Part shown: piece by piece, positions 1 through 64,000 of the stretch
Numbering within the stretch: the stretch's first letter is position 1
Layout of the letters: every line of letters starts with the position of its first letter
Assembly (NCBI GenBank): GCA_034231615.1
Contig: CM067314.1
Span: forward strand, 10,763,740-10,827,739
DNA from: Meghimatium bilineatum
Taxonomy: Eukaryota > Mollusca > Gastropoda > Stylommatophora > Philomycidae
Direction: 5' to 3'
Length of the DNA: 64,000 nt
Notes under the pieces: generated by a model
What the model saw: only the letters and a program-made list of their open reading frames with translations
Told to the model about the DNA's origin: nothing
Databases searched by the model: none
Program-made: the position numbers and the translations under genes

Positions 1-95
1 TTGCTGGATGACTCTGTGTGTTGATACATCTAATGTGATCCCATTACGACTCTGACATGTTACAGGTTTATAGATGATATCCAGATTAAATGCAG
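1..95 (+). mobile_element. 3' end of non-LTR family A (fragment)
   Basis: Matches the last part of the family A elements at 52310 and 43080 (gga-gactctgtgtgctgaa followed by the gtggtacccctacgaccctg motif), here diverged. Only the 3' terminus lies in the window. Confidence 0.45.
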
Positions 96-1552
96 TCTTC
101 CTCACAACTTCATGCGTCTTCTATGTGACATGTCCTTTATAGAATGAAGTTCTCACTGCCACTCTGTAAGTCTCTTGATTCTGTGAAATCTGTTCTACTA
201 CTTCCAGTGCCATATTGAAAATGCTCTCAATATCCTGTGTCCACCTGCATTTTGAGTGACCTCCTTTTCTCTTTCCCGGAACCTGTCGTTTCAAGATTAA
301 TTACCTGTGTGGCAACCAGGGCCTGGCATATCTAGTTCCTGATGCACAGAATAGAGTGTAGAAAATGTCTTTCCAGGCATGTTGTAGGAGGGAACTATAG
401 AAAGTAGGGGGTGGGGAGGGGAGGCTGAAAACTTATCACCTGTAAACAAAATCATAGTCCCTGCATGTCTTGTCCCAATTTCTGACTTTTGTCTTCTATC
501 AAATGATCTCCATGGATGACGAAAAGACGCAGGACAGTGGACATTACACTTTTGTCATTTGTGGCAGACTCCTAGGTGATGCGGATTGCTAGATGTGCCA
601 TCACTGTGGATAGGTCAACAGATCTGACAGAAGAATGATGAACTAGTTTGGCCCAAACGTATGGGCAGCATTCCTGGCAGGAGCTGATGATCCTTGGTTA
701 CTGCCACATTGGAATGTGAAATTTTGTACTTTGAGGACCAAACATGCATCCATAAACCCCTCTAACATAACCATGCCTTTGAGACAGTCTTATACGATTC
801 TTGGTACCACTTCAGTAACTTAACTAAGAAGAACCTGTACTTTTGTAGAAGAGAGCTAATGGTCCAGAGCTAAAGGGTCATCAAAAGCTAACGGGCCCGC
901 ATCTAAAGGGATTATTTCATCGACTTCTTGATAGTCAATCGTCCTCTAGGTTCAGATCTTTGTGGACATCTGCATTGGATCATCCCTATCAATGATGTTC
1001 ATGGAACCATTCTATAGTACTTCATTTCAAATGCAGATATTTTCTTTTTCATTGTTGTTGTTATTGTCAAGTCTCACAACCATATGCTGCCATTGGAAAA
1101 ATATAACTACTTAACCCTTTAGCTACTGTATTGTTCTCAGTAACTGATCCCAGATGTGTTGCATTTGTTTGCCTTATGACTTTCCCCCTTGTGCTGATTT
1201 CTTTTCTTGCCGTATAAAAATGAGAGCTTCCACAGTACTGGCTGTTTTATTGACACCAGAAAATATATACTGCATGGATGGTATGTTTGACATGGACAGG
1301 AGTTTGATGATTTCAAAGTGAAATAATGTTTAGTAATGAGAGGATAGAAAGCACAAAAATGAGTTTACTTGAGTTAGCAGTCATAGGGAGAAATGAGTAA
1401 ACTCGTGTGTATCAGATAAAGGGTTAATATTTGTAACTAGATGCACTCATACACAAACATTGACTGATATCATTTTCTTTCTTTTTATGACAATCACAAT
1501 CATTCAAGTAAATACAGTGCAAACATGAAACCAAAAATACATCACTTCACAA
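96..1552. other. 3' flank of HIBCH-L, nothing recognised
   Basis: Holds the 3' UTR of HIBCH-L next to the stop and then low-complexity AT-rich sequence. I see no convincing coding frame, RNA gene or clear repeat. Confidence 0.4.
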
Positions 1553-1674
1553 TCATGATAATATTAATTCCCGTTTAGCATCAAGGGGAGAGAAATACCA
1601 TTCTACTTTGCTTGATGAAACATCTTTAATATTTGCTGGGTTCCACTGTGGGTTGTTGTCCTTGTCAATAAGAA
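1553..1674 (-). CDS. HIBCH: HIBCH-L exon 11, C-terminus and stop
   Basis: 122 nt to the stop. It encodes [19 protein letters not shown] (first base from exon 10) and a divergent tail with [15 protein letters not shown], then TGA. No perfect AATAAA was seen in the first ~100 nt past the stop. Confidence 0.92.
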
Positions 1675-4600
1675 CTGAAAACAAAGAAATAAAAAATATT
1701 CTGAAAAAAGGAATTCAGAAAAATAGGAGGAATACAAGAAACAAGTAGAAATACATAACAAAGGAATGAGTTGATTTGTGTGTGTGATCTAATAAGGTTT
1801 AGGCTTGATTAGTGTGGTCCAATGCTAAATATGAATAGGATTATGTAAGAATAAGAGCTGTCATTTTTACACTCAGACAACTCGCAGAAAAAAACAACCA
1901 AGAATTGTATATTGCATTCGTCGATGAAGGAAAAGCCTTCAACAGAGTAAATAGACAACAATTATTGAAAATATTATCAACATATGGGGTTCCACAATAC
2001 CTAATCAAATTGTGCAGGAGTAGTTACACATGTTGTCAATGTGGAGTTAGAACGACTGTAGGGCTTTCAGACAAGTTCCAGATATACTCTGGAGTGCGAC
2101 AAGGATGTATTCTATCTCCCTTGTTTATTCATCACATATATCGATTGTGTATGCAAAATTGCCAACACGAATGAAGAAGACAACCTAACCAAATTCCTGA
2201 GCGAACTTCTTTTTTTATATCATCAAGAAATAATATCAACATCAGAAGAACAACTACAACAACATATAAATAGACTTCACACAACATGTAGGGACTTTAA
2301 ATTGAAGATAAACACAGAAAAAAACCGAGCTAATATCAATTGCAAAAAAAGAAAGAAACACTACTATTTTTATTGTTGACCAACTTCAACAGGTGAAAGA
2401 ATTCACTTAATTTGGAAGCATAATATCAAATAGGAAAAACACCAAAGAAATCCAGCAAAGATGCAACATAGCATACCAAATCTTGGGGCAGATGTCTCCT
2501 ATTTTCAAAAACCTACATGTGAACATTAGCACCAAAACTGCACTATATAAAAAAATCATCATACCATCATACTCTCCCCATGTCTTTTCAACATCTAAGC
2601 AGAAAGTATAATAAGTAATGTGAGAGAAGACATACACAACGCTGACTACCATGCTTTAAACATCGGTGGATTCTAAATCCCTGAACTATACTACGCATAC
2701 GACACAGTGCTTCTTTCAAATGATATAAAGGGGATTGGAACAACTAATCAAGAACACAAAGAAATATAGCGAATCAAAAACCTTGAATTTAAATGCGCAA
2801 AAAAAAATCATGTCAACAGATATAACAACACAACAAAAATCAGAATAGACAATACCAAGATAGAATGTATGGATAAATTTGATTACTTAGGAGCAAACAT
2901 CAACAGTGCAGGAGACTGCATGGCAGAAATAATGAAGACATTGGCAATGGCATATTGCAAAATAACACGATTCAAAAACATATGGAAAAACAACAAACTA
3001 GAACAAAATTGCTAATGTTATGAACTTTTACTTTTCTGGTTGCAAGATATGGCTGTAAAACATTGACCCTAAGTAAAACAGCGACAAAGAAGATCAATGC
3101 CTTCGAGATGAAATGCTACAGAATATCATGGAAGGAGAAAAAAGAGAAACTCAGATATTATAAGCATATTGCAGATTCCAGAGTGTTGGTTACTAAACAC
3201 AATAGGAAAACAAAAGGAAAACTACACCTGTTTGGTCATATAAAGGGATACTGTTTAAAAAGATAAATAATGGAGGCAGAGTACCTGGGAAAGGGCAGAC
3301 CAAGAAGACGATGGACTGATGACATTAAAGATAATATGAATACATCGTTGGAAAATGAAAGCCACATCGTCCAAGAAAGAGAGAGGGGTTCAGAGAGTTC
3401 ATTGGCAAGACAACGATCTGGAAAGAATATGTCACATGGCACACATACCATCACTATGCTAATTGTAACCAAATTGGACTAATATCTATGGTTGAAAGAA
3501 AGCCCTGACATAACCAAATTGGACTAATATCTATGATTCAAAGAAAGTCCTGAGATAACCAAATTGGACTAATATCTATGATTGAAAGAAGGTCCTGACA
3601 TAACCAAATTGGACTAATATCTATGATTGAAAGGCATGTACCTCATATGAAGAGGTACATTTTATTTAGCCAAAAAAAAGGATGAGATTTGTAGAATTTA
3701 GTATTAATTGTGATAGTAGTAGAACTTGACACCTGCAAGAGGCTGAATGAGAATGTTTAACCAGCAAGCTACAGGAACCATCAGCATCATTCACATACAA
3801 TGACAACATACATATACTACAGGAGAAATCAATTCCTTATCTTTCAACTTTGAACAAGACATGCTCAATTATTTTTTTGCAAACTTCCATCAGATCTTCC
3901 AGCAGTGTGGCGCATGGCCGAGAGGTTAGAACGTTAGTTTCACACGAGTGAGGTCTAGAGTTCGATCCCCAGTAAGGACTGGGTTTTTTTCTGTCAGAGG
4001 GTAAATTTAAAAACTCACCCCTGTACATGACGTGGTGACAGCAAGAGCATGCGGCCTTTATTACACAGCTATTCAAAGCTATTCTATTTTACCTGAACTG
4101 GTAAAATGCAGTATTGACAGTTTTTTTTTGTTTTTTTACATTTTTTCCATCAGATCTCTCTTGTAGCAGGATGTTCCTACAAGGTTTCTAACAGGACATA
4201 GTCCAGAGAATGGAAATGAATTGTATTGCCATTTTATAGTTTTGGACATGTATGCCAACATGATTGCTTGTCAAAAATGATACTACAAGAAACAGTCATG
4301 GGCTGAAGAAGCAGGAAGGGGCAAAGAAAATTATGAATAGACATCAAAAACTGGATAGATTGTTCATCACTAATCTCTTGATCAAGTACAGGAGAAGAAG
4401 AAAGTAGAATTGTACAAAGAAAAAGTGGTATGCAAAATTAAAAAGAAATGTCCTTTGAGCTACTTGAAATGGTGTGGCATAATATGTTATAACATGCTAT
4501 CCACATGAAGTTAATAGCAAAGTATAACATCCACGTTATTACCTGCTCTGACTCCCTCATAGAAGTCTTTGTCTTCAACACATCTCTGACTCAGCCGGTA

Positions 4601-7600
4601 TTCAATTCTCAAGTCCTCAGCTAATGTTCGGTTCTTTCCTTCAAGCAGAAGTTGCAAGGTAATTTTCATAGATGTCGGTGACTGAAAGTAGATCATGATA
4701 TTAGTCAATGAAAATAAATCATGATATTAGTCAATGAAAATAAATCATGATATTAGTCAATGAAAATAAATCATGATATTAGTCAATGAAAATAAATCAT
4801 GATATTAGTCAATGAAAATAAATCATGATATTAGTCAATGAAAATAAATCATGATATTAGTCAATGAAAATAAATCATGATATTAGTCAATGAAAATAAA
4901 TCATGATATTAGTCAATGAAAATAAATCATGATATTAGTCACCCTGCTACATTTTAAAAGAAGTTCCTTTGTAGAATATTGAATATGACGGACAGATTTT
5001 AAACCAAGCAATTCACTGAGTGAAGAGGCAGACCAAGAACTAGTGTCGAATTTTATAAGAAAAAGACGTAATTACATTGGCCATGTGCTTATAATAGATG
5101 AAAATAGACTTTGTAAACAAACTTTCATGTGGAATTAAAAGTGTAAAAGAAAAGTAAGGTGACTGAAAGAAATGTTACGCTGAACAATAAACAGAGAAAG
5201 CTAAATATTTGGTATAAGTAATACAACAGAAATACAACAACTTGCAACAAGGCACTCAACCTGAATAGAAATGACTACTGCCCTATGTGCCATCTTTGGT
5301 ACAAAGACATGAACTAACTGTAAACTGTTTTGACATCATCTGACTATATCACTACACTAAAGAAAGATCTTGGAAACAACCCCTGGCATATAGTCATATC
5401 AGAAATTGGTGATAAACTCAAAGGTGCAAAAGTGTGCTCAAAGAATCATCGTGCACGTCTTTTGTGAAGTAGATAGTAAACCCATTGAAGTTAGCCCATA
5501 GCATTTGTTAATGCTGTAGGGGAAGTTATTCATCGTGTACATTTAGTAGCTCTGCTATATAAGGGCGGTAGCCATCTCCTCTCCCTCACAGTTTAGGTCC
5601 CATTGGATATGGTCAACCTGTGTCTCTTTAATCAATCCCAAACCAGCCGTTTATGCCCAATTTCAACATGGTCTTTTAGATTGATGTTCTTCAGTGTGAC
5701 TACTGATAAAGTCAGCTTCCAGTTTTCCAATCATTGATAACAGGTGTCATATACGAGCTGTGAATTTTTGAATATGACCTTCAATTATTTTTAAAACTTG
5801 GTCAGAATGGACCTACTTATGATTCAGATGATGTTGATGGCCAACTTTTCTTTTTTTATGGAATGTAAGAGAACTTGAATGAATCAGACATTGATGGGGG
5901 ATTAGTTCAGTATTTAGGAGTGAAAGCAGCAATGGTCATCGATCTGTAGTGTAGGTCTAACTGATGATGTGCTCCCTCCTCACACACCATAGACCTAGTA
6001 ATGATTGAGAATAGTCAACACAGCTGATCTATGTCAATATTTATCAATATCATGAGAAATCAGGTCCTGCAACAGATTACTCTGCTCTTGATTAGGACTA
6101 GGCCTAGTTTTAACTATTTCTAATGAGTTATTCTTTGGGAAAAGTACTTACACATCATTAATGCCGCAGGGGTGTGTGATATTAGTGACCTCACATTTCA
6201 TTGGCTCTGCATATGAGGGCAGTAGCCATCTCCTTTCCCTCGCAGTCTTTACTTCACAGATTAATCCGGGAGCTATTGCGATCTAAAAAACATTTCCGCC
6301 TCAACTGGGGAATGCACCCAGGACCACACATATGCGAAGGGAGTGCGCTAACCACTGCGCTATGCAGCCCCAGTACACGCAGAACAAACAAGTGTTGTGT
6401 ATGTGGGTATCAAAATTCTCAGAAAAACCAGATCCTTTTTTGGAAAGCTGCTTCACCAGATTTTTCTAGGGCTTTCTTTATGTCAACTAGATCTATATGT
6501 TTGGAATAGTTAACAGTTACAGAATGATGTTGTTACTGGTAAACTGCTAAATCTGACTGCAGTGTCAAGTCTAATGTTCAGAAATATATTTGAAAGTATA
6601 AACAAATATTTTCATCTCAATGATAACACCAAATTCACTCTATAAGGACTACATGTAATTGTTATGGTTTGATCTTATTTTATTCCTCTGTTTGATCTTA
6701 TTCTAACCAAGTCCAGACAGCTACTGATGCATAAACAAGATATTAGCATTGATGAAGCTATGATAGCTTTTACAGGCAGACTTCAATTCAAACAGAAAAC
6801 CTATATGAAAAATAAATCCTAGAATACAAATTTTGTGTTCTGTGAATCCTCATTCTGCATATCTCTATAACTTTAAGGTGTGTGTTGGATAATCAAACAG
6901 ATGAAAGATGGACTAGGATATCAAGTTGTGTAAGGGAGACTGCTACAGCTTTTCACTTGAACATTTATCAGCAAACAAACTGACACAAGTAAATGTAGCT
7001 GGCATTAAACGTGCTCATTGTCTTTCCACTTGCTTGTTATATGACAAACATATGACAAACATATGACAAACATATGACAAACATGTCTTACATGACATTC
7101 ATAAAATATGTTCACAGATCATTACCTCTTTTATTTATCTGTAAAATAGACTTTGAATCATAAACATTGATTGCAAGTTGTATTTTTTTATTAATTTTCT
7201 TGCACAATCACTTCTGATTTTTACAAAGTTATTCCCATTGCCCTGGGAATTAAGACTAGTTTTCCTGATTAGCCAGGGCTGAAAGGGTAATGGTTTCTTT
7301 GATTGTTTTCACCTATTTAGTTCTTCGTCTTCCTCATGCCTTGTAGTCAGATCTTCTGCTGTTGATTGCATGAAGGGCTGATTGCGTTGGTTCCATTCTC
7401 ATAAAGTAGCTAAACCAGTTGGTTTATTGTCTCTCAATGTAGTCTTCACTTGAGATGGCTATTTCTTTTCTGATATCTTCATTTCTCCGGCGGTCTCTTC
7501 TGATGACATTTATAGTTTTCCTCAAACATCTCATTTCACACTGGTTATCTTTACCACTAGTTTTAAAAAAATATCATCATTATAACTCATTTCCAAAATA

Positions 7601-10600
7601 TTAGCGTGAACACAAAAAAAGACATGGCTGAAGAAGTGGCACTGAAAGGGTTACGGGACAAGATGCCACATCAGCAATTATTTGGTTATGGAAGGAATTG
7701 ACAGTTGCTGTAATGTGTCATGAGAAATAATGATGATAAATTATAATGAAATGAAACAATTTGAAGTAGAGAATAGTCGAGAGTTGATGATGAATGAGGA
7801 ACATGTTCAGATGTTACTTAGCGACCGCTTATTGGTGATGAATGAGGAACATGTTCTGATGTTACTCAGCGACCACTTATTGGTGATGAATGAGGAACAT
7901 GTTCTGATGTTACTCAGCGACCACTTATTGGTGATGAATGAGGAACATATTCTGATGTTACTCAGCGACCACTTATTGGTGATTAATGAGGAACATCTTC
8001 AGATGTTACTCAGCGACCACTTATTGGTGATGAATGAGGAATATGTTCCGATGTTACTCAGTGACCGCTTATTGGTGATGGACACTTTCACTGATGACAC
8101 ATTTACACTATTTATCTATGATCATTCAGCGCCAAATACTGTACAAAAGGCAGAAACCAGAGCTCTCCAGTTTGAGAGATGTGAAGCTACTATGTGTAAT
8201 TCTTGCATGTTGTTGAGACGCATAGTCCTACCATCTTTGATGGTTGTTCTACAAAGAGTCTCTCTTGGTCTTCCTCTTTTTCTTTTGCAATCTGGTACCA
8301 ATTTTAACTGCAGTTAGGTAAATTAGTGTTAAATGTTGCACAAGTAGGAATTGGTTTAAAAAGCGAGCAATGAGAACCATCAGCATATCCTACATTGCTG
8401 GGGAGTCTGAGCACTTATGGTTCTGCTTTGAGGTATCGTGATTTCATTTCATAAGGCAATAACCAATCTGTAAGTAAATCATACACATATATAACACATA
8501 CAAATGAATACTCGTACAAACAGATAGTCATTGAAAAAAGCATATTCACCATTTTTTTCAAAATCTCCAGTTGTTGGGTAGCCCACTGCGAATTATCTTG
8601 CTCCAAATTGTCAAAGATTTTCTCAATAGTCTGTCCAGAAAATAGCCGGTTAATTTTTTCCACATGTGGTTTAAGAACAAACTCTTTGCTGGCATCCAAG
8701 TTTGACTACAGATATGAAATAAAACATAGTTAATTAGTAAAAAAATCTGGTCATAATGTGGGATCAGAAGAACAAGAGAGCCGACTTATTGGCATGCAAT
8801 GCTGCGATAGACTGCACAAAGCTGAGAAGAGATAAAGCAGACTTGATCAGGGCAGTAATAAATTCATTTCAAGATGAAAATAATGTCAATGAGGATGAGA
8901 ACGTACACACACAGAGAACAATTTTAACAATAGATAACAAATAGTAATTCTTTTTGAAGACCCCGAAGATCACATAATCAAATTATGCAACAAAAACATA
9001 TTTTTAGGGTATGTGATGAGAAAAGCAAAATGTGAACATTAGTAACCATGGGAAAGATCACGGGGAGAAGAGACAGATGCAGACAAAGAGAGAAATTTCT
9101 GAATGGGTTGTTACTGTATCACAAAAAGATGTCACCAATTTATCAACAATGCAATCGACAAAGAATTATGGAGAAACACGATCACTTACACCACTCTGTA
9201 TGGCACTTGATTGATTTGAACAGGGGGAAAATCCCAGAAATATTGAATAGAATCTACATCAGAAATGGGTAACCTTCTCGGATCTATGAGCTGGATTGAG
9301 CATGTGATATGTGGTCAAAAGTTTTTTTTCGAAGAGTTTTCTGAGCTCAGAGGCCAGCTTATTTAGTACTTTTAGATCAGTTTGGCTGGCCAGAAAAATT
9401 GCTTGGTGGCCTGGATTTTTCCCACCACTAATCTATGTATGCAAACCTCATCTACAGGTGCTTGGTCTCTTTCAGTGAGACAGCTAAAGGTTTCAATGAC
9501 AGAACATTTTCACAGCAGCTTTAGTGATGATTCTAATATTTACACAGACTCTTACCTACCTAATTTCATCTTAGTCAACAATAAACTTTACCATAATTTC
9601 ATCTTCATTCATTTTCCTTTTGCGCTGAAGTTAGCGCATAGCGCAGAGGTCAGATGTCTCCAATTCTGTCTGTTCAAAGCTATTCTGTGCAGTTCTTGAA
9701 TAGTATGAATATTGGTTGTTTTACTTTCTCTAAGTATTGTTCTTCTGAGTGTTTCTTTTGGCCTACACCTTGCTCTTTTGCCTGTAGGTATCCATTCAAG
9801 AGATTAGTGGTGTATTCCGTATACTTTTAAAATTTCCCAAAGCGATGGTCGATGGATGCTGTCAAAGACTATTTGAAAATCAACGAAGTTTATAATGAGA
9901 TTAGATCTACATTCTAGACATTCTTCCATTGTTGTTCTAAGAGTGAATATATGGTCGAGGCAGGAACGACCTGGTCTAAAGCCTGACTGCTCTTCTCTAA
10001 GTCTTAGTAAATATTGGGGGGGGGGGAAGAGAAAGGGTTTAAAAGCCATAGAAGATTGACTTCACTGTACTCGGTTTCCCATCCATCCCTCTCAACGAAG
10101 CGGCACGCCGCCTGCCAAGAGTACCATTCATAGCACATAACTCCGTAGCTTCAAGTGATAATCCACAGGGATCTCCGAAAAAAATCCACCTTATAAACAA
10201 GACGACATGAGCCGGATTCAAACCCATGACCTCTTGAACACAAGGCGAACAGCTTAACCACTACGCCAGGGGGAAACATGAGTATAATGAAGTGAGGCCT
10301 TTCTAGATACCAACTGCAGAACATTGACATGTCTATTTAGAGGGGTGTTAAAGTATGCAGAAAATACCCTCAAAGTAGATAGAAATAATCTGAAACGTTC
10401 TTTTCCTAAAAGGAAAACTTTCGTGCATATGTCATCTGCGATAACAATGAAATATGAAGAGCTTCTATGCTGTCATGAAGACATAATATTGTCCATAACA
10501 TTGCTTCAGAATCACAGTATTGTGCATCATTTTCATATGAGATCGATGAAAGTATGACCTTCAAACACAAATATGCAGTTGATTGTGGTTGTTTTTTTTT

Positions 10601-13600
10601 ACAACAGTGAGTACTTAACTTTCCACTTTCCCACAATACACATTCACTTTTTCACACAAAAAGGCCACTTTATTTTTGGAAACTGTGACCTAGATTTGTC
10701 ATATTGTTACTACACAGAACAATATGTAAAAAGTAAAGTTAACCCATAGCATTTATTAATGATGTAGGGGTGTGAGATGTTAGCGATATCACATTTCATT
10801 GACTCTGCTATATGAGGGCAGTAGCCATTTCCTCTTCCTCACAGTTTTTAACTTCCTGCATTAATCTGATACCCAATTATGGCTGGGTCCACCCGGGAGC
10901 CATTGCGATCTGAAAAACATTCCCGCCTCAACTGGTGAATGAACCTAAGATCACTCACATGCGAAGCCAGTGCGCTAACCACTGTACTACGATTTTCCCT
11001 AATATAACAAAACAGGAGATATAACAAAACCATATGACACTCAACTGTAGATCAGAGAGTTGCCCTCCACTAAATGGGCAAGTCCATTTTCTGCGGTTGG
11101 TATCTAGAAAAGCATCAGAGGTCAATCCTCTATGAATTCTGAACTTTTTCTTGATTAAAAAAAGGCCTTCCTGCCATATGATAAAATTATTCTGTATGTC
11201 TGTTTATGTCTGTTTGATAGTGTTCATTTTCAAACTCCCACCACATCTCTCGTGTGTAACACAACAATCACCCTACTAGACTTCCAGCAGGATGTAGTCA
11301 AGAGAACGGAGAGTGTTGTGTCACCGTTCCATTTGTATCACTGGACCACTAAACCCAACTTCAACAGACATATTTTTAAAAAATGTATTGTCCTGTATTT
11401 GAAATAATCACCTGGTTGTGCAAGTCACCTAGAACAGATGCAACATCCTCCAGTCTTGCTGGTGAGCTCAGTGATGTCAGTATGTTCTCTAACTCATCTA
11501 CCTGTTGAATAAAGTAGTCACAACAGCATTTACTTCACTTCATATCAACAGACAACTATGGAATTATTTATAAGTTATCAAATTTCTTCAAAGTTCTTTC
11601 TCAAACTCCTGCATATCAGCCAGATATAGTCCAGAGAACAGAGTGCGTTGAGTCATGGTTTACAGCTTAGCTGTGATATCTATGCCTTTTGACTTCAGCA
11701 TGTATTCTGGGCAATGCTGCAGATACAAAAAATTGTCATTTATACATTATCATGTGTCAGCTCTACATTTGTAATGGAAAATTTGATGGCTTCTTTATGA
11801 AAACGTGAGGGGATGGGCTTGGCTTTTGACCTATCATTAGGCCACGTTCCTAGTACTAAAAATCATATTCCTATTTACTGAGGGGATTTGAACATCCCAA
11901 CCACCCCTCCCCTCTTACAAACAGGCCTTCTGTGTCACTTTAACTCTATATGGGATGTGACAGTCAGCTCCACTCAAAATCTCCTTAACCGCCTCTTACA
12001 ACATACTTGACATGTAATAGTGTCACTATTCTATGTTTCCCTTTCGAGCCCTGGCAACACATGGGTGGAGTTAGTAAACATAAATCAAACACATCTATTA
12101 CATAATAAAATGTTTTGTGTACAATAACAAATGCAACATGAGACAGTCTAAATGCACGAGACCAAATTTTTAACATCCGAGAACCTCATATGAGATAGAC
12201 ATAGTCAACCCATGTCCAATTCCCTGCTTACCATATCCACCCCAGAAACCATCACCCAGGAACATATTGGTCTGTAAAGCCCAAGTGCACAAAATCTCAT
12301 GACAGAGTTCATACAAAAGTCTGTCAACAGATCGGAAGGCTGACATGACATGACATGACAGAGTTGATACAAAAGTCTATTAACAGATCGGAAGGCTGAC
12401 ATAGTCTATGGAAGCTCACTAGATAAAAAATTATGCCAAAATCGGATGTGCTGGGTTGAAAGGTGCAACTATAGTTTTAATGTAAACTAGCATCACAAAA
12501 TACTCATGTTTGCTGGTTGAAATCACACACAAAATGACACACACTGGTTATAAAAGTGAACGTAAACAAACAACAAATAACCCCATATCTTCAAAAGACC
12601 AAGACCATTACAAAAGCAGCTGACCTTTGATGACTCCACAAAATGTGTTGCAATACCAATGTTTGCTACATCACGAGATTTCAATCTGAAGCCAGTCAAA
12701 GCTAAAAAGATGCCTAATTTGCCCTCTAGTTGAGGAAGAAAGTGTCCAGCACCAACATCTGGGAACAAACCTGGAACATCAAATAAGTTTTCTTAAAATT
12801 AAGTTTTCTTCTCCTTTTGTTCACGGGAAATGTATCTATGTAATTTTGTCACCTGAATAATCTTCACTATTTTTTGTAGCTAATACAGGTATTTATGATA
12901 AACATCACCATCTTTTGTAGCTAATACAGGTATTTATGGTAAACATCACCATCTTTTATAGCTCATACAGGTAGTTATGAAAAACTTCACTGTCTTTTGT
13001 AGCTGAATTTATGAAAAAGGCTAAGGAAAAATTTTCACAGTACAAAAACAAACTAAATGACATGAAAAAATATAGTTAACAGTATACAAAACAGAATACA
13101 TTGATATTTTGACAATAGGGTCTTATCAAGAAAAACATACAGGACAGAGAACAAAATATGAAATGGACTAGACTACAGTCTAGATATGCATGGAGAAAAT
13201 ACTGTGTCCAGTAATAGTGCTTTTCTTCAAGAGTGTGGACTTTATAGGTAAGGCAAGAAGAAGATGCTGTTTACAGAAACAGTGAAATCCTTAAGTGTGG
13301 ACTCTGTAAGAAAGAGAGGGTGCAGAGAACACACAGAGTATAGAAACAGCACAAGAAAGTGGTTTCAGAGGTTCTAAAACAACCCCTAGCCAACAAATAA
13401 CTTACCTATAGCTGTTTCAGGCATAGCAAACACTGTCCTCTCTGTCGCAACCCGGAACTTGCCGTGGACAGACAAGCCAACACCCTGCGAGGAACATGAA
13501 AAGTTTCAAATTTTTTTTAGACTACATATATTTTATAGATGAGTGATTTGTTGAATCAATAATATTAAACACTGTGGAATTCTCATAAGAATCCACATCT

Positions 13601-16600
13601 TTCAGCAGATGACAAAGTTGACATATCCTGTAGCTAGCTGAATGTATAAATCTTTCAACCTACTCCTTAATCATCTCCCCAAGCAATTGAAAACTCCTGC
13701 AATCTTTTAATCTTTATCAAGTTGGATTAAAATTACACAATCTTTTCCCTGCCACCAGTTTATTGTTTTGAAAATTTGCAAAATATTTGGTGGATGGTTT
13801 GAAAATACAATAATTTGTTGGTTTTTATAGATTTTGAAATAACATTTGCACATGTAAATAAACAACTGCATTCTGCAAGTATGTGTGTAATTTATGTTTT
13901 TGTATGTGTGATATGAAAGGCATGAAGTGGTGGTGATTTTTTCCCACAAAAAAACATACAAAAACAATCAACATGGGTGTTTGAAAAACACAATAACTGT
14001 TCTGTTCTTAGAGATTTTAAAATAATATTTGCACATGTGAATAAAGAATTGAATACTGCATATTTTGATCTAAGTTTTGTATGTGTATGTGTGATACATG
14101 AGGGGTGAGAAGGTTGTAAAGGGGGGAAAATGGAAAAATATCAAAATAAAATCAAAAATTCTTTTTTTGGGTACAAATTGCTCATTTTATTTATTTTTCG
14201 ATGTGGCAACTCTGAAACTATCATTTTACACACTGTAACACACTTGAGTCTATTGTATTTATGTAGTTTCATAACCAAACAAATACAATATCGCTGGAAA
14301 AATAAAACATGTAAAAGTAACTTAAAGGTTAATACTAAATATGGTAGACAGGTTACTGAAGAAAACTGTCAATATAAAATAATAGAAAATAACAATAAAA
14401 CAAAGAACAAATACAATTGTCGATGTAGCTGTCCTATTGGGACTTTTATCAAGATATAAAAACAGTTAAGAAAACAAAACCATAACAACAAATATAACCA
14501 AAATGGCTGGGAAAATGATTTCTCTCACCAAAATATCATTACCAAGTAATTTTTGGTGAATTTTCTGAAAGGAAACAGGTCAACGGAAGACAACTTCTGA
14601 AGTCCAAATTAAAAATATATAAATAACCAAACTGTTAGAGGTTATCAGGCAAGGTGAAGAGTTCTGCAGTAACAAAAATAAGAAGAGATAACAACTATGA
14701 TAATGTAATATTGTTACCAGTAACTAAAATAACTAGCAAATAGTAAATACAATGTAAAAGAGAAATAACAAAAACAAATTAAACAGGATTTAATCTACGT
14801 TACGGTTCAACAAACACACATTTTGTCATTTATAATGTAGTGAAATGGAGTCTTGAGATCATTTCAATGGGTTGACAATTTAATCATTTTTTGTGTTTGT
14901 TCGTATTTGTGTCTTGATAAAGTCCCTGTTGTACCATAATGTAGATTAAGTCCTTGTTCCTCTGTGTTTTATTATTTCTGTTTTACATTATTTTTACTAT
15001 TTATTAGTCATATAGTAGTTACCGGTAACAATATTACATTATTATAGTTGTGAAATGAAAATGATCCCCAATGTAAAATTTCTGTATCAATCCTAAAAAT
15101 AAGGTAAAACTGTCTGAGGATTGCACTGAAGCAATGTCTGAGGATTGCACTGTTGGAGGATTGCACTGTCTGAGGATTTCACTGTCTGAAACAAACTTAT
15201 GATAAAAAATATGACTTAAAAAGATTGAAGGACAAAAGAGAAAGACACAAACACAGATGTTCTGTGACTTGTTCACATAGAAGGTTCATTCGTTAGAGGT
15301 ACCGATTAACTAGTTATTTGTTTGCTTAATGACTGTCTGCAAGACCAAGAAAAGTGATAAATGATAAGTGTAAGCACAGTGAAATGCAACAACTATCTGC
15401 CTCTAGTTCTGTATAGGATTCTCATGATAAAAAAAGTAACATGCCACATTGGTCTACTAGCTGCCCTCTGGAAGGCATATAATTTTTTTTGTGTGTGAGG
15501 ATATGTTATCTAGTCTAGTTGCGTTGTACCATGTTACTGGTGCACCTCTCTGTCTGGTATCTTCAAGGTGTTGGCTTGGGTAGGACCGTGGTCCTCATTG
15601 ATGTCACGGATGGCCCGACCAATCTGAGTTTCCAGCCTCTATTAGCTGGACTAAGCATTATCTCCACTTCAAGGAGTTGGCCTCGATGGAACAGACGTAT
15701 AATGAAAACCAGATTATCTTGTTTTTTCATCTTATTCTCTTTTGTCTTGTTAAGAGCATCAGTAGCTATTCATTCTTTCATCTTCATGTACATGTGTATT
15801 ACTGGTCCCGAAAGAGGAGCAGAGAATAGCAACACTATGGCTTTCCTTGAGTGTCCAAAGAGTTGACTAAGTAGATTTAGGGATCGCGATGACTTTCATC
15901 CTGCAGGTCTAAGTGACTCGATGGTCATGCTGAAGTCAGATGTGTTAGGCCAAAAAAGCAAATATATCACAGCCAAGCTGTAAACCATGACTGCATTTCA
16001 TTCTCTTAACATAATATCCTGGTATCAATATATCCTGATAATCAGCAGAAGTTTGAGAATGAAAACAGAAAAGAAAATAATCTTATGTATATTATTCCTC
16101 TAAAATTATGTATCAGTGTTTTTCATATATATTCTTTGAACAGTCAAAGCTAGAAAAAACAGGAGGCCAAAGAAAATTATGGACAGACATCATCATCGAT
16201 GAAGGACTTTGTGTTGATGTGGTACTATTACCACCCTGACGGGTTACAAGGGCTTGTGGATAAATAAATATATTATTTGGTTACAAATGATTTTCTGGAC
16301 TCAAGACATAACCAATATGATACAGAACTACTAGCATGCATACTCTGTTGAAATATATTAACTAAACATGAATTTGTCTGGAATGCAGCTGGAATCAGGT
16401 CTGTTAATTAACAACCTTTAATTTGAGCATCACAATATTACTGCATACAAAGCAACAAAACATACCATAGCACAAAAGCTGATTGTTATTCAATCCTGCA
16501 AAGTCTTACAGCAAAATCAGAGTAAATTTAAGTAGGAAGCCAGAGGACAATTTTTAAAAATTCTTGAGACTAACGGGAATTGAACCAGTCCGTTCTACGG

Positions 16601-19600
16601 CACCAAATCGCCTAGCAACAATTGCAGACGCGTTTTTCCGTACTTGACTAACCACTTCTCCAAAAAAAGATGCGATTTCATCAAGCCATTCAAAACGTGC
16701 ACACAAAGTCACCCGAACGGACCAATCGAGACAAGGACTATTACAACAACAACAAACATCCCGTACAGGTATTGAAATATCCTCAGTAACAACAAACACA
16801 TAACATAATATCTGTATTAGTATACAAGGGCCGATAGGTCTTCTTGTAAACATGGATAACATATATAGACAATACAATTTTGCTTCAAATAATTGTTTAT
16901 ACAAGTAAATTTAAGTAGGAAGCCAGAGGACAATTTTTAAAAATACGGATTAAAAAATTTTTTTTTAAATACTAATACGGATATTATGTTATGTGTTTGT
17001 TGTTACTGAGGATATTTCAATACCTGTACGGGATGTTTGTTGTTGTTGTAATAGTCCTTGTCTCGATTGGTCCGTTCGGGTGACTTTGTGTGCACGATTT
17101 GAATGGCTTGATGAAATCGCATCTTTTTTTGGAGATGCGGTTAGTCAAGTATGGAAAAACGCGTGTGCAATTGTTGCTAGGCGATTTGGTGCCGTAGAAC
17201 GGACTTGTTCAATTCCCGTTAGTCTCAAGAATTCAGCAAAATCAGAGAAAAGACAATAGATAGAACGTATAAGACAGTAGAATAGAGCGACAACTTACCC
17301 CTCCCATTGTGATCCCATCTATGAGTGCTATATAAGGTTTCTTGTAGTTTCCTGAAATAGGAAAAAAAACAATATTTATTCAGGCACAAACATAAAACAT
17401 ATAAAATTATGAGTTATAGAAAATGTGACAGGCTTTAGCAAGGTGCACTGCCAAGGCAATGGGGAAAAGTGGAACAATCTTTAGACACAGAGTGTCAGCA
17501 GAAACCTAGGTAGTTTCATATTGGATGATAAACAAGCGGTAGCAAGCAGACCAAATGTAGATGCTTTCACAGCATCATAGGGTGGGGAAGATTGATTCAC
17601 AGCATCATAGGGTGGGGAAGATTGATTCATAGCATCATAGGGTGGGGCAGACACTTTCACAGCATCATAGGGTGGGGAAGATTGATTCACAGCATCATAG
17701 GGTGGGGAAGATTGATTCATAGCATCATAGGGTGGGGCAGACACTTTCACAGCATCATAGGGTGGGGCAGACACTTTCACAGCATCATAGGGTGGGGCAG
17801 ATTGATTCACAGCATCATAGGGTGGGGAAGATTGATTCATAGCATGATAGGGTGGGGAAGATTGATTCACAGCATCATAGGGTGGGGAAGATTGATTCAT
17901 AGCATCATAGGGTGGGGAAGATTGATTCACAGCATCATAGGGTGGGGCAGACACTTTCACAGCATCATAGGGTGGGGCAGACACTTTCACAGCATCATAG
18001 GGTCAGGCAGATGGTTTTGGAGTTGGCTGTCACATTCCAAGGAGGGTCAATTACTGGAGCATTACTGAAATCGGATATGTCAGCCGAAACTTCAGATATC
18101 ACAATCAATCTGTAAACCATGACACAACGCATACTGTTCTCTGGACTACATTCTGCTAATCTTCATATAAATAAACCAAATATCGGAGGATGTCCGACAA
18201 AAAGGAAGTGCCGAAGTAACCAGACAAATAGAGGTAAAAGCAAATAAGATAAATAGGTCACTATAAAACTATCAATATAAAATAATAAAATATAGAAAAT
18301 AACAATAAAACAAAGAACAAATACAATTGTCAACATGTCTGTCCAATTGAGACCTTTATCAAGACAACAAAAACAAATATCATTGTTATCTTTTTTCAAG
18401 ATGACAATTTATGGTAAACTCTCCGAACTGACTTCAAGATCACAAGTTTCTATCGCTCCAAATTAACTTCAAAATAACAAATTACTCTCTCCAAATTAAC
18501 TTCAAGATCACAATTTATCTCTTTCTCCAAATAGACTTCCAGAACAAAATAGATTAATCTCACTGTACCTATTTTGTGATTTAAAATGTATTCTTCTCTG
18601 AAGAACTCTTGGGCAACCGGATCTCCTTTCTTTCCAGCTTCTGTCACAGCTAGAAACAGATATATATATATTGAGACATTAATAATAATATAACAGTATC
18701 TTAATCAATATGAATCATGCCATGTGTTGCGGATGATTACATTCTCCACACTCATTTGCTTTTTTCAACATTTCAAAAATTCAGATGACCACATCTTACG
18801 CAGATATTTTGTTTCAACATTCCAAAACTTCAGATGCCCACGTCTTACTCAGATATTTTGTTTCAACATTCCAAAACTTCAGATGCCCACGTCTTACTCA
18901 GATATTTTGTTTCAACATTCCAAAACTTCAGATGCCCACGTCTTACTCAGATATTTTGTTTCAACATTCCAAAACTTCAGATGCCCACATCTTACTCAGA
19001 TATTTTGTTTCAACATTTCAAACTTCAGATGCCCATGTCTTACTCAGATATTGTTCCATTTTTACAGAGTTGTGAAATACCAAAATTCTGTTTTGATTTG
19101 ATTTCTATCTGTTACAAACTACAGAGTCAAATCATTTTATAAAATGTTCACAATAAACTTGAACATTCTTCTTCTTCCTCCTTCAGTCAGTGAACAGGTT
19201 ACAGTACCAATAGCTTCAATGAACTGTATAATTCTCCTTCAATCAGTGAACAGGTTACAGTACCAATAGCTTCATTTTCCTTTAGGTCATCCATGGAGCC
19301 TATCAGAATTGAAAGTAGTGCTGTCTCAGTAGGCCATATTTTTCTTCCTCTCTTCTTGGTAGAGGTGACCTGCATGAAGAATGTGTTCTTTCGTCTCTGG
19401 GCTCAGTCCACAGCCACACCATTCTGTCTCATCAATTTTGAGATTTCTGAACATGTGACTTCTCACTTCTCAGTCTGTTGTGGCCAGTTCGTAGTCTTAA
19501 GATAATGATTTGTTTTTTGCGTGATATTTGGTGGTAGGGGTCATTTGGTTCTGCAGTTGAGTGCATCTGCTTCCAATTTTTCTTATATTCGGCTTTTATC

Positions 19601-22600
19601 ATAGTCTTACATTCACAGCATGCAATATCATTTTTCTTTTTGTTCTACTGATCCCCCTTCCATTGCCTTTTCATTTCCAAGTATGCCACACTGACCAGGG
19701 ATCCACTACAGAACTGTTTCTTTGGTGGTAGTGTTGAGGTGTATCAAGCAGGACATGAGTTAATTCATGCTCATGTTCCATGGATCTTTCAACAATCTCC
19801 AACATCACTCCTTACCTCGAATGTCACCTCCAGCACAGAAAGACTTCTCTCCAGCACCCTTAATAAGAACTAGCCCAATCTTGGGATCCGTTTCCCAGTT
19901 CTGCAGAAGAGAATAACTACATTTTAGAAATGTGGCTTCATCTATCACAAGGAGACTTACAAGCAACAGATTAATGTCAGTCTAAGTTCACTTACAGCCC
20001 ACTCAAGTGGGTCTTAAAAACTAGAGCTACTGAGCTGGTCACACTTCAACAGCTAATAACATGTTCAGAAAATTGTATGTTTTTCTAGCAGGGTGACTGG
20101 TTCAAGCATAGCTTTTTATTCCTTCTGTGTTAAGTCCCAGGCATATTTAATGTCTAATAAGGAGAAAAATGATAAATTATAGTGAAAATTAGAAAATGAC
20201 AATCAAGATTCTTAGAGGAAGTGATGAGAAAAGTAAAACTTAAACATTTAGTAACCACTGGAAAGATCAAGGGGAGAAGAGACAGAGAAATTACTAGATG
20301 GATTGTCACTGTTTCACAAAAAGAAGTCCCAACTCAACTTATTAACAACACAGAAGACAGAGGGTCTACGCCACTCTGCATGTCACTGGATTGATTGAAT
20401 AAGGATCACAAGTCAATACAAACAAATTTAGCCAGGTAGGTCTTAGAAATGTAATACAAAAGAAAGAAAGGATTATGGAGGAACTTAAAATACTACTGAA
20501 GAATAATGAAATAAACCAATATCAAACATATTGTGATGTAATAAAAGTGGATAAGCTCTTCCTAAATGGCGGTGACTATAAAATACACTATTTGTGAACA
20601 AAGTCAGTTGTATGTCATGAATGCTGTCATCTTTCCTACTATCTGAGAACCAGAGGTGAGGTCCCATGAGTATGCGCAGAACCTGAATTAATTTCTTGAA
20701 AGTTGGCATCTGTGATCAGATTGATATCTACCCAGACAACAGCAAAATAGTCAAGTATTGCTGACTCGCTAGCATTCAGATTGGTGAACGGACAGGCTGG
20801 GGGAATGGACAAATGTGTAGTGTGAGTCTATCCACTATTCACTAAACCCTTTATTGCCTTTCAGCTTCAGGGGTAGAAGAGTTCTCTGGAGATGGCCCTC
20901 ATGTGTGCTAAGTATATTGTGGAATTTGTCGCCTCTTTTATTTAGGTGGTCCATCGTTTTCGAGGTCGGCCTCTAGGTCTGTCTTCTCTGTATCTGTGTA
21001 GCATAGCCTGATCACATTAAACAGGCTGGGGGAACGGACAAGAGTGTAGAGTGAGTAATGCTATTAAACAGGCTGGGGAACGGACAAGTTATACGATACA
21101 GTATACAATACAAGGACTTTGCCATCCTTAAGAAGAGCGACATAAACGACATGGTTGGCAAGTTTAACGGAAGCATCAAGAATGGTACTATCCAGGAAAA
21201 ATCGCCTTCTGGTGTGACGATTTTGGGGCACTGATCAACCAAGAGAAGGCTGCAGTGACATGGTTCTCTCTTAATAATCACATCGTAAAGTCTACGACAC
21301 TGACGGTAGAGATGAGAGGGTATGATATAATCAGGACCTCTCCTTACAATATATAGGCATGCGATTTGATCGTAGTCTGTGTTTCTAGGAACACGTTGAT
21401 CATGTTATCGCAAAGGCCCGTAAAGGACTTTCAGCTCTGAGAGTGATGGCAGCGGCTGACACTAACAACCACAGCTCGTAATCTTATATGAGGCTCGTCC
21501 TCCGTCATTGAAGATTGCAGGCGCCACTATCATCGCCAGTCACACACAGATTGAGAGGCTGGAGAGGATTCAAAACGAAGCGATGCGGATCATTCTTGGT
21601 TGCACAAGGGACACACCCTGTGTGGCTATGAGATTTCTCCTTGATTTTCCTAGCATGTCTCATAGAATTGATATGTGACATGCCCGCGCATACCTTAAGA
21701 GTGAGTTTTGACATATATCACCCACTACACAGTGAGCTTCTACGTGTGAAGGGAAGCAGGCTTAAGAGAGGCACATCGTGGATGGGTTGGGCCGAGGATA
21801 CCGTTAAACATATCTGTGCCCCAGAAGACATAACTCCTGGTGAGGAATGGATACCTATTCCTACGATCTTTCAAGAGGCAGTCAAGACTGTGATTACACT
21901 CAATAGAGAGTGCAGGGAACAGTTCCGTGAGCATGGAAGCTGAGGTCAAGGCACTAACATGTGAGAATACTGATGACAAAGATGTTGTGATTTACACGGA
22001 TGGGTCAGTCATCCGTCAATACCGATGCGCATGGGCCTTTACTGCCAGATCAAAAGGAAGAACAGTACACAAAGCCAGTGGTGCCTTTACCACAACAACA
22101 AGCAGCCTAACAATGGAAGTATTCGCAGTAACGCAGGCACTTAAATGGCTGGAATCACAAGCCTATTCCAATGCATGCATACTAAGTGACTCTCTGAATA
22201 TGATTCAGAAAACCAAAACAGGTGATGTATGTAGGGAATGGGCGGAGTCATTTGAGAGAGCAGAAATGCGGGTATCACTATGAAGACTCACGCTTATTTT
22301 TGTCCCCGTACACGCGGGCGTGAGGGGAAACAAACGAGCCGACCAATTAGCTATCCTCGCTACCACAACAGACGGTCAGCCTATTGACCGAGCAGACAAA
22401 CTCATTGCTCTTCGTGAATCCTCATGATCAGAGGATTTTGAGATGAATAAGCATGAGTCAATATCGAGAATGCATGAATTGAGAGTGAGGATGGGCATGG
22501 CCCGTAGAGAACCCCAGACAAAGTTTTCAAAAAGAGCAGTGAACCAACATAGAACCAGAACATCAGCCGTTATACCCTGAGAGATTTACTGAAGCAGAGA

Positions 22601-22870
22601 TCTGAGCACCTATGGACTTGTCCGGTGTGTGAAGAGGATAATCAACATAATTAATTGACAATAGACTAATCACAAATAAAAATAGAATTGGTTACATTAA
22701 ATTGATCACAGAAGCAGGACACATACCAGCAACTGCGCATATATTTTGCGCACCATCGACAGGTTGAGCGCATTTAAGGCCTTTGGTCTGTTTAGTGTAA
22801 TTACACCAAGATGATTTTTGGTTTGAAATAATATTTCTTCATCTGCAACTGATGACATCTGTACTGCCCT
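1553..22870 (-). CDS. HIBCH: 3-hydroxyisobutyryl-CoA hydrolase, left copy (HIBCH-L), exons 2-11
   Basis: Crotonase-fold mitochondrial enzyme that hydrolyses 3-hydroxyisobutyryl-CoA in valine breakdown. Ten exons read on the minus strand: 22870-22727, 19900-19816, 18649-18569, 17351-17299, 13484-13406, 12770-12625, 11501-11412, 8705-8550, 4681-4543 and 1674-1553 (stop TGA 1555-1553). Every junction is GT-AG, phases join cleanly, and the exons sum to 1095 nt, 364 codons plus stop. That fits the human protein (386 aa) less its presequence. Family blocks appear in order: [17 protein letters not shown] and GITMGGG (acyl-CoA and oxyanion-hole region), [22 protein letters not shown] (catalytic acidic residues), [45 protein letters not shown]. 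The first coding exon is not certain; an in-frame ATG occurs at codon 5 of exon 2, and a candidate upstream exon lies at 24755-24681. Introns are filled with minisatellites and transposon fragments. I infer a functional gene from the intact frame and family motifs. Confidence 0.95.
1880..2620 (+). mobile_element. non-LTR retrotransposon fragment E1, reverse transcriptase
   Basis: In HIBCH-L intron 10. Frames read [15 protein letters not shown], then [10 protein letters not shown] and [16 protein letters not shown] motifs of RTE/CR1-like elements, followed in another frame by LKINTEK and [16 protein letters not shown]. The YxDD palm segment between them is missing and there are frameshifts, so the copy is dead. 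A relative lies at 29300-29560 on the minus strand. Confidence 0.75.
2650..3460 (+). mobile_element. non-LTR retrotransposon fragment E2, RT palm to C-terminus
   Basis: Reads [13 protein letters not shown] (degenerate YADD palm), [49 protein letters not shown], then [19 protein letters not shown] and [14 protein letters not shown]. Several frame breaks. The same 3' region occurs on the minus strand at 32925-32520. Confidence 0.75.
3465..3675 (+). repeat. 3' tail of E2: four 45-bp repeats plus terminal hairpin
   Basis: The unit around ccaaattggactaatatct recurs with exact 45-bp spacing (ggact at 3476, 3521, 3566, 3611). It is followed by a perfect 9-bp stem ATGTACCTC (3636-3644) / GAGGTACAT (3652-3660) with a 7-nt loop and then an A-rich end. 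It looks like a retrotransposon 3' UTR. Confidence 0.75.
3905..3980 (+). mobile_element. tRNA-derived SINE head
   Basis: Has A-box-like tggccgagaggttagaacg and B-box gagttcgatcccc at tRNA-like spacing. The acceptor stem does not close well and there is no anticodon context I trust, so I call a SINE promoter rather than a tRNA gene. Confidence 0.55.
4140..4400. mobile_element. SINE C-related fragment followed by family A tail
   Basis: 4140-4215 carries the catcagatctctcttgtag / tagtccagagaatgg block also seen at 11230, 23050, 44940 and 63000. From 4235 the sequence matches family A ([17 protein letters not shown] in translation, plus strand), the RT C-terminal tail. Confidence 0.5.
4543..4681 (-). 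CDS. HIBCH: HIBCH-L exon 10
   Basis: 139 nt. It encodes [24 protein letters not shown] and DFYEGVRA, highly conserved C-terminal blocks. The acceptor (cag 4684-4682) lies only about ten bases from a 26-bp minisatellite; donor gtaata, leaves in phase 1. Confidence 0.95.
4690..4940. repeat. 26-bp minisatellite, about 9.5 copies
   Basis: Unit tcatgatattagtcaatg plus aaaataaa, nearly perfect. It abuts the 3' splice acceptor of HIBCH-L exon 10; the array-derived tatcatgat runs into the pyrimidine tract. Confidence 0.92.
4990..5330 (+). mobile_element. non-LTR family C, C-terminal fragment
   Basis: Translated pieces [20 protein letters not shown] and [11 protein letters not shown] match the family C tail at 42580-42840 (RRWKYLGHVLRL and TSALCAVCGTKG). 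Frameshifted remnant. Confidence 0.6.
5485..5665 (-). mobile_element. SINE S1, truncated copy
   Basis: Shares the 3' block (cccatagcatttgttaatg, then tctgctatataagggc) with the full S1 copies at 6145 and 10738. The tRNA-like head is lost. Confidence 0.6.
5666..6140. other. intronic sequence, nothing recognised
   Basis: AT-rich HIBCH-L intron 9 sequence without a convincing frame, repeat or RNA signal. Confidence 0.3.
6145..6380 (-). mobile_element. SINE S1, tRNA-derived
   Basis: Read on the minus strand: tRNA-like head with box A (agtggttagcgcact) and a degenerate box B, a gaggcggaaatg body, and the S1 3' end around atgtgaggtcactaatatc. Same family as 10738-10995. Confidence 0.7.
7020..7090. 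repeat. 11-bp tandem repeat
   Basis: Unit atgacaaacat repeated about five times. HIBCH-L intron 9. Confidence 0.8.
7315..7540 (-). mobile_element. non-LTR RT C-terminal fragment
   Basis: Minus strand reads [20 protein letters not shown], then [34 protein letters not shown] and GRRRT, the usual C-terminal tail of RTE/CR1-like RT proteins. No start, no other domain. Confidence 0.65.
7785..8090 (+). repeat. 48-bp minisatellite, open frame of 16-residue repeats
   Basis: About six units of 48 bp encode [16 protein letters not shown] in frame. The enclosing 195-codon frame (7730-8317) lies inside HIBCH-L intron 9 and ends in a retroelement remnant, so it is unlikely to be a real protein; a unit divisible by three keeps any frame open. 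Confidence 0.85.
8130..8320 (-). mobile_element. non-LTR family C tail fragment
   Basis: Minus strand reads [11 protein letters not shown] and [20 protein letters not shown], alignable with the family C tail at 42660-42800 (RGDL, KTIQELKLQVADRKTWR). Confidence 0.55.
8550..8705 (-). CDS. HIBCH: HIBCH-L exon 9
   Basis: 156 nt, 52 codons, phase 0. It encodes [20 protein letters not shown] and later [12 protein letters not shown], which aligns with the C-terminal region of human HIBCH just before SPTSLKITL. Acceptor gtag, donor gtgaat. Confidence 0.93.
8750..9280 (+). mobile_element. Jockey-like RNase H remnant joined to a family D tail
   Basis: 8760-8940 reads [20 protein letters not shown], the end of an RNase H domain related to 57540-57660. 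9020-9280 reads [20 protein letters not shown], the C-terminal tail of another family, also present at 20220-20400. Confidence 0.65.
9805..10015 (-). mobile_element. non-LTR reverse transcriptase fragment
   Basis: Minus strand reads [20 protein letters not shown], then [20 protein letters not shown]. This is the RT block with the first catalytic aspartate, typical of RTE/CR1-like elements. Too short to be active; a G run (10016-10026) and SINE S2 lie beside it. Confidence 0.8.
10035..10275 (-). mobile_element. SINE S2, tRNA-derived
   Basis: Minus strand carries tggcgtagtggttaagctg (box A) and gggtttgaatccg (box B), then a ggtggattttttt body. A second copy is at 50925-51155 on the plus strand, where box B is ggttcgaatgtc. 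Confidence 0.75.
10280..10735. other. intron 8 of HIBCH-L, no feature recognised
   Basis: Unremarkable intron sequence. From about 10640 upward it becomes alignable with the right arm near 63840-63905. Confidence 0.3.
10738..10995 (-). mobile_element. SINE S1, tRNA-derived, shared by both arms
   Basis: Minus strand: agtggttagcgcactggct (box A), a degenerate box B, ggcgggaatgtttttcag body, and the 3' end cgctaacatctcacacccct. The right arm has the copy at the mirrored position (63325), so the insertion predates the arm duplication. Confidence 0.8.
11230..11400. mobile_element. SINE C-related fragment, shared by both arms
   Basis: Contains cttccagcaggatgtagtc and the gttgtgtcaccgttccattt block; mirrored at 62985-63110. 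Confidence 0.5.
11412..11501 (-). CDS. HIBCH: HIBCH-L exon 8
   Basis: 90 nt, 30 codons, phase 0 both sides. It encodes [20 protein letters not shown] and [10 protein letters not shown], matching the less conserved helical linker after the catalytic core. Acceptor acag, donor gtgatt. Confidence 0.93.
11590..12065 (-). mobile_element. SINE C, split copy, shared by both arms
   Basis: The 5' part is 12065-11940 and the 3' part 11710-11590, separated by unrelated sequence. Mirrored at 62265-62410 and 62625-62745. Confidence 0.6.
12295..12410. repeat. about 60-bp duplication with tgaca tract
   Basis: The segment with gagttgatacaaaagtct / acagatcggaaggctgac occurs twice, joined by a short (tgaca)n run. 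The right arm has a single diverged copy. Confidence 0.6.
12625..12770 (-). CDS. HIBCH: HIBCH-L exon 7
   Basis: 146 nt. It completes GLFPDVG (conserved aspartate) and continues through [20 protein letters not shown] to [11 protein letters not shown]. Acceptor ccag, donor gtcagc, phase 0 out. Confidence 0.95.
12880..13010. repeat. 41-bp minisatellite, about 3 copies
   Basis: Unit around ttttgtagctaatacaggta. The right-arm counterpart at 60110-60820 has about 17 copies. Both lie in HIBCH intron 6. Confidence 0.85.
13406..13484 (-). CDS. HIBCH: HIBCH-L exon 6
   Basis: 79 nt. It encodes [20 protein letters not shown] and then MPETAI, the block holding the catalytic glutamate of the family. Acceptor cgcag, donor gtaagt, leaves in phase 1. 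Confidence 0.95.
13785..14115. repeat. imperfect tandem duplication, about 185 bp
   Basis: 13790-13940 and 13975-14110 share ordered blocks (gtttgaaaa, atttgcacatgt, tgtatgtgtgata). Left-arm intron 5 only. Confidence 0.6.
14691..15051. mobile_element. MITE-like element with about 80-bp terminal inverted repeats
   Basis: acaactatgataatgtaata at 14691 is mirrored by the end at 15051, and the match continues about 80 bp inward with small gaps (gttaccrgtaact, aatagtaaa, agaaataa). Total 361 bp, no coding capacity. I could not define a target-site duplication. Confidence 0.7.
15510..15720 (-). mobile_element. solo 5'-UTR-like segment of Jockey-like family X
   Basis: Matches 50330-50536, the 5' end of the long family X element. 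Other copy at 41181-41395. No EN or RT sequence follows it here. Confidence 0.6.
15795..16085 (+). mobile_element. SINE C, diverged copy
   Basis: Aligns with the copy at 59084-58801: gtcccgaaagaggagcagag near the start and agctgtaaaccatgact in the body, ending agtttgagaatgaaaac. Confidence 0.6.
16150..16290 (+). mobile_element. family A 3' end, shared by both arms
   Basis: Encodes a remnant of the family A C-terminus followed by the gtggtactattaccaccctg end. The mirrored copy is 56690-56560. Confidence 0.6.
16523..17233. mobile_element. foldback element: two inverted SINE-like copies, 14-bp target duplication
   Basis: 16560-16815 and 16980-17231 are inverted copies of one about 250-bp sequence, with a B-box-like ggttcaattcccgt, around a 165-bp spacer. 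Exact 14-bp direct repeats cagcaaaatcagag flank the insert at 16509-16522 and 17234-17247. The right arm has the unoccupied site at 56293-56305. A third partial copy is at 49445-49505. Confidence 0.88.
17299..17351 (-). CDS. HIBCH: HIBCH-L exon 5
   Basis: 53 nt. It encodes [17 protein letters not shown]; the glycine-rich second oxyanion loop is split across the junction with exon 6 (MGG then GVG). Acceptor ttcag, donor gtaagt. Confidence 0.94.
17565..18010. repeat. 30-bp minisatellite, about 14.5 copies
   Basis: Unit agcatcatagggtggggaag plus a 10-bp variable part; two main variants (gattgattca and acactttca types). Open in frame on both strands (decapeptide repeats [10 protein letters not shown] / [10 protein letters not shown] on minus, [10 protein letters not shown] on plus). 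HIBCH-L intron 4; right counterpart 55055-55990. Confidence 0.93.
18050..18165 (+). mobile_element. SINE C 3' half, shared by both arms
   Basis: aatctgtaaaccatgacac and ctctggactacattctgcta mark the SINE C body. Mirrored at 54990-54880. Confidence 0.65.
18569..18649 (-). CDS. HIBCH: HIBCH-L exon 4
   Basis: 81 nt, phase 1 at both ends. It encodes the helical segment with the family block [12 protein letters not shown]. Acceptor ctag, donor gtacag. This left version keeps the REEY block seen in vertebrate HIBCH, while the right-arm version does not. Confidence 0.93.
18780..19060. repeat. 49-bp minisatellite, about 6 copies
   Basis: Unit cagatattttgtttcaacat plus 29 bp ending acgtcttact; spacing 49 bp measured at 18841 and 18890. 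HIBCH-L intron 3; the right arm keeps about 3.5 copies at 52720-52865. Confidence 0.9.
19285..19510 (-). mobile_element. Jockey-like C-terminal fragment, shared by both arms
   Basis: Minus strand reads [20 protein letters not shown] then [10 protein letters not shown], the cysteine/histidine tail after RNase H in Jockey-type elements. The same remnant is at 46985-47165 on the plus strand of the mirror, so it predates the duplication. Confidence 0.65.
19816..19900 (-). CDS. HIBCH: HIBCH-L exon 3
   Basis: 85 nt, enters phase 0 and leaves phase 1. It encodes [20 protein letters not shown] followed by FCAGGDIR, the first oxyanion-hole loop of the crotonase fold. Donor gtaagg. It differs from the right-arm exon at one synonymous site. 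Confidence 0.95.
20165..22650 (+). mobile_element. Jockey-like element with RNase H plus older fragments (left-arm specific block)
   Basis: 20220-20400 is a family D tail (plus). 20840-21015 is a minus-strand tail of the family at 28870-29240. 21640-22640 reads [20 protein letters not shown], then [50 protein letters not shown] and, after frame breaks, [16 protein letters not shown]: a complete run of RNase H motifs. The copy is frameshifted. The right arm instead holds the 51- and 73-bp arrays. Confidence 0.8.
22727..22870 (-). CDS. HIBCH: HIBCH-L exon 2
   Basis: 144 nt, 48 codons, phase 0 at the 3' end. The acceptor follows a clear pyrimidine tract ending cag at 22873-22871; the donor is gtatgt. 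It encodes the N-terminal crotonase strand with [19 protein letters not shown]. The open frame continues upstream to 22921, but that extension crosses the acceptor tract and is intron. Codon 5 is ATG (22858-22856), a possible start if the mitochondrial presequence exon is skipped. Confidence 0.95.
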
Positions 22871-23049
22871 CTGGGAAAGAAAATGTGAATATATTTTATA
22901 TGAAGATTGTACATATTTCATGGAAGCAAAATCAATCTATACAAATTCAGTGGGGAGAACTCTTCTGTAACATTCAGACTTCCAAATAGCTCTTCTGTGA
23001 CAAGTTTCCTCCTTGACCAGTCTATTTCAACGGTTTTTGGGGGGTTCAT

Positions 23050-23180
23050 TGTCAAACTCCTATTGGATCTCTCTTGTAGCAGGACAATGGTTCTACTAGA
23101 TTTCCAGCAGTGTGTAGTCCGGTGAAAGGAAGTGCATTGTGTCACCATTTTATTTGTGCCAATGGCCCAACACTTTCAAA
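23050..23180. mobile_element. SINE C-related fragment, shared by both arms
   Basis: ttccagcagtgtgtagtccg and gcattgtgtcaccattttat; mirrored at 44940-45080. Confidence 0.5.
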
Positions 23181-23547
23181 TGTAGTATGGTAACTAATTC
23201 GTTCAATATTTCACCACTTTTACTGAACGGTGTATATCTGTAGCCAAATTTCTAGTAGGATCAGCTATACAAGAGAACTTGCTCTCATAATGTCCACTTG
23301 AGACAAATCTGAAAGCTAAACACAGTCAAGCATTCTTGACTTATTCACAGCTATAGCTATTGCTATTGAAATAGCCACAGACACCCATTTCAACTTTATT
23401 TCCATTGTAGTTGCTGTGTAAAGGTATCCACACTCATTGCTATGTAAAGGTATGCGCACAGGTTATTGTTGAAACAAAATGTTGACAAACATAGTAGATA
23501 ATAATCAAGTATAAACTGATATTTTCATTCATTGTTGTTGATTCCTA

Positions 23548-23925
23548 ATGAAGACTTGTTGTTCATCCCCAATGAAGACTTGCTGTTCATCCCCAATGAA
23601 GACTTGCTGTTCATCCCCAATGAAGACTTGCTGTTCATCCCAAATGAAGACTTGTTGTTCATACCCTATGAAGACTTGTTGTTCATCCCCAATGAAGACT
23701 TGCTGTTCATCCCCAATGAAGACTTGCTGTTCATCCCCAATGAAGACTTGCTGTTCATCCCAAATGAAGACTTGTTGTTCATACCCTATGAAGACTTGCT
23801 GTTCATCCCCAATGAAGACTTGCTGTTCATCCCCAATGAAGACTTGCTGTTCATCCCCAATGAAGACTTGTTGTTCATCTCCAATGAAGACTTGTTGTTC
23901 ATCCCCAATGAAGACTTAGTCCAAA
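23548..23925. repeat. 24-bp minisatellite, about 16 copies
   Basis: Unit tgaagacttgctgttcatcc plus ccaa, with several variants. In frame it gives IPNEDLLF or SPMKTCCS. It lies upstream of HIBCH-L exon 2; the right arm equivalent uses a 23-bp unit. Confidence 0.93.
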
Positions 23926-24119
23926 TATCCTCTGCACTGCTCCTCATTTTTGGTATAATGTTTTAGGGATTTGGTAACTACTCACTTTCCCTATTTTGTT
24001 ATATCCAATTTTGCTGGTGTTGTAGCAGCCCTGTTTGTGTCCAGTCTATTGGGTTATTCCTGACATTCCCACATGCAGAAGGCCTATAGGTCTCAGCAGA
24101 TTAAAAGTACAAAGAAAAG

Positions 24120-24365
24120 TTAACCCATAAAATTTATTAATGCCATAGGGATGTCAGATGTTAGTGATCTCACATTTCAGTGGCTCTGCTACATGAGACA
24201 GCTCCTTTCCCTCACAGCCTTTACTTCCTAGATTAATCCGATACCCAGTTACGGCTGGGTCAATCAGGAGCCATTGTGATCTGGAAAAAAAAATTATGCC
24301 TCAAATAGGGAATGAAACCAGAACCATTCATATGCAAAGCCAATGCACCAACCAATGTGCTACAT
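24120..24365 (-). mobile_element. SINE S1, shared by both arms
   Basis: Degenerate S1 copy (ggttggtgcattggctttgc head on minus). Mirrored at 43920-44170. Confidence 0.75.
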
Positions 24366-24680
24366 GCCTCACCAGATTACCCACCATGCAACAGTATTAT
24401 TAGTGAGGCCTCTCTCTTGTGGAATCCTCACATATCTTCATTTATACAATTATGTTTTTTTAAACTCATTCTAAGTCGCGTCATCTCAAAGTCTTTGTTC
24501 TGAAACTACTGCTTCTCAAAAGAATGTAGTCTTAGAGAATGGAATGTGCTGTGCCATGGTTTACAACTTGACTGCAATAATTATTACTTTTTGCCTGAAA
24601 CACCTAACTTCAGCATGTTATTAAAATAAATAGCAAATGGATATATTTTTTAAAAAATCATATAAAAAGATGAAACTTAC

Positions 24681-24755
24681 CAAATGTTTCAAAACAATGT
24701 TTAGCCGAAAGCAGGGCCTGTATTTAGAACTAACAACAAATACATTTGTTAAAAA
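24681..24755 (-). CDS. candidate HIBCH-L exon 1 (presequence), start not found
   Basis: A frame open from an in-frame stop at 24758-24756 ends at a strong donor (gtaagt) in phase 0, matching exon 2. The end reads CFRLNIVLKHL, which would join exon 2 as KHL-RAVQ. This resembles human HIBCH just before its MSK segment and has the basic, hydrophobic look of a mitochondrial presequence. No in-frame ATG is visible, so either the exon starts at an internal acceptor (tttgttgttag or aaatacag upstream) with a further exon, or this is 5' UTR. The same structure occurs at 43525-43598. Confidence 0.45.
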
Positions 24756-24974
24756 TCAAATTTAAAGAATAAATAAATAATTATTTTATTCAATCAAAAA
24801 AGTAAAAAATATAGTGTCCTCAGAACACACAGTTACTGTACAATCTATAGAGAACTGAACGTATATTAAGTAATCTATAGTAATAATGATTTGATTGGTT
24901 AAGCTGAATTATTGTGTGTTACGTAAGCATAATATAAATTTAACTATAGACTGTCTCATATATATCATATATCT

Positions 24975-25540
24975 TCCTCATGATGATGGGACTTACCAAA
25001 TGTTTCAAAACAATGGTTACGTATGTACTTAACTGGCTGGAATCACAAACCAATTTCCATGCACATGTCACATAATAAATGACTCAATGAATATGATTCA
25101 GAAAGTCAAAATACATGGTATACGTATGGGATGGGTGGAGTCATAAGAGAGAGTTAAAATGTGGGTATCACTATGAAAACTCACGCTTGTCTTTGTCCAC
25201 TGACATGCGGGTGTGGAGTGAAATGTATTGGTCAACCAATTAGCTAGTCTCACCACCATAACAGATGGTCAGCCTATGAACTGAGCATACTCATTGCTCT
25301 TTGTGAGGTCATACGAAAAGAGGATTTTGAGATGAATGAGCATGAGTCAATATCGAGAATGTGCGAATTGGGAGTGATAGGCGTAGCCCATAGAGAACAC
25401 CTATCAAAGATTTCAAAAAAGCAGTGAACCCCAGAACCATCAGCCGTTATACCCTAAGAGATTTACTGAAGTGGAGATCTGAACACCTAGGGACACCTAG
25501 GTCCGGTGTGCGAAGAGGATAATCAACATATCTAATGCTT
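24975..25540 (+). mobile_element. left-arm insertion: RNase H fragment with a duplicate of the exon 1 donor region
   Basis: Absent from the right arm near 43320. 25020-25520 is a diverged copy of the RNase H segment at 22140-22630. Its left edge (24991-25015) repeats 25 bp of the candidate HIBCH exon 1 and its splice donor. Confidence 0.6.
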
Positions 25541-26319
25541 AATACAACCCTTCATATTTCCCTGGTCTCAGTGTGTTAAATGAATTATGTTGCCAATAAA
25601 AAGTTTTTACTATGATCCTGATGGATTATGGACAATTTCCCTCTAACATGTGCAGGTGAGCGGCCATGCACATAATTAAAAGGTGCTGCTCACGAAATGT
25701 GCACATAAAGAACTGACACTATCCCTTTATTATAGGTAGTTAAAAATGGCTTCTACAGTCCTCTTGTTCACATGGAAATATTCACAGCTCATACATCTTC
25801 AGATTTATTCACATGAGAAAAAACACGAGTGGGAACATTGATTATGGGAAGGATTTTTTAAACTCTATTTACTAAAGCAGTTAGGTCAGACTTGCAATCA
25901 ATGCTTCTGAAGATCTAAAACAGCATGTGTCGTTACAAGTAGATGACAGTTATGACTACGCCCAAGTCGTTACAAGCAGATGACAGTTATGACTATGTCC
26001 AAACTCTTAAGGGATCTTATGCATCTACTGCCTGGGGCATGTATGCTTATGCAGTAATGAGAAGACAGATTTGCACCCAGACAACAATAGACAGGGATTT
26101 GACAATGGATAAGGTGACGCAATGAAGCTGCTTAATATGTATCTATTGGCTGTAAATAATAGTAGTGATGACACGTATACGCTGTAATTTGGAGAATGAT
26201 ATTAAGTTCGTGTGGACAGAGTCCAACATTTTTCTGATCTTAAATACAAGGTATGAATCAGCAAAGATAAGAAAAACATCAATAATAAGAACAATGATAA
26301 ATAAACCTTGTTCTGTTGC

Positions 26320-26565
26320 TAGGGTCTGAAAGGGGAGCAAAAAATAGTGATAGTTACCTGTGACACATGTCATTGGAAGTAATTAAAGAGGTTTTGGAGT
26401 GGAGCTGGCTGTCCCATCCATTGTAGGGTCACAGTGACCCAAAAACATTGCTGAAGTCGGATATGTCAGACAGAAAGTTGCAGATATCACAGTTAAGTTG
26501 TAAATCATGACACAATAAATTCCATCCTCTGGACTACATCCTGCTAATCTTCCTGAGTGTGACAA
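26320..26565 (+). mobile_element. SINE C copy
   Basis: Starts around gtctgaaaggggagc, runs through gagtggagctggctgtccca and agttgtaaatcatgacac, ends ctacatcctgctaatcttcc. Confidence 0.65.
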
Positions 26566-26847
26566 CAAATGCAATAAACCTTCCTGTTCTTTCCGGAGCA
26601 GAGGTCTTACACAATAATGCTTTTTTTTTCTTCTTGGTTAGTGGCCTGTGTCACGGCACCATGGACATTCCCACAAATGTTCAGATCACACGCTTCTCTG
26701 TTATCCATGAGTATGTATGCTCACTGCTAGTAGAGTCAGTTGTTTACAGTGGGTTCTTCCGACCTATCCATACTTTCATAATTCTCTGCCGGAAACTCAT
26801 TTATGTCAGTCATTGAGCATGAACATTGTCTCTTTAAGCTTTCTCTC

Positions 26848-26848
26848 C

Positions 26849-26891
<43 letters not shown>

Positions 26892-27734
26892 TCAATAAAA
26901 CCCATAACCCTTCAGGGTCGTAGGGGTACCACATTGCAAGCTTCAGCACAGAGTCCTCCAGCGAATTCTATCCTCAGCGATGCGGATGAGTGTGGAAATA
27001 TCTAGCCCTGTCCATTCCTTGATATTGTCTGTCCATGTCTTTATTTTCCCTCCTCTGCTTCTTCCACCCTCGACAGTTCCCTGCAGTATTGTTTTTGACA
27101 AGGAATCGTGCCTGCATACATGTCTGAACCATGCTAATTTTCGTCGTTTCACTATTGAAAGCAATGGCTCCTGGACACCTGCACACATCTCTACTTTATT
27201 TCTTACGTACACATTGGTCTTATGTTCCCTATAGGAAATTCGTAGAATTCTTCTGTAGCATTTATACTCAAAAGCCTGTAATCTTCTCTCCATATCCGCA
27301 GTGAGTGTCCAACTCTCACAACCATACAACACAACGGAAAGCACCAGCGACCTATACAGTTTGATTTTCACTCCAACACTGATGTTGCTTTTCCAAATCA
27401 CAGTTAGCCTTGACAAGGACGCTAAAGCCATCTCCAGCCTTATTTTTAGTTCTGCTTTGCATTTACCATCGCTGCATATACTGGATCCGAGGTATTTGAA
27501 GGTATTCACCTCTTCAAGCTTATGTCCATTCATCATGATATTAGTCTGGTTTTCTGTGTCTCTGCTGTTTACCAAGATTTTGCTCTTATCTGAATTGATT
27601 TCCATTCCGTAATTGCTGGTAACTTTTTCTAACTTTGATGTTAATTCTTGCAATTTCTCTCCATCACTTTGTGGTGTATAACACATATAGATAACATGTT
27701 TGTGCTGATAAAATAATATTCTAGTCAGAGTCAC
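26848..27734 (-). mobile_element. non-LTR family A, RT C-terminal half with (TCAA)n tail
   Basis: A 263-codon frame on the minus strand reads [115 protein letters not shown]. The palm YADD lies upstream and is lost by 5' truncation. The 3' end at 26848-26890 is a TCAA repeat. This stretch is uninterrupted, so the insertion is fairly young; the right arm has different sequence here. Confidence 0.88.
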
Positions 27735-27954
27735 TGTTACTGACTCTCATATCCATTCTTTTATTGTTACAACTATGGAACAACTAGTAGATCTCTCCTT
27801 TAATTTTCTGCCATTTTACTAGGTGATAAAATATCATCCACACCTATTTTAATCTCTTTTGTCCAAGCACATCTGTGAATGATTTGGTCTCTTTTCTTTT
27901 GTCTTGAACTACATTTTTCAGGTCTTTTATCTATGAAGCACCCCTTAACACCAA

Positions 27955-28090
27955 GTTGTAACTTTTGTGAGATTTTTTCGTGTTTCCTCGCAGATTCTAT
28001 AACAATACATATCTTGTTATACTATGAGTTATGTTGTGAGATTTATTTCGTGTTTCCTCGCAGATTCTATAACAATACATGTCTGTTATG
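27955..28090. repeat. about 65-bp tandem duplication, shared by both arms
   Basis: cgtgtttcctcgcagattct with flanks occurs twice; mirrored at 40770-40905. Confidence 0.75.
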
Positions 28091-28274
28091 AGTTATGACT
28101 GCAGGTTATCATCAACACTCCTGACAATTCTATAGGTGTTCCAACCCGTCTCAATAAATCCATCAGAATGTAGCTGCTGATAGTTCCAGCTCGATGCTGA
28201 TTTATCAGTTTATTTGTATATCTATTATGTTTCTCTTTATGAGTTGTTCCGATATTTACACAAATCTCACACAA
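28086..28274 (-). other. 62-codon frame conserved between arms, function unknown
   Basis: Begins MCEICVNIGTTHKEKHNR. The mirrored frame at 40590-40778 differs at two residues. The surrounding non-coding sequence is equally similar (about 1.5% by hand), so conservation gives no evidence for coding. Confidence 0.25.
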
Positions 28275-28619
28275 TCTCTTGTTTTACTAACCACTGGCCT
28301 ACTGTATTCAACAACAGCATTTTTTATTAAAAGAAATGATCTATTATCTAGGCCTACCTGATATGAGGGAATATACTGAGACTGGCTCCATAATCAAGAC
28401 AAAGTAATAATTATTCACAATACATGTTTTAAAAATTCAACACTATTATAAATACTTACCCATGAAACATTTCCACAAGGAAAGGTAAACCACTGATAAA
28501 TTTGCTTGAAAAGCTTTGTGTTTGACTGTTACTAACAAAATAAATATAAAATATATATTTAAAGTTTCCTCATTCAGACATTTTTGTGCACAAATTATTC
28601 AGTAGATAAAACTCAAATA

Positions 28620-28700
28620 TTATAAATATTCCAAGTTATCAACATTCCAAGTTATCAACATTCCAAGTTATCAACATTCCAAGTTATCAACATTCCAAGT
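28620..28700. repeat. 16-bp minisatellite at inner arm edge, 5 copies
   Basis: Unit aacattccaagttatc at exact 16-bp spacing. Arm similarity ends about 30 bp further in. Confidence 0.9.
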
Positions 28701-28869
28701 TGAAGATCCAAAATAGTAACCTTTTTGTATCTAGACAAAGTGTGTATGCAACCTTATAATTAAGTCAACCAGTCTGTTTTCAACCAAGATTCTCATGACT
28801 GCATTTGTATGACCTTTCTAACAGGTTCCAACTATTCCAGGTCTTCTAAATGCATAAGATTGTTTGTAT

Positions 28870-29240
28870 GACTTATTTCTGAATGACAAATTGTATAGAA
28901 TGTGGTAACTTCTATAATACTTGCTTAACCCTTTAATTCCTTTCTCCGCCATGAGTTGAAGAGTTTTCTGGAGATGGCCCTCTTGTGTGCTGAGTATAAT
29001 GTGAAATTTGTCACCTCTTTTATTTCGGTGTTCCATCGTTTTCATGGTCGGCTTCTAGGTCTGCCTTCACTGTATCTGTGTAGCATGGCTTGCTGTGGTA
29101 TGCTGTCTGGTAGTGCAAACCATTTGATCTGTTGGTTCTTAATATATTCCAAGATTGGGGTGGTGCTGGTTCTTTGTCTTCATTTCTCACTCTGTCTCAT
29201 AGCGATATTCCTAGGATTCTGCGTAAGCATGCCCTTTCAC
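28870..29240 (-). mobile_element. non-LTR C-terminal fragment (family G)
   Basis: Minus strand reads EYIKNQQIKWFALPDSIPQQ, MLHRYSEGRPRSRPWKRW and TNFTLYSAHKRAISRKLF. Related piece at 20840-21015. Confidence 0.65.
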
Positions 29241-29299
29241 AAGGAAAGGTAAACCGCTGATAAATTTGCTTGTACCAATGTTTGGCTTTGAATAGTGTT

Positions 29300-29560
29300 A
29301 TTTTGGTGTTTAAATCTCATTTTTGTTTCTGAAGATTGGTGTCATTTACCCTAGGGCGTGGTATGCTTTACTACATCTATTGTGTATTTCTTTACTGCTC
29401 TTGTCGTCTGTTGTTATATTGCTTCCTAGGTATGTGAATTCTATCACTTGTTTAAGCCTGTTGTTTCCAATAAATATATTGGTGTTTCTTTCTGTTCTTC
29501 TTATCTTCATTACTTCAGCCTTTTCTAAATTTATCTTCATGTTAAAAGTTTGGCATGTTT
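29300..29560 (-). mobile_element. non-LTR RT fragment of E1 family
   Basis: Minus strand reads MKINLEKAEVMKI, then VIEFTYLGSNITTDDKSSKE and IHNRCSKAYHALG, the RT palm/thumb transition; aligns with 2290-2510. Confidence 0.75.
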
Positions 29561-29734
29561 GATGTAACCTGTCTATTTATCTTTGTAGTTGCTCTTCTCA
29601 TGATGCTACTAGTGCTTGGTCGTCTGCAAATAGCAATTTGTTTAAGTTATCCTTTAGATTGTTTTTTCGTTTGTTCACAGAATGTTTTCACATCTGCAAA
29701 GTAGCAAAGACAAACGGAAGAAAACGGAAGATAT

Positions 29735-31052
29735 ATTGCCTACGGAGTCGTTTAGCTTGGTGGATAAAGCTGCTTCTTTTCAGTCACCCCATTGCAAGAT
29801 TTTGGAATCTTTCCTTCATTGGATGACTTGGCATACACTGAAACGTTTCTGCTTGCATTAGTACCTTTGTGTCTCTGCGTTCGCCAAGTGTTTGCAGTCT
29901 TCCCATTTTCTGCATCTCTACTATGGGTGTTGATTTCATTGCTCCCAACATTATCCTAAGCGCCTGGTTTTGCACTTTATCTAGATCTTGTAATGTGGTG
30001 TTTGATGCAGGACACCATACAGCTGAACCATATTCCAGGTGTGGTCTTATGCCTTGCTGGTAAACTTTACAGAGTATATTCCCACTGGCTCCCCATGTGG
30101 TTCCACTTAGTTTTCTGGCTTCCATCTGGCTTTTGTTGTTTTTTGTTTATGTGTTGCTTCCATCTCAACTTATCATCAAAGTAACTCCGAGGTATGTGGG
30201 TTGTTTGTCTTCTTTCAAAAGCTCTCCATCTATCTTGATATCACCAGCGTTTTGTTTTGGTGAGAGGGTAAAGAGTGTAGTGCTGCACTTATCTGTGTTA
30301 ACGCTGAAGCACCATCTATTTGTCCATAAGGTTAAGGCATGAATAGCTCTTTGTATTTGTTTAGTCGCCACTGTCGCATGTTCTTCCGTGCACCAGATCA
30401 CCAGGTCATCAGCATACATTACCACTGTGATCCCATGTGGAAGTTCAGCAACTAGGTCATTGATGTAAACCAAGAAAAGTATGAGTAACAGGACTCCTCC
30501 CTGGGGACTCCATGATGCGGTAGGACTTTCTTGCTCTTGCGACCATCCAATTGTACCCTGGCTCTTCTATTATGCAGGTATACTTTTACCCATTTGTACA
30601 TTCTTGAGTTAAGCCTGCAATTTCGCCAATTTCTTTAAGTCCTTCTTTCCAAACCTTGTTAAATGCTTTCCTGAGGTCTATCCATGCTGCTTCTTATCTT
30701 GGAATGCGTCCTCAATCTCTTGGGGGAGGTAGGTTGCCTGATCTTCAGTAGAGTAGCACTGTCTGAAATCTGCTTGCTGCAATACCAGAAGGTTTTCACT
30801 TTCAATGTAATTCTGCATCTTAAGATTGATAATGCGTTCCTTTGTTTTGTATAGACAGCTTGGGAGGCTGATGGACCTGAAGACTGTGTTGCCATCTTTT
30901 CCTGATTTGAGGAGTGGTATCATTATTGCTTCCCTCCATGCCTGCAGAACATCACCTGTGTTGAAGATCTGCAGTAGCTTTGCATTTGCTGCAGTTCCCA
31001 GGATTTTAATCATTTCATTTGACACTCCATCAGCTCCTGGGGACTTTGTTCA
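29735..31052 (-). mobile_element. Jockey-like family X, reverse transcriptase body
   Basis: Minus strand order: KSPGADGVSNEMIKILG, REAIMIPLLKSGKD, LPSCLYKTKERIIN, QADFRQCYSTEDQATYL, then VYINDLVAELPHGITVVMYA followed by DDLVIW (YADD catalytic box), WCFSVNTDKC, YLGVTL, IRPHLEYGSAVWCPAS and LDKVQNQALRIMLGA. Frame breaks show it is dead. EN and RNase H are absent. The upstream part is present but inverted (next entry). Confidence 0.9.
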
Positions 31053-31345
31053 ATTGCAATGAAAGAGACACTAGCAAATTATAGAAACTGGTAAAGCAAC
31101 TAAATGATGAAGGTACATGGAGAAATACAAGGATTACACTTTATAAAGATAGAAACATTTTAACAGGTAAACATGCAGATGATTACTTTGTATATTCCTT
31201 TGCAGAAGACAAAAACATCAAAGTTAGCCCAGACAAACAACAGCAGATTCGAGAGATCCAGCAAAAACATTGGACAAGGCGAACCTATACCTGAAGTCAT
31301 GGAGGCACCAATCACAATGAAAGAACTGGAGCATGCAATACAACA
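31053..31345 (+). mobile_element. Jockey-like family X, inverted 5' portion
   Basis: Plus strand reads LVKQLNDEGTWRNTRITLYK, FAEDKNIKVSPDKQQQIREI and EPIPEVMEAPITMKELEHAI, ending QHT. In an intact element this directly precedes the KSPGADG start of the RT body, which lies in the opposite orientation at 31052. A 5' inversion like this is what twin priming leaves. Confidence 0.82.
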
Positions 31346-31374
31346 CACAAACTACCTTTATACATATTTTATTG

Positions 31375-31880
31375 CGCAAAAACAAGATGCATCTGTTGAT
31401 CCCATTTCTATAATTTTCAGATGAGGAACGAGGAACAAATTAATATTCAAAATGGCTGTTAATTGGCATATTTAAAAAACATAAATTAATTATATAGCTA
31501 TTAAATATATTCAATTTACAAAAAAATAACACAGAAACTAAATATTTACATGCTCGCAAAGGCAATTAAACATGGGGTGATCATATTTCTGTCATTTTCA
31601 GATAAACACAAAACTAATTAATATTTAAATTGGCTACTAATTAGCATAATTAAAATCAAAATAAATTATATGACTATTAAATGTCACATAAAATGTCACA
31701 TAAAATGTATATTTTTGTGTTCGCAAAGGCAAGAAGCATCTGTTTATTACTTTGTGTTAATTTTCAAATGAAATTACGGTTAATTCAAATTTACAGCTAA
31801 TTTGCATAATTAAAATTGATTTTAATATATGATTGTTACATATCATATATATTTATGATACAATATTTTTATGCTTCAAA
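31375..31880. repeat. AT-rich imperfect tandem repeat, about 165-180 bp, 3 copies
   Basis: Ordered blocks repeat: ttttcagat near 31408 and 31590 (ttttcaaat near 31753), then a ttaatt...gct(g/a) block, gcataattaaaat and (t/c)gcaaaggcaa. No coding frame. Confidence 0.65.
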
Positions 31881-31899
31881 CGTGACAACACTTTCATGG

Positions 31900-32515
31900 A
31901 TATATGCATAGTGATGTGTTTAGTTTTGTGAGGAGCTTGTGTGGTGGAATATTATGTATGTGCATCGACTGGTAAGAGTAGATTTTATTTCTGTTGTATT
32001 ATTTTTCCTGTATCACACTATATGTCTAATTATTGGTTGCATTATTGTACATACTCATGTTCTAGGAATAATATGTAAGCAATGTGTGAAATATGTTTGT
32101 TTGAGAACCCCAGAAATGACGAGTGATTAGCTCTTAATTTCTATGTGGAATGGGGAGGTTTATGAGCTTTCATACCCAGGAGACTTCACCTTTTGGTTTA
32201 GTGCAATGCCTATTGAAGGAGCTTTTTACTCGGGGGGGGGAGGGGGATTTGAAAATGAAAAATGTTTGTAACAAGAGTAACTTTTAGGACCTAAGTAAGA
32301 TTTTGTGGTTATAAGCTTCATTTTCATGTCTTCCTTTTGCAATTGAAGCCTGGAAAATATGTCTAAAAATCCCTTCCCCCCCCCCTCAACCTCAAAACTA
32401 CAAACTTGCATGTTCCCTCAGATCACCTATGCACCTCTTGTCTGCCATCATGTTTATGAAATTATAATTAGAAATAATTTTAACAAAAGAAAAAAATCTG
32501 ATGTTCAATATGCAG
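31900..32515. other. spacer sequence with G run and C run, nothing recognised
   Basis: A G-rich run at 32231-32247 and a C-rich run at 32372-32387 lie about 140 bp apart and could pair weakly. No feature called. Confidence 0.3.
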
Positions 32516-32519
32516 ATTT

Positions 32520-32925
32520 GATAGCAGATAGATGCCAACCAGAATCATTGTGTCATGTGGTGTATTCTCTCCAGAATGTTGTCTTCCCAATAAAATCCCT
32601 GAACCCTCCTCTGTCTTGGGCAAAATGGCTTGCATTTTCCAATGATGCATTCATGATATCTTTAATGTCTTCATCCATTGTCTTCTTGGTCTGCCCTTTC
32701 TCCTCCCCCTATGTACTCTGCCCTCGATTATTTGTTTTTCTAAAGGGTTGTGTCTCTTTATATGACCAAACAGGTGTAGTTTTCTTTTTGCTATTGTGTT
32801 TAGTAACCAACACTCTGGTATCTTCACTGTGTTATAATATTTGAGTTTTATCTTTTTTTCCTTTCATGCTATTCTAAGTATCTTTCTGTAGCATTTCATT
32901 TTCTAGGCACAATATTCCCATAGGT
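32520..32925 (-). mobile_element. E2-family 3' fragment
   Basis: Minus strand reads [40 protein letters not shown] and NASHFAQDRGGFRDFIGKTT. Close relative of 3160-3420. Confidence 0.75.
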
Positions 32926-32929
32926 TGCT

Positions 32930-33735
32930 ATAACTTTCAGGAAGGAACTGCTAATCGGATACCATAGAGAGAACACATCCATTCTTGTCTGCCATTTTGG
33001 CAGAATTTCCAAATACCAGGATTATTAGGCCTAGTTATTTATTACCATAGCCATAGTGATGCCTGCACAATTGTACGACATGCTTGGTGCTTTTATTAAG
33101 TACATATAATTTATAATATACTAGAGATCTAAGTAAATTTAGCCCTAGCAATCAGTCTACGTTCTTAATTGTTAAAATCTATTTATTATACTATAAATCT
33201 AATAACCAAACAAAAATACATATTAAATACGTGATTGTTACGTAAAAATCTGATATGGCAAAAATAATCAATAGAACAGCCATAATTGCCGATGGCAACA
33301 AGATTGTGAGCATAAAATATTAAAGTCTTTAAAAATTATTTTCATCTTCAGTCTAACATTCTTAAAAGTTACATATATCAATATAAAAATGGTCAAAGAA
33401 ATTGATTAAACTATTAACAAACACATGCTATCTAAATTACAATTGAATAAAATGGTTTTAACATACCTATGAGCACTAAATTCAGAATGACTTTAATGTA
33501 AGATAATATTTTCCAAACAAATGTATGTGTGTCATGCGTGGCAAATATGGCTGATCAAGAATCATATATTTTTTTATAGGACAAAACTCACAAACTCTCA
33601 AAATTTCTGAAACATTCAGCATCTTGAATAGAGCTTCCCCAAAACATGCATCTCAAGATATTTATAGTCAGAGTGTCAGTTTTACGACATATGATAACCT
33701 GGATGTCCAAGTACTTAGGCCTAGGCCTATATATA
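32930..33735. other. AT-rich spacer, nothing recognised
   Basis: No convincing frame, repeat or RNA feature seen. Confidence 0.3.
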
Positions 33736-33739
33736 TAAT

Positions 33740-34120
33740 TGTGAGAGTTGGACATTCACTGTGGACACCGATTACACATCAATATTACAGATGGTAAATT
33801 TTCATCAAACTACATTAGCGGGGAAAGTTAGCAGTGGAAAGGTTAGAGAATACCTTGAAACTAGCAAAAATTTCACAGTGGCCTCTGAAACGGCAGATGC
33901 GCAAAAAAATACTGCATGCAACTGTCGCAGAGGAGGACAAAGAAAAACAATTAAATATGGGCCGTCATGGACAGAATGGACATTTCCTCACTCAACCGCA
34001 TCATTGAAGATAGAAATCTCTGAAGGACTCTGTGACATGTTGATGCATCCAATGTGGAACCCCTAGGACCCTGATGGGTTTATACTTAGAGATAGAGTAG
34101 GGCTAGCTACTCTAGACTTT
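33740..34120 (+). mobile_element. family A 3' fragment
   Basis: Contains the family A opening (CESWTFTVDT-like, frameshifted), a GGQRKTIKYGPSWTEWT segment, and the terminal gtggaacccctaggaccctg motif. Confidence 0.65.
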
Positions 34121-34980
34121 AGTCTTGGCACTTGTAAAAATAAAACATTTGGAGGAAAAATAATTATTTAGACCTCTATTAATTAATCATTTAATCTTAT
34201 TTATTTTATTAAGTTTTTTTTACTTTTATTTAACTTAACTTAATGTTAAAACTATGACAAGCAAATAATGAAATTATAAGTTCCATAGCGTCCAATTAAA
34301 TTTCTCGTGATTTGATATGCATTGGGCTTAAGACTGCACTCTTCGGGTATCTCATAAATATTAATTTGAGATTTCTTTTCAGTTTTAGTTATGATTTTTC
34401 ATTATTATTTATACAGCTCACAATGAACAAGTTTTTGTACCCACTCTCTTGAGAAGGAAAGAATGAAAGAACATTTCTTCATAGTTGGCAACTCGTTTTT
34501 TTTCCCTTTTAAATATGTACTAAATCGACCCGTTAAAACACTAGAGAATGTGGAAAACACCGAAAAGATGCTAATTTTTTTTCATTGAAATGTTACAAGA
34601 TATTGCATTTTAATTAATTACTAATACTTAATATTGAGTTATCAGGAGACTGCAGTAAAAACTACGAACGATTGGCCTATGATAAGTAACTATTAAAAAG
34701 CCTACGACGATGGATGATGATAAATTAAATCATTCAGCATAGTTATATGCAATATGTTAATAACTTGAATAAGAACCTTCATTTAAAATCATATAAAAGG
34801 GGTTATGAACAAAATGTAGGCCTATTCCTGATTTTCGAAAGCCATTCCTCATTTTCCTCTGCTATTTCCTTCTTTAGTAAAATTGTATCAGATCCGATAC
34901 AGCATTAACCCAGCATTATTTTGGCTGTGGTGATTTTCGTGGTAGTATTAACGTTCGGTGTTTCCCATTACGTTCTGAAC
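34121..34980. other. AT-rich spacer, nothing recognised
   Basis: Low-complexity AT sequence. No supported feature. Confidence 0.3.
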
Positions 34981-34984
34981 GGTC

Positions 34985-35105
34985 CATATGCACAGTTGTC
35001 TGAAGCTAGTTTCGAACTCCGTACCTTGGCCATCACACGCGCGCTCTGTACCACGACGCCAGAGAACCAAGTTTGAAACTCGGTACCTAGGCCGTTACAG
35101 GCCCG
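34985..35105 (-). mobile_element. tRNA-like SINE fragments, two partial units
   Basis: Minus strand carries ctggcgtcgtggtacagagc and ggagttcgaaactagc in tRNA-like order; a second unit (ggcctgtaacggcctaggta) precedes it, and a third is at 36895-36960. Confidence 0.5.
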
Positions 35106-35147
35106 CTCTGTTAGTTAGTTAGTCAGTCAGTCAACAAGTAGTTAGTC

Positions 35148-35234
<87 letters not shown>

Positions 35235-35236
35235 CC
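35100..35236. repeat. (GTTA)n microsatellite, about 130 bp
   Basis: Long tetranucleotide tract with a few cagt variants at its left end, directly at the 3' end of the minus-strand Jockey-like element. Confidence 0.92.
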
Positions 35237-36920
35237 ACAATTGTGCATGACGCCAGTTTATCTGCTCTTTCATTGCCTCGAACCCACACGCCCCGTCACG
35301 AAAAATAAATGTAACTACTTTTAGCTTCGACTTTCTCAAGGCTTCAATCCACTGTTGCGAAAGAGACCCGCTCATAGTCATTCAAGATGCAGACCTGCGT
35401 TACCTTCTGTGTGCATACCTACTCAAATACCCTGGTCACCGCCATCGTCTCCATGGTCATACTACTCGTAGTGACCGCAAAGGCACCACTTTCCTCCCTG
35501 ATAGTTTTACCTGTACACAGAGATGTGAACGCCCAAGCACTGCGAACATATCTAATCACAGATCCATCTGTGTATATAATTACATCCCCCTCTTTTGCAT
35601 TCTCACTGACCAAAGCCTGTACTTCTTTCTCGACGGCTGTAGGACACCATCCTCTACATTTCTTGCTAAGTGATATTACTACTCACAAATAAGTTTCGAA
35701 ATATGTGGATATAATTATCCATAACGCACCTGCTGCCACATTTTGCAATCTGCACACGCTTTTGTATGTCATCTTCAGCACGTCCCATCCACGGCTTCCC
35801 TCTCTTAAGTCTTCTGCCTTTAACTTTCTGTATTTGGGAATACAACAGGTGTTCCTTATCTGCATGTATTTGAAGGTACACCTGTGAAATACTGTAATCT
35901 GTGCTCTGCTGTTGGACAGTCAAGTAGGTACCACATAACTCTTGTCGATGTGTCTCTTGTGCACCCAAATATGATACTCAAGAATGATGCGCTTTGCTGT
36001 ATTCTGGCTTTTATCCAGTCTTTCGATCTGAGTTTGGCTAAGAGTCAGAATTGCCAGCGCATATTCCACCACAGCCACCACCAAATCATAGTATAAAAGA
36101 AATAACAGCCTCTGTTCACACTGTGCAACAGCCATAACCTTTATTTCTGCTAAACCTTTACCTGCCCTTATGATAATGTGGTCAACATGTTCCCTGAAAC
36201 TCAGGCTTCTGTAAAAAAAAACACACCCAGATATCTCATTGTGCTAGTTCTTTCTAAACCTTCCCGGACAACGAAACTTGTGACATGGGTGTCTTTACCG
36301 TGTGATTGTTCAAGGAAAACCACGTCACGAATGCGCTAGAAAGGATTAACCACTTATCCCGTATCTCTACACCAATTCGTCAGTCTGTCCAGCTCCATCT
36401 GTAGTTCCACGACGCACTCTTCTCGATTTCTGCCCTGCCTAAACACCAGGACATCATCGGCATATGACATCGTTCTGCCAGCACCAGTGATTTGATTGAT
36501 AATGATCTGTACTATATGTACAATGAAAAGCAGAGGAGATAGAGGCGATCCCTGTTGCAGACCAGGGCTAATAACCGTTGGTGCCGAGACCCAGTTACTA
36601 AACTTAAAAACTACTATCCTGTGCCTCAGGGTTGCACCAACCCACCGCACGACAAAAGAATGTACTGCAAGATTTAACAGTTGGCCCATTAGGATATCCA
36701 AGGACACCCTATTGTAAGCATCCTCGAGATCTATTGCATGTTTCCATGTGCAAATCTAACCCTCCATAAATATCCAGCGCAATAATGGCTGCATTCTGCA
36801 AGGTCTTTTTTCTTTCCAACCCTCCTAACGAAGTTGGTAAACACTTATTTCTCTCAAGATGACACGATACTTTCCAGGCCACAATTTTTTCGAACGCACT
36901 CTTTCGAATTAGGTACATTG
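35237..36920 (-). mobile_element. Jockey-like element: RT, thumb, RNase H
   Basis: Minus strand order: RKSAFEKIVAWKVSCHLERN (RT N-part), ALDIYGGLDLHMETCN, PGLQQGSPLSPLLFIVHI, TMSYADDVLVFRQGRN (catalytic YADD), ELQMELDRLTNWCRDTG, LYYDLVVAVVEYALAIL with LDKSQNTAKRIIL, RRLKRGKPWMGRAEDDIQK, then [20 protein letters not shown] of RNase H. Frameshifted and inactive. Its RNase H matches 21980-22290. No EN domain, so 5' truncated. Confidence 0.88.
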
Positions 36921-36977
36921 GCCGTTACAGACATGTTCTGTACCATGCCGCCAGAGAACCGGATTTAGGCCTATACC

Positions 36978-38298
36978 AAAATGAACACACAAAAAGTATA
37001 AGTGTTTCCCAAAATAAGTCATAAAACAACCTAATAACGAGACATAGTGACAGACAACATTTCGACACACAAGCCTTCATCAGGACAAACAAACGACCAC
37101 AGTAAACACATTTTACATAAAGACAAAAATGGTTGTGATAGGAAGAAAAGAGAAGGAGAAAAATGCAATAGAATGGATGACGGAGGAAGCGAAGATAGGG
37201 TAGCATGACAGGGAAGAAGAAGGTGTGAGTAGAAGATAGTGGTAAGTAAGGAGGCGAAAGTGCACAGAAAAAAAAGGAAACAATGGAAATATATAAAGAT
37301 ATAATGCAAGTAAAATTAGATAAATTTAAAATATTTATCTCCAAAGATGTTAGCTTGAAAAGAGGACGTATTAAACCTTTTTCCCACGTCTTTCTATATC
37401 TAGTCCCCTTTATGATACCTTCATGCGATGCTCTTTTCCGTGATGGCTACCCCCACCCTCCCCAGCCGTGCCCTTTCTGCGTCCCTTGGGCCTCATCCCA
37501 CCTCCACATTCCTTCTTTGTGTGACGTGTCTCCGTTTTGGGGCCCACGTCAATCTGCCACTTTCACTTCACTATTTCTTCCTCACATCTTTATTTACCCC
37601 TTGTTATTCTCCTTCCTTCTTCCAGCCCCTTCCTCCATCTCTTTTCATCTCTTGCTGTCTGTTTCTTTGGGCCGTTTGGTTTGAGCCATGGTTACTGATA
37701 CATTCCCCTCCCCCTTTCTTTAGCTGATACGTCCCTGCCTTAACTTAGGTTCTTGCTTGCCGCGCGTTCTCTCAACTCCCTTTGTTTATTTGACATTGTG
37801 TACGATTTTATTACCTCCAATTTCCCGAGGATGTCTTTCCCGTCTTTCTACCGGTGGGAACGTGTCTTGGTCTACTATATAATCTGGTATCTTGGTTTAA
37901 TACGTCCTCTTTTCAAGCTGACAACTTTGGAGATACGTATTTTATACTTTTTAATTTATCTCTTTTTATTTGCATTATATCTTATCTATTTTCACTTTTT
38001 ACTTTTTTCTGTACAATTTCGCCTCCTTACTTACCACTATCTTCTCCTCACACCCTGTTCTTCCCTGTCATGCTGCGCTATCTTCGCTTACTCCGTCATC
38101 CATTCGCTATTGTCCTTCTCTTCTTCCCTTTCCTTCCTATCACAACCATGTTTGTCTCTATGTAAGATTTGTTTACTGTGGTCTTTTGTTTGTCCGGATG
38201 AAGGCCTTTTAGTCGAAACGTCGTCTGTCACTGTGTCTCGTTGTTAAGTTGTTTTATGATTTATTTTAGTAACACTTATACTTATTTTTGTTCATTTT
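36978..38298. mobile_element. 1.3 kb foldback element with about 400-bp terminal inverted repeats, Penelope-like motifs
   Basis: 36978-37377 and 37894-38298 are inverted copies with few gaps, around a 516-bp loop. Each arm carries a tgatgaagg...tcgaaa motif (plus strand about 38194-38221, atgaaggccttttagtcgaa) resembling that beside the Penelope-like GIY-YIG remnant at 61600-61640. The loop encodes PCPFCVPWASSHLHIPSLC, a C-x2-C-x8-H-x4-C knuckle like the C-termini of non-LTR RT proteins. Confidence 0.8.
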
Positions 38299-38339
38299 AA
38301 TATTTGCCATGTGTTACCCCAGCCACCCATTTCCTATTT

Positions 38340-38581
38340 AGGGTTGTTACCTGACACGTTAATCGACTTTGATGCAAAACTCGGAAAAGTACAAACAAAC
38401 AGATGTAACTGGTGAATATGGATTAGGTGAAAGAAATGAAGAGGCAACAAGTTACTAGAATGTGCAAAAATGCATAATATGATCATAGGAAACACATGGT
38501 TTAAACAACACCCTAGACGATTGGCAACATGGAGAAGTCCAGATCATGTGACGTTCAACCAGATAGACTATATATTAATCA
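38340..38581 (+). mobile_element. RTE-like element, endonuclease part 1
   Basis: Frames read NIIIGNTWFKQHP-like text (MHNMIIGNTWFKQHPRRLAT) and SPDHVTFNQIDYIL, the APE-type endonuclease of RTE elements. The frame is interrupted at 38581 by a nested insertion and resumes at 39012. Confidence 0.82.
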
Positions 38582-39011
38582 TATATTAAATATATTATGG
38601 AGAACTCAAGGCAGGATTTCGAAAAGCGGGTGGGCAGAAAAAGCGCTTCAAAGACACGCTCAAGTCATCCTTGAAACATCTTAACATTGACGTAGGCGCT
38701 TGGGAGAGCCTCGCTCAGGATAGAACATCATGGCGTTACAGCATTAGAACGGGAGCACTAGCGGCGGAAGAATTCAGACAAGAAACTGCACGACAGAAGC
38801 GGACACGTAGAAAAGAAAAAACATCTCAACCTCACACAGATACCTTCTATTGTTGTCAATTCTGTAAAAGAACATTTTGTGCGCGCATTGGACTAGCTAG
38901 TCATTTAAAAACGCACTATTAACTTTTATTATTTTTATTATTTATTGTTATTATTATTATGGTTGAGTTTTTGGTCATCGTCGATCACGACGGACGAACA
39001 TCATCATCATC
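38582..39011 (+). mobile_element. nested non-LTR 3' end with C2H2 zinc finger, 10-bp target duplication
   Basis: 430 bp. Reads GGQKKRFKDTLKSSLKHLNI, DRTSWRYSIRTGALAAEEFR, then CQFCKRTFCARIGLASHLKT, a C2H2 finger that ends this family's ORF, a short 3' UTR (gtcatcgtcgatcacgacgg) and a (cat)n tail. Direct repeats atattaatca at 38572-38581 and 39012-39021 flank it. Confidence 0.88.
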
Positions 39012-39790
39012 ATCATATTAATCAACAGACGATTCCGAACGGCACTGTTAACAACTAAAACAATGACAGGAGCTGATTGTAATAGTGAACATGACCCACT
39101 TTGTGGGAAAATCAGAATAAAATTAAAGAAAACAAGCAGAAAAATGAAAAAGATAAAACTCAACGCAGACATTCTTAAAAATAATCAAGAACTGAGAGAT
39201 CAATACCAAACAATAATAAAGAATAGATACAATGTAAATATAATGTAAAAAGAATAGATACAACCAGCCAAAATAACTGGTGTAAATGAACAATGGGCAA
39301 TGTTGAGAGACTCCATACATCAAACAGGTCAAGAAGTGCTTCCACCTAAAATAGAAAATGTCAAGAATAAGTGGATAACAGAGGAGATTCTGATTATAAT
39401 GGATAAACGAAGGAAAAACAAACATAATAAAGATGAATATAAGAAGATAAATAAAGAAGTAAAGCATAAATGCAATGAAGCAAAAAGAGAAATGGTTTAA
39501 TGAACAATGTCAACAAATAGAAAGATCTTATAATAAAGACACAAAAACAATACACAAAAGGATTAGCGAACTTATTGGTAGAAAACAGAATATAACAGGA
39601 TTCATGAAATCTAAAAATGGCAAAATGCTCCTGAAGAAAGAAGAGATTGTAAAAAGATGGACAGAATATATAGAAGAATATATATAGAATATATACTGTA
39701 TGGAGAAGGAAGACCAGAGTTAATAGAAAATATAATAAATTGTGAGGGACCACCAGAAGAAGAAATAATAGTTGCCATAAAACAATTTAT
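39012..39790 (+). mobile_element. RTE-like element, endonuclease end and linker
   Basis: Resumes after the nested insertion as LINRRFRTAL, then GADCNSEHDPLCGKIRIKLK (EN C-terminal SDHD-type motif, here SEHD). The linker follows: VKNKWITEEILIIMDKRRKN, KTIHKRISELIGRKQN, EEIVKRWTEYIEE. Frameshifts present. Confidence 0.82.
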
Positions 39791-39794
39791 TTGT

Positions 39795-40078
39795 GTATAC
39801 TTTCCAGTTATATTATCCACTTTCATGGCTGGTTCTTGTTGTCAGTATATATTGCGCACAATTCTAACATCTTCACTGTCCATATTAATATCTTCTAGAA
39901 TTTTGATAATCTGGTCATGTTTTACTTTGTCAAATGCTTTTGGTGTAATCAATAAAGCAAACGTATATATCTTTCTGAACTTCTAGTGATCTTTCAATTA
40001 AAGTTCTTAATGTATAAATGGCGTTTTGTGTTCCTTTCCCTTCAACAAATCAAAACTGTTCATCCGCTATTTCCTCTT
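39795..40078 (-). mobile_element. RTE-like RT fragment in reversed orientation
   Basis: Minus strand reads EEEIADEQFCFVEGKGTQNA, IYTLRTLIERSLEVQKDIYV, CFIDYTKAFDKVKHDQIIKI, then NIYWQQEPAMKVDN. It is the RT block expected downstream of 39790 but inverted. Right-arm homology begins within a few bases of its end. Confidence 0.85.
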
Positions 40079-40110
40079 CATCAAAATACAAGAAGGTTAC
40101 TATTTTGGAT

Positions 40111-40240
40111 CATCAACTTGGAATGTTGATAACTTGGAATGTTGATAACTTGGAATGTTGATAACTTGGAATGTTGATAACTTGGAATGTTGATAACTTG
40201 GAATGTTGATAACTTGGAATGTTGATAACTTGGAATATTT
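40111..40240. repeat. 16-bp minisatellite at inner arm edge, 8 copies
   Basis: Unit gataacttggaatgtt, aactt at 40115, 40131 and on to 40227. Mirror of 28620-28700 (5 copies). Confidence 0.92.
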
Positions 40241-40589
40241 ATAATATTTGAATTTTATCTACTGAATAATTTGTTCACAAAAATGTCTGAATGAGGAAAC
40301 TTTAAATATATATTTTATATTTATTTTGTTAGTAACAGTCAAACATAAAGCATTTCAAGCAAATTTATCAGTGGTTTACCTTTCCTTGTGGAAATGTTTC
40401 ATGGGTAAGTATTTCTAATAGTGTTGAATTTTTAAAACATGTATTGTGAATAATTATTACTTTGTCTTGATTATGGAGCCAGTCTCAGTATATTCCCTCA
40501 TATCAGGTAGGCCTAGATAATAGATCATTTCTTTTAATAAAAAATGCTGTTGTTGAATACAGTAGGCCAGTGGTTAGTAAAACAAGAGA

Positions 40590-40778
40590 TTGTGTGAGAT
40601 TTGTGTAAATATCGGAACAACTCATAAAGAGAAACATAATAGATATACAAAGAAACTGATAAATCAGCATCGAGCTGGAACTATCAGCAGCTACATTCTG
40701 ATGGATTTATTGAGACGGGTTGGAACACCTATAGAATTGTCAGGAGTGTTGATGATAACCTCTAGTCATAACTCATAA
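40590..40778 (+). other. 62-codon frame conserved between arms, function unknown
   Basis: Mirror of 28274-28086 with N to K and C to S. No family recognised; see that entry for why coding is not claimed. Confidence 0.25.
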
Positions 40779-41180
40779 CAGACATGTATTGTTATAGAAT
40801 CTGCGAGGAAACACGAAATAAATCTCACAACATAACTCATAGTATAACAAGATATGTATTGTTATAGAATCTGCGAGGAAACACGAAATAAATCTCACAA
40901 AAGTTACAACTTGGTGTTAAGGGGTGCTTCATAGATATAAGACCTGAAAAATGTAGTTCAAGACAAAAGAAAAGAGACCGAATCATTCACAGATGAACAT
41001 GGACATAAGAGATACAAACAGGTGTGGATGGTATTTTGTCACATAGGAAAATGGCAGAAAATTACAGGAGAGATCTACTGGTTGTTCCATAGTTGTAACA
41101 ATAAAAGAATGGAGATGAGAGTCAATAACAGTGACTCTGACTAGAATATTATTTTATCAGCACAAACATGTTATCTATTC

Positions 41181-41395
41181 GTGTTGCACTATACCATGGT
41201 TGCTAGTGCGCCTCAAGGCCTGGTATTTCCAACTTTTGCACCTGTACTTGCTTGGACAGGATTGTGTTCCCGCTCGATGTTGCTAATGGATCAACCAACC
41301 TCAGTTTCCATTCACTGTTTGATTGGACTAAGCCCCATCTCCACTTAAACGAGTTGACCTCAATGAGACAAACAGTAATTCTATCATACTCCCAG
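41181..41395 (-). mobile_element. solo 5'-UTR-like segment of family X
   Basis: gttgcactataccatggttg to gagttgacctcaatgagac; aligns with 15510-15720 and 50330-50536. No EN or RT follows it. Confidence 0.6.
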
Positions 41396-42349
41396 TGAGC
41401 ACTTTACAAGATAGAAAGCTGTATGATAATAAAGGAATTTGCTATCCTGTTGGCAAAGTATCATGTGGATCTATTGTTCAGGTGATGTGGAAACCACAGA
41501 CAATTGAAACAACTGATGCATTGCTGGAAATTCTGTAGTAAATGGCTCAGTGATGAGAAAAGGGTCAGTTAATTAGGTAAGTCATGAATACACCGCAAAG
41601 TTATGAAGAGAAAGCTTAAAGAGACAACGTTCATGCTCTGAGAAGGACAGAAATGAGTTATCGAGAGATATTATGAAAGTATGGAAAGATCTGAAGAACC
41701 CTCAGTAAACAACTGACTCTACTAGCACTGAGCATACATACTCATGGATGCCAGTGAGGCTTGTCATCTGAACACGTGTGGGAATGTCCACAGTGCCGTG
41801 ATACAGGCTACTAATGAAAGAAAAAAAAGCATTATTGTGGAAGACCACTGCTCCAGAAAGTCCAGAAAGTCTAAATCGGCCCCGAGTCCAGAGAATGGAC
41901 TACATTCTCTACATCCAAAAGATACACATTAATCAGTTGCATTATATCACCCTTATTAAAAATTGGCAGCATATCCTTTACAGGGCTACACAGCATTTAT
42001 TGGCTGTGGTGATTTTCTAGGCAATATAAATACGTTCAGTAGCTTGCCATTACTTTCTGAATGGTCCGGATGCACAACTGCCTGTTAAATACCTATCTAT
42101 TGTCTTGGATGCAGGCTTGTCTCTCATTAACGCATGCGCATGCATTTCCCAGGAAGTAGATGCATGAGATCCCTTGGAGTTTGGGCATAATCATAACTGT
42201 CATCTACTTGTAACGACACATGCCGAATTAGATCTTCAGAAGCATTGATTGCAAGTCTGATATAACTGCTTTAGTAAATAGAGTTTAATAAATGGCCCAT
42301 TATCAATGTTTCCACTCATGATTTTTCTCACGTAAATGTGATCTCACAA

Positions 42350-42845
42350 AAGATCTAGGAATAAATACCAAACTAAAGCTATTTAACTCCTGTATATTGT
42401 CATAGTATTAACGTCTGGAAGTGAAAGCTGGATATCAGCCCAAGCATAGACTAAAAATTAAACTGCTTCGAAAACAAATGTCTCCGGAAACGGTTGAACA
42501 TAAAATGGAGCGATTTCGTCACAAATAATATTTAAGAAACAAAACACACCAAGAATATGTTTCAAACATAAGAAAACGCAGATGGAAATACCTGGGTCAC
42601 GTTTTAAGATTAAATAAAAACACTATTAACCAACAAGCCCTCATGTGGACACATGAGGGTACAAAAAAACGAGGAGACCTAAATCAACCCTAAGGAACAC
42701 CATACTTAAAGAAGGGGAAATAACAGGCAGCAAGACCATACAAGAACTAAAACTGCAGGTAGCGGACCGCAAGACATGGAGAATAAAAACTTCTGCCCTA
42801 TGTGCCGTCTGTGGCACGAAAGGAACTAACTAACAAACTAATGTG
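42350..42845 (+). mobile_element. non-LTR family C, C-terminal region
   Basis: Reads NIRKRRWKYLGHVLRLNKNT, NQQALMWTHEGTKKRG, KTIQELKLQVADRKTWRIKT and SALCAVCGTKGTN in broken frames. Right-arm only at this position. Confidence 0.7.
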
Positions 42846-42949
42846 AAGATATTTTAGCTTTGAATATGCCCATGTGAACAAGAGGACTGTACAAGCAATT
42901 TTAACTACCTGTAATAAAGGGCTTTTGCCCGTTCTTTATGTGCACATTT

Positions 42950-43165
42950 TTTTTACTGGAGAGAACTATCGAGGGTAGAAGAAACAGAGGAGAACAAATA
43001 AAGGCATGGACAGACAACATCAAGGAATGGACAGGGCAAGATATTTCCACACTCATCCGCATCGCTGAGGATAGAATTCGCTGGAGGACTCTGTGTGCTG
43101 AAACATCCAATGTGGTACCCCTACGACCCTGAAGGGTTACGAGTTTATTGATTGATTGATGTGCA
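42950..43165 (+). mobile_element. family A 3' end with ATTG tail
   Basis: Reads [40 protein letters not shown], followed by the gtggtacccctacgaccctg end and attgattgat. Confidence 0.82.
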
Positions 43166-43524
43166 CATTTCGTTAGCAGCACCTTCTAATTACGTGCACG
43201 AGTTAGAGGGAAATTGTCCATAATCCGTAAGGGTCTTAGTAAACACGTTGTACTGGCAACATATTTCATTTAAAACACTGAGACCAGGGAATTATGAAGG
43301 AATGTAATCAGCATGATATAGGCTATATGAGACAGTCTATAGTTAAATTTGTTTTATGCTTATGTAACTAACAATAATTCAGTCTAACCAATCAAAATCA
43401 TTATAGATTACTTAATATACGTTCAGTTCTCTATAGATTGTACAAATACTGTGTGTTCTGAGGACACTATATTTTTACTTTTTGGTTGAATCAAATAATT
43501 ATTTATTTATTCTTTAAATTTGAT

Positions 43525-43598
43525 TTTTAACAAATGTATTTGTTGTTAGTTCTAAATACAGGTCCTGCTTTCGGCTTGCCCTTGTTTTGAAACATTTG
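43525..43598 (+). CDS. candidate HIBCH-R exon 1 (presequence), start not found
   Basis: Counterpart of 24755-24681. The frame is open to a gtaagt donor in phase 0 and reads RSCFRLALVLKHL at its 3' end. A cluster of changes separates it from the left copy (LNIV versus LALV), yet the frame and donor are kept. No in-frame ATG. A coding role is inferred only from phase, splice site and position. Confidence 0.42.
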
Positions 43599-43919
43599 GT
43601 AAGTTTCATCTTTTTTATATGATTTAAAAAAAATATATCCATTTGCTATTTATTTTAATAACATGCTGAAGTTAGGTGTGTCAGGCAAAAAGTAATAATT
43701 ATTGCAGTCAAGTTGTAAACCATGGCGCAGCGCATTCCATTCTCTAAGACTACATTCTTTTGAGAAGCAGTAGTTTCAGAACAAAGACTTTGAGATGAAG
43801 CGACTTAGAATGAGTTTTAAAAAACATAATTGTATAAATGAAGGTATGTGAGGATTCCACAAGAGAGAGGACTCACTAATAATACTGTTGCATGGTGGGT
43901 AATCTGGTGAGGCATGTAG

Positions 43920-44170
43920 CACATTGGTTGGTGCATTGGCTTTGCATATGAATGGTTCTGGTATCATTCCCTAGTTGAGGCGTAATTTTTTTTTCAGATC
44001 ACAATGGCTCCTGATTGACCCAGCCTTAACTGGGTATCGGATTAATCTAGGAAGTAAAGGCTGTGAGGGAGAAGAGCTGTCTATTGTAGCAGAGCCACTG
44101 AAATGTGAGATCACTAACATCTGACATCCCTATGGCATTAATAAATTATATGGGTTAACTTTTCTTTTTA
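43920..44170 (+). mobile_element. SINE S1, shared by both arms
   Basis: Head ggttggtgcattggctttgc, body ttgaggcgtaattttt, 3' end gagatcactaacatctgaca. Mirror of 24365-24120. Confidence 0.75.
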
Positions 44171-44364
44171 CTTTTAATCTGGTGAGACCTATAGGCCTTC
44201 TGCATGTGGGAATGTTAGGAATAACTCAATAGACTGGACACAAACAGGGCTGCTGCAACACTAGAAAATAGGATATAACGAAATAGGTAAAGTGAATTGT
44301 TAACAAATTGCAAAAAACATTATACTAAAAATGAGGAGCAGTACAGAGAATATTTGGACTAAAT

Positions 44365-44570
44365 ATGCATTGGGGATGAAAAGAATACTTCATTTGGGAT
44401 GAAAAGAAGTCTTCATTGGGGATGAAAAGAAGTCTTCATTGGGGATGAAAAGAAGTCTTCATTGGGGATGAAAAGAAGTCTTCATTGGGGATGAAAAGAA
44501 GTCTTCATTGGGGATGAAAAGAAGTCTTCATTGGGGATGAAAAAATAGTCATCATTGGAGATGAACAACA
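44365..44570. repeat. 23-bp minisatellite, about 8 copies
   Basis: Unit gaagtcttcattggggatga plus aaa. Mirror of the 24-bp array at 23548-23925, but the period is one base shorter in every clean unit. Confidence 0.92.
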
Positions 44571-44939
44571 ATGAATGAAAATATCAGTTTATACTTGATT
44601 ATTATCTACATATGTTTGTCAACATTTTGTTTCAGCAATAATCGGTGTGGATACCTTTACATAGCAATGAGTGTGGATACCTTTACATAGCAATGAGTGT
44701 GGATACCTTTACACAGCAACTACAATGGAAATAAAGTTGAAGTGGGTATCTGTGGCTATGTCGATAGCAATAGCTATAGCTATGAATAAGTCAAGCATGC
44801 TTGAGTTTGGTTAGCTTTCAAATTGGTCTCAAGTGTACATTATGAGAGCCAGTTCTCTTGTATGGATAATCCTATTAGAAATTTGGCTACAGATATACAT
44901 CGTTCAGTGAAAGTGGTAAAACATTGCACAAATTGGTTA

Positions 44940-45125
44940 CTGTGCTATTGTTGGATGTGTTAGGCCATTGGCACAAATAAAAATGGTGACACAACGCATT
45001 TTCCTTCGCCGGACTACATACTGCTGGAAATCTAGTAGGAACATTTTGTGCTACAAGACAGATCCGGTGAGAGTTTGACAATGAAACCCACCCCCCTCCC
45101 CCCCCCCCACACCCCCCCCCAATTG
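44940..45125. mobile_element. SINE C-related fragment and adjacent C-rich run
   Basis: 44940-45080 mirrors 23180-23050. It is followed by a C-rich run (45090-45120) not present in the left arm. Confidence 0.5.
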
Positions 45126-45293
45126 AAATAAATTGGTCAAGGAGGGAACTTGTCACAAAAGAGCTATTTTGAAGTCTGAATGTTACATGCGAGTTATCCC
45201 CACTGAATTTGTATAGATTGATTTAGTTATGTCTTTGCTTCAATGAAACTTGTACAATCTTCATATAAAATATATTCACATTTTCTTTCCCAG

Positions 45294-45437
45294 AGGGCAG
45301 TACAGTTGTCATCAGTTGCAGATGATGAAGTATTATTTCAAACCAAAAATCATCTTGGTGTAATTACACTAAACAGACCAAAGGTCTTAAATGCGCTGAG
45401 CCTGTCGATGGTGCGCAAAATATATGCGCAGTTGCTG
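45294..45437 (+). CDS. HIBCH: HIBCH-R exon 2
   Basis: 144 nt, donor gtatgt. It begins [15 protein letters not shown] and contains [19 protein letters not shown]. Versus the left copy: M to L at codon 5 (ATG to TTG), E to D, I to V, A to V, N to S. Five of the six nucleotide changes are nonsynonymous. Confidence 0.94.
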
Positions 45438-48400
45438 GTATGTGTCCTGCTTCTGTGATCAATTTAATGTAACCAATTCTATTGTTATTTGTCCTCCTCT
45501 ATATCCCTGAATTGTATATCTTCTTCGTCATACCCCTCAATTGTCCTCCTCTATATCCCTGAATTGTATATCTTCCTCGTCATACCCCTCAGTTGTCCTC
45601 CTCTATATCCCTGAATTGTATATCTTCCTCGTCATACCCCTCAGTTGTCCTCCTCTATATCCCTGAATTGTATATCTTCCTCGTCATACCCCTCAGTTGT
45701 CCTCCTCTATATCCCTGAATTGTATATCTTCTTAGTCATACCACTCAATTGTCCTCCTCTATATCCCTGAATTGTATATCTTCCTCGTCCTACCCCTCAA
45801 TTGTCCTCTATATCCATGAGTAATTCCAAAATCCTACAACAACTTATTAACATTCTCATCCACCTTGATATCGTTGTCCACACGGTGCATGCATAAAGAA
45901 TTTACAACTGCCCTTGTTCACTGTCATCTATCCTGACATTAGTGCTCTTTAATGCTCCTGTATGTCAGCTCTCTCATTAACCTTAACTCCAACATGACCA
46001 CTATCCTGACATTAGTGCTCTTTAAGGCTCCTGTATGTCAGCTCTCTCATTAACCTTAACTCCAACATTACCACTATCCTGACATTAGTGCTCTTTAAGG
46101 CTCCTGTATGTCAGCTCTCTCATTAACCTTAACTCCAACATGACCACTATCCTGACATTAGTGCTCTTTAAGGCTCCTGTATGTCAGCTCTCTCATTAAC
46201 CTTAACTCCAACATGACCACTATCCTGAGATTAGTGCTCTTTAAGGCTCCTGTATGGCAGCTCTCTCATTAACCTTAACTCCAACATCCGCTCCTGGTGC
46301 TAAATGTATTTGTATTTACTTGTAATCCTTATTAGACATTAAATATGTCTGGAACTCAACACAGAAGGAATAAAAAACTATATTTTAACCAGTCACCCTT
46401 CTAGAAAAAATACAATTTTCTGAACATGTTATTAGCTGTTGAAGTGTGACCAGCTCAGTAGCTCTAGTTTTTAAGACCCACTTGAGTGGGCTGTAAGTGA
46501 ACTTAGACTGACATTAATCTGTTGCTTGTAAGTCTCCTTGTGATAGATGAAGGCACATTTCTAAAATGTAGTTATTCTCTTCTGCAGAACTGGGAAACGG
46601 ACCCCAAGATTGGGCTAGTTCTTATTAAGGGTGCTGGAGAGAAGTCTTTCTGTGCTGGAGGTGACATTCGAGGTAAGGAGTGATGTTGGAGATTGTTGAA
46701 AGATCCATGGAACATGAGCATGAATTAACTCATGTCCTGCTTGATACACCTCAACACTACCACCAAAGAAACAGTTCTGTAGTGGATCCTTGGTCAGTGT
46801 GGCATACTTGGAAATGAAAAGGCAATGGAAGGGGGATCAGTAGAACAAAAAGAAAAATGATATTGCATACTATTAATGTAAGACTATGATAAAAGCAGAA
46901 TATAAGAATAATTGGAAGCAGATGCACTCAACTGCAGAACCAAATGACCCCTACCACCAAATATCACGCAAAAAACAAATCATTATCTTAAGACTACGAA
47001 CTGGCCACAACAGACTGAGAAGTGAGAAGTCACATGTTCAGAAATCTCAAAATTGATGAGACAGAATGGTGTGGCTGTGGACTTCATGCAGGTCACCTCT
47101 ACCAAGAAGAGAGGAAGACAAATATGACCTACTGAGAGAGCACTACTTCCAAATATGAAAGGTTCCATGGATGACCTAAAAGGGAATTACACAGCTCTTC
47201 TTCTTTCGTTCACTTGAAACATGTCTATATCTGTAATTCTGTCTCCTGAATAAAACTCACTGTCTTTTGTAGTTCACGCAGTGATCCATAGAGCTTTGAT
47301 TCCAGTGTTATTTCCTCTGGTCAATATGTCTTCCTCAGCGTTTCATACTCAGAACACTTCTGAAGTATATGTTTGCCTGTGTTTGTCTCAACTATATGTT
47401 TTCACACATGGCCGTGTTGCCAATTTCGAATTTTGTGTACATGTGACTGCAGAGTTGGTTGTGTCTTGTTCTGAGGAGTAGAATTACAACTTGTTCTGAT
47501 TTGCCCATAATATGATAGTCATCTTGTGTGGTTTTTATGGGACTTTTTAGGTTATTAGTACCTCTGGTTGGTCTTCAGCAGCACCTTCCCTAGCCAATTG
47601 GTCTGCTTTTTTTCATTTTCAGATATTCCACAGTGAGAGGGTATCGACTGTATATTTATATTATACTGGTAAGACAGTTAATTACCGGTAAGTAGTTTTT
47701 GTAATTCTGTTAATTTTCCAGATTTCAGAACTTGAAGCACTTACCTTACATCTGTCAGGAATACCACATATATGGGTCAGAGTTTGAGTTCAGCTGTTTT
47801 TCAGTTGTCACCCTAATTGCCTGGATTTCTACATTATAATTATTACATAATTTCCCTTTTGGTGTTCTGATCGTATCTCTAGGCTTGTGTGGATATTATA
47901 TTATATATATGCACATGCACACCTTGCCTCCATTTCTCCCTGCATTCTGTGCTGACCCATCTGTGTATGCTCTGACCCATATATCTTGTGGATATTTATC
48001 GTCCAGGAAACGGAGGATGACTATCCTTCGCTGCACACTGTTCTGTTTGTCCTCAGTATTTCTTTCATGTGGTCCTGAATATATATTGGTATTCCATGCC
48101 TTTCACTCCAAGGGGTTCGTTCTGGTACAGACCTTACGGGGCTGTCAATTTCAGGCATGTCTGTAAGTTGTCTATGGAATCGTTTAGCTTGGTGGATAAA
48201 GCTGTTTTTTTTCAGTCACCCCATTGCTATATTTTGGAATCTTTTCTTCATTTTATGACTTGGCATACACTGAATCTTTTCTGCTTGTATTAGTACTTTT
48301 GTATCTCTACATTTGACAAGTGTTTGCGTTCTCCCAATTTTCTGCATCTCTACTATGGGTCTTGGAGAATAAACAAACTGGAAAGTGGGAAATTAGAGTT

Positions 48401-51400
48401 AATAGAGATGTGGTTCTATAGAAGAATGATGAGAATACCATGGACTGCCAGAAAAACTAATGTCGAGGTGTTGAAAGAGTCAAATGCGAAACTGACCTTA
48501 ATCAGGCAGGTTTGGAGAACATAGTCACAACAGAAAAGATTTAGGGCAACAGAGACAAAGGGCGACAATGTGAGAAAAATAGTAGATAGTTTGACAACCT
48601 GGCAAGGCAGGGAAACAACAACGAAGGTTGTCTTTCTTGCTATTGCGACCATCCAATTATACCCTATCTCTTCTATTATGCAGATAGTTTTTACCCATTT
48701 GTATTTTCTTAAGTTAACCCTATACTTTAGCAATTTCTTGAAGAGTCCTTCTTTTCAAACCTTGTCAAATGCTTTCCTAAGGTAACCTGTGCTAGTTTCA
48801 GTTTCTTATCTCGGAAGGCGTCCTCAATCTCTAAGGAGAGGTAGGTTGCCTGATTTTCAGTAGAGTATCACTGCCTTATTCCTGCTTGCTGCGATACCAG
48901 AAGGTTTTCACTATCAGGGTATCACTGCATCCTAAGATCGATAATTCGTTCCATTGTTTTGCATAGACAGCTTGTGAGGCTGATATGCCTGTAATTATAC
49001 TGCCATCTTTTCATGAGTATGGTTTTACTAGCAGCATGTCAGTTAGTTTGTTAGTTAATTATTCCTCTAGGGCCAAAGACGAGACATAGGGCAAATGTCA
49101 TAGATTTCCATGTCTCGTATTTCATTGCAATTTGTTTTCGGACTTCATTGTTTCTGATACCGATTGTGAATCGCTCTCTTGTAATAGTTCTACGTAAGGT
49201 TTCTCTTGGTCTTCCTCGTTTTCTCTTGCCCCTTGGTGACTACATCAAAGCTTGACAGGGGAGTCTTTTGGTATATGTATATACAAAAGCATGTAGTATG
49301 CATCTATTAAATTCACTCACTACTATTGATTTCTTTGTCCACGTCTATGTTCTTAGAACACTGTTTAATGCTGGTACATTTTTCAGTCTGCCCTCTTATA
49401 GTTCCACCTAGTGAGTGTGCTGCTGTCCTTGATAAATTTATTAATTTTTGAGACTAACGGAAATTGAATTTTTGTAATTGTCCTCTGGCTTCCTACTTGA
49501 ATTTACTTGATAAATTTATTGTGGATTTCAAAAAATACAGGTATGTGGTCACTACCCCCAAGCTGCTTTAAAACGACACGTGTGGCGTTCCATTCAAGGC
49601 CTGGTGAGTGGAATGCCAGGTCTGTTGTAGAAATGGTGTTCCATACTCTCAAATAGACGTTTAGTGGGTATGCTGGCTCATTAATAAGTATGAGATTATT
49701 ATCATCCTGCCTGCTCACAAGTTCCTCGCCTCTCTTGTCCATGTGATCATAGACCCAGCTCTGAGAGTGGCTGTTGAAGTCACCACGCACCATAAGTCTT
49801 TTTCTGGGATTGTGTCTAATGCCAGTGGTCTATCATTTGGGCAGTAGTAGTTCAGGAGATGGAATTTTGTACTGTCTGTCTTTAGGTGGAGCATCTGGTA
49901 TTCTGCCCCTCCATACACACTTCCAGCACTGATGATGTTTTTTAACAAGTGTCAGAATTCCACCCTTTCATCTGTTGTTTCGGTCGGATCGGTAGCACGG
50001 TTAGCCTCTGATTTTAAAGGCTATATCGCTGCTGGGGTGTGTTTCTTGAATACAGCATACATTAACTTTTTCTTCACATAGGATATTTTCAAGCTCCATT
50101 TTTTTACTCTATCCATCTCTTTTACTGTTGACACCCTCCGCATTCCAGTGCATTATTTTTATTAGTCGTTCGATTGTTTGGCCAGTAGCTCTATTCCCTT
50201 ATCACCTGGCTCCTCAGGGCAATTTATAAGGACCTCCAGTAATTGTAAATCCAGTAAACCTCCAGGTCCTTTCTAGGTATAGGGCCTTGCACCGTCCTTG
50301 TCTGAACGTCCGTCACAGGGCAAGCACCATAACTATTACTGGATATAGACGTGTTCCCATTGCGTTTTGTATATGGCATCCTGATTAAGTGTGCGTCTTA
50401 TGGCTGGTTGCCTCCGCTCCCTGCTTACTGGGGTAGGACTGTGGTCCTCCTCGAGTGGAACTGCCCGACCAGCCTTAGTTTCCAGTACCTGATGGCTGAA
50501 CTAAGCCCCATCACCATTTCAAGGTGCTGGCCTCATGGGGATTACACAGTTCATTGAAGCTATTGGTACTGTAACCTGTTCACTGACTGAAGGAGGAATA
50601 AGAAGAATGTTCAAGTTTATTGTGAACATTGTATAAAATGATTTGACTCTGTAGTTTGTAACAGATAGAAAGCAAATCAAAACAGAATTTTGGTAACCCA
50701 CAACTCTGGAAAAATGGTGATGTGTTTACAATAACTAAAATCATATATTAAGAGTGAAACATAAACATTAATGGCATTTTTACACAAAAGCCTTCATCAG
50801 GATGAAAAGTTATGAATGAACATCAATATGAGTGGCATGTTACTTCGATCTGAATGGGAACCAGCATCAATGTTACTATACACCTGCATGAGAACCAACA
50901 TCAATATTACTATATGGCAATCTTCCTGGCGTAGTGGTTAAGCTGTTCGCCTTGTGTTCAATCGGTCACGGGTTCGAATGTCGTCTTGTTTATAAGGTGG
51001 ATTTTTTTCGGAGATCCCTGTGGATTATCACTTGGAACTACGGAGTTACGTGCTATAAGTGGTACTCTCACCGACGACGTGCCGCTTTGTTGAGAGTGAC
51101 GGAGTACATATGGGAAACCGAGTACAGTGAAGTCAATATTCTACGGCTTTTAAACTGCTTTAATCAATATTACTATACACTTGTATAGGAACCAGCATCA
51201 ATATTAGTAATTTTGGCACCTTGTGAAAAGTTCAAACTCCAGCCCCCCCCCCCTCCTACCCCCCCCCCCTTTTTGTTATGATGATGATGAAATAATTCCT
51301 TTAGCTGTAATTAGGTCGCTCTTGACATAAATATTGATTTGATGTGTGACTTGTTTTGTGCACGCTGGGAGTTAAAGATATTTATTTATTAAAACTGGTA

Positions 51401-54400
51401 ATGTTGGAGCAATTTATATGTGCAAATCTGACAATGGGCATTTAAAGTGTCAATGAACTAGTTAGGCTGGTCGCATGTCCACCAGTGGTAGAGCAAACTA
51501 AGAGGGACATTTAATCATTAAAACCTAGTCACCACCTTCGCATGTATCTGAACAATGAAAATAACCATTTGGGAGAGTAAATACGAGTCACCGTGTGTGC
51601 GGTCTTTTGTTGGATAATCTTGCGATCTGATATAAAGACTTTACCATATTGGCAGAAACACTTTATGACAAAAGTTGAGGTCCACAGTTGAGTAACCGAG
51701 GCAACACGTAGACATGTATAAGGTTTGTTGTCTCAAAAGCATGGTTATTCCCATTACTGTTAGTTATGTTGTTGAGATAGCAGAGCCTCATGGGTAGGAC
51801 TCAAGAAAGTTCAGCTTTTGGATATGGTAACAGAATGAGTGATACTCGTTACACTTTAATACAGCATTTTGTCTTGTGTTCATGAGGTTCCTGAATCGGT
51901 CAGGTCACACTGTTTTGTTTATAAATACATTTGATTTGGAGTATGGGTTTAATTGCTACCTTCATCATCAAAACTAAATCAATCGATACAAATTCAGTGA
52001 GGGGAACTCTTCTGTAACATTCATACTTCAATATTGAAACACATCCATATAACCACATCAGAAGGACAGCTGGAGAGGAGATGGGCACCACTAGCTAAAC
52101 CTTTTGCCCACTGAAATACTACAATGGATAATCACACATAGCATGGTTCGGACATGTTATGCAGGCACGATTCCTTGTCAAAAACAATACTGCAGGGAAC
52201 TGTCGAGGGTGGAAGAAGCAGAGGAGGACAAATAAAGACATGGACAGACAACATCAAGGAATGGACAGGGCTAGATATTTCCACACTCATCCGCATCGCT
52301 GAGGATAGAATTCGCTGGAGGACTCTGTGTGCTGAAGCTTCCAATGTGGTACCCCTACGACCCTGAAGGGTTATGGGTTTTATTGATTATATTGATTGAT
52401 TGAAATTCTGAAATGTTGAAATACAATACCTTAGTAAGACATTAAATATAAGTTTATACTGATGGAACGTAACAACAATATTACTTACATAGAACACAGG
52501 TTTTTGAAGGTTTCACTTGAACACGACGAACTATCCCTAACACTGATGAGTTATGAGGTGTAAACAAGAAAACAAACAAATTACAATACACAAGACATTT
52601 TCAACGTCTCGAACCGTCAGGTCTTTCTAAAGAATATATAAAACAGTGAAAACCAATGTCAACACCACAGAAGCACAGGATATACTATTGACATGTTTGC
52701 TTTCAAATGTTGAAACAAGATATCTTAGTAAGATTTTGGGCATCTGAAGTTTTGAAATGTTCAAACATGATATCTTAGTAAGACCTTGGGCATCTGAAGT
52801 TTGAAATGTTGAAACATGATATCTTAGTAAGACACAGGTATCTGAAGTTTTGAAATGTTGAAAAAGCAAATGCGTGTGAAGAATGTAATTATCAGCAACA
52901 CATGGCATGATTCATATTGATTAAGATACTGTTATATTATTATCAATGTCACATTATATATATATCTGTTTCTAGCTGTAGCAGAAGCTTGCAAGAAAGG
53001 AGATCCAGGTGCATTAGAGCTCTTCAGAGAAGGATACATTTTAGATCACAAAATAGGTACAGTGAGATTTATGTATTTTTTCTTCTAGAAGTCAATTTAT
53101 AGAAAGAGATAAACTTGTGATCTTAAACTTAATGTGGAGAGATAGAGAGTAACTGTGATCTTGATGTCAATTTGAAGAGAATCCTGAAGTTGGTTTGGAG
53201 AGAGAGGGAAATGTGTTTTATGGAAGCCAATTTGGCGAGAAAGAAAATAATTTGTAATCTTTAAATCTTTGAAGAGAGAGATAACTTACTTTTCTGAAAG
53301 TGAAAGATGTTTGATCACACAACACCTACTTACCACCATGAGTCACTTCTATTTCTGAAAGTTAAAGATGTTTGATCACACAACACCTACTTACCACCAT
53401 GAGTCACTTCTATTTCTGAAAGGGAAAGATACTTGACCACGCAACACCTACGTATACCATCGTAGGTCATTAAACAGAGGCTGAGGCCATCAAGACAGCC
53501 ATTGCTTTAATACATCTACAGTTAGATCTTATGGAACAAATCCCGTCACATAGACAATTTTATAGTAAATTTTGGAAGCAATTAAATATACCCCATATGA
53601 AAATCAAGATATTCTCCACATAGCGTGAACAGTCTTATCTCTGCATTTCCAATCAGTATGACCACGCAATGAATCCGTGGACATGATGATGATGATGTTC
53701 CCCCTTCGCAAGCGAAGATGAGTATGACGTGAAAACATTAAATGCGATGAAATAAAAAATAATAATAATTAAAATTGGTAATTAACTAATTTGGTTTGTG
53801 AGTTTGTAGATGCCCGATGAGTCCGATTCGTGTCGGAAAGTTCTATTGCAGTGCATGCAGGAGTGCTGAAGGTTCGGAGTAGAAGAATATTCGGATTTGT
53901 CCTTCCGCTTCTTTGCGCTTGTGGATTGCCCGCAGTGTTCTTTCTTTTTTCAAATGTCCTGATGTGATCTTAGTGTGCCAGACTGAGCGATGAAGTGATG
54001 TAGTCTCTCAGGAGCTAGGATCGATGCTGCAGTGCTTAAGGGGCTTTTTAGGTGATCATTGAAGCGCTTTTTATGCCCTCCACTTGAATGGTTACCTTCG
54101 CACAGCTCCCCATAGAATAATCTCTTTGTAAGGCGCTTGTGCATATAACGATATAGCAGGAAGCAAAGTAGCAGACAGACTTGCAAAAAGAGGCTCCTCA
54201 AAACAACAGAAGCAAAGACCTGGTACTATGGGAACAGTCAAATAGATTCTTTAAAAAAGGGAAATCTGGCTGAACAGATTGGAAAATGGCTGACTTGTTG
54301 AAATGTATTTAGTGAAAAGATAGCCAAAGGACAATAACAACATAAACAAACTCTGAGACCAATCCCTTATCTTTCAGTTTGAAATATGATATGCAAGGAT

Positions 54401-57400
54401 CAATAGCTATTTCAACTGTATCAAACTCCAGCAGTTACCCACTTGTAGACACTGCGCTCATCCCAATGAAACAGTGGAACACCTCCTTATTAACTGCCCT
54501 TACCTTTCAACTGCCAGGGAAAAAAAACTTCTACAGATACCCTTAACAGTCACTAACTTACTGTTTGGATCACTAAACCAACTTCACAAGACCTGGACTT
54601 TTTTTTAGAATGGTATTGTGCTGACAAGAGTACACTCTACTCATCAGCATTTGGATGTTGACAACAACAACAACAACAACAATCATGGGTCGCTTCTATT
54701 TCTGAAAGTGAAATATACGTGATCACATAACATCTACTTATTATAGTAAGTCACTTTAAATTATTTATATTCTGTATTTCCTTACCGGTGCTTCCAAACC
54801 GTTACCTCCAGAGGCTACTTCTGATCCTCAATAAAGGAATGATCTGTAAGTCTTCTAATCTTCTTCTGTGTTAATTCTCAACACCCGCAGATTAGCAGAA
54901 TGTAGTCCAGAGAACGGAATGTGTTGTATAATGGTTTACAGCTTGATTGTGATATCTGCACCTTTCGACCTGACATATCTAACTTCAATATGATTTCTGG
55001 ATCGCTTTGACCCTCTTTATAATGGGACAGCCAACTTCAAAACCATCTGTCCTACCATACGATTCTACTCCACCCTATGATGCTGTGAATCAATCTGCCC
55101 CACCCTATGATGCTGAGAAAGTGTCTGCCCCACTCTATGATGCTGTGAAAGTGTCTACCCCACTCTATGATGCTGTGAAAGTGTCTGCCCCACTCTATGA
55201 TGCTGTGAAAGTGTCTGCCCCACTCTATGATGCTGTGAAAGTGTCTACCCCACTCTATGATGCTGTGAAAGTGTCTGCCCCACTCTATGATGCTATGAAA
55301 GTGTCTGTCCCACTCTATGATGCTGTGAATCAATCTTCCCCACCCTATGATGCTGTGAAAGTGTCTGCCCCACTCTATGATGCTGTGAAAGTGTCTGCCC
55401 CACTCTATCATGCTATGAAAGTGTCTGTCCCACTCTATGATGCTGTGAAAGTGTCTACCCCACTCTATGATGCTGTGAAAGTGTCTGCCCCACTCTATGA
55501 TGCTGTGAAAGTGTCTACCCCACTCTACGATGCTGTGAAAGTGTCTGCCCCACTCTACGATGCTGTGAAAGTGTCTGCCCCACTCTATGATGCTGTGAAA
55601 GTGTCTGCCCCACACTATCATGCTATGAAAGTGTCTGTCCCACTCTATGATGCTGTGAAAGTGTCTGCCCCACTCTATGATGCTGTGAAAGTGTCTGCCC
55701 CACCCTATGATGCTGTGAAAGTGTCTGCCCCACCCTATGATGCTGTGAATCAATCTTCCCCACCCTATGATGCTGTGAATCAATCTTCCCCACCCTATGA
55801 TGCTATGAATCAATCTTCCCCACCCTATGATGCTGTGAATCAATCTTCCCCACCCTATGATGCTATGAATCAATCTTCCCCACCCTATGATGCTATGAAT
55901 CAATCTTCCCCACCCTATGATGCTATGAATCAATCTTTCCCACCCTATGATGCTATGAATCAATCTTCCCCACCCTATGATGCTGTGAAAGAATCTGCAT
56001 TTGGTCTGCTTGCTACCGCTTGTTTATCATGCAATATGAAACTACCTAGGTTTCTGCTGACACTCTGTATCTAAAGATTGTTCCACTTTTCCCCATTGCC
56101 TTGGCAGTGCACCTTGTTGAAGCCTGTCACACTTTCTATAACTCATAATTTTATATGTTTTATGTTTGTGCCTGAATAAATATTGTTGTTTTTTTCAATT
56201 TCAGGAAACTACAAGAAACCTTATATAGCACTTATGGATGGCATCACAATGGGAGGGGTAAATTGTCTCTCATGTTCTATCGATTGACTTTTCTCTGATT
56301 TTCTGTAAGACTTTTCAAGATTGAATAACAATCAGCGTTTGTGCTATGACATGTTTTGTTGCTTTGTATGCAGTAATATTGTGATGCTCAAATTAAAGGT
56401 TGTTAATTAGCGGACCTGATACCAAATGCATTCCAGACAAAAGTATGTGTAGTTAATATATTTCAGCAGAGTATGTATGCTGGTAGTTATGTATCACATT
56501 GGTTATGTCTGAGTCCAGAAAATAATTGATAAAGAAAGAATATATATATCTATCCACAAGCCCCTATAACCAATCAGGGTGATAATAGTACCACATTGGA
56601 TGCATCAACACAAAGTCCTTCATCGATGATGTTGTCTGTCCGTGATATTCTTTGTCATCTTCTGCTTCTTCTAGCTTTGACTGTTCAAAGAATATATGAA
56701 AAGCACTGAAAAATAATTTTTAGATTTGTATCTGAGTTTTACAATTGTTAATCATGCCGAAATCGGATGTGCTAGGCCTACAAGGCGCATAACGGTGGCA
56801 CAACGTAATCACGCTCCCGGCGGAAATCGCACGGATATCCGTGATGGATATCCGTAATGGAGCGAACGAAAAACAAACAAACAAACAATTGTTAACAGCG
56901 GTTCTTGTTGACCCACTAATAAATGAATTCTATCACGTACAAACACATTGGTTTTCATGTTCTCTGATACGCAACACGCGTCTCTAGCCAGGATTATTCT
57001 CTCCAAGTTTGCAGCTAGAGCCCAGGTCTCATTGCTGTATAGACATATTGACAGAAACAAACATTCATATATCTTAACACATTGTGGTAAACTGCGAATA
57101 AATCACTGACTAAAGTCATAATACAACTAGATAAAGCGTGTGGAAAATGGATTGACATCGGGGCTCAGGATACAGTGCAGGAACTCGCCCAGTTACACTC
57201 GAAACCACAAGATATAATTATATACACATATGGCTCCGTTAACAGAAACACAAATAAAAGCGGTTAGAGTTTTGTTACCTACAGAAACGGCATGAAGTTG
57301 GTTGAGAATTCAGCATATTCTACTGTCACATAGAGCATGAGGATGGAGATAGATAGAGTTACAGCAACACTTAATTGGTTGATAACTGATACATCAACAC

Positions 57401-60400
57401 ACGCGGTAATACTCACAGACTCTCAAAGCATGCTGCGAAAGATAGAAAAGTTCATGCTAAGAAAACAATAGTGGGACTTATTGAACAACTCAGTTGTCCA
57501 TAGCATTACATGGATATACTGCCCTGGTCATGCTGGGGTCAGAGGAAATGAGAGAGCCAACATATTGGCAGACAATGCGGTGATAGACGGCACATTGCTG
57601 AGAAGAGATAAAGCAGACTTACTGAAGGCAGTAATAAATTCATTTAAAGATGCAGATGATGTCAATGAGGCTGAGAACGCACACATACAGAGAATGTTAG
57701 AAATGGGAGTATCTAGAGGTGAGGGAAGGAAAAGTAAATTTTTGGAAAGTCCCGAAGATCACACAATCAACTCCTGACCGGGACTCTGAGTCTACATACA
57801 CTGGGATGGCTGCTGGAGCGGAGGGCGGAGCACTTATGGGAATGTCCCGCGTTCTGTGAAGCCAATTTCTAGTCAAGAATCAAGAGAACACATTGTGATG
57901 ATCCTACTTTTCCAAATGGTGGTTTTTCAATTGTGAGTTCTGAGATAAATGAAGAGTCCTAATCCGGACTCAGAAAATAAAAGTTGCAGTGTGAATAGGA
58001 ATGAAGACGATCTTGTGATTAGGGAATACAGTCTTACTCCTTTCGTTTTTGACTCTTACAAATCGCTTACGTTGTTCTACTATGTTAAAAGCTTTTAACA
58101 CTCACAATAACTTGACAAGACGAGGTGGTTAAGTATGTTTATTAAACCACTGACGAGGTGGTTAAGTATGTTTTTTAAACCACTGACGAGGTGGTTAAGT
58201 ATGTTTTATAAACCACTGACGGGGTGGTTAAGTCTGTTTATTAAACCACTGACGGGGTGGTTAAGTCTGTTTATTAAACCACTGACGGGGTGGTTAAGTC
58301 TGTTTATTAAACTACTATGACGGATAAAACCAGTGAGAGTAGCTAGTAGGCTTATGTTTCTAGTTATCTTATAAAGATTGTTCTGTTCATATGTGTGAAG
58401 TCTGGATGCGACGGACTGCACAAAGGAACTCAATTAAATAGAGCTAATGGGCAGAAAGGCATCATCCAGTAAACATCGTAGCTAGCACGTTGTGAGTACG
58501 GTCAGACAGAAAGGCACCCTTGTCATCTACTGCACATCAACACGCCCTCGGTTGTCTTTATCTTGTTTTACCACTGAGATCAAGTATAATTCTTCATGAT
58601 TCTTGATTATTGATTAGAAACTGACTTCACAGCACGTGGGGGCATTCCCATAAGTTCTCAGCCCTCCGCTCCAGCAGTCATCCCAGTATATGTAGACCCA
58701 GAGTCCCGGTGTTGATTGTGTGATCTTGGAGACTTTCCAAAAAATTTACTTTTCCTCCCCTCACTTCTAGATACTCCCATTTCTAACACTCTCTATATGT
58801 TCTTCTTCTTCTTCTGCGTTCGTTCTCAAACTCCTGCAGATTAGCAGGATGTAGTCCGGAGAACGGAATGCGTTGTATCATGGTTTACAGCACTGCTGCG
58901 ATATCTGCGCCTTTCGGCCTGACGCATCCGACTTCAGCATGGCTGTGGGTCACTGACCCTATATGGGATGGGACAGCCAACTCCATCCCATAACCTCCTT
59001 AGTCGCCTTTTACGACATGCGTGGAAGGTAAACAGTGTGCTATTCTTTTCTCCCCTTCGGGCCCCGGCAACACACGAGCGAGTAACTCTCTGTATGTGTA
59101 CGTTCTCAGCCTCATTGACATCATCTGCATCTTGAAATGAAGTTATTACTGCTTTCATTATGTCTGCTTTATCTCTTCCCAGCAATGTGCCGTCTATCGC
59201 CGCATTGCCTGCCAATAAGTCGGCTCTCTCGTTTCCTCTGACCCCAGCATGACCAGGGCAGTATATCCATGTAATGCTCTGGACAACTGATTTGTTCAAT
59301 AAGTTCCACCATTCTTTTCTTAGCATGAACTTTTCTATCTTGCGCAACATTCTTTGAGAGTCTGTGAGTATTCATACATCAAGTATGAGATTGCAAGAAT
59401 CATATTGACGACATTGCGCAATTATCCCTCGTCTTAATCAATCCAATTCTCATTGTACAAGCGATGGCATACTCATCATGTAATATTACATCATATAACA
59501 ACAACTAATACTACAGTTATGATCCTTTACGCGATAAGGGAGACTAATTGTGATTAGAAACTTGTGTTACTGTTACTGCTAGTTTTACTGCAGCCTAAAA
59601 AAATATGAAACTTTTCCTGTTCCTCGCAGGGTGTAGGCTTGTCTGTCCACGGCAAGTTCCGAGTTGCGACAGAGAGGACAGTGTTTGCTATGCCTGAAAC
59701 AGCTATAGGTAAGTTGTTAGATAGTGGCTGTTTTAGAACCTCTGAAACCAACTTTCTCGTGCTGTTTCTGTACTCTGTGTGTACTCTGTACTCTCTCTTT
59801 CTTATAAAGTCCACACTGTTTCTGTAGACAGTATCTTCTCCCTGCCTTACCTATAAAGTAAAGTCCACACTCTTGAAGAAAAGCACTATTACTCTACACA
59901 GTATTTTCTCCATGCAAATCTAGACTGCAGTCTAGTCCATTTCATTGTTTGTTCTCTGTCCTTTTTTTTTCTTGATAAGACCCTATTGTCAAAATATGAA
60001 TTTATTGTTTTGTATACTGTTAATTATATTTTTATTTGAGTTAGTCTGTTTTTGTACTGTAAAAATTCTTGCGTAATCATTTTCATAAATATCTGTATGA
60101 GCTATAAAAGACGGTGAATTTTACCATAAATACCTGCATAAACTACAAAAGATATGGAAGTTTACCATAAATACCTGCATAAACTACAAAAGATAGGGAA
60201 GTTTACCATAAACACCTGTATGAGCTACAAAAGATATGGAAGTTTACCATAAATACCTGCATAAGCTACAAAAGATATGGAAGTTTACCATAAATACCTG
60301 TATGAGCTACAAAAGATAGTGAAGTTTACCATAAATACCTGTATAAGCTACAAAAGATATGGAAGTTTACCATAAATACCTGCATAAACTACAAAAGATA

Positions 60401-62922
60401 GGGAAGTTTACCATAAATACCTGCATAAACTACAAAAGATAGGGAAGTTTACCATAAATACCTGTATAAGCTACAAAAGATAGGGAAGTTTACCATAAAT
60501 ACCTGTATAAGCTACAAAAGATAGGGAAGTTTACCATAAATACCTGCATAAGCTACAAAAGATAGGGAAGTTTACCATAAATACCTGTATAAGCTACAAA
60601 AGATAGTGAAGTTTACCATAAATACCTGTATAAGCTACAAAAGATAGGGAAGTTTACCATAAATACCTGCATAAGCTACAAAAGATAGGGAAGTTTACCA
60701 TAAATACCTGCATAAGCTACAAAAGATAGGGAAGTTTACCATAAACACCTGCATAAGCTACAAAAGATAGGGAAGTTTACCATAAATACCTGCATAAGCT
60801 ACAAAAGACAGTGAAGTTTATTAAAGTGACAAAATTACATAGATGCATTTCCCGTGAACAAAAGGAGAAGAAAACTTATTTTAAGAAAACTTATTTTAAG
60901 AAAACTTATTTGATGTTCCAGGTTTCTTCCCAGATGTTGGTGCTGGACACTTTCTTCCTCAACTAGAGGGCAAATTAGGAATCTTTTTGGCTTTGACTGG
61001 CTTCAGATTGAAATCTCGTGATGTAGCAAACATTGGTATTGCAACACATTTTGTGGAGTCATCAAAGGTCAGCATCTTTTGTAATGGTCTTTTGAAGATA
61101 TGGGGTTATTTGTTGTTTGTATACGTTCACTTTTATAACCAGTGTGTGTAAATTTTGTGTGATTTCAGCCAGTAAACATGATTATGTTGTGATGCTAGTG
61201 TACATTAAAACTATAGTTGCTCCTTTCAACCCAACACATCCGATTTTGGTATAATTTTTTTTATCTAGTGGGCTTCCATAGACTATATCAGCCTTTCAAT
61301 CTGTTGATAGACGTGTGAATCAACTCTGTCATGAGAGTTTATCACCAACTGTGCACTTAGACTTACAGACCAATATATTCCTGGGTGATAGTTTCCGGGG
61401 TGGATATGGTAAGCATGGAATTGGACTTGGGTTGACTGTGTCTATCTCATATGAGGTGCTCGGGTGCTAAAAATCTGGTCTCATGCAATTAGATCGATAA
61501 TATATACTTACTGCTCAAAACTGAAATCCAAAAGGCAAATCCAGGAATAGGGTAATGAAGTTTTGCTAATCACTCAAGACACACATAATATCACACACAA
61601 ATTGACGTTTCAACCAAAAGGCCTTTAGCAAGTCAAAAATTAAAACAAAATTAACACTTACAACAGAAAACGGACAGTAAGGATATGGACGTTCACATCG
61701 GCATGCGTAATATAGACTGACAGGAAGAGATGAAACGACACCGGACAATGAATATACAAAAATGACTACATACATGTGACACGAAACAAACAGAAACTAT
61801 GGAACAACGAGAATCATACATGAGACAGTCGTTCATTAATTTCATCGGGTTTAAGAGTGCCATATTATTAAATGTAGCGGTTCTCATGCGCAAGACGGGT
61901 CCGGTCGTTAGAGAAGCACGACTTAATGGACGTAACCTGAATTTCCTGGGCGCCCCAATGGCCCGTGCCATTGAAGTGGACGTTTACTAAATAACCCGAG
62001 CGGTTTTTTAATGCTATAGAGATGTTCACAAAATCGGTTTGCGAGCCTCCTTCCAGTCTCGCCTATATATGCCATGGCGCAACGCTTGCATGTGATGGCT
62101 TAGATGACGTTGCGAAACACACTAATGAAGCTCTCCTAAATAATGGAGGTAGCTTTAGGAAATGGGATTCTCATGCAATTAGAATGTCTCTTGTTGCGTG
62201 TGTTAATGTATAAAAAAAACTTTTATTATGTAATAGATGTGTTTGATTTTTGTTTACTAACTCTTCCCATATGTTGCCAGTGCTCGAAAGGGGAACATAG
62301 AATAGTGACACTACTACCTGTCAAGTATGTTGTAAGAGGCGACTAAGGTGATTTTTGACTGGAGCTGGCTGTCATATCCCGTATAAGGTTAAAGTGACCC
62401 AGAAGGTAAGAAAGGAGTGGTGGTTGGGATGTTCAAATCCCCTCAGTAAATAGGAATATGACTTTTAGTACTAGGAACTTAGCCTAATGATGGGTCAAAA
62501 GCCAAAGACCATCCCCCTACCCCTCGCATTCTTATAAAGAGGTAATCACATTTTTTTCATTACAAGGTAGAGCCGACACATGAACACATACGAATGACTT
62601 TTGTGTATCTGCGGCCCTGTCCTGAAGACATGCTGAAGTCTGATATGTCAGGCAAAAATGCACAGATATCGTAGCTAAGCTGTAAACCATGACACAACTC
62701 ACTCCATTCTATGGACTATATCTGGCTGATATGCAGGAGTTTAAAAAAGATTTTGAAGAAGTTTGCTAACTAATAAATTATTCCATCAAAATGATGTGAA
62801 GTAAATGATGTTCTAACTACTTTATTCAACAGGCAGATGAGTTAGAGAACATACTGACATCACTAAGTTCACGAGCAAGACTGGAGGATGTTGCATCTGT
62901 TCTAGGTGACTTGCATAACCAG
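45294..62922 (+). CDS. HIBCH: 3-hydroxyisobutyryl-CoA hydrolase, right copy (HIBCH-R), exons 2-8, continues past window
   Basis: Mirror copy of HIBCH-L on the plus strand. Exons: 45294-45437, 46588-46672, 52976-53056, 56205-56257, 59630-59708, 60922-61067, 62833-62922, with lengths and phases identical to the left copy (144, 85, 81, 53, 79, 146, 90). Exons 9 to 11 would lie beyond position 64000. No frameshift or stop is seen, and all visible splice sites are GT-AG. Hand comparison with HIBCH-L gives 32 differences in 678 nt, roughly 14 synonymous and 18 nonsynonymous, with 16 residue changes. The oxyanion loops and the MPETAI block are intact; GLFPDVG reads GFFPDVG. Exon 4 is an outlier. The ATG in left exon 2 is TTG here. 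Intron 3 has grown to 6.3 kb by retroelement insertion. It could be a functional paralog, a diverging duplicate under weaker constraint, or a second haplotype placed in inverted orientation. Confidence 0.93.
45480..45825. repeat. 51-bp minisatellite, about 6.5 copies
   Basis: Unit ttgtcctcctctatatccct plus 31 bp ending catacccctca. HIBCH-R intron 2 only. Confidence 0.92.
45925..46290. repeat. 73-bp minisatellite, about 5 copies
   Basis: tcctgacattagtgctcttt recurs at exactly 73-bp spacing (45931, 46004). HIBCH-R intron 2 only; the left arm holds a retroelement block here. Confidence 0.92.
46588..46672 (+). CDS. HIBCH: HIBCH-R exon 3
   Basis: 85 nt with intact CAGGDIR oxyanion loop; protein identical to HIBCH-L. 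Acceptor tgcag, donor gtaagg. Confidence 0.95.
46985..47165 (+). mobile_element. Jockey-like C-terminal fragment, shared by both arms
   Basis: Mirror of 19505-19290. Reads [18 protein letters not shown] text on the plus strand with the cysteine tail partly deleted (a 25-bp loss against the left copy). Confidence 0.6.
47195..50536 (-). mobile_element. long Jockey-like family X element with flanking duplication
   Basis: Minus strand order: 5' UTR block (50536-50330); EN (50160-49500) with [60 protein letters not shown] and [15 protein letters not shown] (GDFN and SDH motifs); RT pieces (49015-48630 and 48400-48170, matching 30960-30540 and 29930-29740); RNase H and cysteine-tail remnants (48100-47330); and a GAAGAAG tail at about 47210. 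Near-identical 13-bp repeats gggaattacacag / ggggattacacag (47182-47194, 50537-50549) flank it. Foreign pieces are lodged at 48365-48640 and 49020-49505. Inactive. Confidence 0.78.
50925..51155 (+). mobile_element. SINE S2, tRNA-derived
   Basis: tggcgtagtggttaagctgt (box A), gggttcgaatgtcg (box B), then a ggtggatttttttcgg body. Second copy of 10275-10035. HIBCH-R intron 3. Confidence 0.78.
51160..52020. other. HIBCH-R intron 3, C-rich run and short repeats only
   Basis: A C-rich run at 51241-51270 and a short (atg)n. 51975-52020 repeats the sequence just upstream of HIBCH exon 2 (aaattcagtgrggrgaactc, compare 22940-22975). Nothing else recognised. Confidence 0.35.
52140..52405 (+). mobile_element. 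family A 3' end with ATTG tail
   Basis: Reads [58 protein letters not shown] then NVVPLRP stop and attgattg. Cleanly open, so relatively recent. Confidence 0.85.
52720..52865. repeat. 49-bp minisatellite, about 3.5 copies
   Basis: Unit gatatcttagtaagaccttg plus 29 bp. Mirror of 18780-19060. Confidence 0.88.
52976..53056 (+). CDS. HIBCH: HIBCH-R exon 4, strongly diverged
   Basis: 81 nt, same phase and splice sites as the left exon, but 12 nt and 7 residues differ (T/A, G/C, V/G, Q/L, F/L, E/G, N/D). The conserved FFREEYILN block becomes LFREGYILD. The frame stays open, so this is substitution rather than decay by indel. Confidence 0.92.
53290..53430. repeat. about 60-bp tandem repeat, 2-3 copies
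   Basis: gatcacacaacacctactta and gtcacttctatttctgaaag repeat. A separate remnant at 54690-54760 suggests the array was split by the insertions at 53670-54655. Confidence 0.75.
53670..54150 (-). mobile_element. non-LTR 3' end with zinc-finger remnant
   Basis: Minus strand reads [37 protein letters not shown], and [17 protein letters not shown], with the second histidine pair lost, then a (cat)n tail at 53680. Same type as 38582-39011. Confidence 0.75.
54150..54655 (+). mobile_element. Jockey-like C-terminal fragment
   Basis: Starts [19 protein letters not shown] text (end of RNase H), later [20 protein letters not shown], the C-x2-C...H...C tail after RNase H, then [13 protein letters not shown]. 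Ends in (caa)n. Confidence 0.72.
54880..54995 (-). mobile_element. SINE C 3' half, shared by both arms
   Basis: agattagcagaatgtagtcc and ggtttacagcttgattgtga; mirror of 18165-18050. Confidence 0.65.
55055..55990. repeat. 30-bp minisatellite, about 31 copies
   Basis: Unit ccctatgatgctgtgaaagt plus ctgcccca, with a gaatcaatcttcccca variant clustered at the 3' end. Both strands stay open: 355 codons on plus (55007-56074), 303 on minus. HIBCH-R intron 4. Twice the length of the left array. Confidence 0.94.
56205..56257 (+). CDS. HIBCH: HIBCH-R exon 5
   Basis: 53 nt, [17 protein letters not shown]. One residue (I to M) and three nucleotides differ from the left copy. Donor gtaaat is weaker than the left gtaagt. 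Confidence 0.94.
56560..56690 (-). mobile_element. family A 3' end, shared by both arms
   Basis: Mirror of 16150-16290, with the ggtgataatagtaccacatt end block. Confidence 0.6.
56810..57065 (-). mobile_element. family A-like RT C-terminal fragment
   Basis: Minus strand reads [32 protein letters not shown] and [10 protein letters not shown], comparable to LYGCESWTLTADMERR and GVQEPLLSIV at 27300-27120. Confidence 0.7.
57100..57900 (+). mobile_element. Jockey-like RNase H and C-terminus, plus copy of inverted pair
   Basis: Reads [16 protein letters not shown] (TDGS motif degenerate), [75 protein letters not shown]. Frame breaks. It pairs with 58570-59380 in inverted orientation. Right arm only. 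Confidence 0.82.
58125..58320. repeat. 33-bp minisatellite, about 6 copies
   Basis: Unit ctgacgaggtggttaagtat plus gtttattaaacca; each unit has a small self-complementary tggttaa / ttaaacca pair. Lies between the inverted RNase H copies. Confidence 0.92.
58570..59380 (-). mobile_element. Jockey-like RNase H and C-terminus, minus copy of inverted pair
   Basis: Minus strand reads [60 protein letters not shown], with more intact RNase H residues than the plus copy. Interrupted by SINE C at 58801-59084. Confidence 0.85.
58801..59084 (-). mobile_element. SINE C, complete copy with 13-bp target duplication
   Basis: 284 bp, with actctctatatgt (58788-58800) and actctctgtatgt (59085-59097) at the ends, one mismatch. 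The uninterrupted site is seen in the paired copy at 57690. 5' end ttactcgctcgtgtgttgcc, 3' end gagaacgaacgcagaagaag on minus. This defines the full unit for the partial copies elsewhere. Confidence 0.85.
59630..59708 (+). CDS. HIBCH: HIBCH-R exon 6
   Basis: 79 nt with the MPETAI catalytic block; protein identical to HIBCH-L (two synonymous changes). Acceptor tcgcag, donor gtaagt. Confidence 0.95.
60110..60820. repeat. 41-bp minisatellite, about 17 copies
   Basis: Unit ataaatacctgcataagcta plus 21 bp ending gaagtttacc; 41-bp spacing from 60122 to 60778. HIBCH-R intron 6. Left arm has about 3 copies. Confidence 0.94.
60922..61067 (+). CDS. HIBCH: HIBCH-R exon 7
   Basis: 146 nt. It starts [17 protein letters not shown], one residue changed (L to F) from the left copy. 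The acceptor lies about 90 bp after the end of the expanded 41-bp minisatellite; donor gtcagc. Confidence 0.95.
61493..62168 (-). mobile_element. Penelope-like element remnant, GIY-YIG end, 14-bp target duplication
   Basis: Minus strand reads [20 protein letters not shown] and [11 protein letters not shown], matching the HFN-GH and KPxGIN features at the end of Penelope-like GIY-YIG endonucleases. Downstream is aaaggccttttggttgaaac. Exact repeats tctcatgcaattag at 61479-61492 and 62169-62182 flank it; the left arm near 12140-12175 lacks the insert. Confidence 0.82.
62265..62745 (+). mobile_element. SINE C, split copy, shared by both arms
   Basis: 5' part 62265-62410 (gctcgaaaggggaacataga), 3' part 62625-62745 (aagctgtaaaccatgacac). 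Mirror of 12065-11590. Confidence 0.6.
62833..62922 (+). CDS. HIBCH: HIBCH-R exon 8
   Basis: 90 nt, begins [20 protein letters not shown]. Differs from the left copy by V to A and P to R plus three synonymous sites. Last exon of this copy inside the window. Confidence 0.93.
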
Positions 62923-62984
62923 GTGATTATTTCAAATACAAGGCAATACATTTTTTTAAAAATTATATATGTTGAAGTTCGGTG

Positions 62985-63110
62985 TGGTGGGCCAGTGACA
63001 CAACACTGTCCGTTTTCTTGACTACATCCTGCTGGAAATCTAGTATGGCGATTGGTGTGTTAAACGAGAGATCCGATGGTAGTTTGAAAATGAACACTAT
63101 CAAACAGACA
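62985..63110. mobile_element. SINE C-related fragment, shared by both arms
   Basis: ctacatcctgctggaaatct block, mirror of 11400-11230. Confidence 0.5.
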
Positions 63111-63324
63111 TAAATAGACATACAGAATTATTTTATCATGTGGCAGGAAGACCTTTTCTTTTAATCAAGAAATAAATCATAGAAATCAGAAATCATAGAG
63201 GATTGACCTCATTGATGCTTATCTTGATACCAACTGTAGAACATGGACATGCCCATTTAGTGGAGGGTAATTCTCTTAAAAACAGTTGGACATCATATGG
63301 TTCTGTTATATATCCTGTTATATA

Positions 63325-63800
63325 TTAGGAAGTCACATAGCCCAGTGATTAGCGCACTGGCTTCTTATAAGAGTGGTGCTGGGTTCATTCCCCAGTTGAT
63401 GTGGAAATGTTTTTCAAACGACAATGCCTCCCAGGTCAACCCAGCTTTAATTGAGCACCAGATTAATCCGGGAAGTAAAGACAGCGAGGGAGAGGAGATG
63501 GCTACCGACCTCATACAGCAGAGCCACTGAAATGTGAAATCGCTAACATCTCACACCCCTATGGCATTAATAAATGCTATGTCTGTGTGAGAGAGAGAGG
63601 AGATTCTACCACCCACATATAGCAAAGCGTCTGAAATGTGAAATCGCTAACATCTCACACCCCTATGGCATTAATAAATGCTATGTCTGTGTGAGAGAGA
63701 GAGGAGATTCTACCACCCACACATAGCAAAGCGTCTGAAATGTGATATCGCTAACATCTCACACCCCTACATCATTAATAAATGCTATCGTTAACTTTAC
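63325..63800 (+). mobile_element. SINE S1 with triplicated 104-bp tail, shared by both arms
   Basis: Head cagtgattagcgcactggct with B-box gggttcattcccc. The 3' end cgctaacatctcacacccct recurs at 63541, 63645 and 63749, a 104-bp period. The left-arm copy (10738) has a single tail. Confidence 0.82.
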
Positions 63801-64000
63801 TTTTTACACATGGTTCTCTGTAGTAACAATACGACACAAATCTAGGCCACAGTTTCCAAAAATAAAGTGGCCTTTTATTTGTGTGAAAAAGTGGATGTAT
63901 ATTGACAGTAAATGACCTGGTTATTGGTTTTTTAAACTGAAAATGTATGGATATATCTGTTTAGTTTGGAGTACAAGTTTATTCACTGTTCTGTCTGCTA

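Follow-up and report, generated by a model that had tools for sequence, protein, structure and literature searches.

The palindromes of the mammalian X and Y chromosomes are the closest described counterparts of the locus reported here. In the available portions of two reports (PMC8981503, PMC3403216), they likewise have inverted arms, genes that face outward, and evidence of sequence exchange from arm to arm. These sex-chromosome palindromes retain above 99% identity, according to the accessible part of the first report (PMC8981503). The locus considered here is a pair of genes for HIBCH, an enzyme of valine breakdown, in a 64,000-nucleotide stretch of DNA (the window; C17:10763740-10827739) from an animal assembly of 1,612,235,226 bases in 32 contigs. 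We consider it probable, judging from sequence comparison, that the pair arose when HIBCH was long ago copied as an inverted segmental duplication, with patchy arm-to-arm conversion since. By this proposal, a segment of about 32-39 kb carrying the whole HIBCH gene would have been duplicated in inverted orientation so as to adjoin itself, which would have created two divergently transcribed HIBCH paralogs. The arms would then have accumulated substitutions, insertions private to one arm and changes in their arrays, and meanwhile short tracts (about 0.5-1 kb) would have been overwritten by between-arm gene conversion.

A BLAST comparison of the window with itself yields a colinear inverted chain, and thus the two-armed inverted structure noted in a preliminary description is real. 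Single blocks of this self-match reach 1,790 bits, such that chance is not an issue. The search was widened by 50 kb of flank per side, which brought the examined sequence to 164 kb. Neither this region nor the 80 kb surrounding an older paralog (see below) contains a single N. The main structural features, in window coordinates that run below 1 and above 64,000 where they leave the window, are as follows.

1..28735 in the window, onward left to about -3715 (C17:10760024), minus strand: left arm
28736..40081, no strand: spacer between the arms, 11.3 kb, with decayed non-LTR retrotransposon pieces
40082..64000 in the window, onward right to about 79472 (C17:10843211), plus strand: right arm
28620..28701, no strand: 16-bp minisatellite at the left inner boundary
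40115..40244, no strand: 16-bp minisatellite at the right inner boundary, partner of 28620..28701

The inner limits of 28730 and 40085 proposed in the preliminary description proved accurate to within a few bases (28735 and 40082 were found). The outer limits proposed there, 10640 and 63905, are not the arm ends. Both arms extend beyond the window edges and are therefore longer than first described (left about 32.5 kb, right about 39.4 kb), and positions 1-10640 of the window likewise belong to the left arm. An earlier observation of array changes between the arms is also borne out by five position-paired arrays of unequal length, including a 41-bp array that spans 148 bp in the left arm versus 737 bp in the right.

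At both inner ends, homology stops just beyond the 16-bp minisatellite. On the right, outer homology stops 34 bp short of a 4.4-kb array of 24-bp units. This array occupies window coordinates 79506-83872 and holds about 183 copies. On the left, outer homology stops within a coding-like ORF, beside a 42-bp tandem repeat. This ORF, which carries a 14-residue tandem repeat, has no Pfam match at E 0.1, and fragments of its DNA recur at scattered places in the genome. Because the terminal 64 bp of the outer homology is part of a dispersed repeat, other copies of which often start at the same point, the outer end is defined less sharply than its inner counterpart. The arms may in truth stop short of the outer limits given here, by about 320 bp on the left and 65 bp on the right, at -3398 and 79407 rather than -3715 and 79472. 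The same 64 bp meant that no polarity was obtained when the parental arm was sought at the outer boundary. Beyond the outer ends the chain retains just four short matches, repeat-like and at other offsets, and no colinear homology. The first comparison of the widened region used a threshold of 150 bits inside the 164 kb and of 120 bits for matches to the paralog locus, and it omitted inverted matches starting at 17500-18100. The tandem repeats at the edges would fit a repeat-associated origin, of which junctions of this age are presumably too old to carry a sign.

Each arm holds a HIBCH gene of 10 coding exons that specifies 381 amino acids. The predicted exons are as follows.

1553..22921, minus strand: left HIBCH gene, 10 coding exons, 381 aa
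22921-22727, 19900-19816, 18649-18569, 17351-17299, 13484-13406, minus strand: left exons 1-5
12770-12625, 11501-11412, 8705-8550, 4681-4543, 1674-1553, minus strand: left exons 6-10
45243..64000 in the window, continuing outside, plus strand: right HIBCH gene, 10 coding exons, 381 aa
45243-45437, 46588-46672, 52976-53056, 56205-56257, 59630-59708, 60922-61067, 62833-62922, plus strand: right exons 1-7
64957-65112, 68657-68795, 72337-72458, plus strand, beyond the window: right exons 8-10

The genes are divergently transcribed, with start codons about 22 kb apart. The identical exon lengths noted earlier hold for 10 of 10 coding exons, which measure 195 (51 + 144), 85, 81, 53, 79, 146, 90, 156, 139 and 122 bp in both arms, and exon 7 was located at phase 0. 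Both reading frames are open across all 381 codons. The first exon contains an in-frame ATG, preceded by stops in both arms, which is the predicted start, and a search for a separate upstream first exon gave no convincing candidate. The 364-residue parts of the two proteins match PF16113 (ECH_2) over positions 2-335 of 335 with 450.9 bits (left) and 442.1 bits (right), and therefore both pass the curated cut-off of 27.2 bits at full length. Among PDB structures, the right copy is closest to human HIBCH (3bpt; E 1.8e-131). Both translations contain the MPETAIG and FPDVG blocks, which we take to hold the active-site Glu and Asp of HIBCH. The 17 N-terminal residues include lysines and no acidic residues, a composition usual for targeting peptides. 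It is most likely that both genes encode mitochondrial 3-hydroxyisobutyryl-CoA hydrolase, and both copies are apparently functional.

Between the copies, 44 of 1,146 coding bases and 22 of 381 residues are different (dS 0.079, dN 0.028, dN/dS 0.35). Only 20 changes are synonymous, and the dS of single exons ranges from 0 to 0.38. The dN/dS ratio fits purifying selection, with the limit that a ratio from a paralog pair cannot prove constraint on both members. Exon 3 is an outlier, with 12 of its 81 bases and 7 of its 27 residues changed between the copies. There the right copy reads REGY, and the third place of this motif is Glu in the left copy and in three homologs (human, 6yw5 and 4hdt). Perhaps the right copy is drifting or under looser constraint. 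When 12 of the 21 differences in the 364-residue part were polarised by hand, nine fell to the right copy and three to the left, a difference (p 0.15) that does not establish asymmetric protein evolution. As a long shot, one might speculate that long-term partial exchange between the arms leaves right exon 3 free to diverge, the conserved Glu of REEY included, and other parts repeatedly reset by conversion. The resulting enzyme would be a mosaic that might accept new substrates or serve in a non-catalytic role.

A recount of the arm alignment, with overlapping blocks trimmed, covers 15,287 columns, so that 47% of the left and 39% of the right arm is aligned. Its 14,141 noncoding columns differ by 8.9% and its 1,146 coding columns by 3.8%. 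Two doubtful SINE pairs, compatible in position, were left out of this recount and of the relic comparison below because their copies look like separate insertions of different age.

-2857..-2585 with 76324-76585: omitted SINE pair, 74.4% identity
15804-16075 with 58806-59064: omitted SINE pair, 68.7% identity

Noncoding divergence of about 9%, together with a dS of about 0.08, suggests that the duplication is old. This divergence is also highly uneven. Counts in 123 windows of 100 columns have a variance of 29.2, versus 7.9 expected if the rate were uniform (chi-square 451, 122 d.f., p 3e-39), in a test that treats windows as independent when strictly they are not. Inclusion of both doubtful SINE pairs gives a noncoding divergence of 9.4% and p 4e-53. 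A first count, which kept both SINE pairs and was based on 35 chained blocks without the two that hold exons 1 and 5 (hence 872 of the 1,146 coding columns), agrees: its 13,337 noncoding columns differ by 9.25%, and its 116 windows have a variance of 38.2 versus 8.3 (p 3e-54).

Divergence is low in tracts at about 19281-20163, 24208-24811 and 27680-28701, with another such tract near -104 to 195. Two of these tracts and the elements they contain are central to the argument for conversion.

27680..28701, no strand: inner low-divergence tract of the left arm, 97.4% identical to 40163-41185, probable conversion tract
40163..41185, no strand: its right partner
28084-28277, no strand: old SINE within the left inner tract
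19281..20163, no strand: exon-2 low-divergence tract of the left arm, 97.2% identical (without gaps) to 46326-47180
46326..47180, no strand: its right partner
19281-19792: dispersed 512-bp element inside the left exon-2 tract

Transposon relics held at matching positions by both arms offer a way to read these tracts. Five shared SINE relics are 89.2, 89.1, 79.7, 97.6 and 98.5% identical between the arms (p 4.8e-9), and a sixth relic, the 512-bp element, has 14 mismatches per 485 aligned bases. The six thus split into three that differ by 11-20% and three that differ by 1.5-2.9%, with the caveat that the low-divergence relics sit in tracts already known to be low. Both searches with tract elements scored 40 matches. 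The inner-tract SINE (3,097 candidates) is 79-86% identical to 38 other copies, and the 512-bp element (3,891 candidates for its tract) is 82-83% identical to 38 others. The inner and exon-2 tracts are complete in the two arms only, among the 40 matches scored per search.

The duplication could be real and the low tracts nonetheless reflect functional constraint or low local mutation instead of conversion, which is the strongest competing explanation and one that we regard as unlikely. The inner tract lies upstream of the gene and could carry regulatory sequence, another low tract includes an exon, and a regional mutation rate or hidden constraint can likewise yield patchy divergence. However, the low tracts contain old relics that, for two of the three, are 14-17% or more from their nearest scored relatives. 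Between the arms these tract relics are only 1.5-2.9% apart, whereas the figure for three SINE relics outside the tracts is 11-20%. Relics that are near-identical in places and this far apart in others are hard to explain by function. The relic pattern therefore favours short-tract gene conversion over constraint, and the main alternative would be a regional mutation rate. The GC content of the inner tract (0.312-0.317, versus 0.371 and 0.383 for the arms) is not raised, and so there is no sign of GC-biased conversion.

The preliminary description had left open whether the locus is a true inverted segmental duplication or whether the assembler had joined, in opposite orientation, two very divergent haplotypes of a single HIBCH locus. 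The first of these is supported, and the second now appears quite improbable. The arms do share the order of their features, as alleles would. However, such a join would require chimeric junctions without gaps, given the absence of N across the 164 kb. It should also let homology run past the outer limits, yet colinearity is lost inside N-free sequence at each of the four limits, inner as well as outer, even though sequence runs on to both sides. Furthermore, alleles would hardly be expected to differ by about 9% in noncoding sequence and to align over just 47% of the left arm. This divergence is roughly twenty times the heterozygosity of 0.47% given for one land snail, the giant African snail, in the available part of its genome report (PMC6802634).

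The possibility that the inner inverted repeats are the terminal repeats of one large transposon was rejected as exceedingly improbable: about 1 kb of 97% inverted repeat does flank a spacer with reverse-transcriptase pieces, but the full repeat is present in the two arms only among 40 scored matches, homology runs past it through a host gene with introns, and the tested spacer pieces are decayed non-LTR fragments. The RVT_1 matches number two among the five spacer ORFs tested. No host gene was recognised in these five, drawn from 37 ORFs of at least 75 amino acids over 28000-41000, a sampling that might overlook a small gene. Four matches of one spacer ORF (E 0.008-0.06) all fell below the curated cut-offs and were taken as chance.

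Returning to the duplicated HIBCH pair, a search of the genome with the family profile gave 14 matches, all of them over the cut-off. Nine lie in the arms and their continuation, three at C17:4.660-4.678 Mb, one on C23 and one on C19. The locus at C17:4659229-4679379 matches the left protein in eight pieces with 38-68% identity, and its noncoding sequence shares scattered repeats with the arms and no colinear chain. To judge from these similarities, this locus is an older HIBCH paralog, 6.1 Mb away from the pair on the same chromosome. Thus, the rule that HIBCH is usually single copy, invoked in the preliminary description, fails in this genome, and the copy number of HIBCH cannot be assumed to be one. 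A search for literature on HIBCH gene duplication in molluscs or HIBCH paralogs in snails found none.

Two further observations were made along the way. A pair of 265-bp inverted repeats, 97% identical, occurs at window positions 16559-17233 in an intron of the left HIBCH gene. It has relatives at the older paralog locus and is perhaps a fold-back or MITE-like element. Separately, C2:121989805-121990428 is a partial nuclear copy of the mitochondrial COX1 gene that includes five TGA codons, and its sequence looks like that of a pulmonate gastropod. Because this is the sole COX1 match reported, a mitochondrial contig is seemingly absent from the assembly.

The HIBCH pair is a fresh instance, as read from its sequence, of a well-known process, namely inverted segmental duplication with conversion. 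It is also a well-bounded natural case, in which the shared transposon relics serve as internal clocks by which conversion can more easily be told from constraint. Unlike the mammalian palindromes, the HIBCH arms exhibit apparently patchy conversion, their aligned parts average about 91% identity, and much remains unaligned. Also unlike the mammalian X and Y examples, nothing points to a sex chromosome at this locus. At the protein level, the same family includes mS47, a HIBCH-like mitoribosomal protein (6yw5, 6xyw and 9evs). The match to mS47 is weaker than that to 3bpt, and a ribosomal role here is without support. The nearest relative of known structure is human HIBCH (3bpt), which the right copy matches colinearly over its full length and whose MPETAIG and FPDVG blocks are kept in both copies. 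In contrast to the human gene, the gene here is duplicated in inverted orientation, and the REGY motif of its right copy lacks the Glu at the third place.
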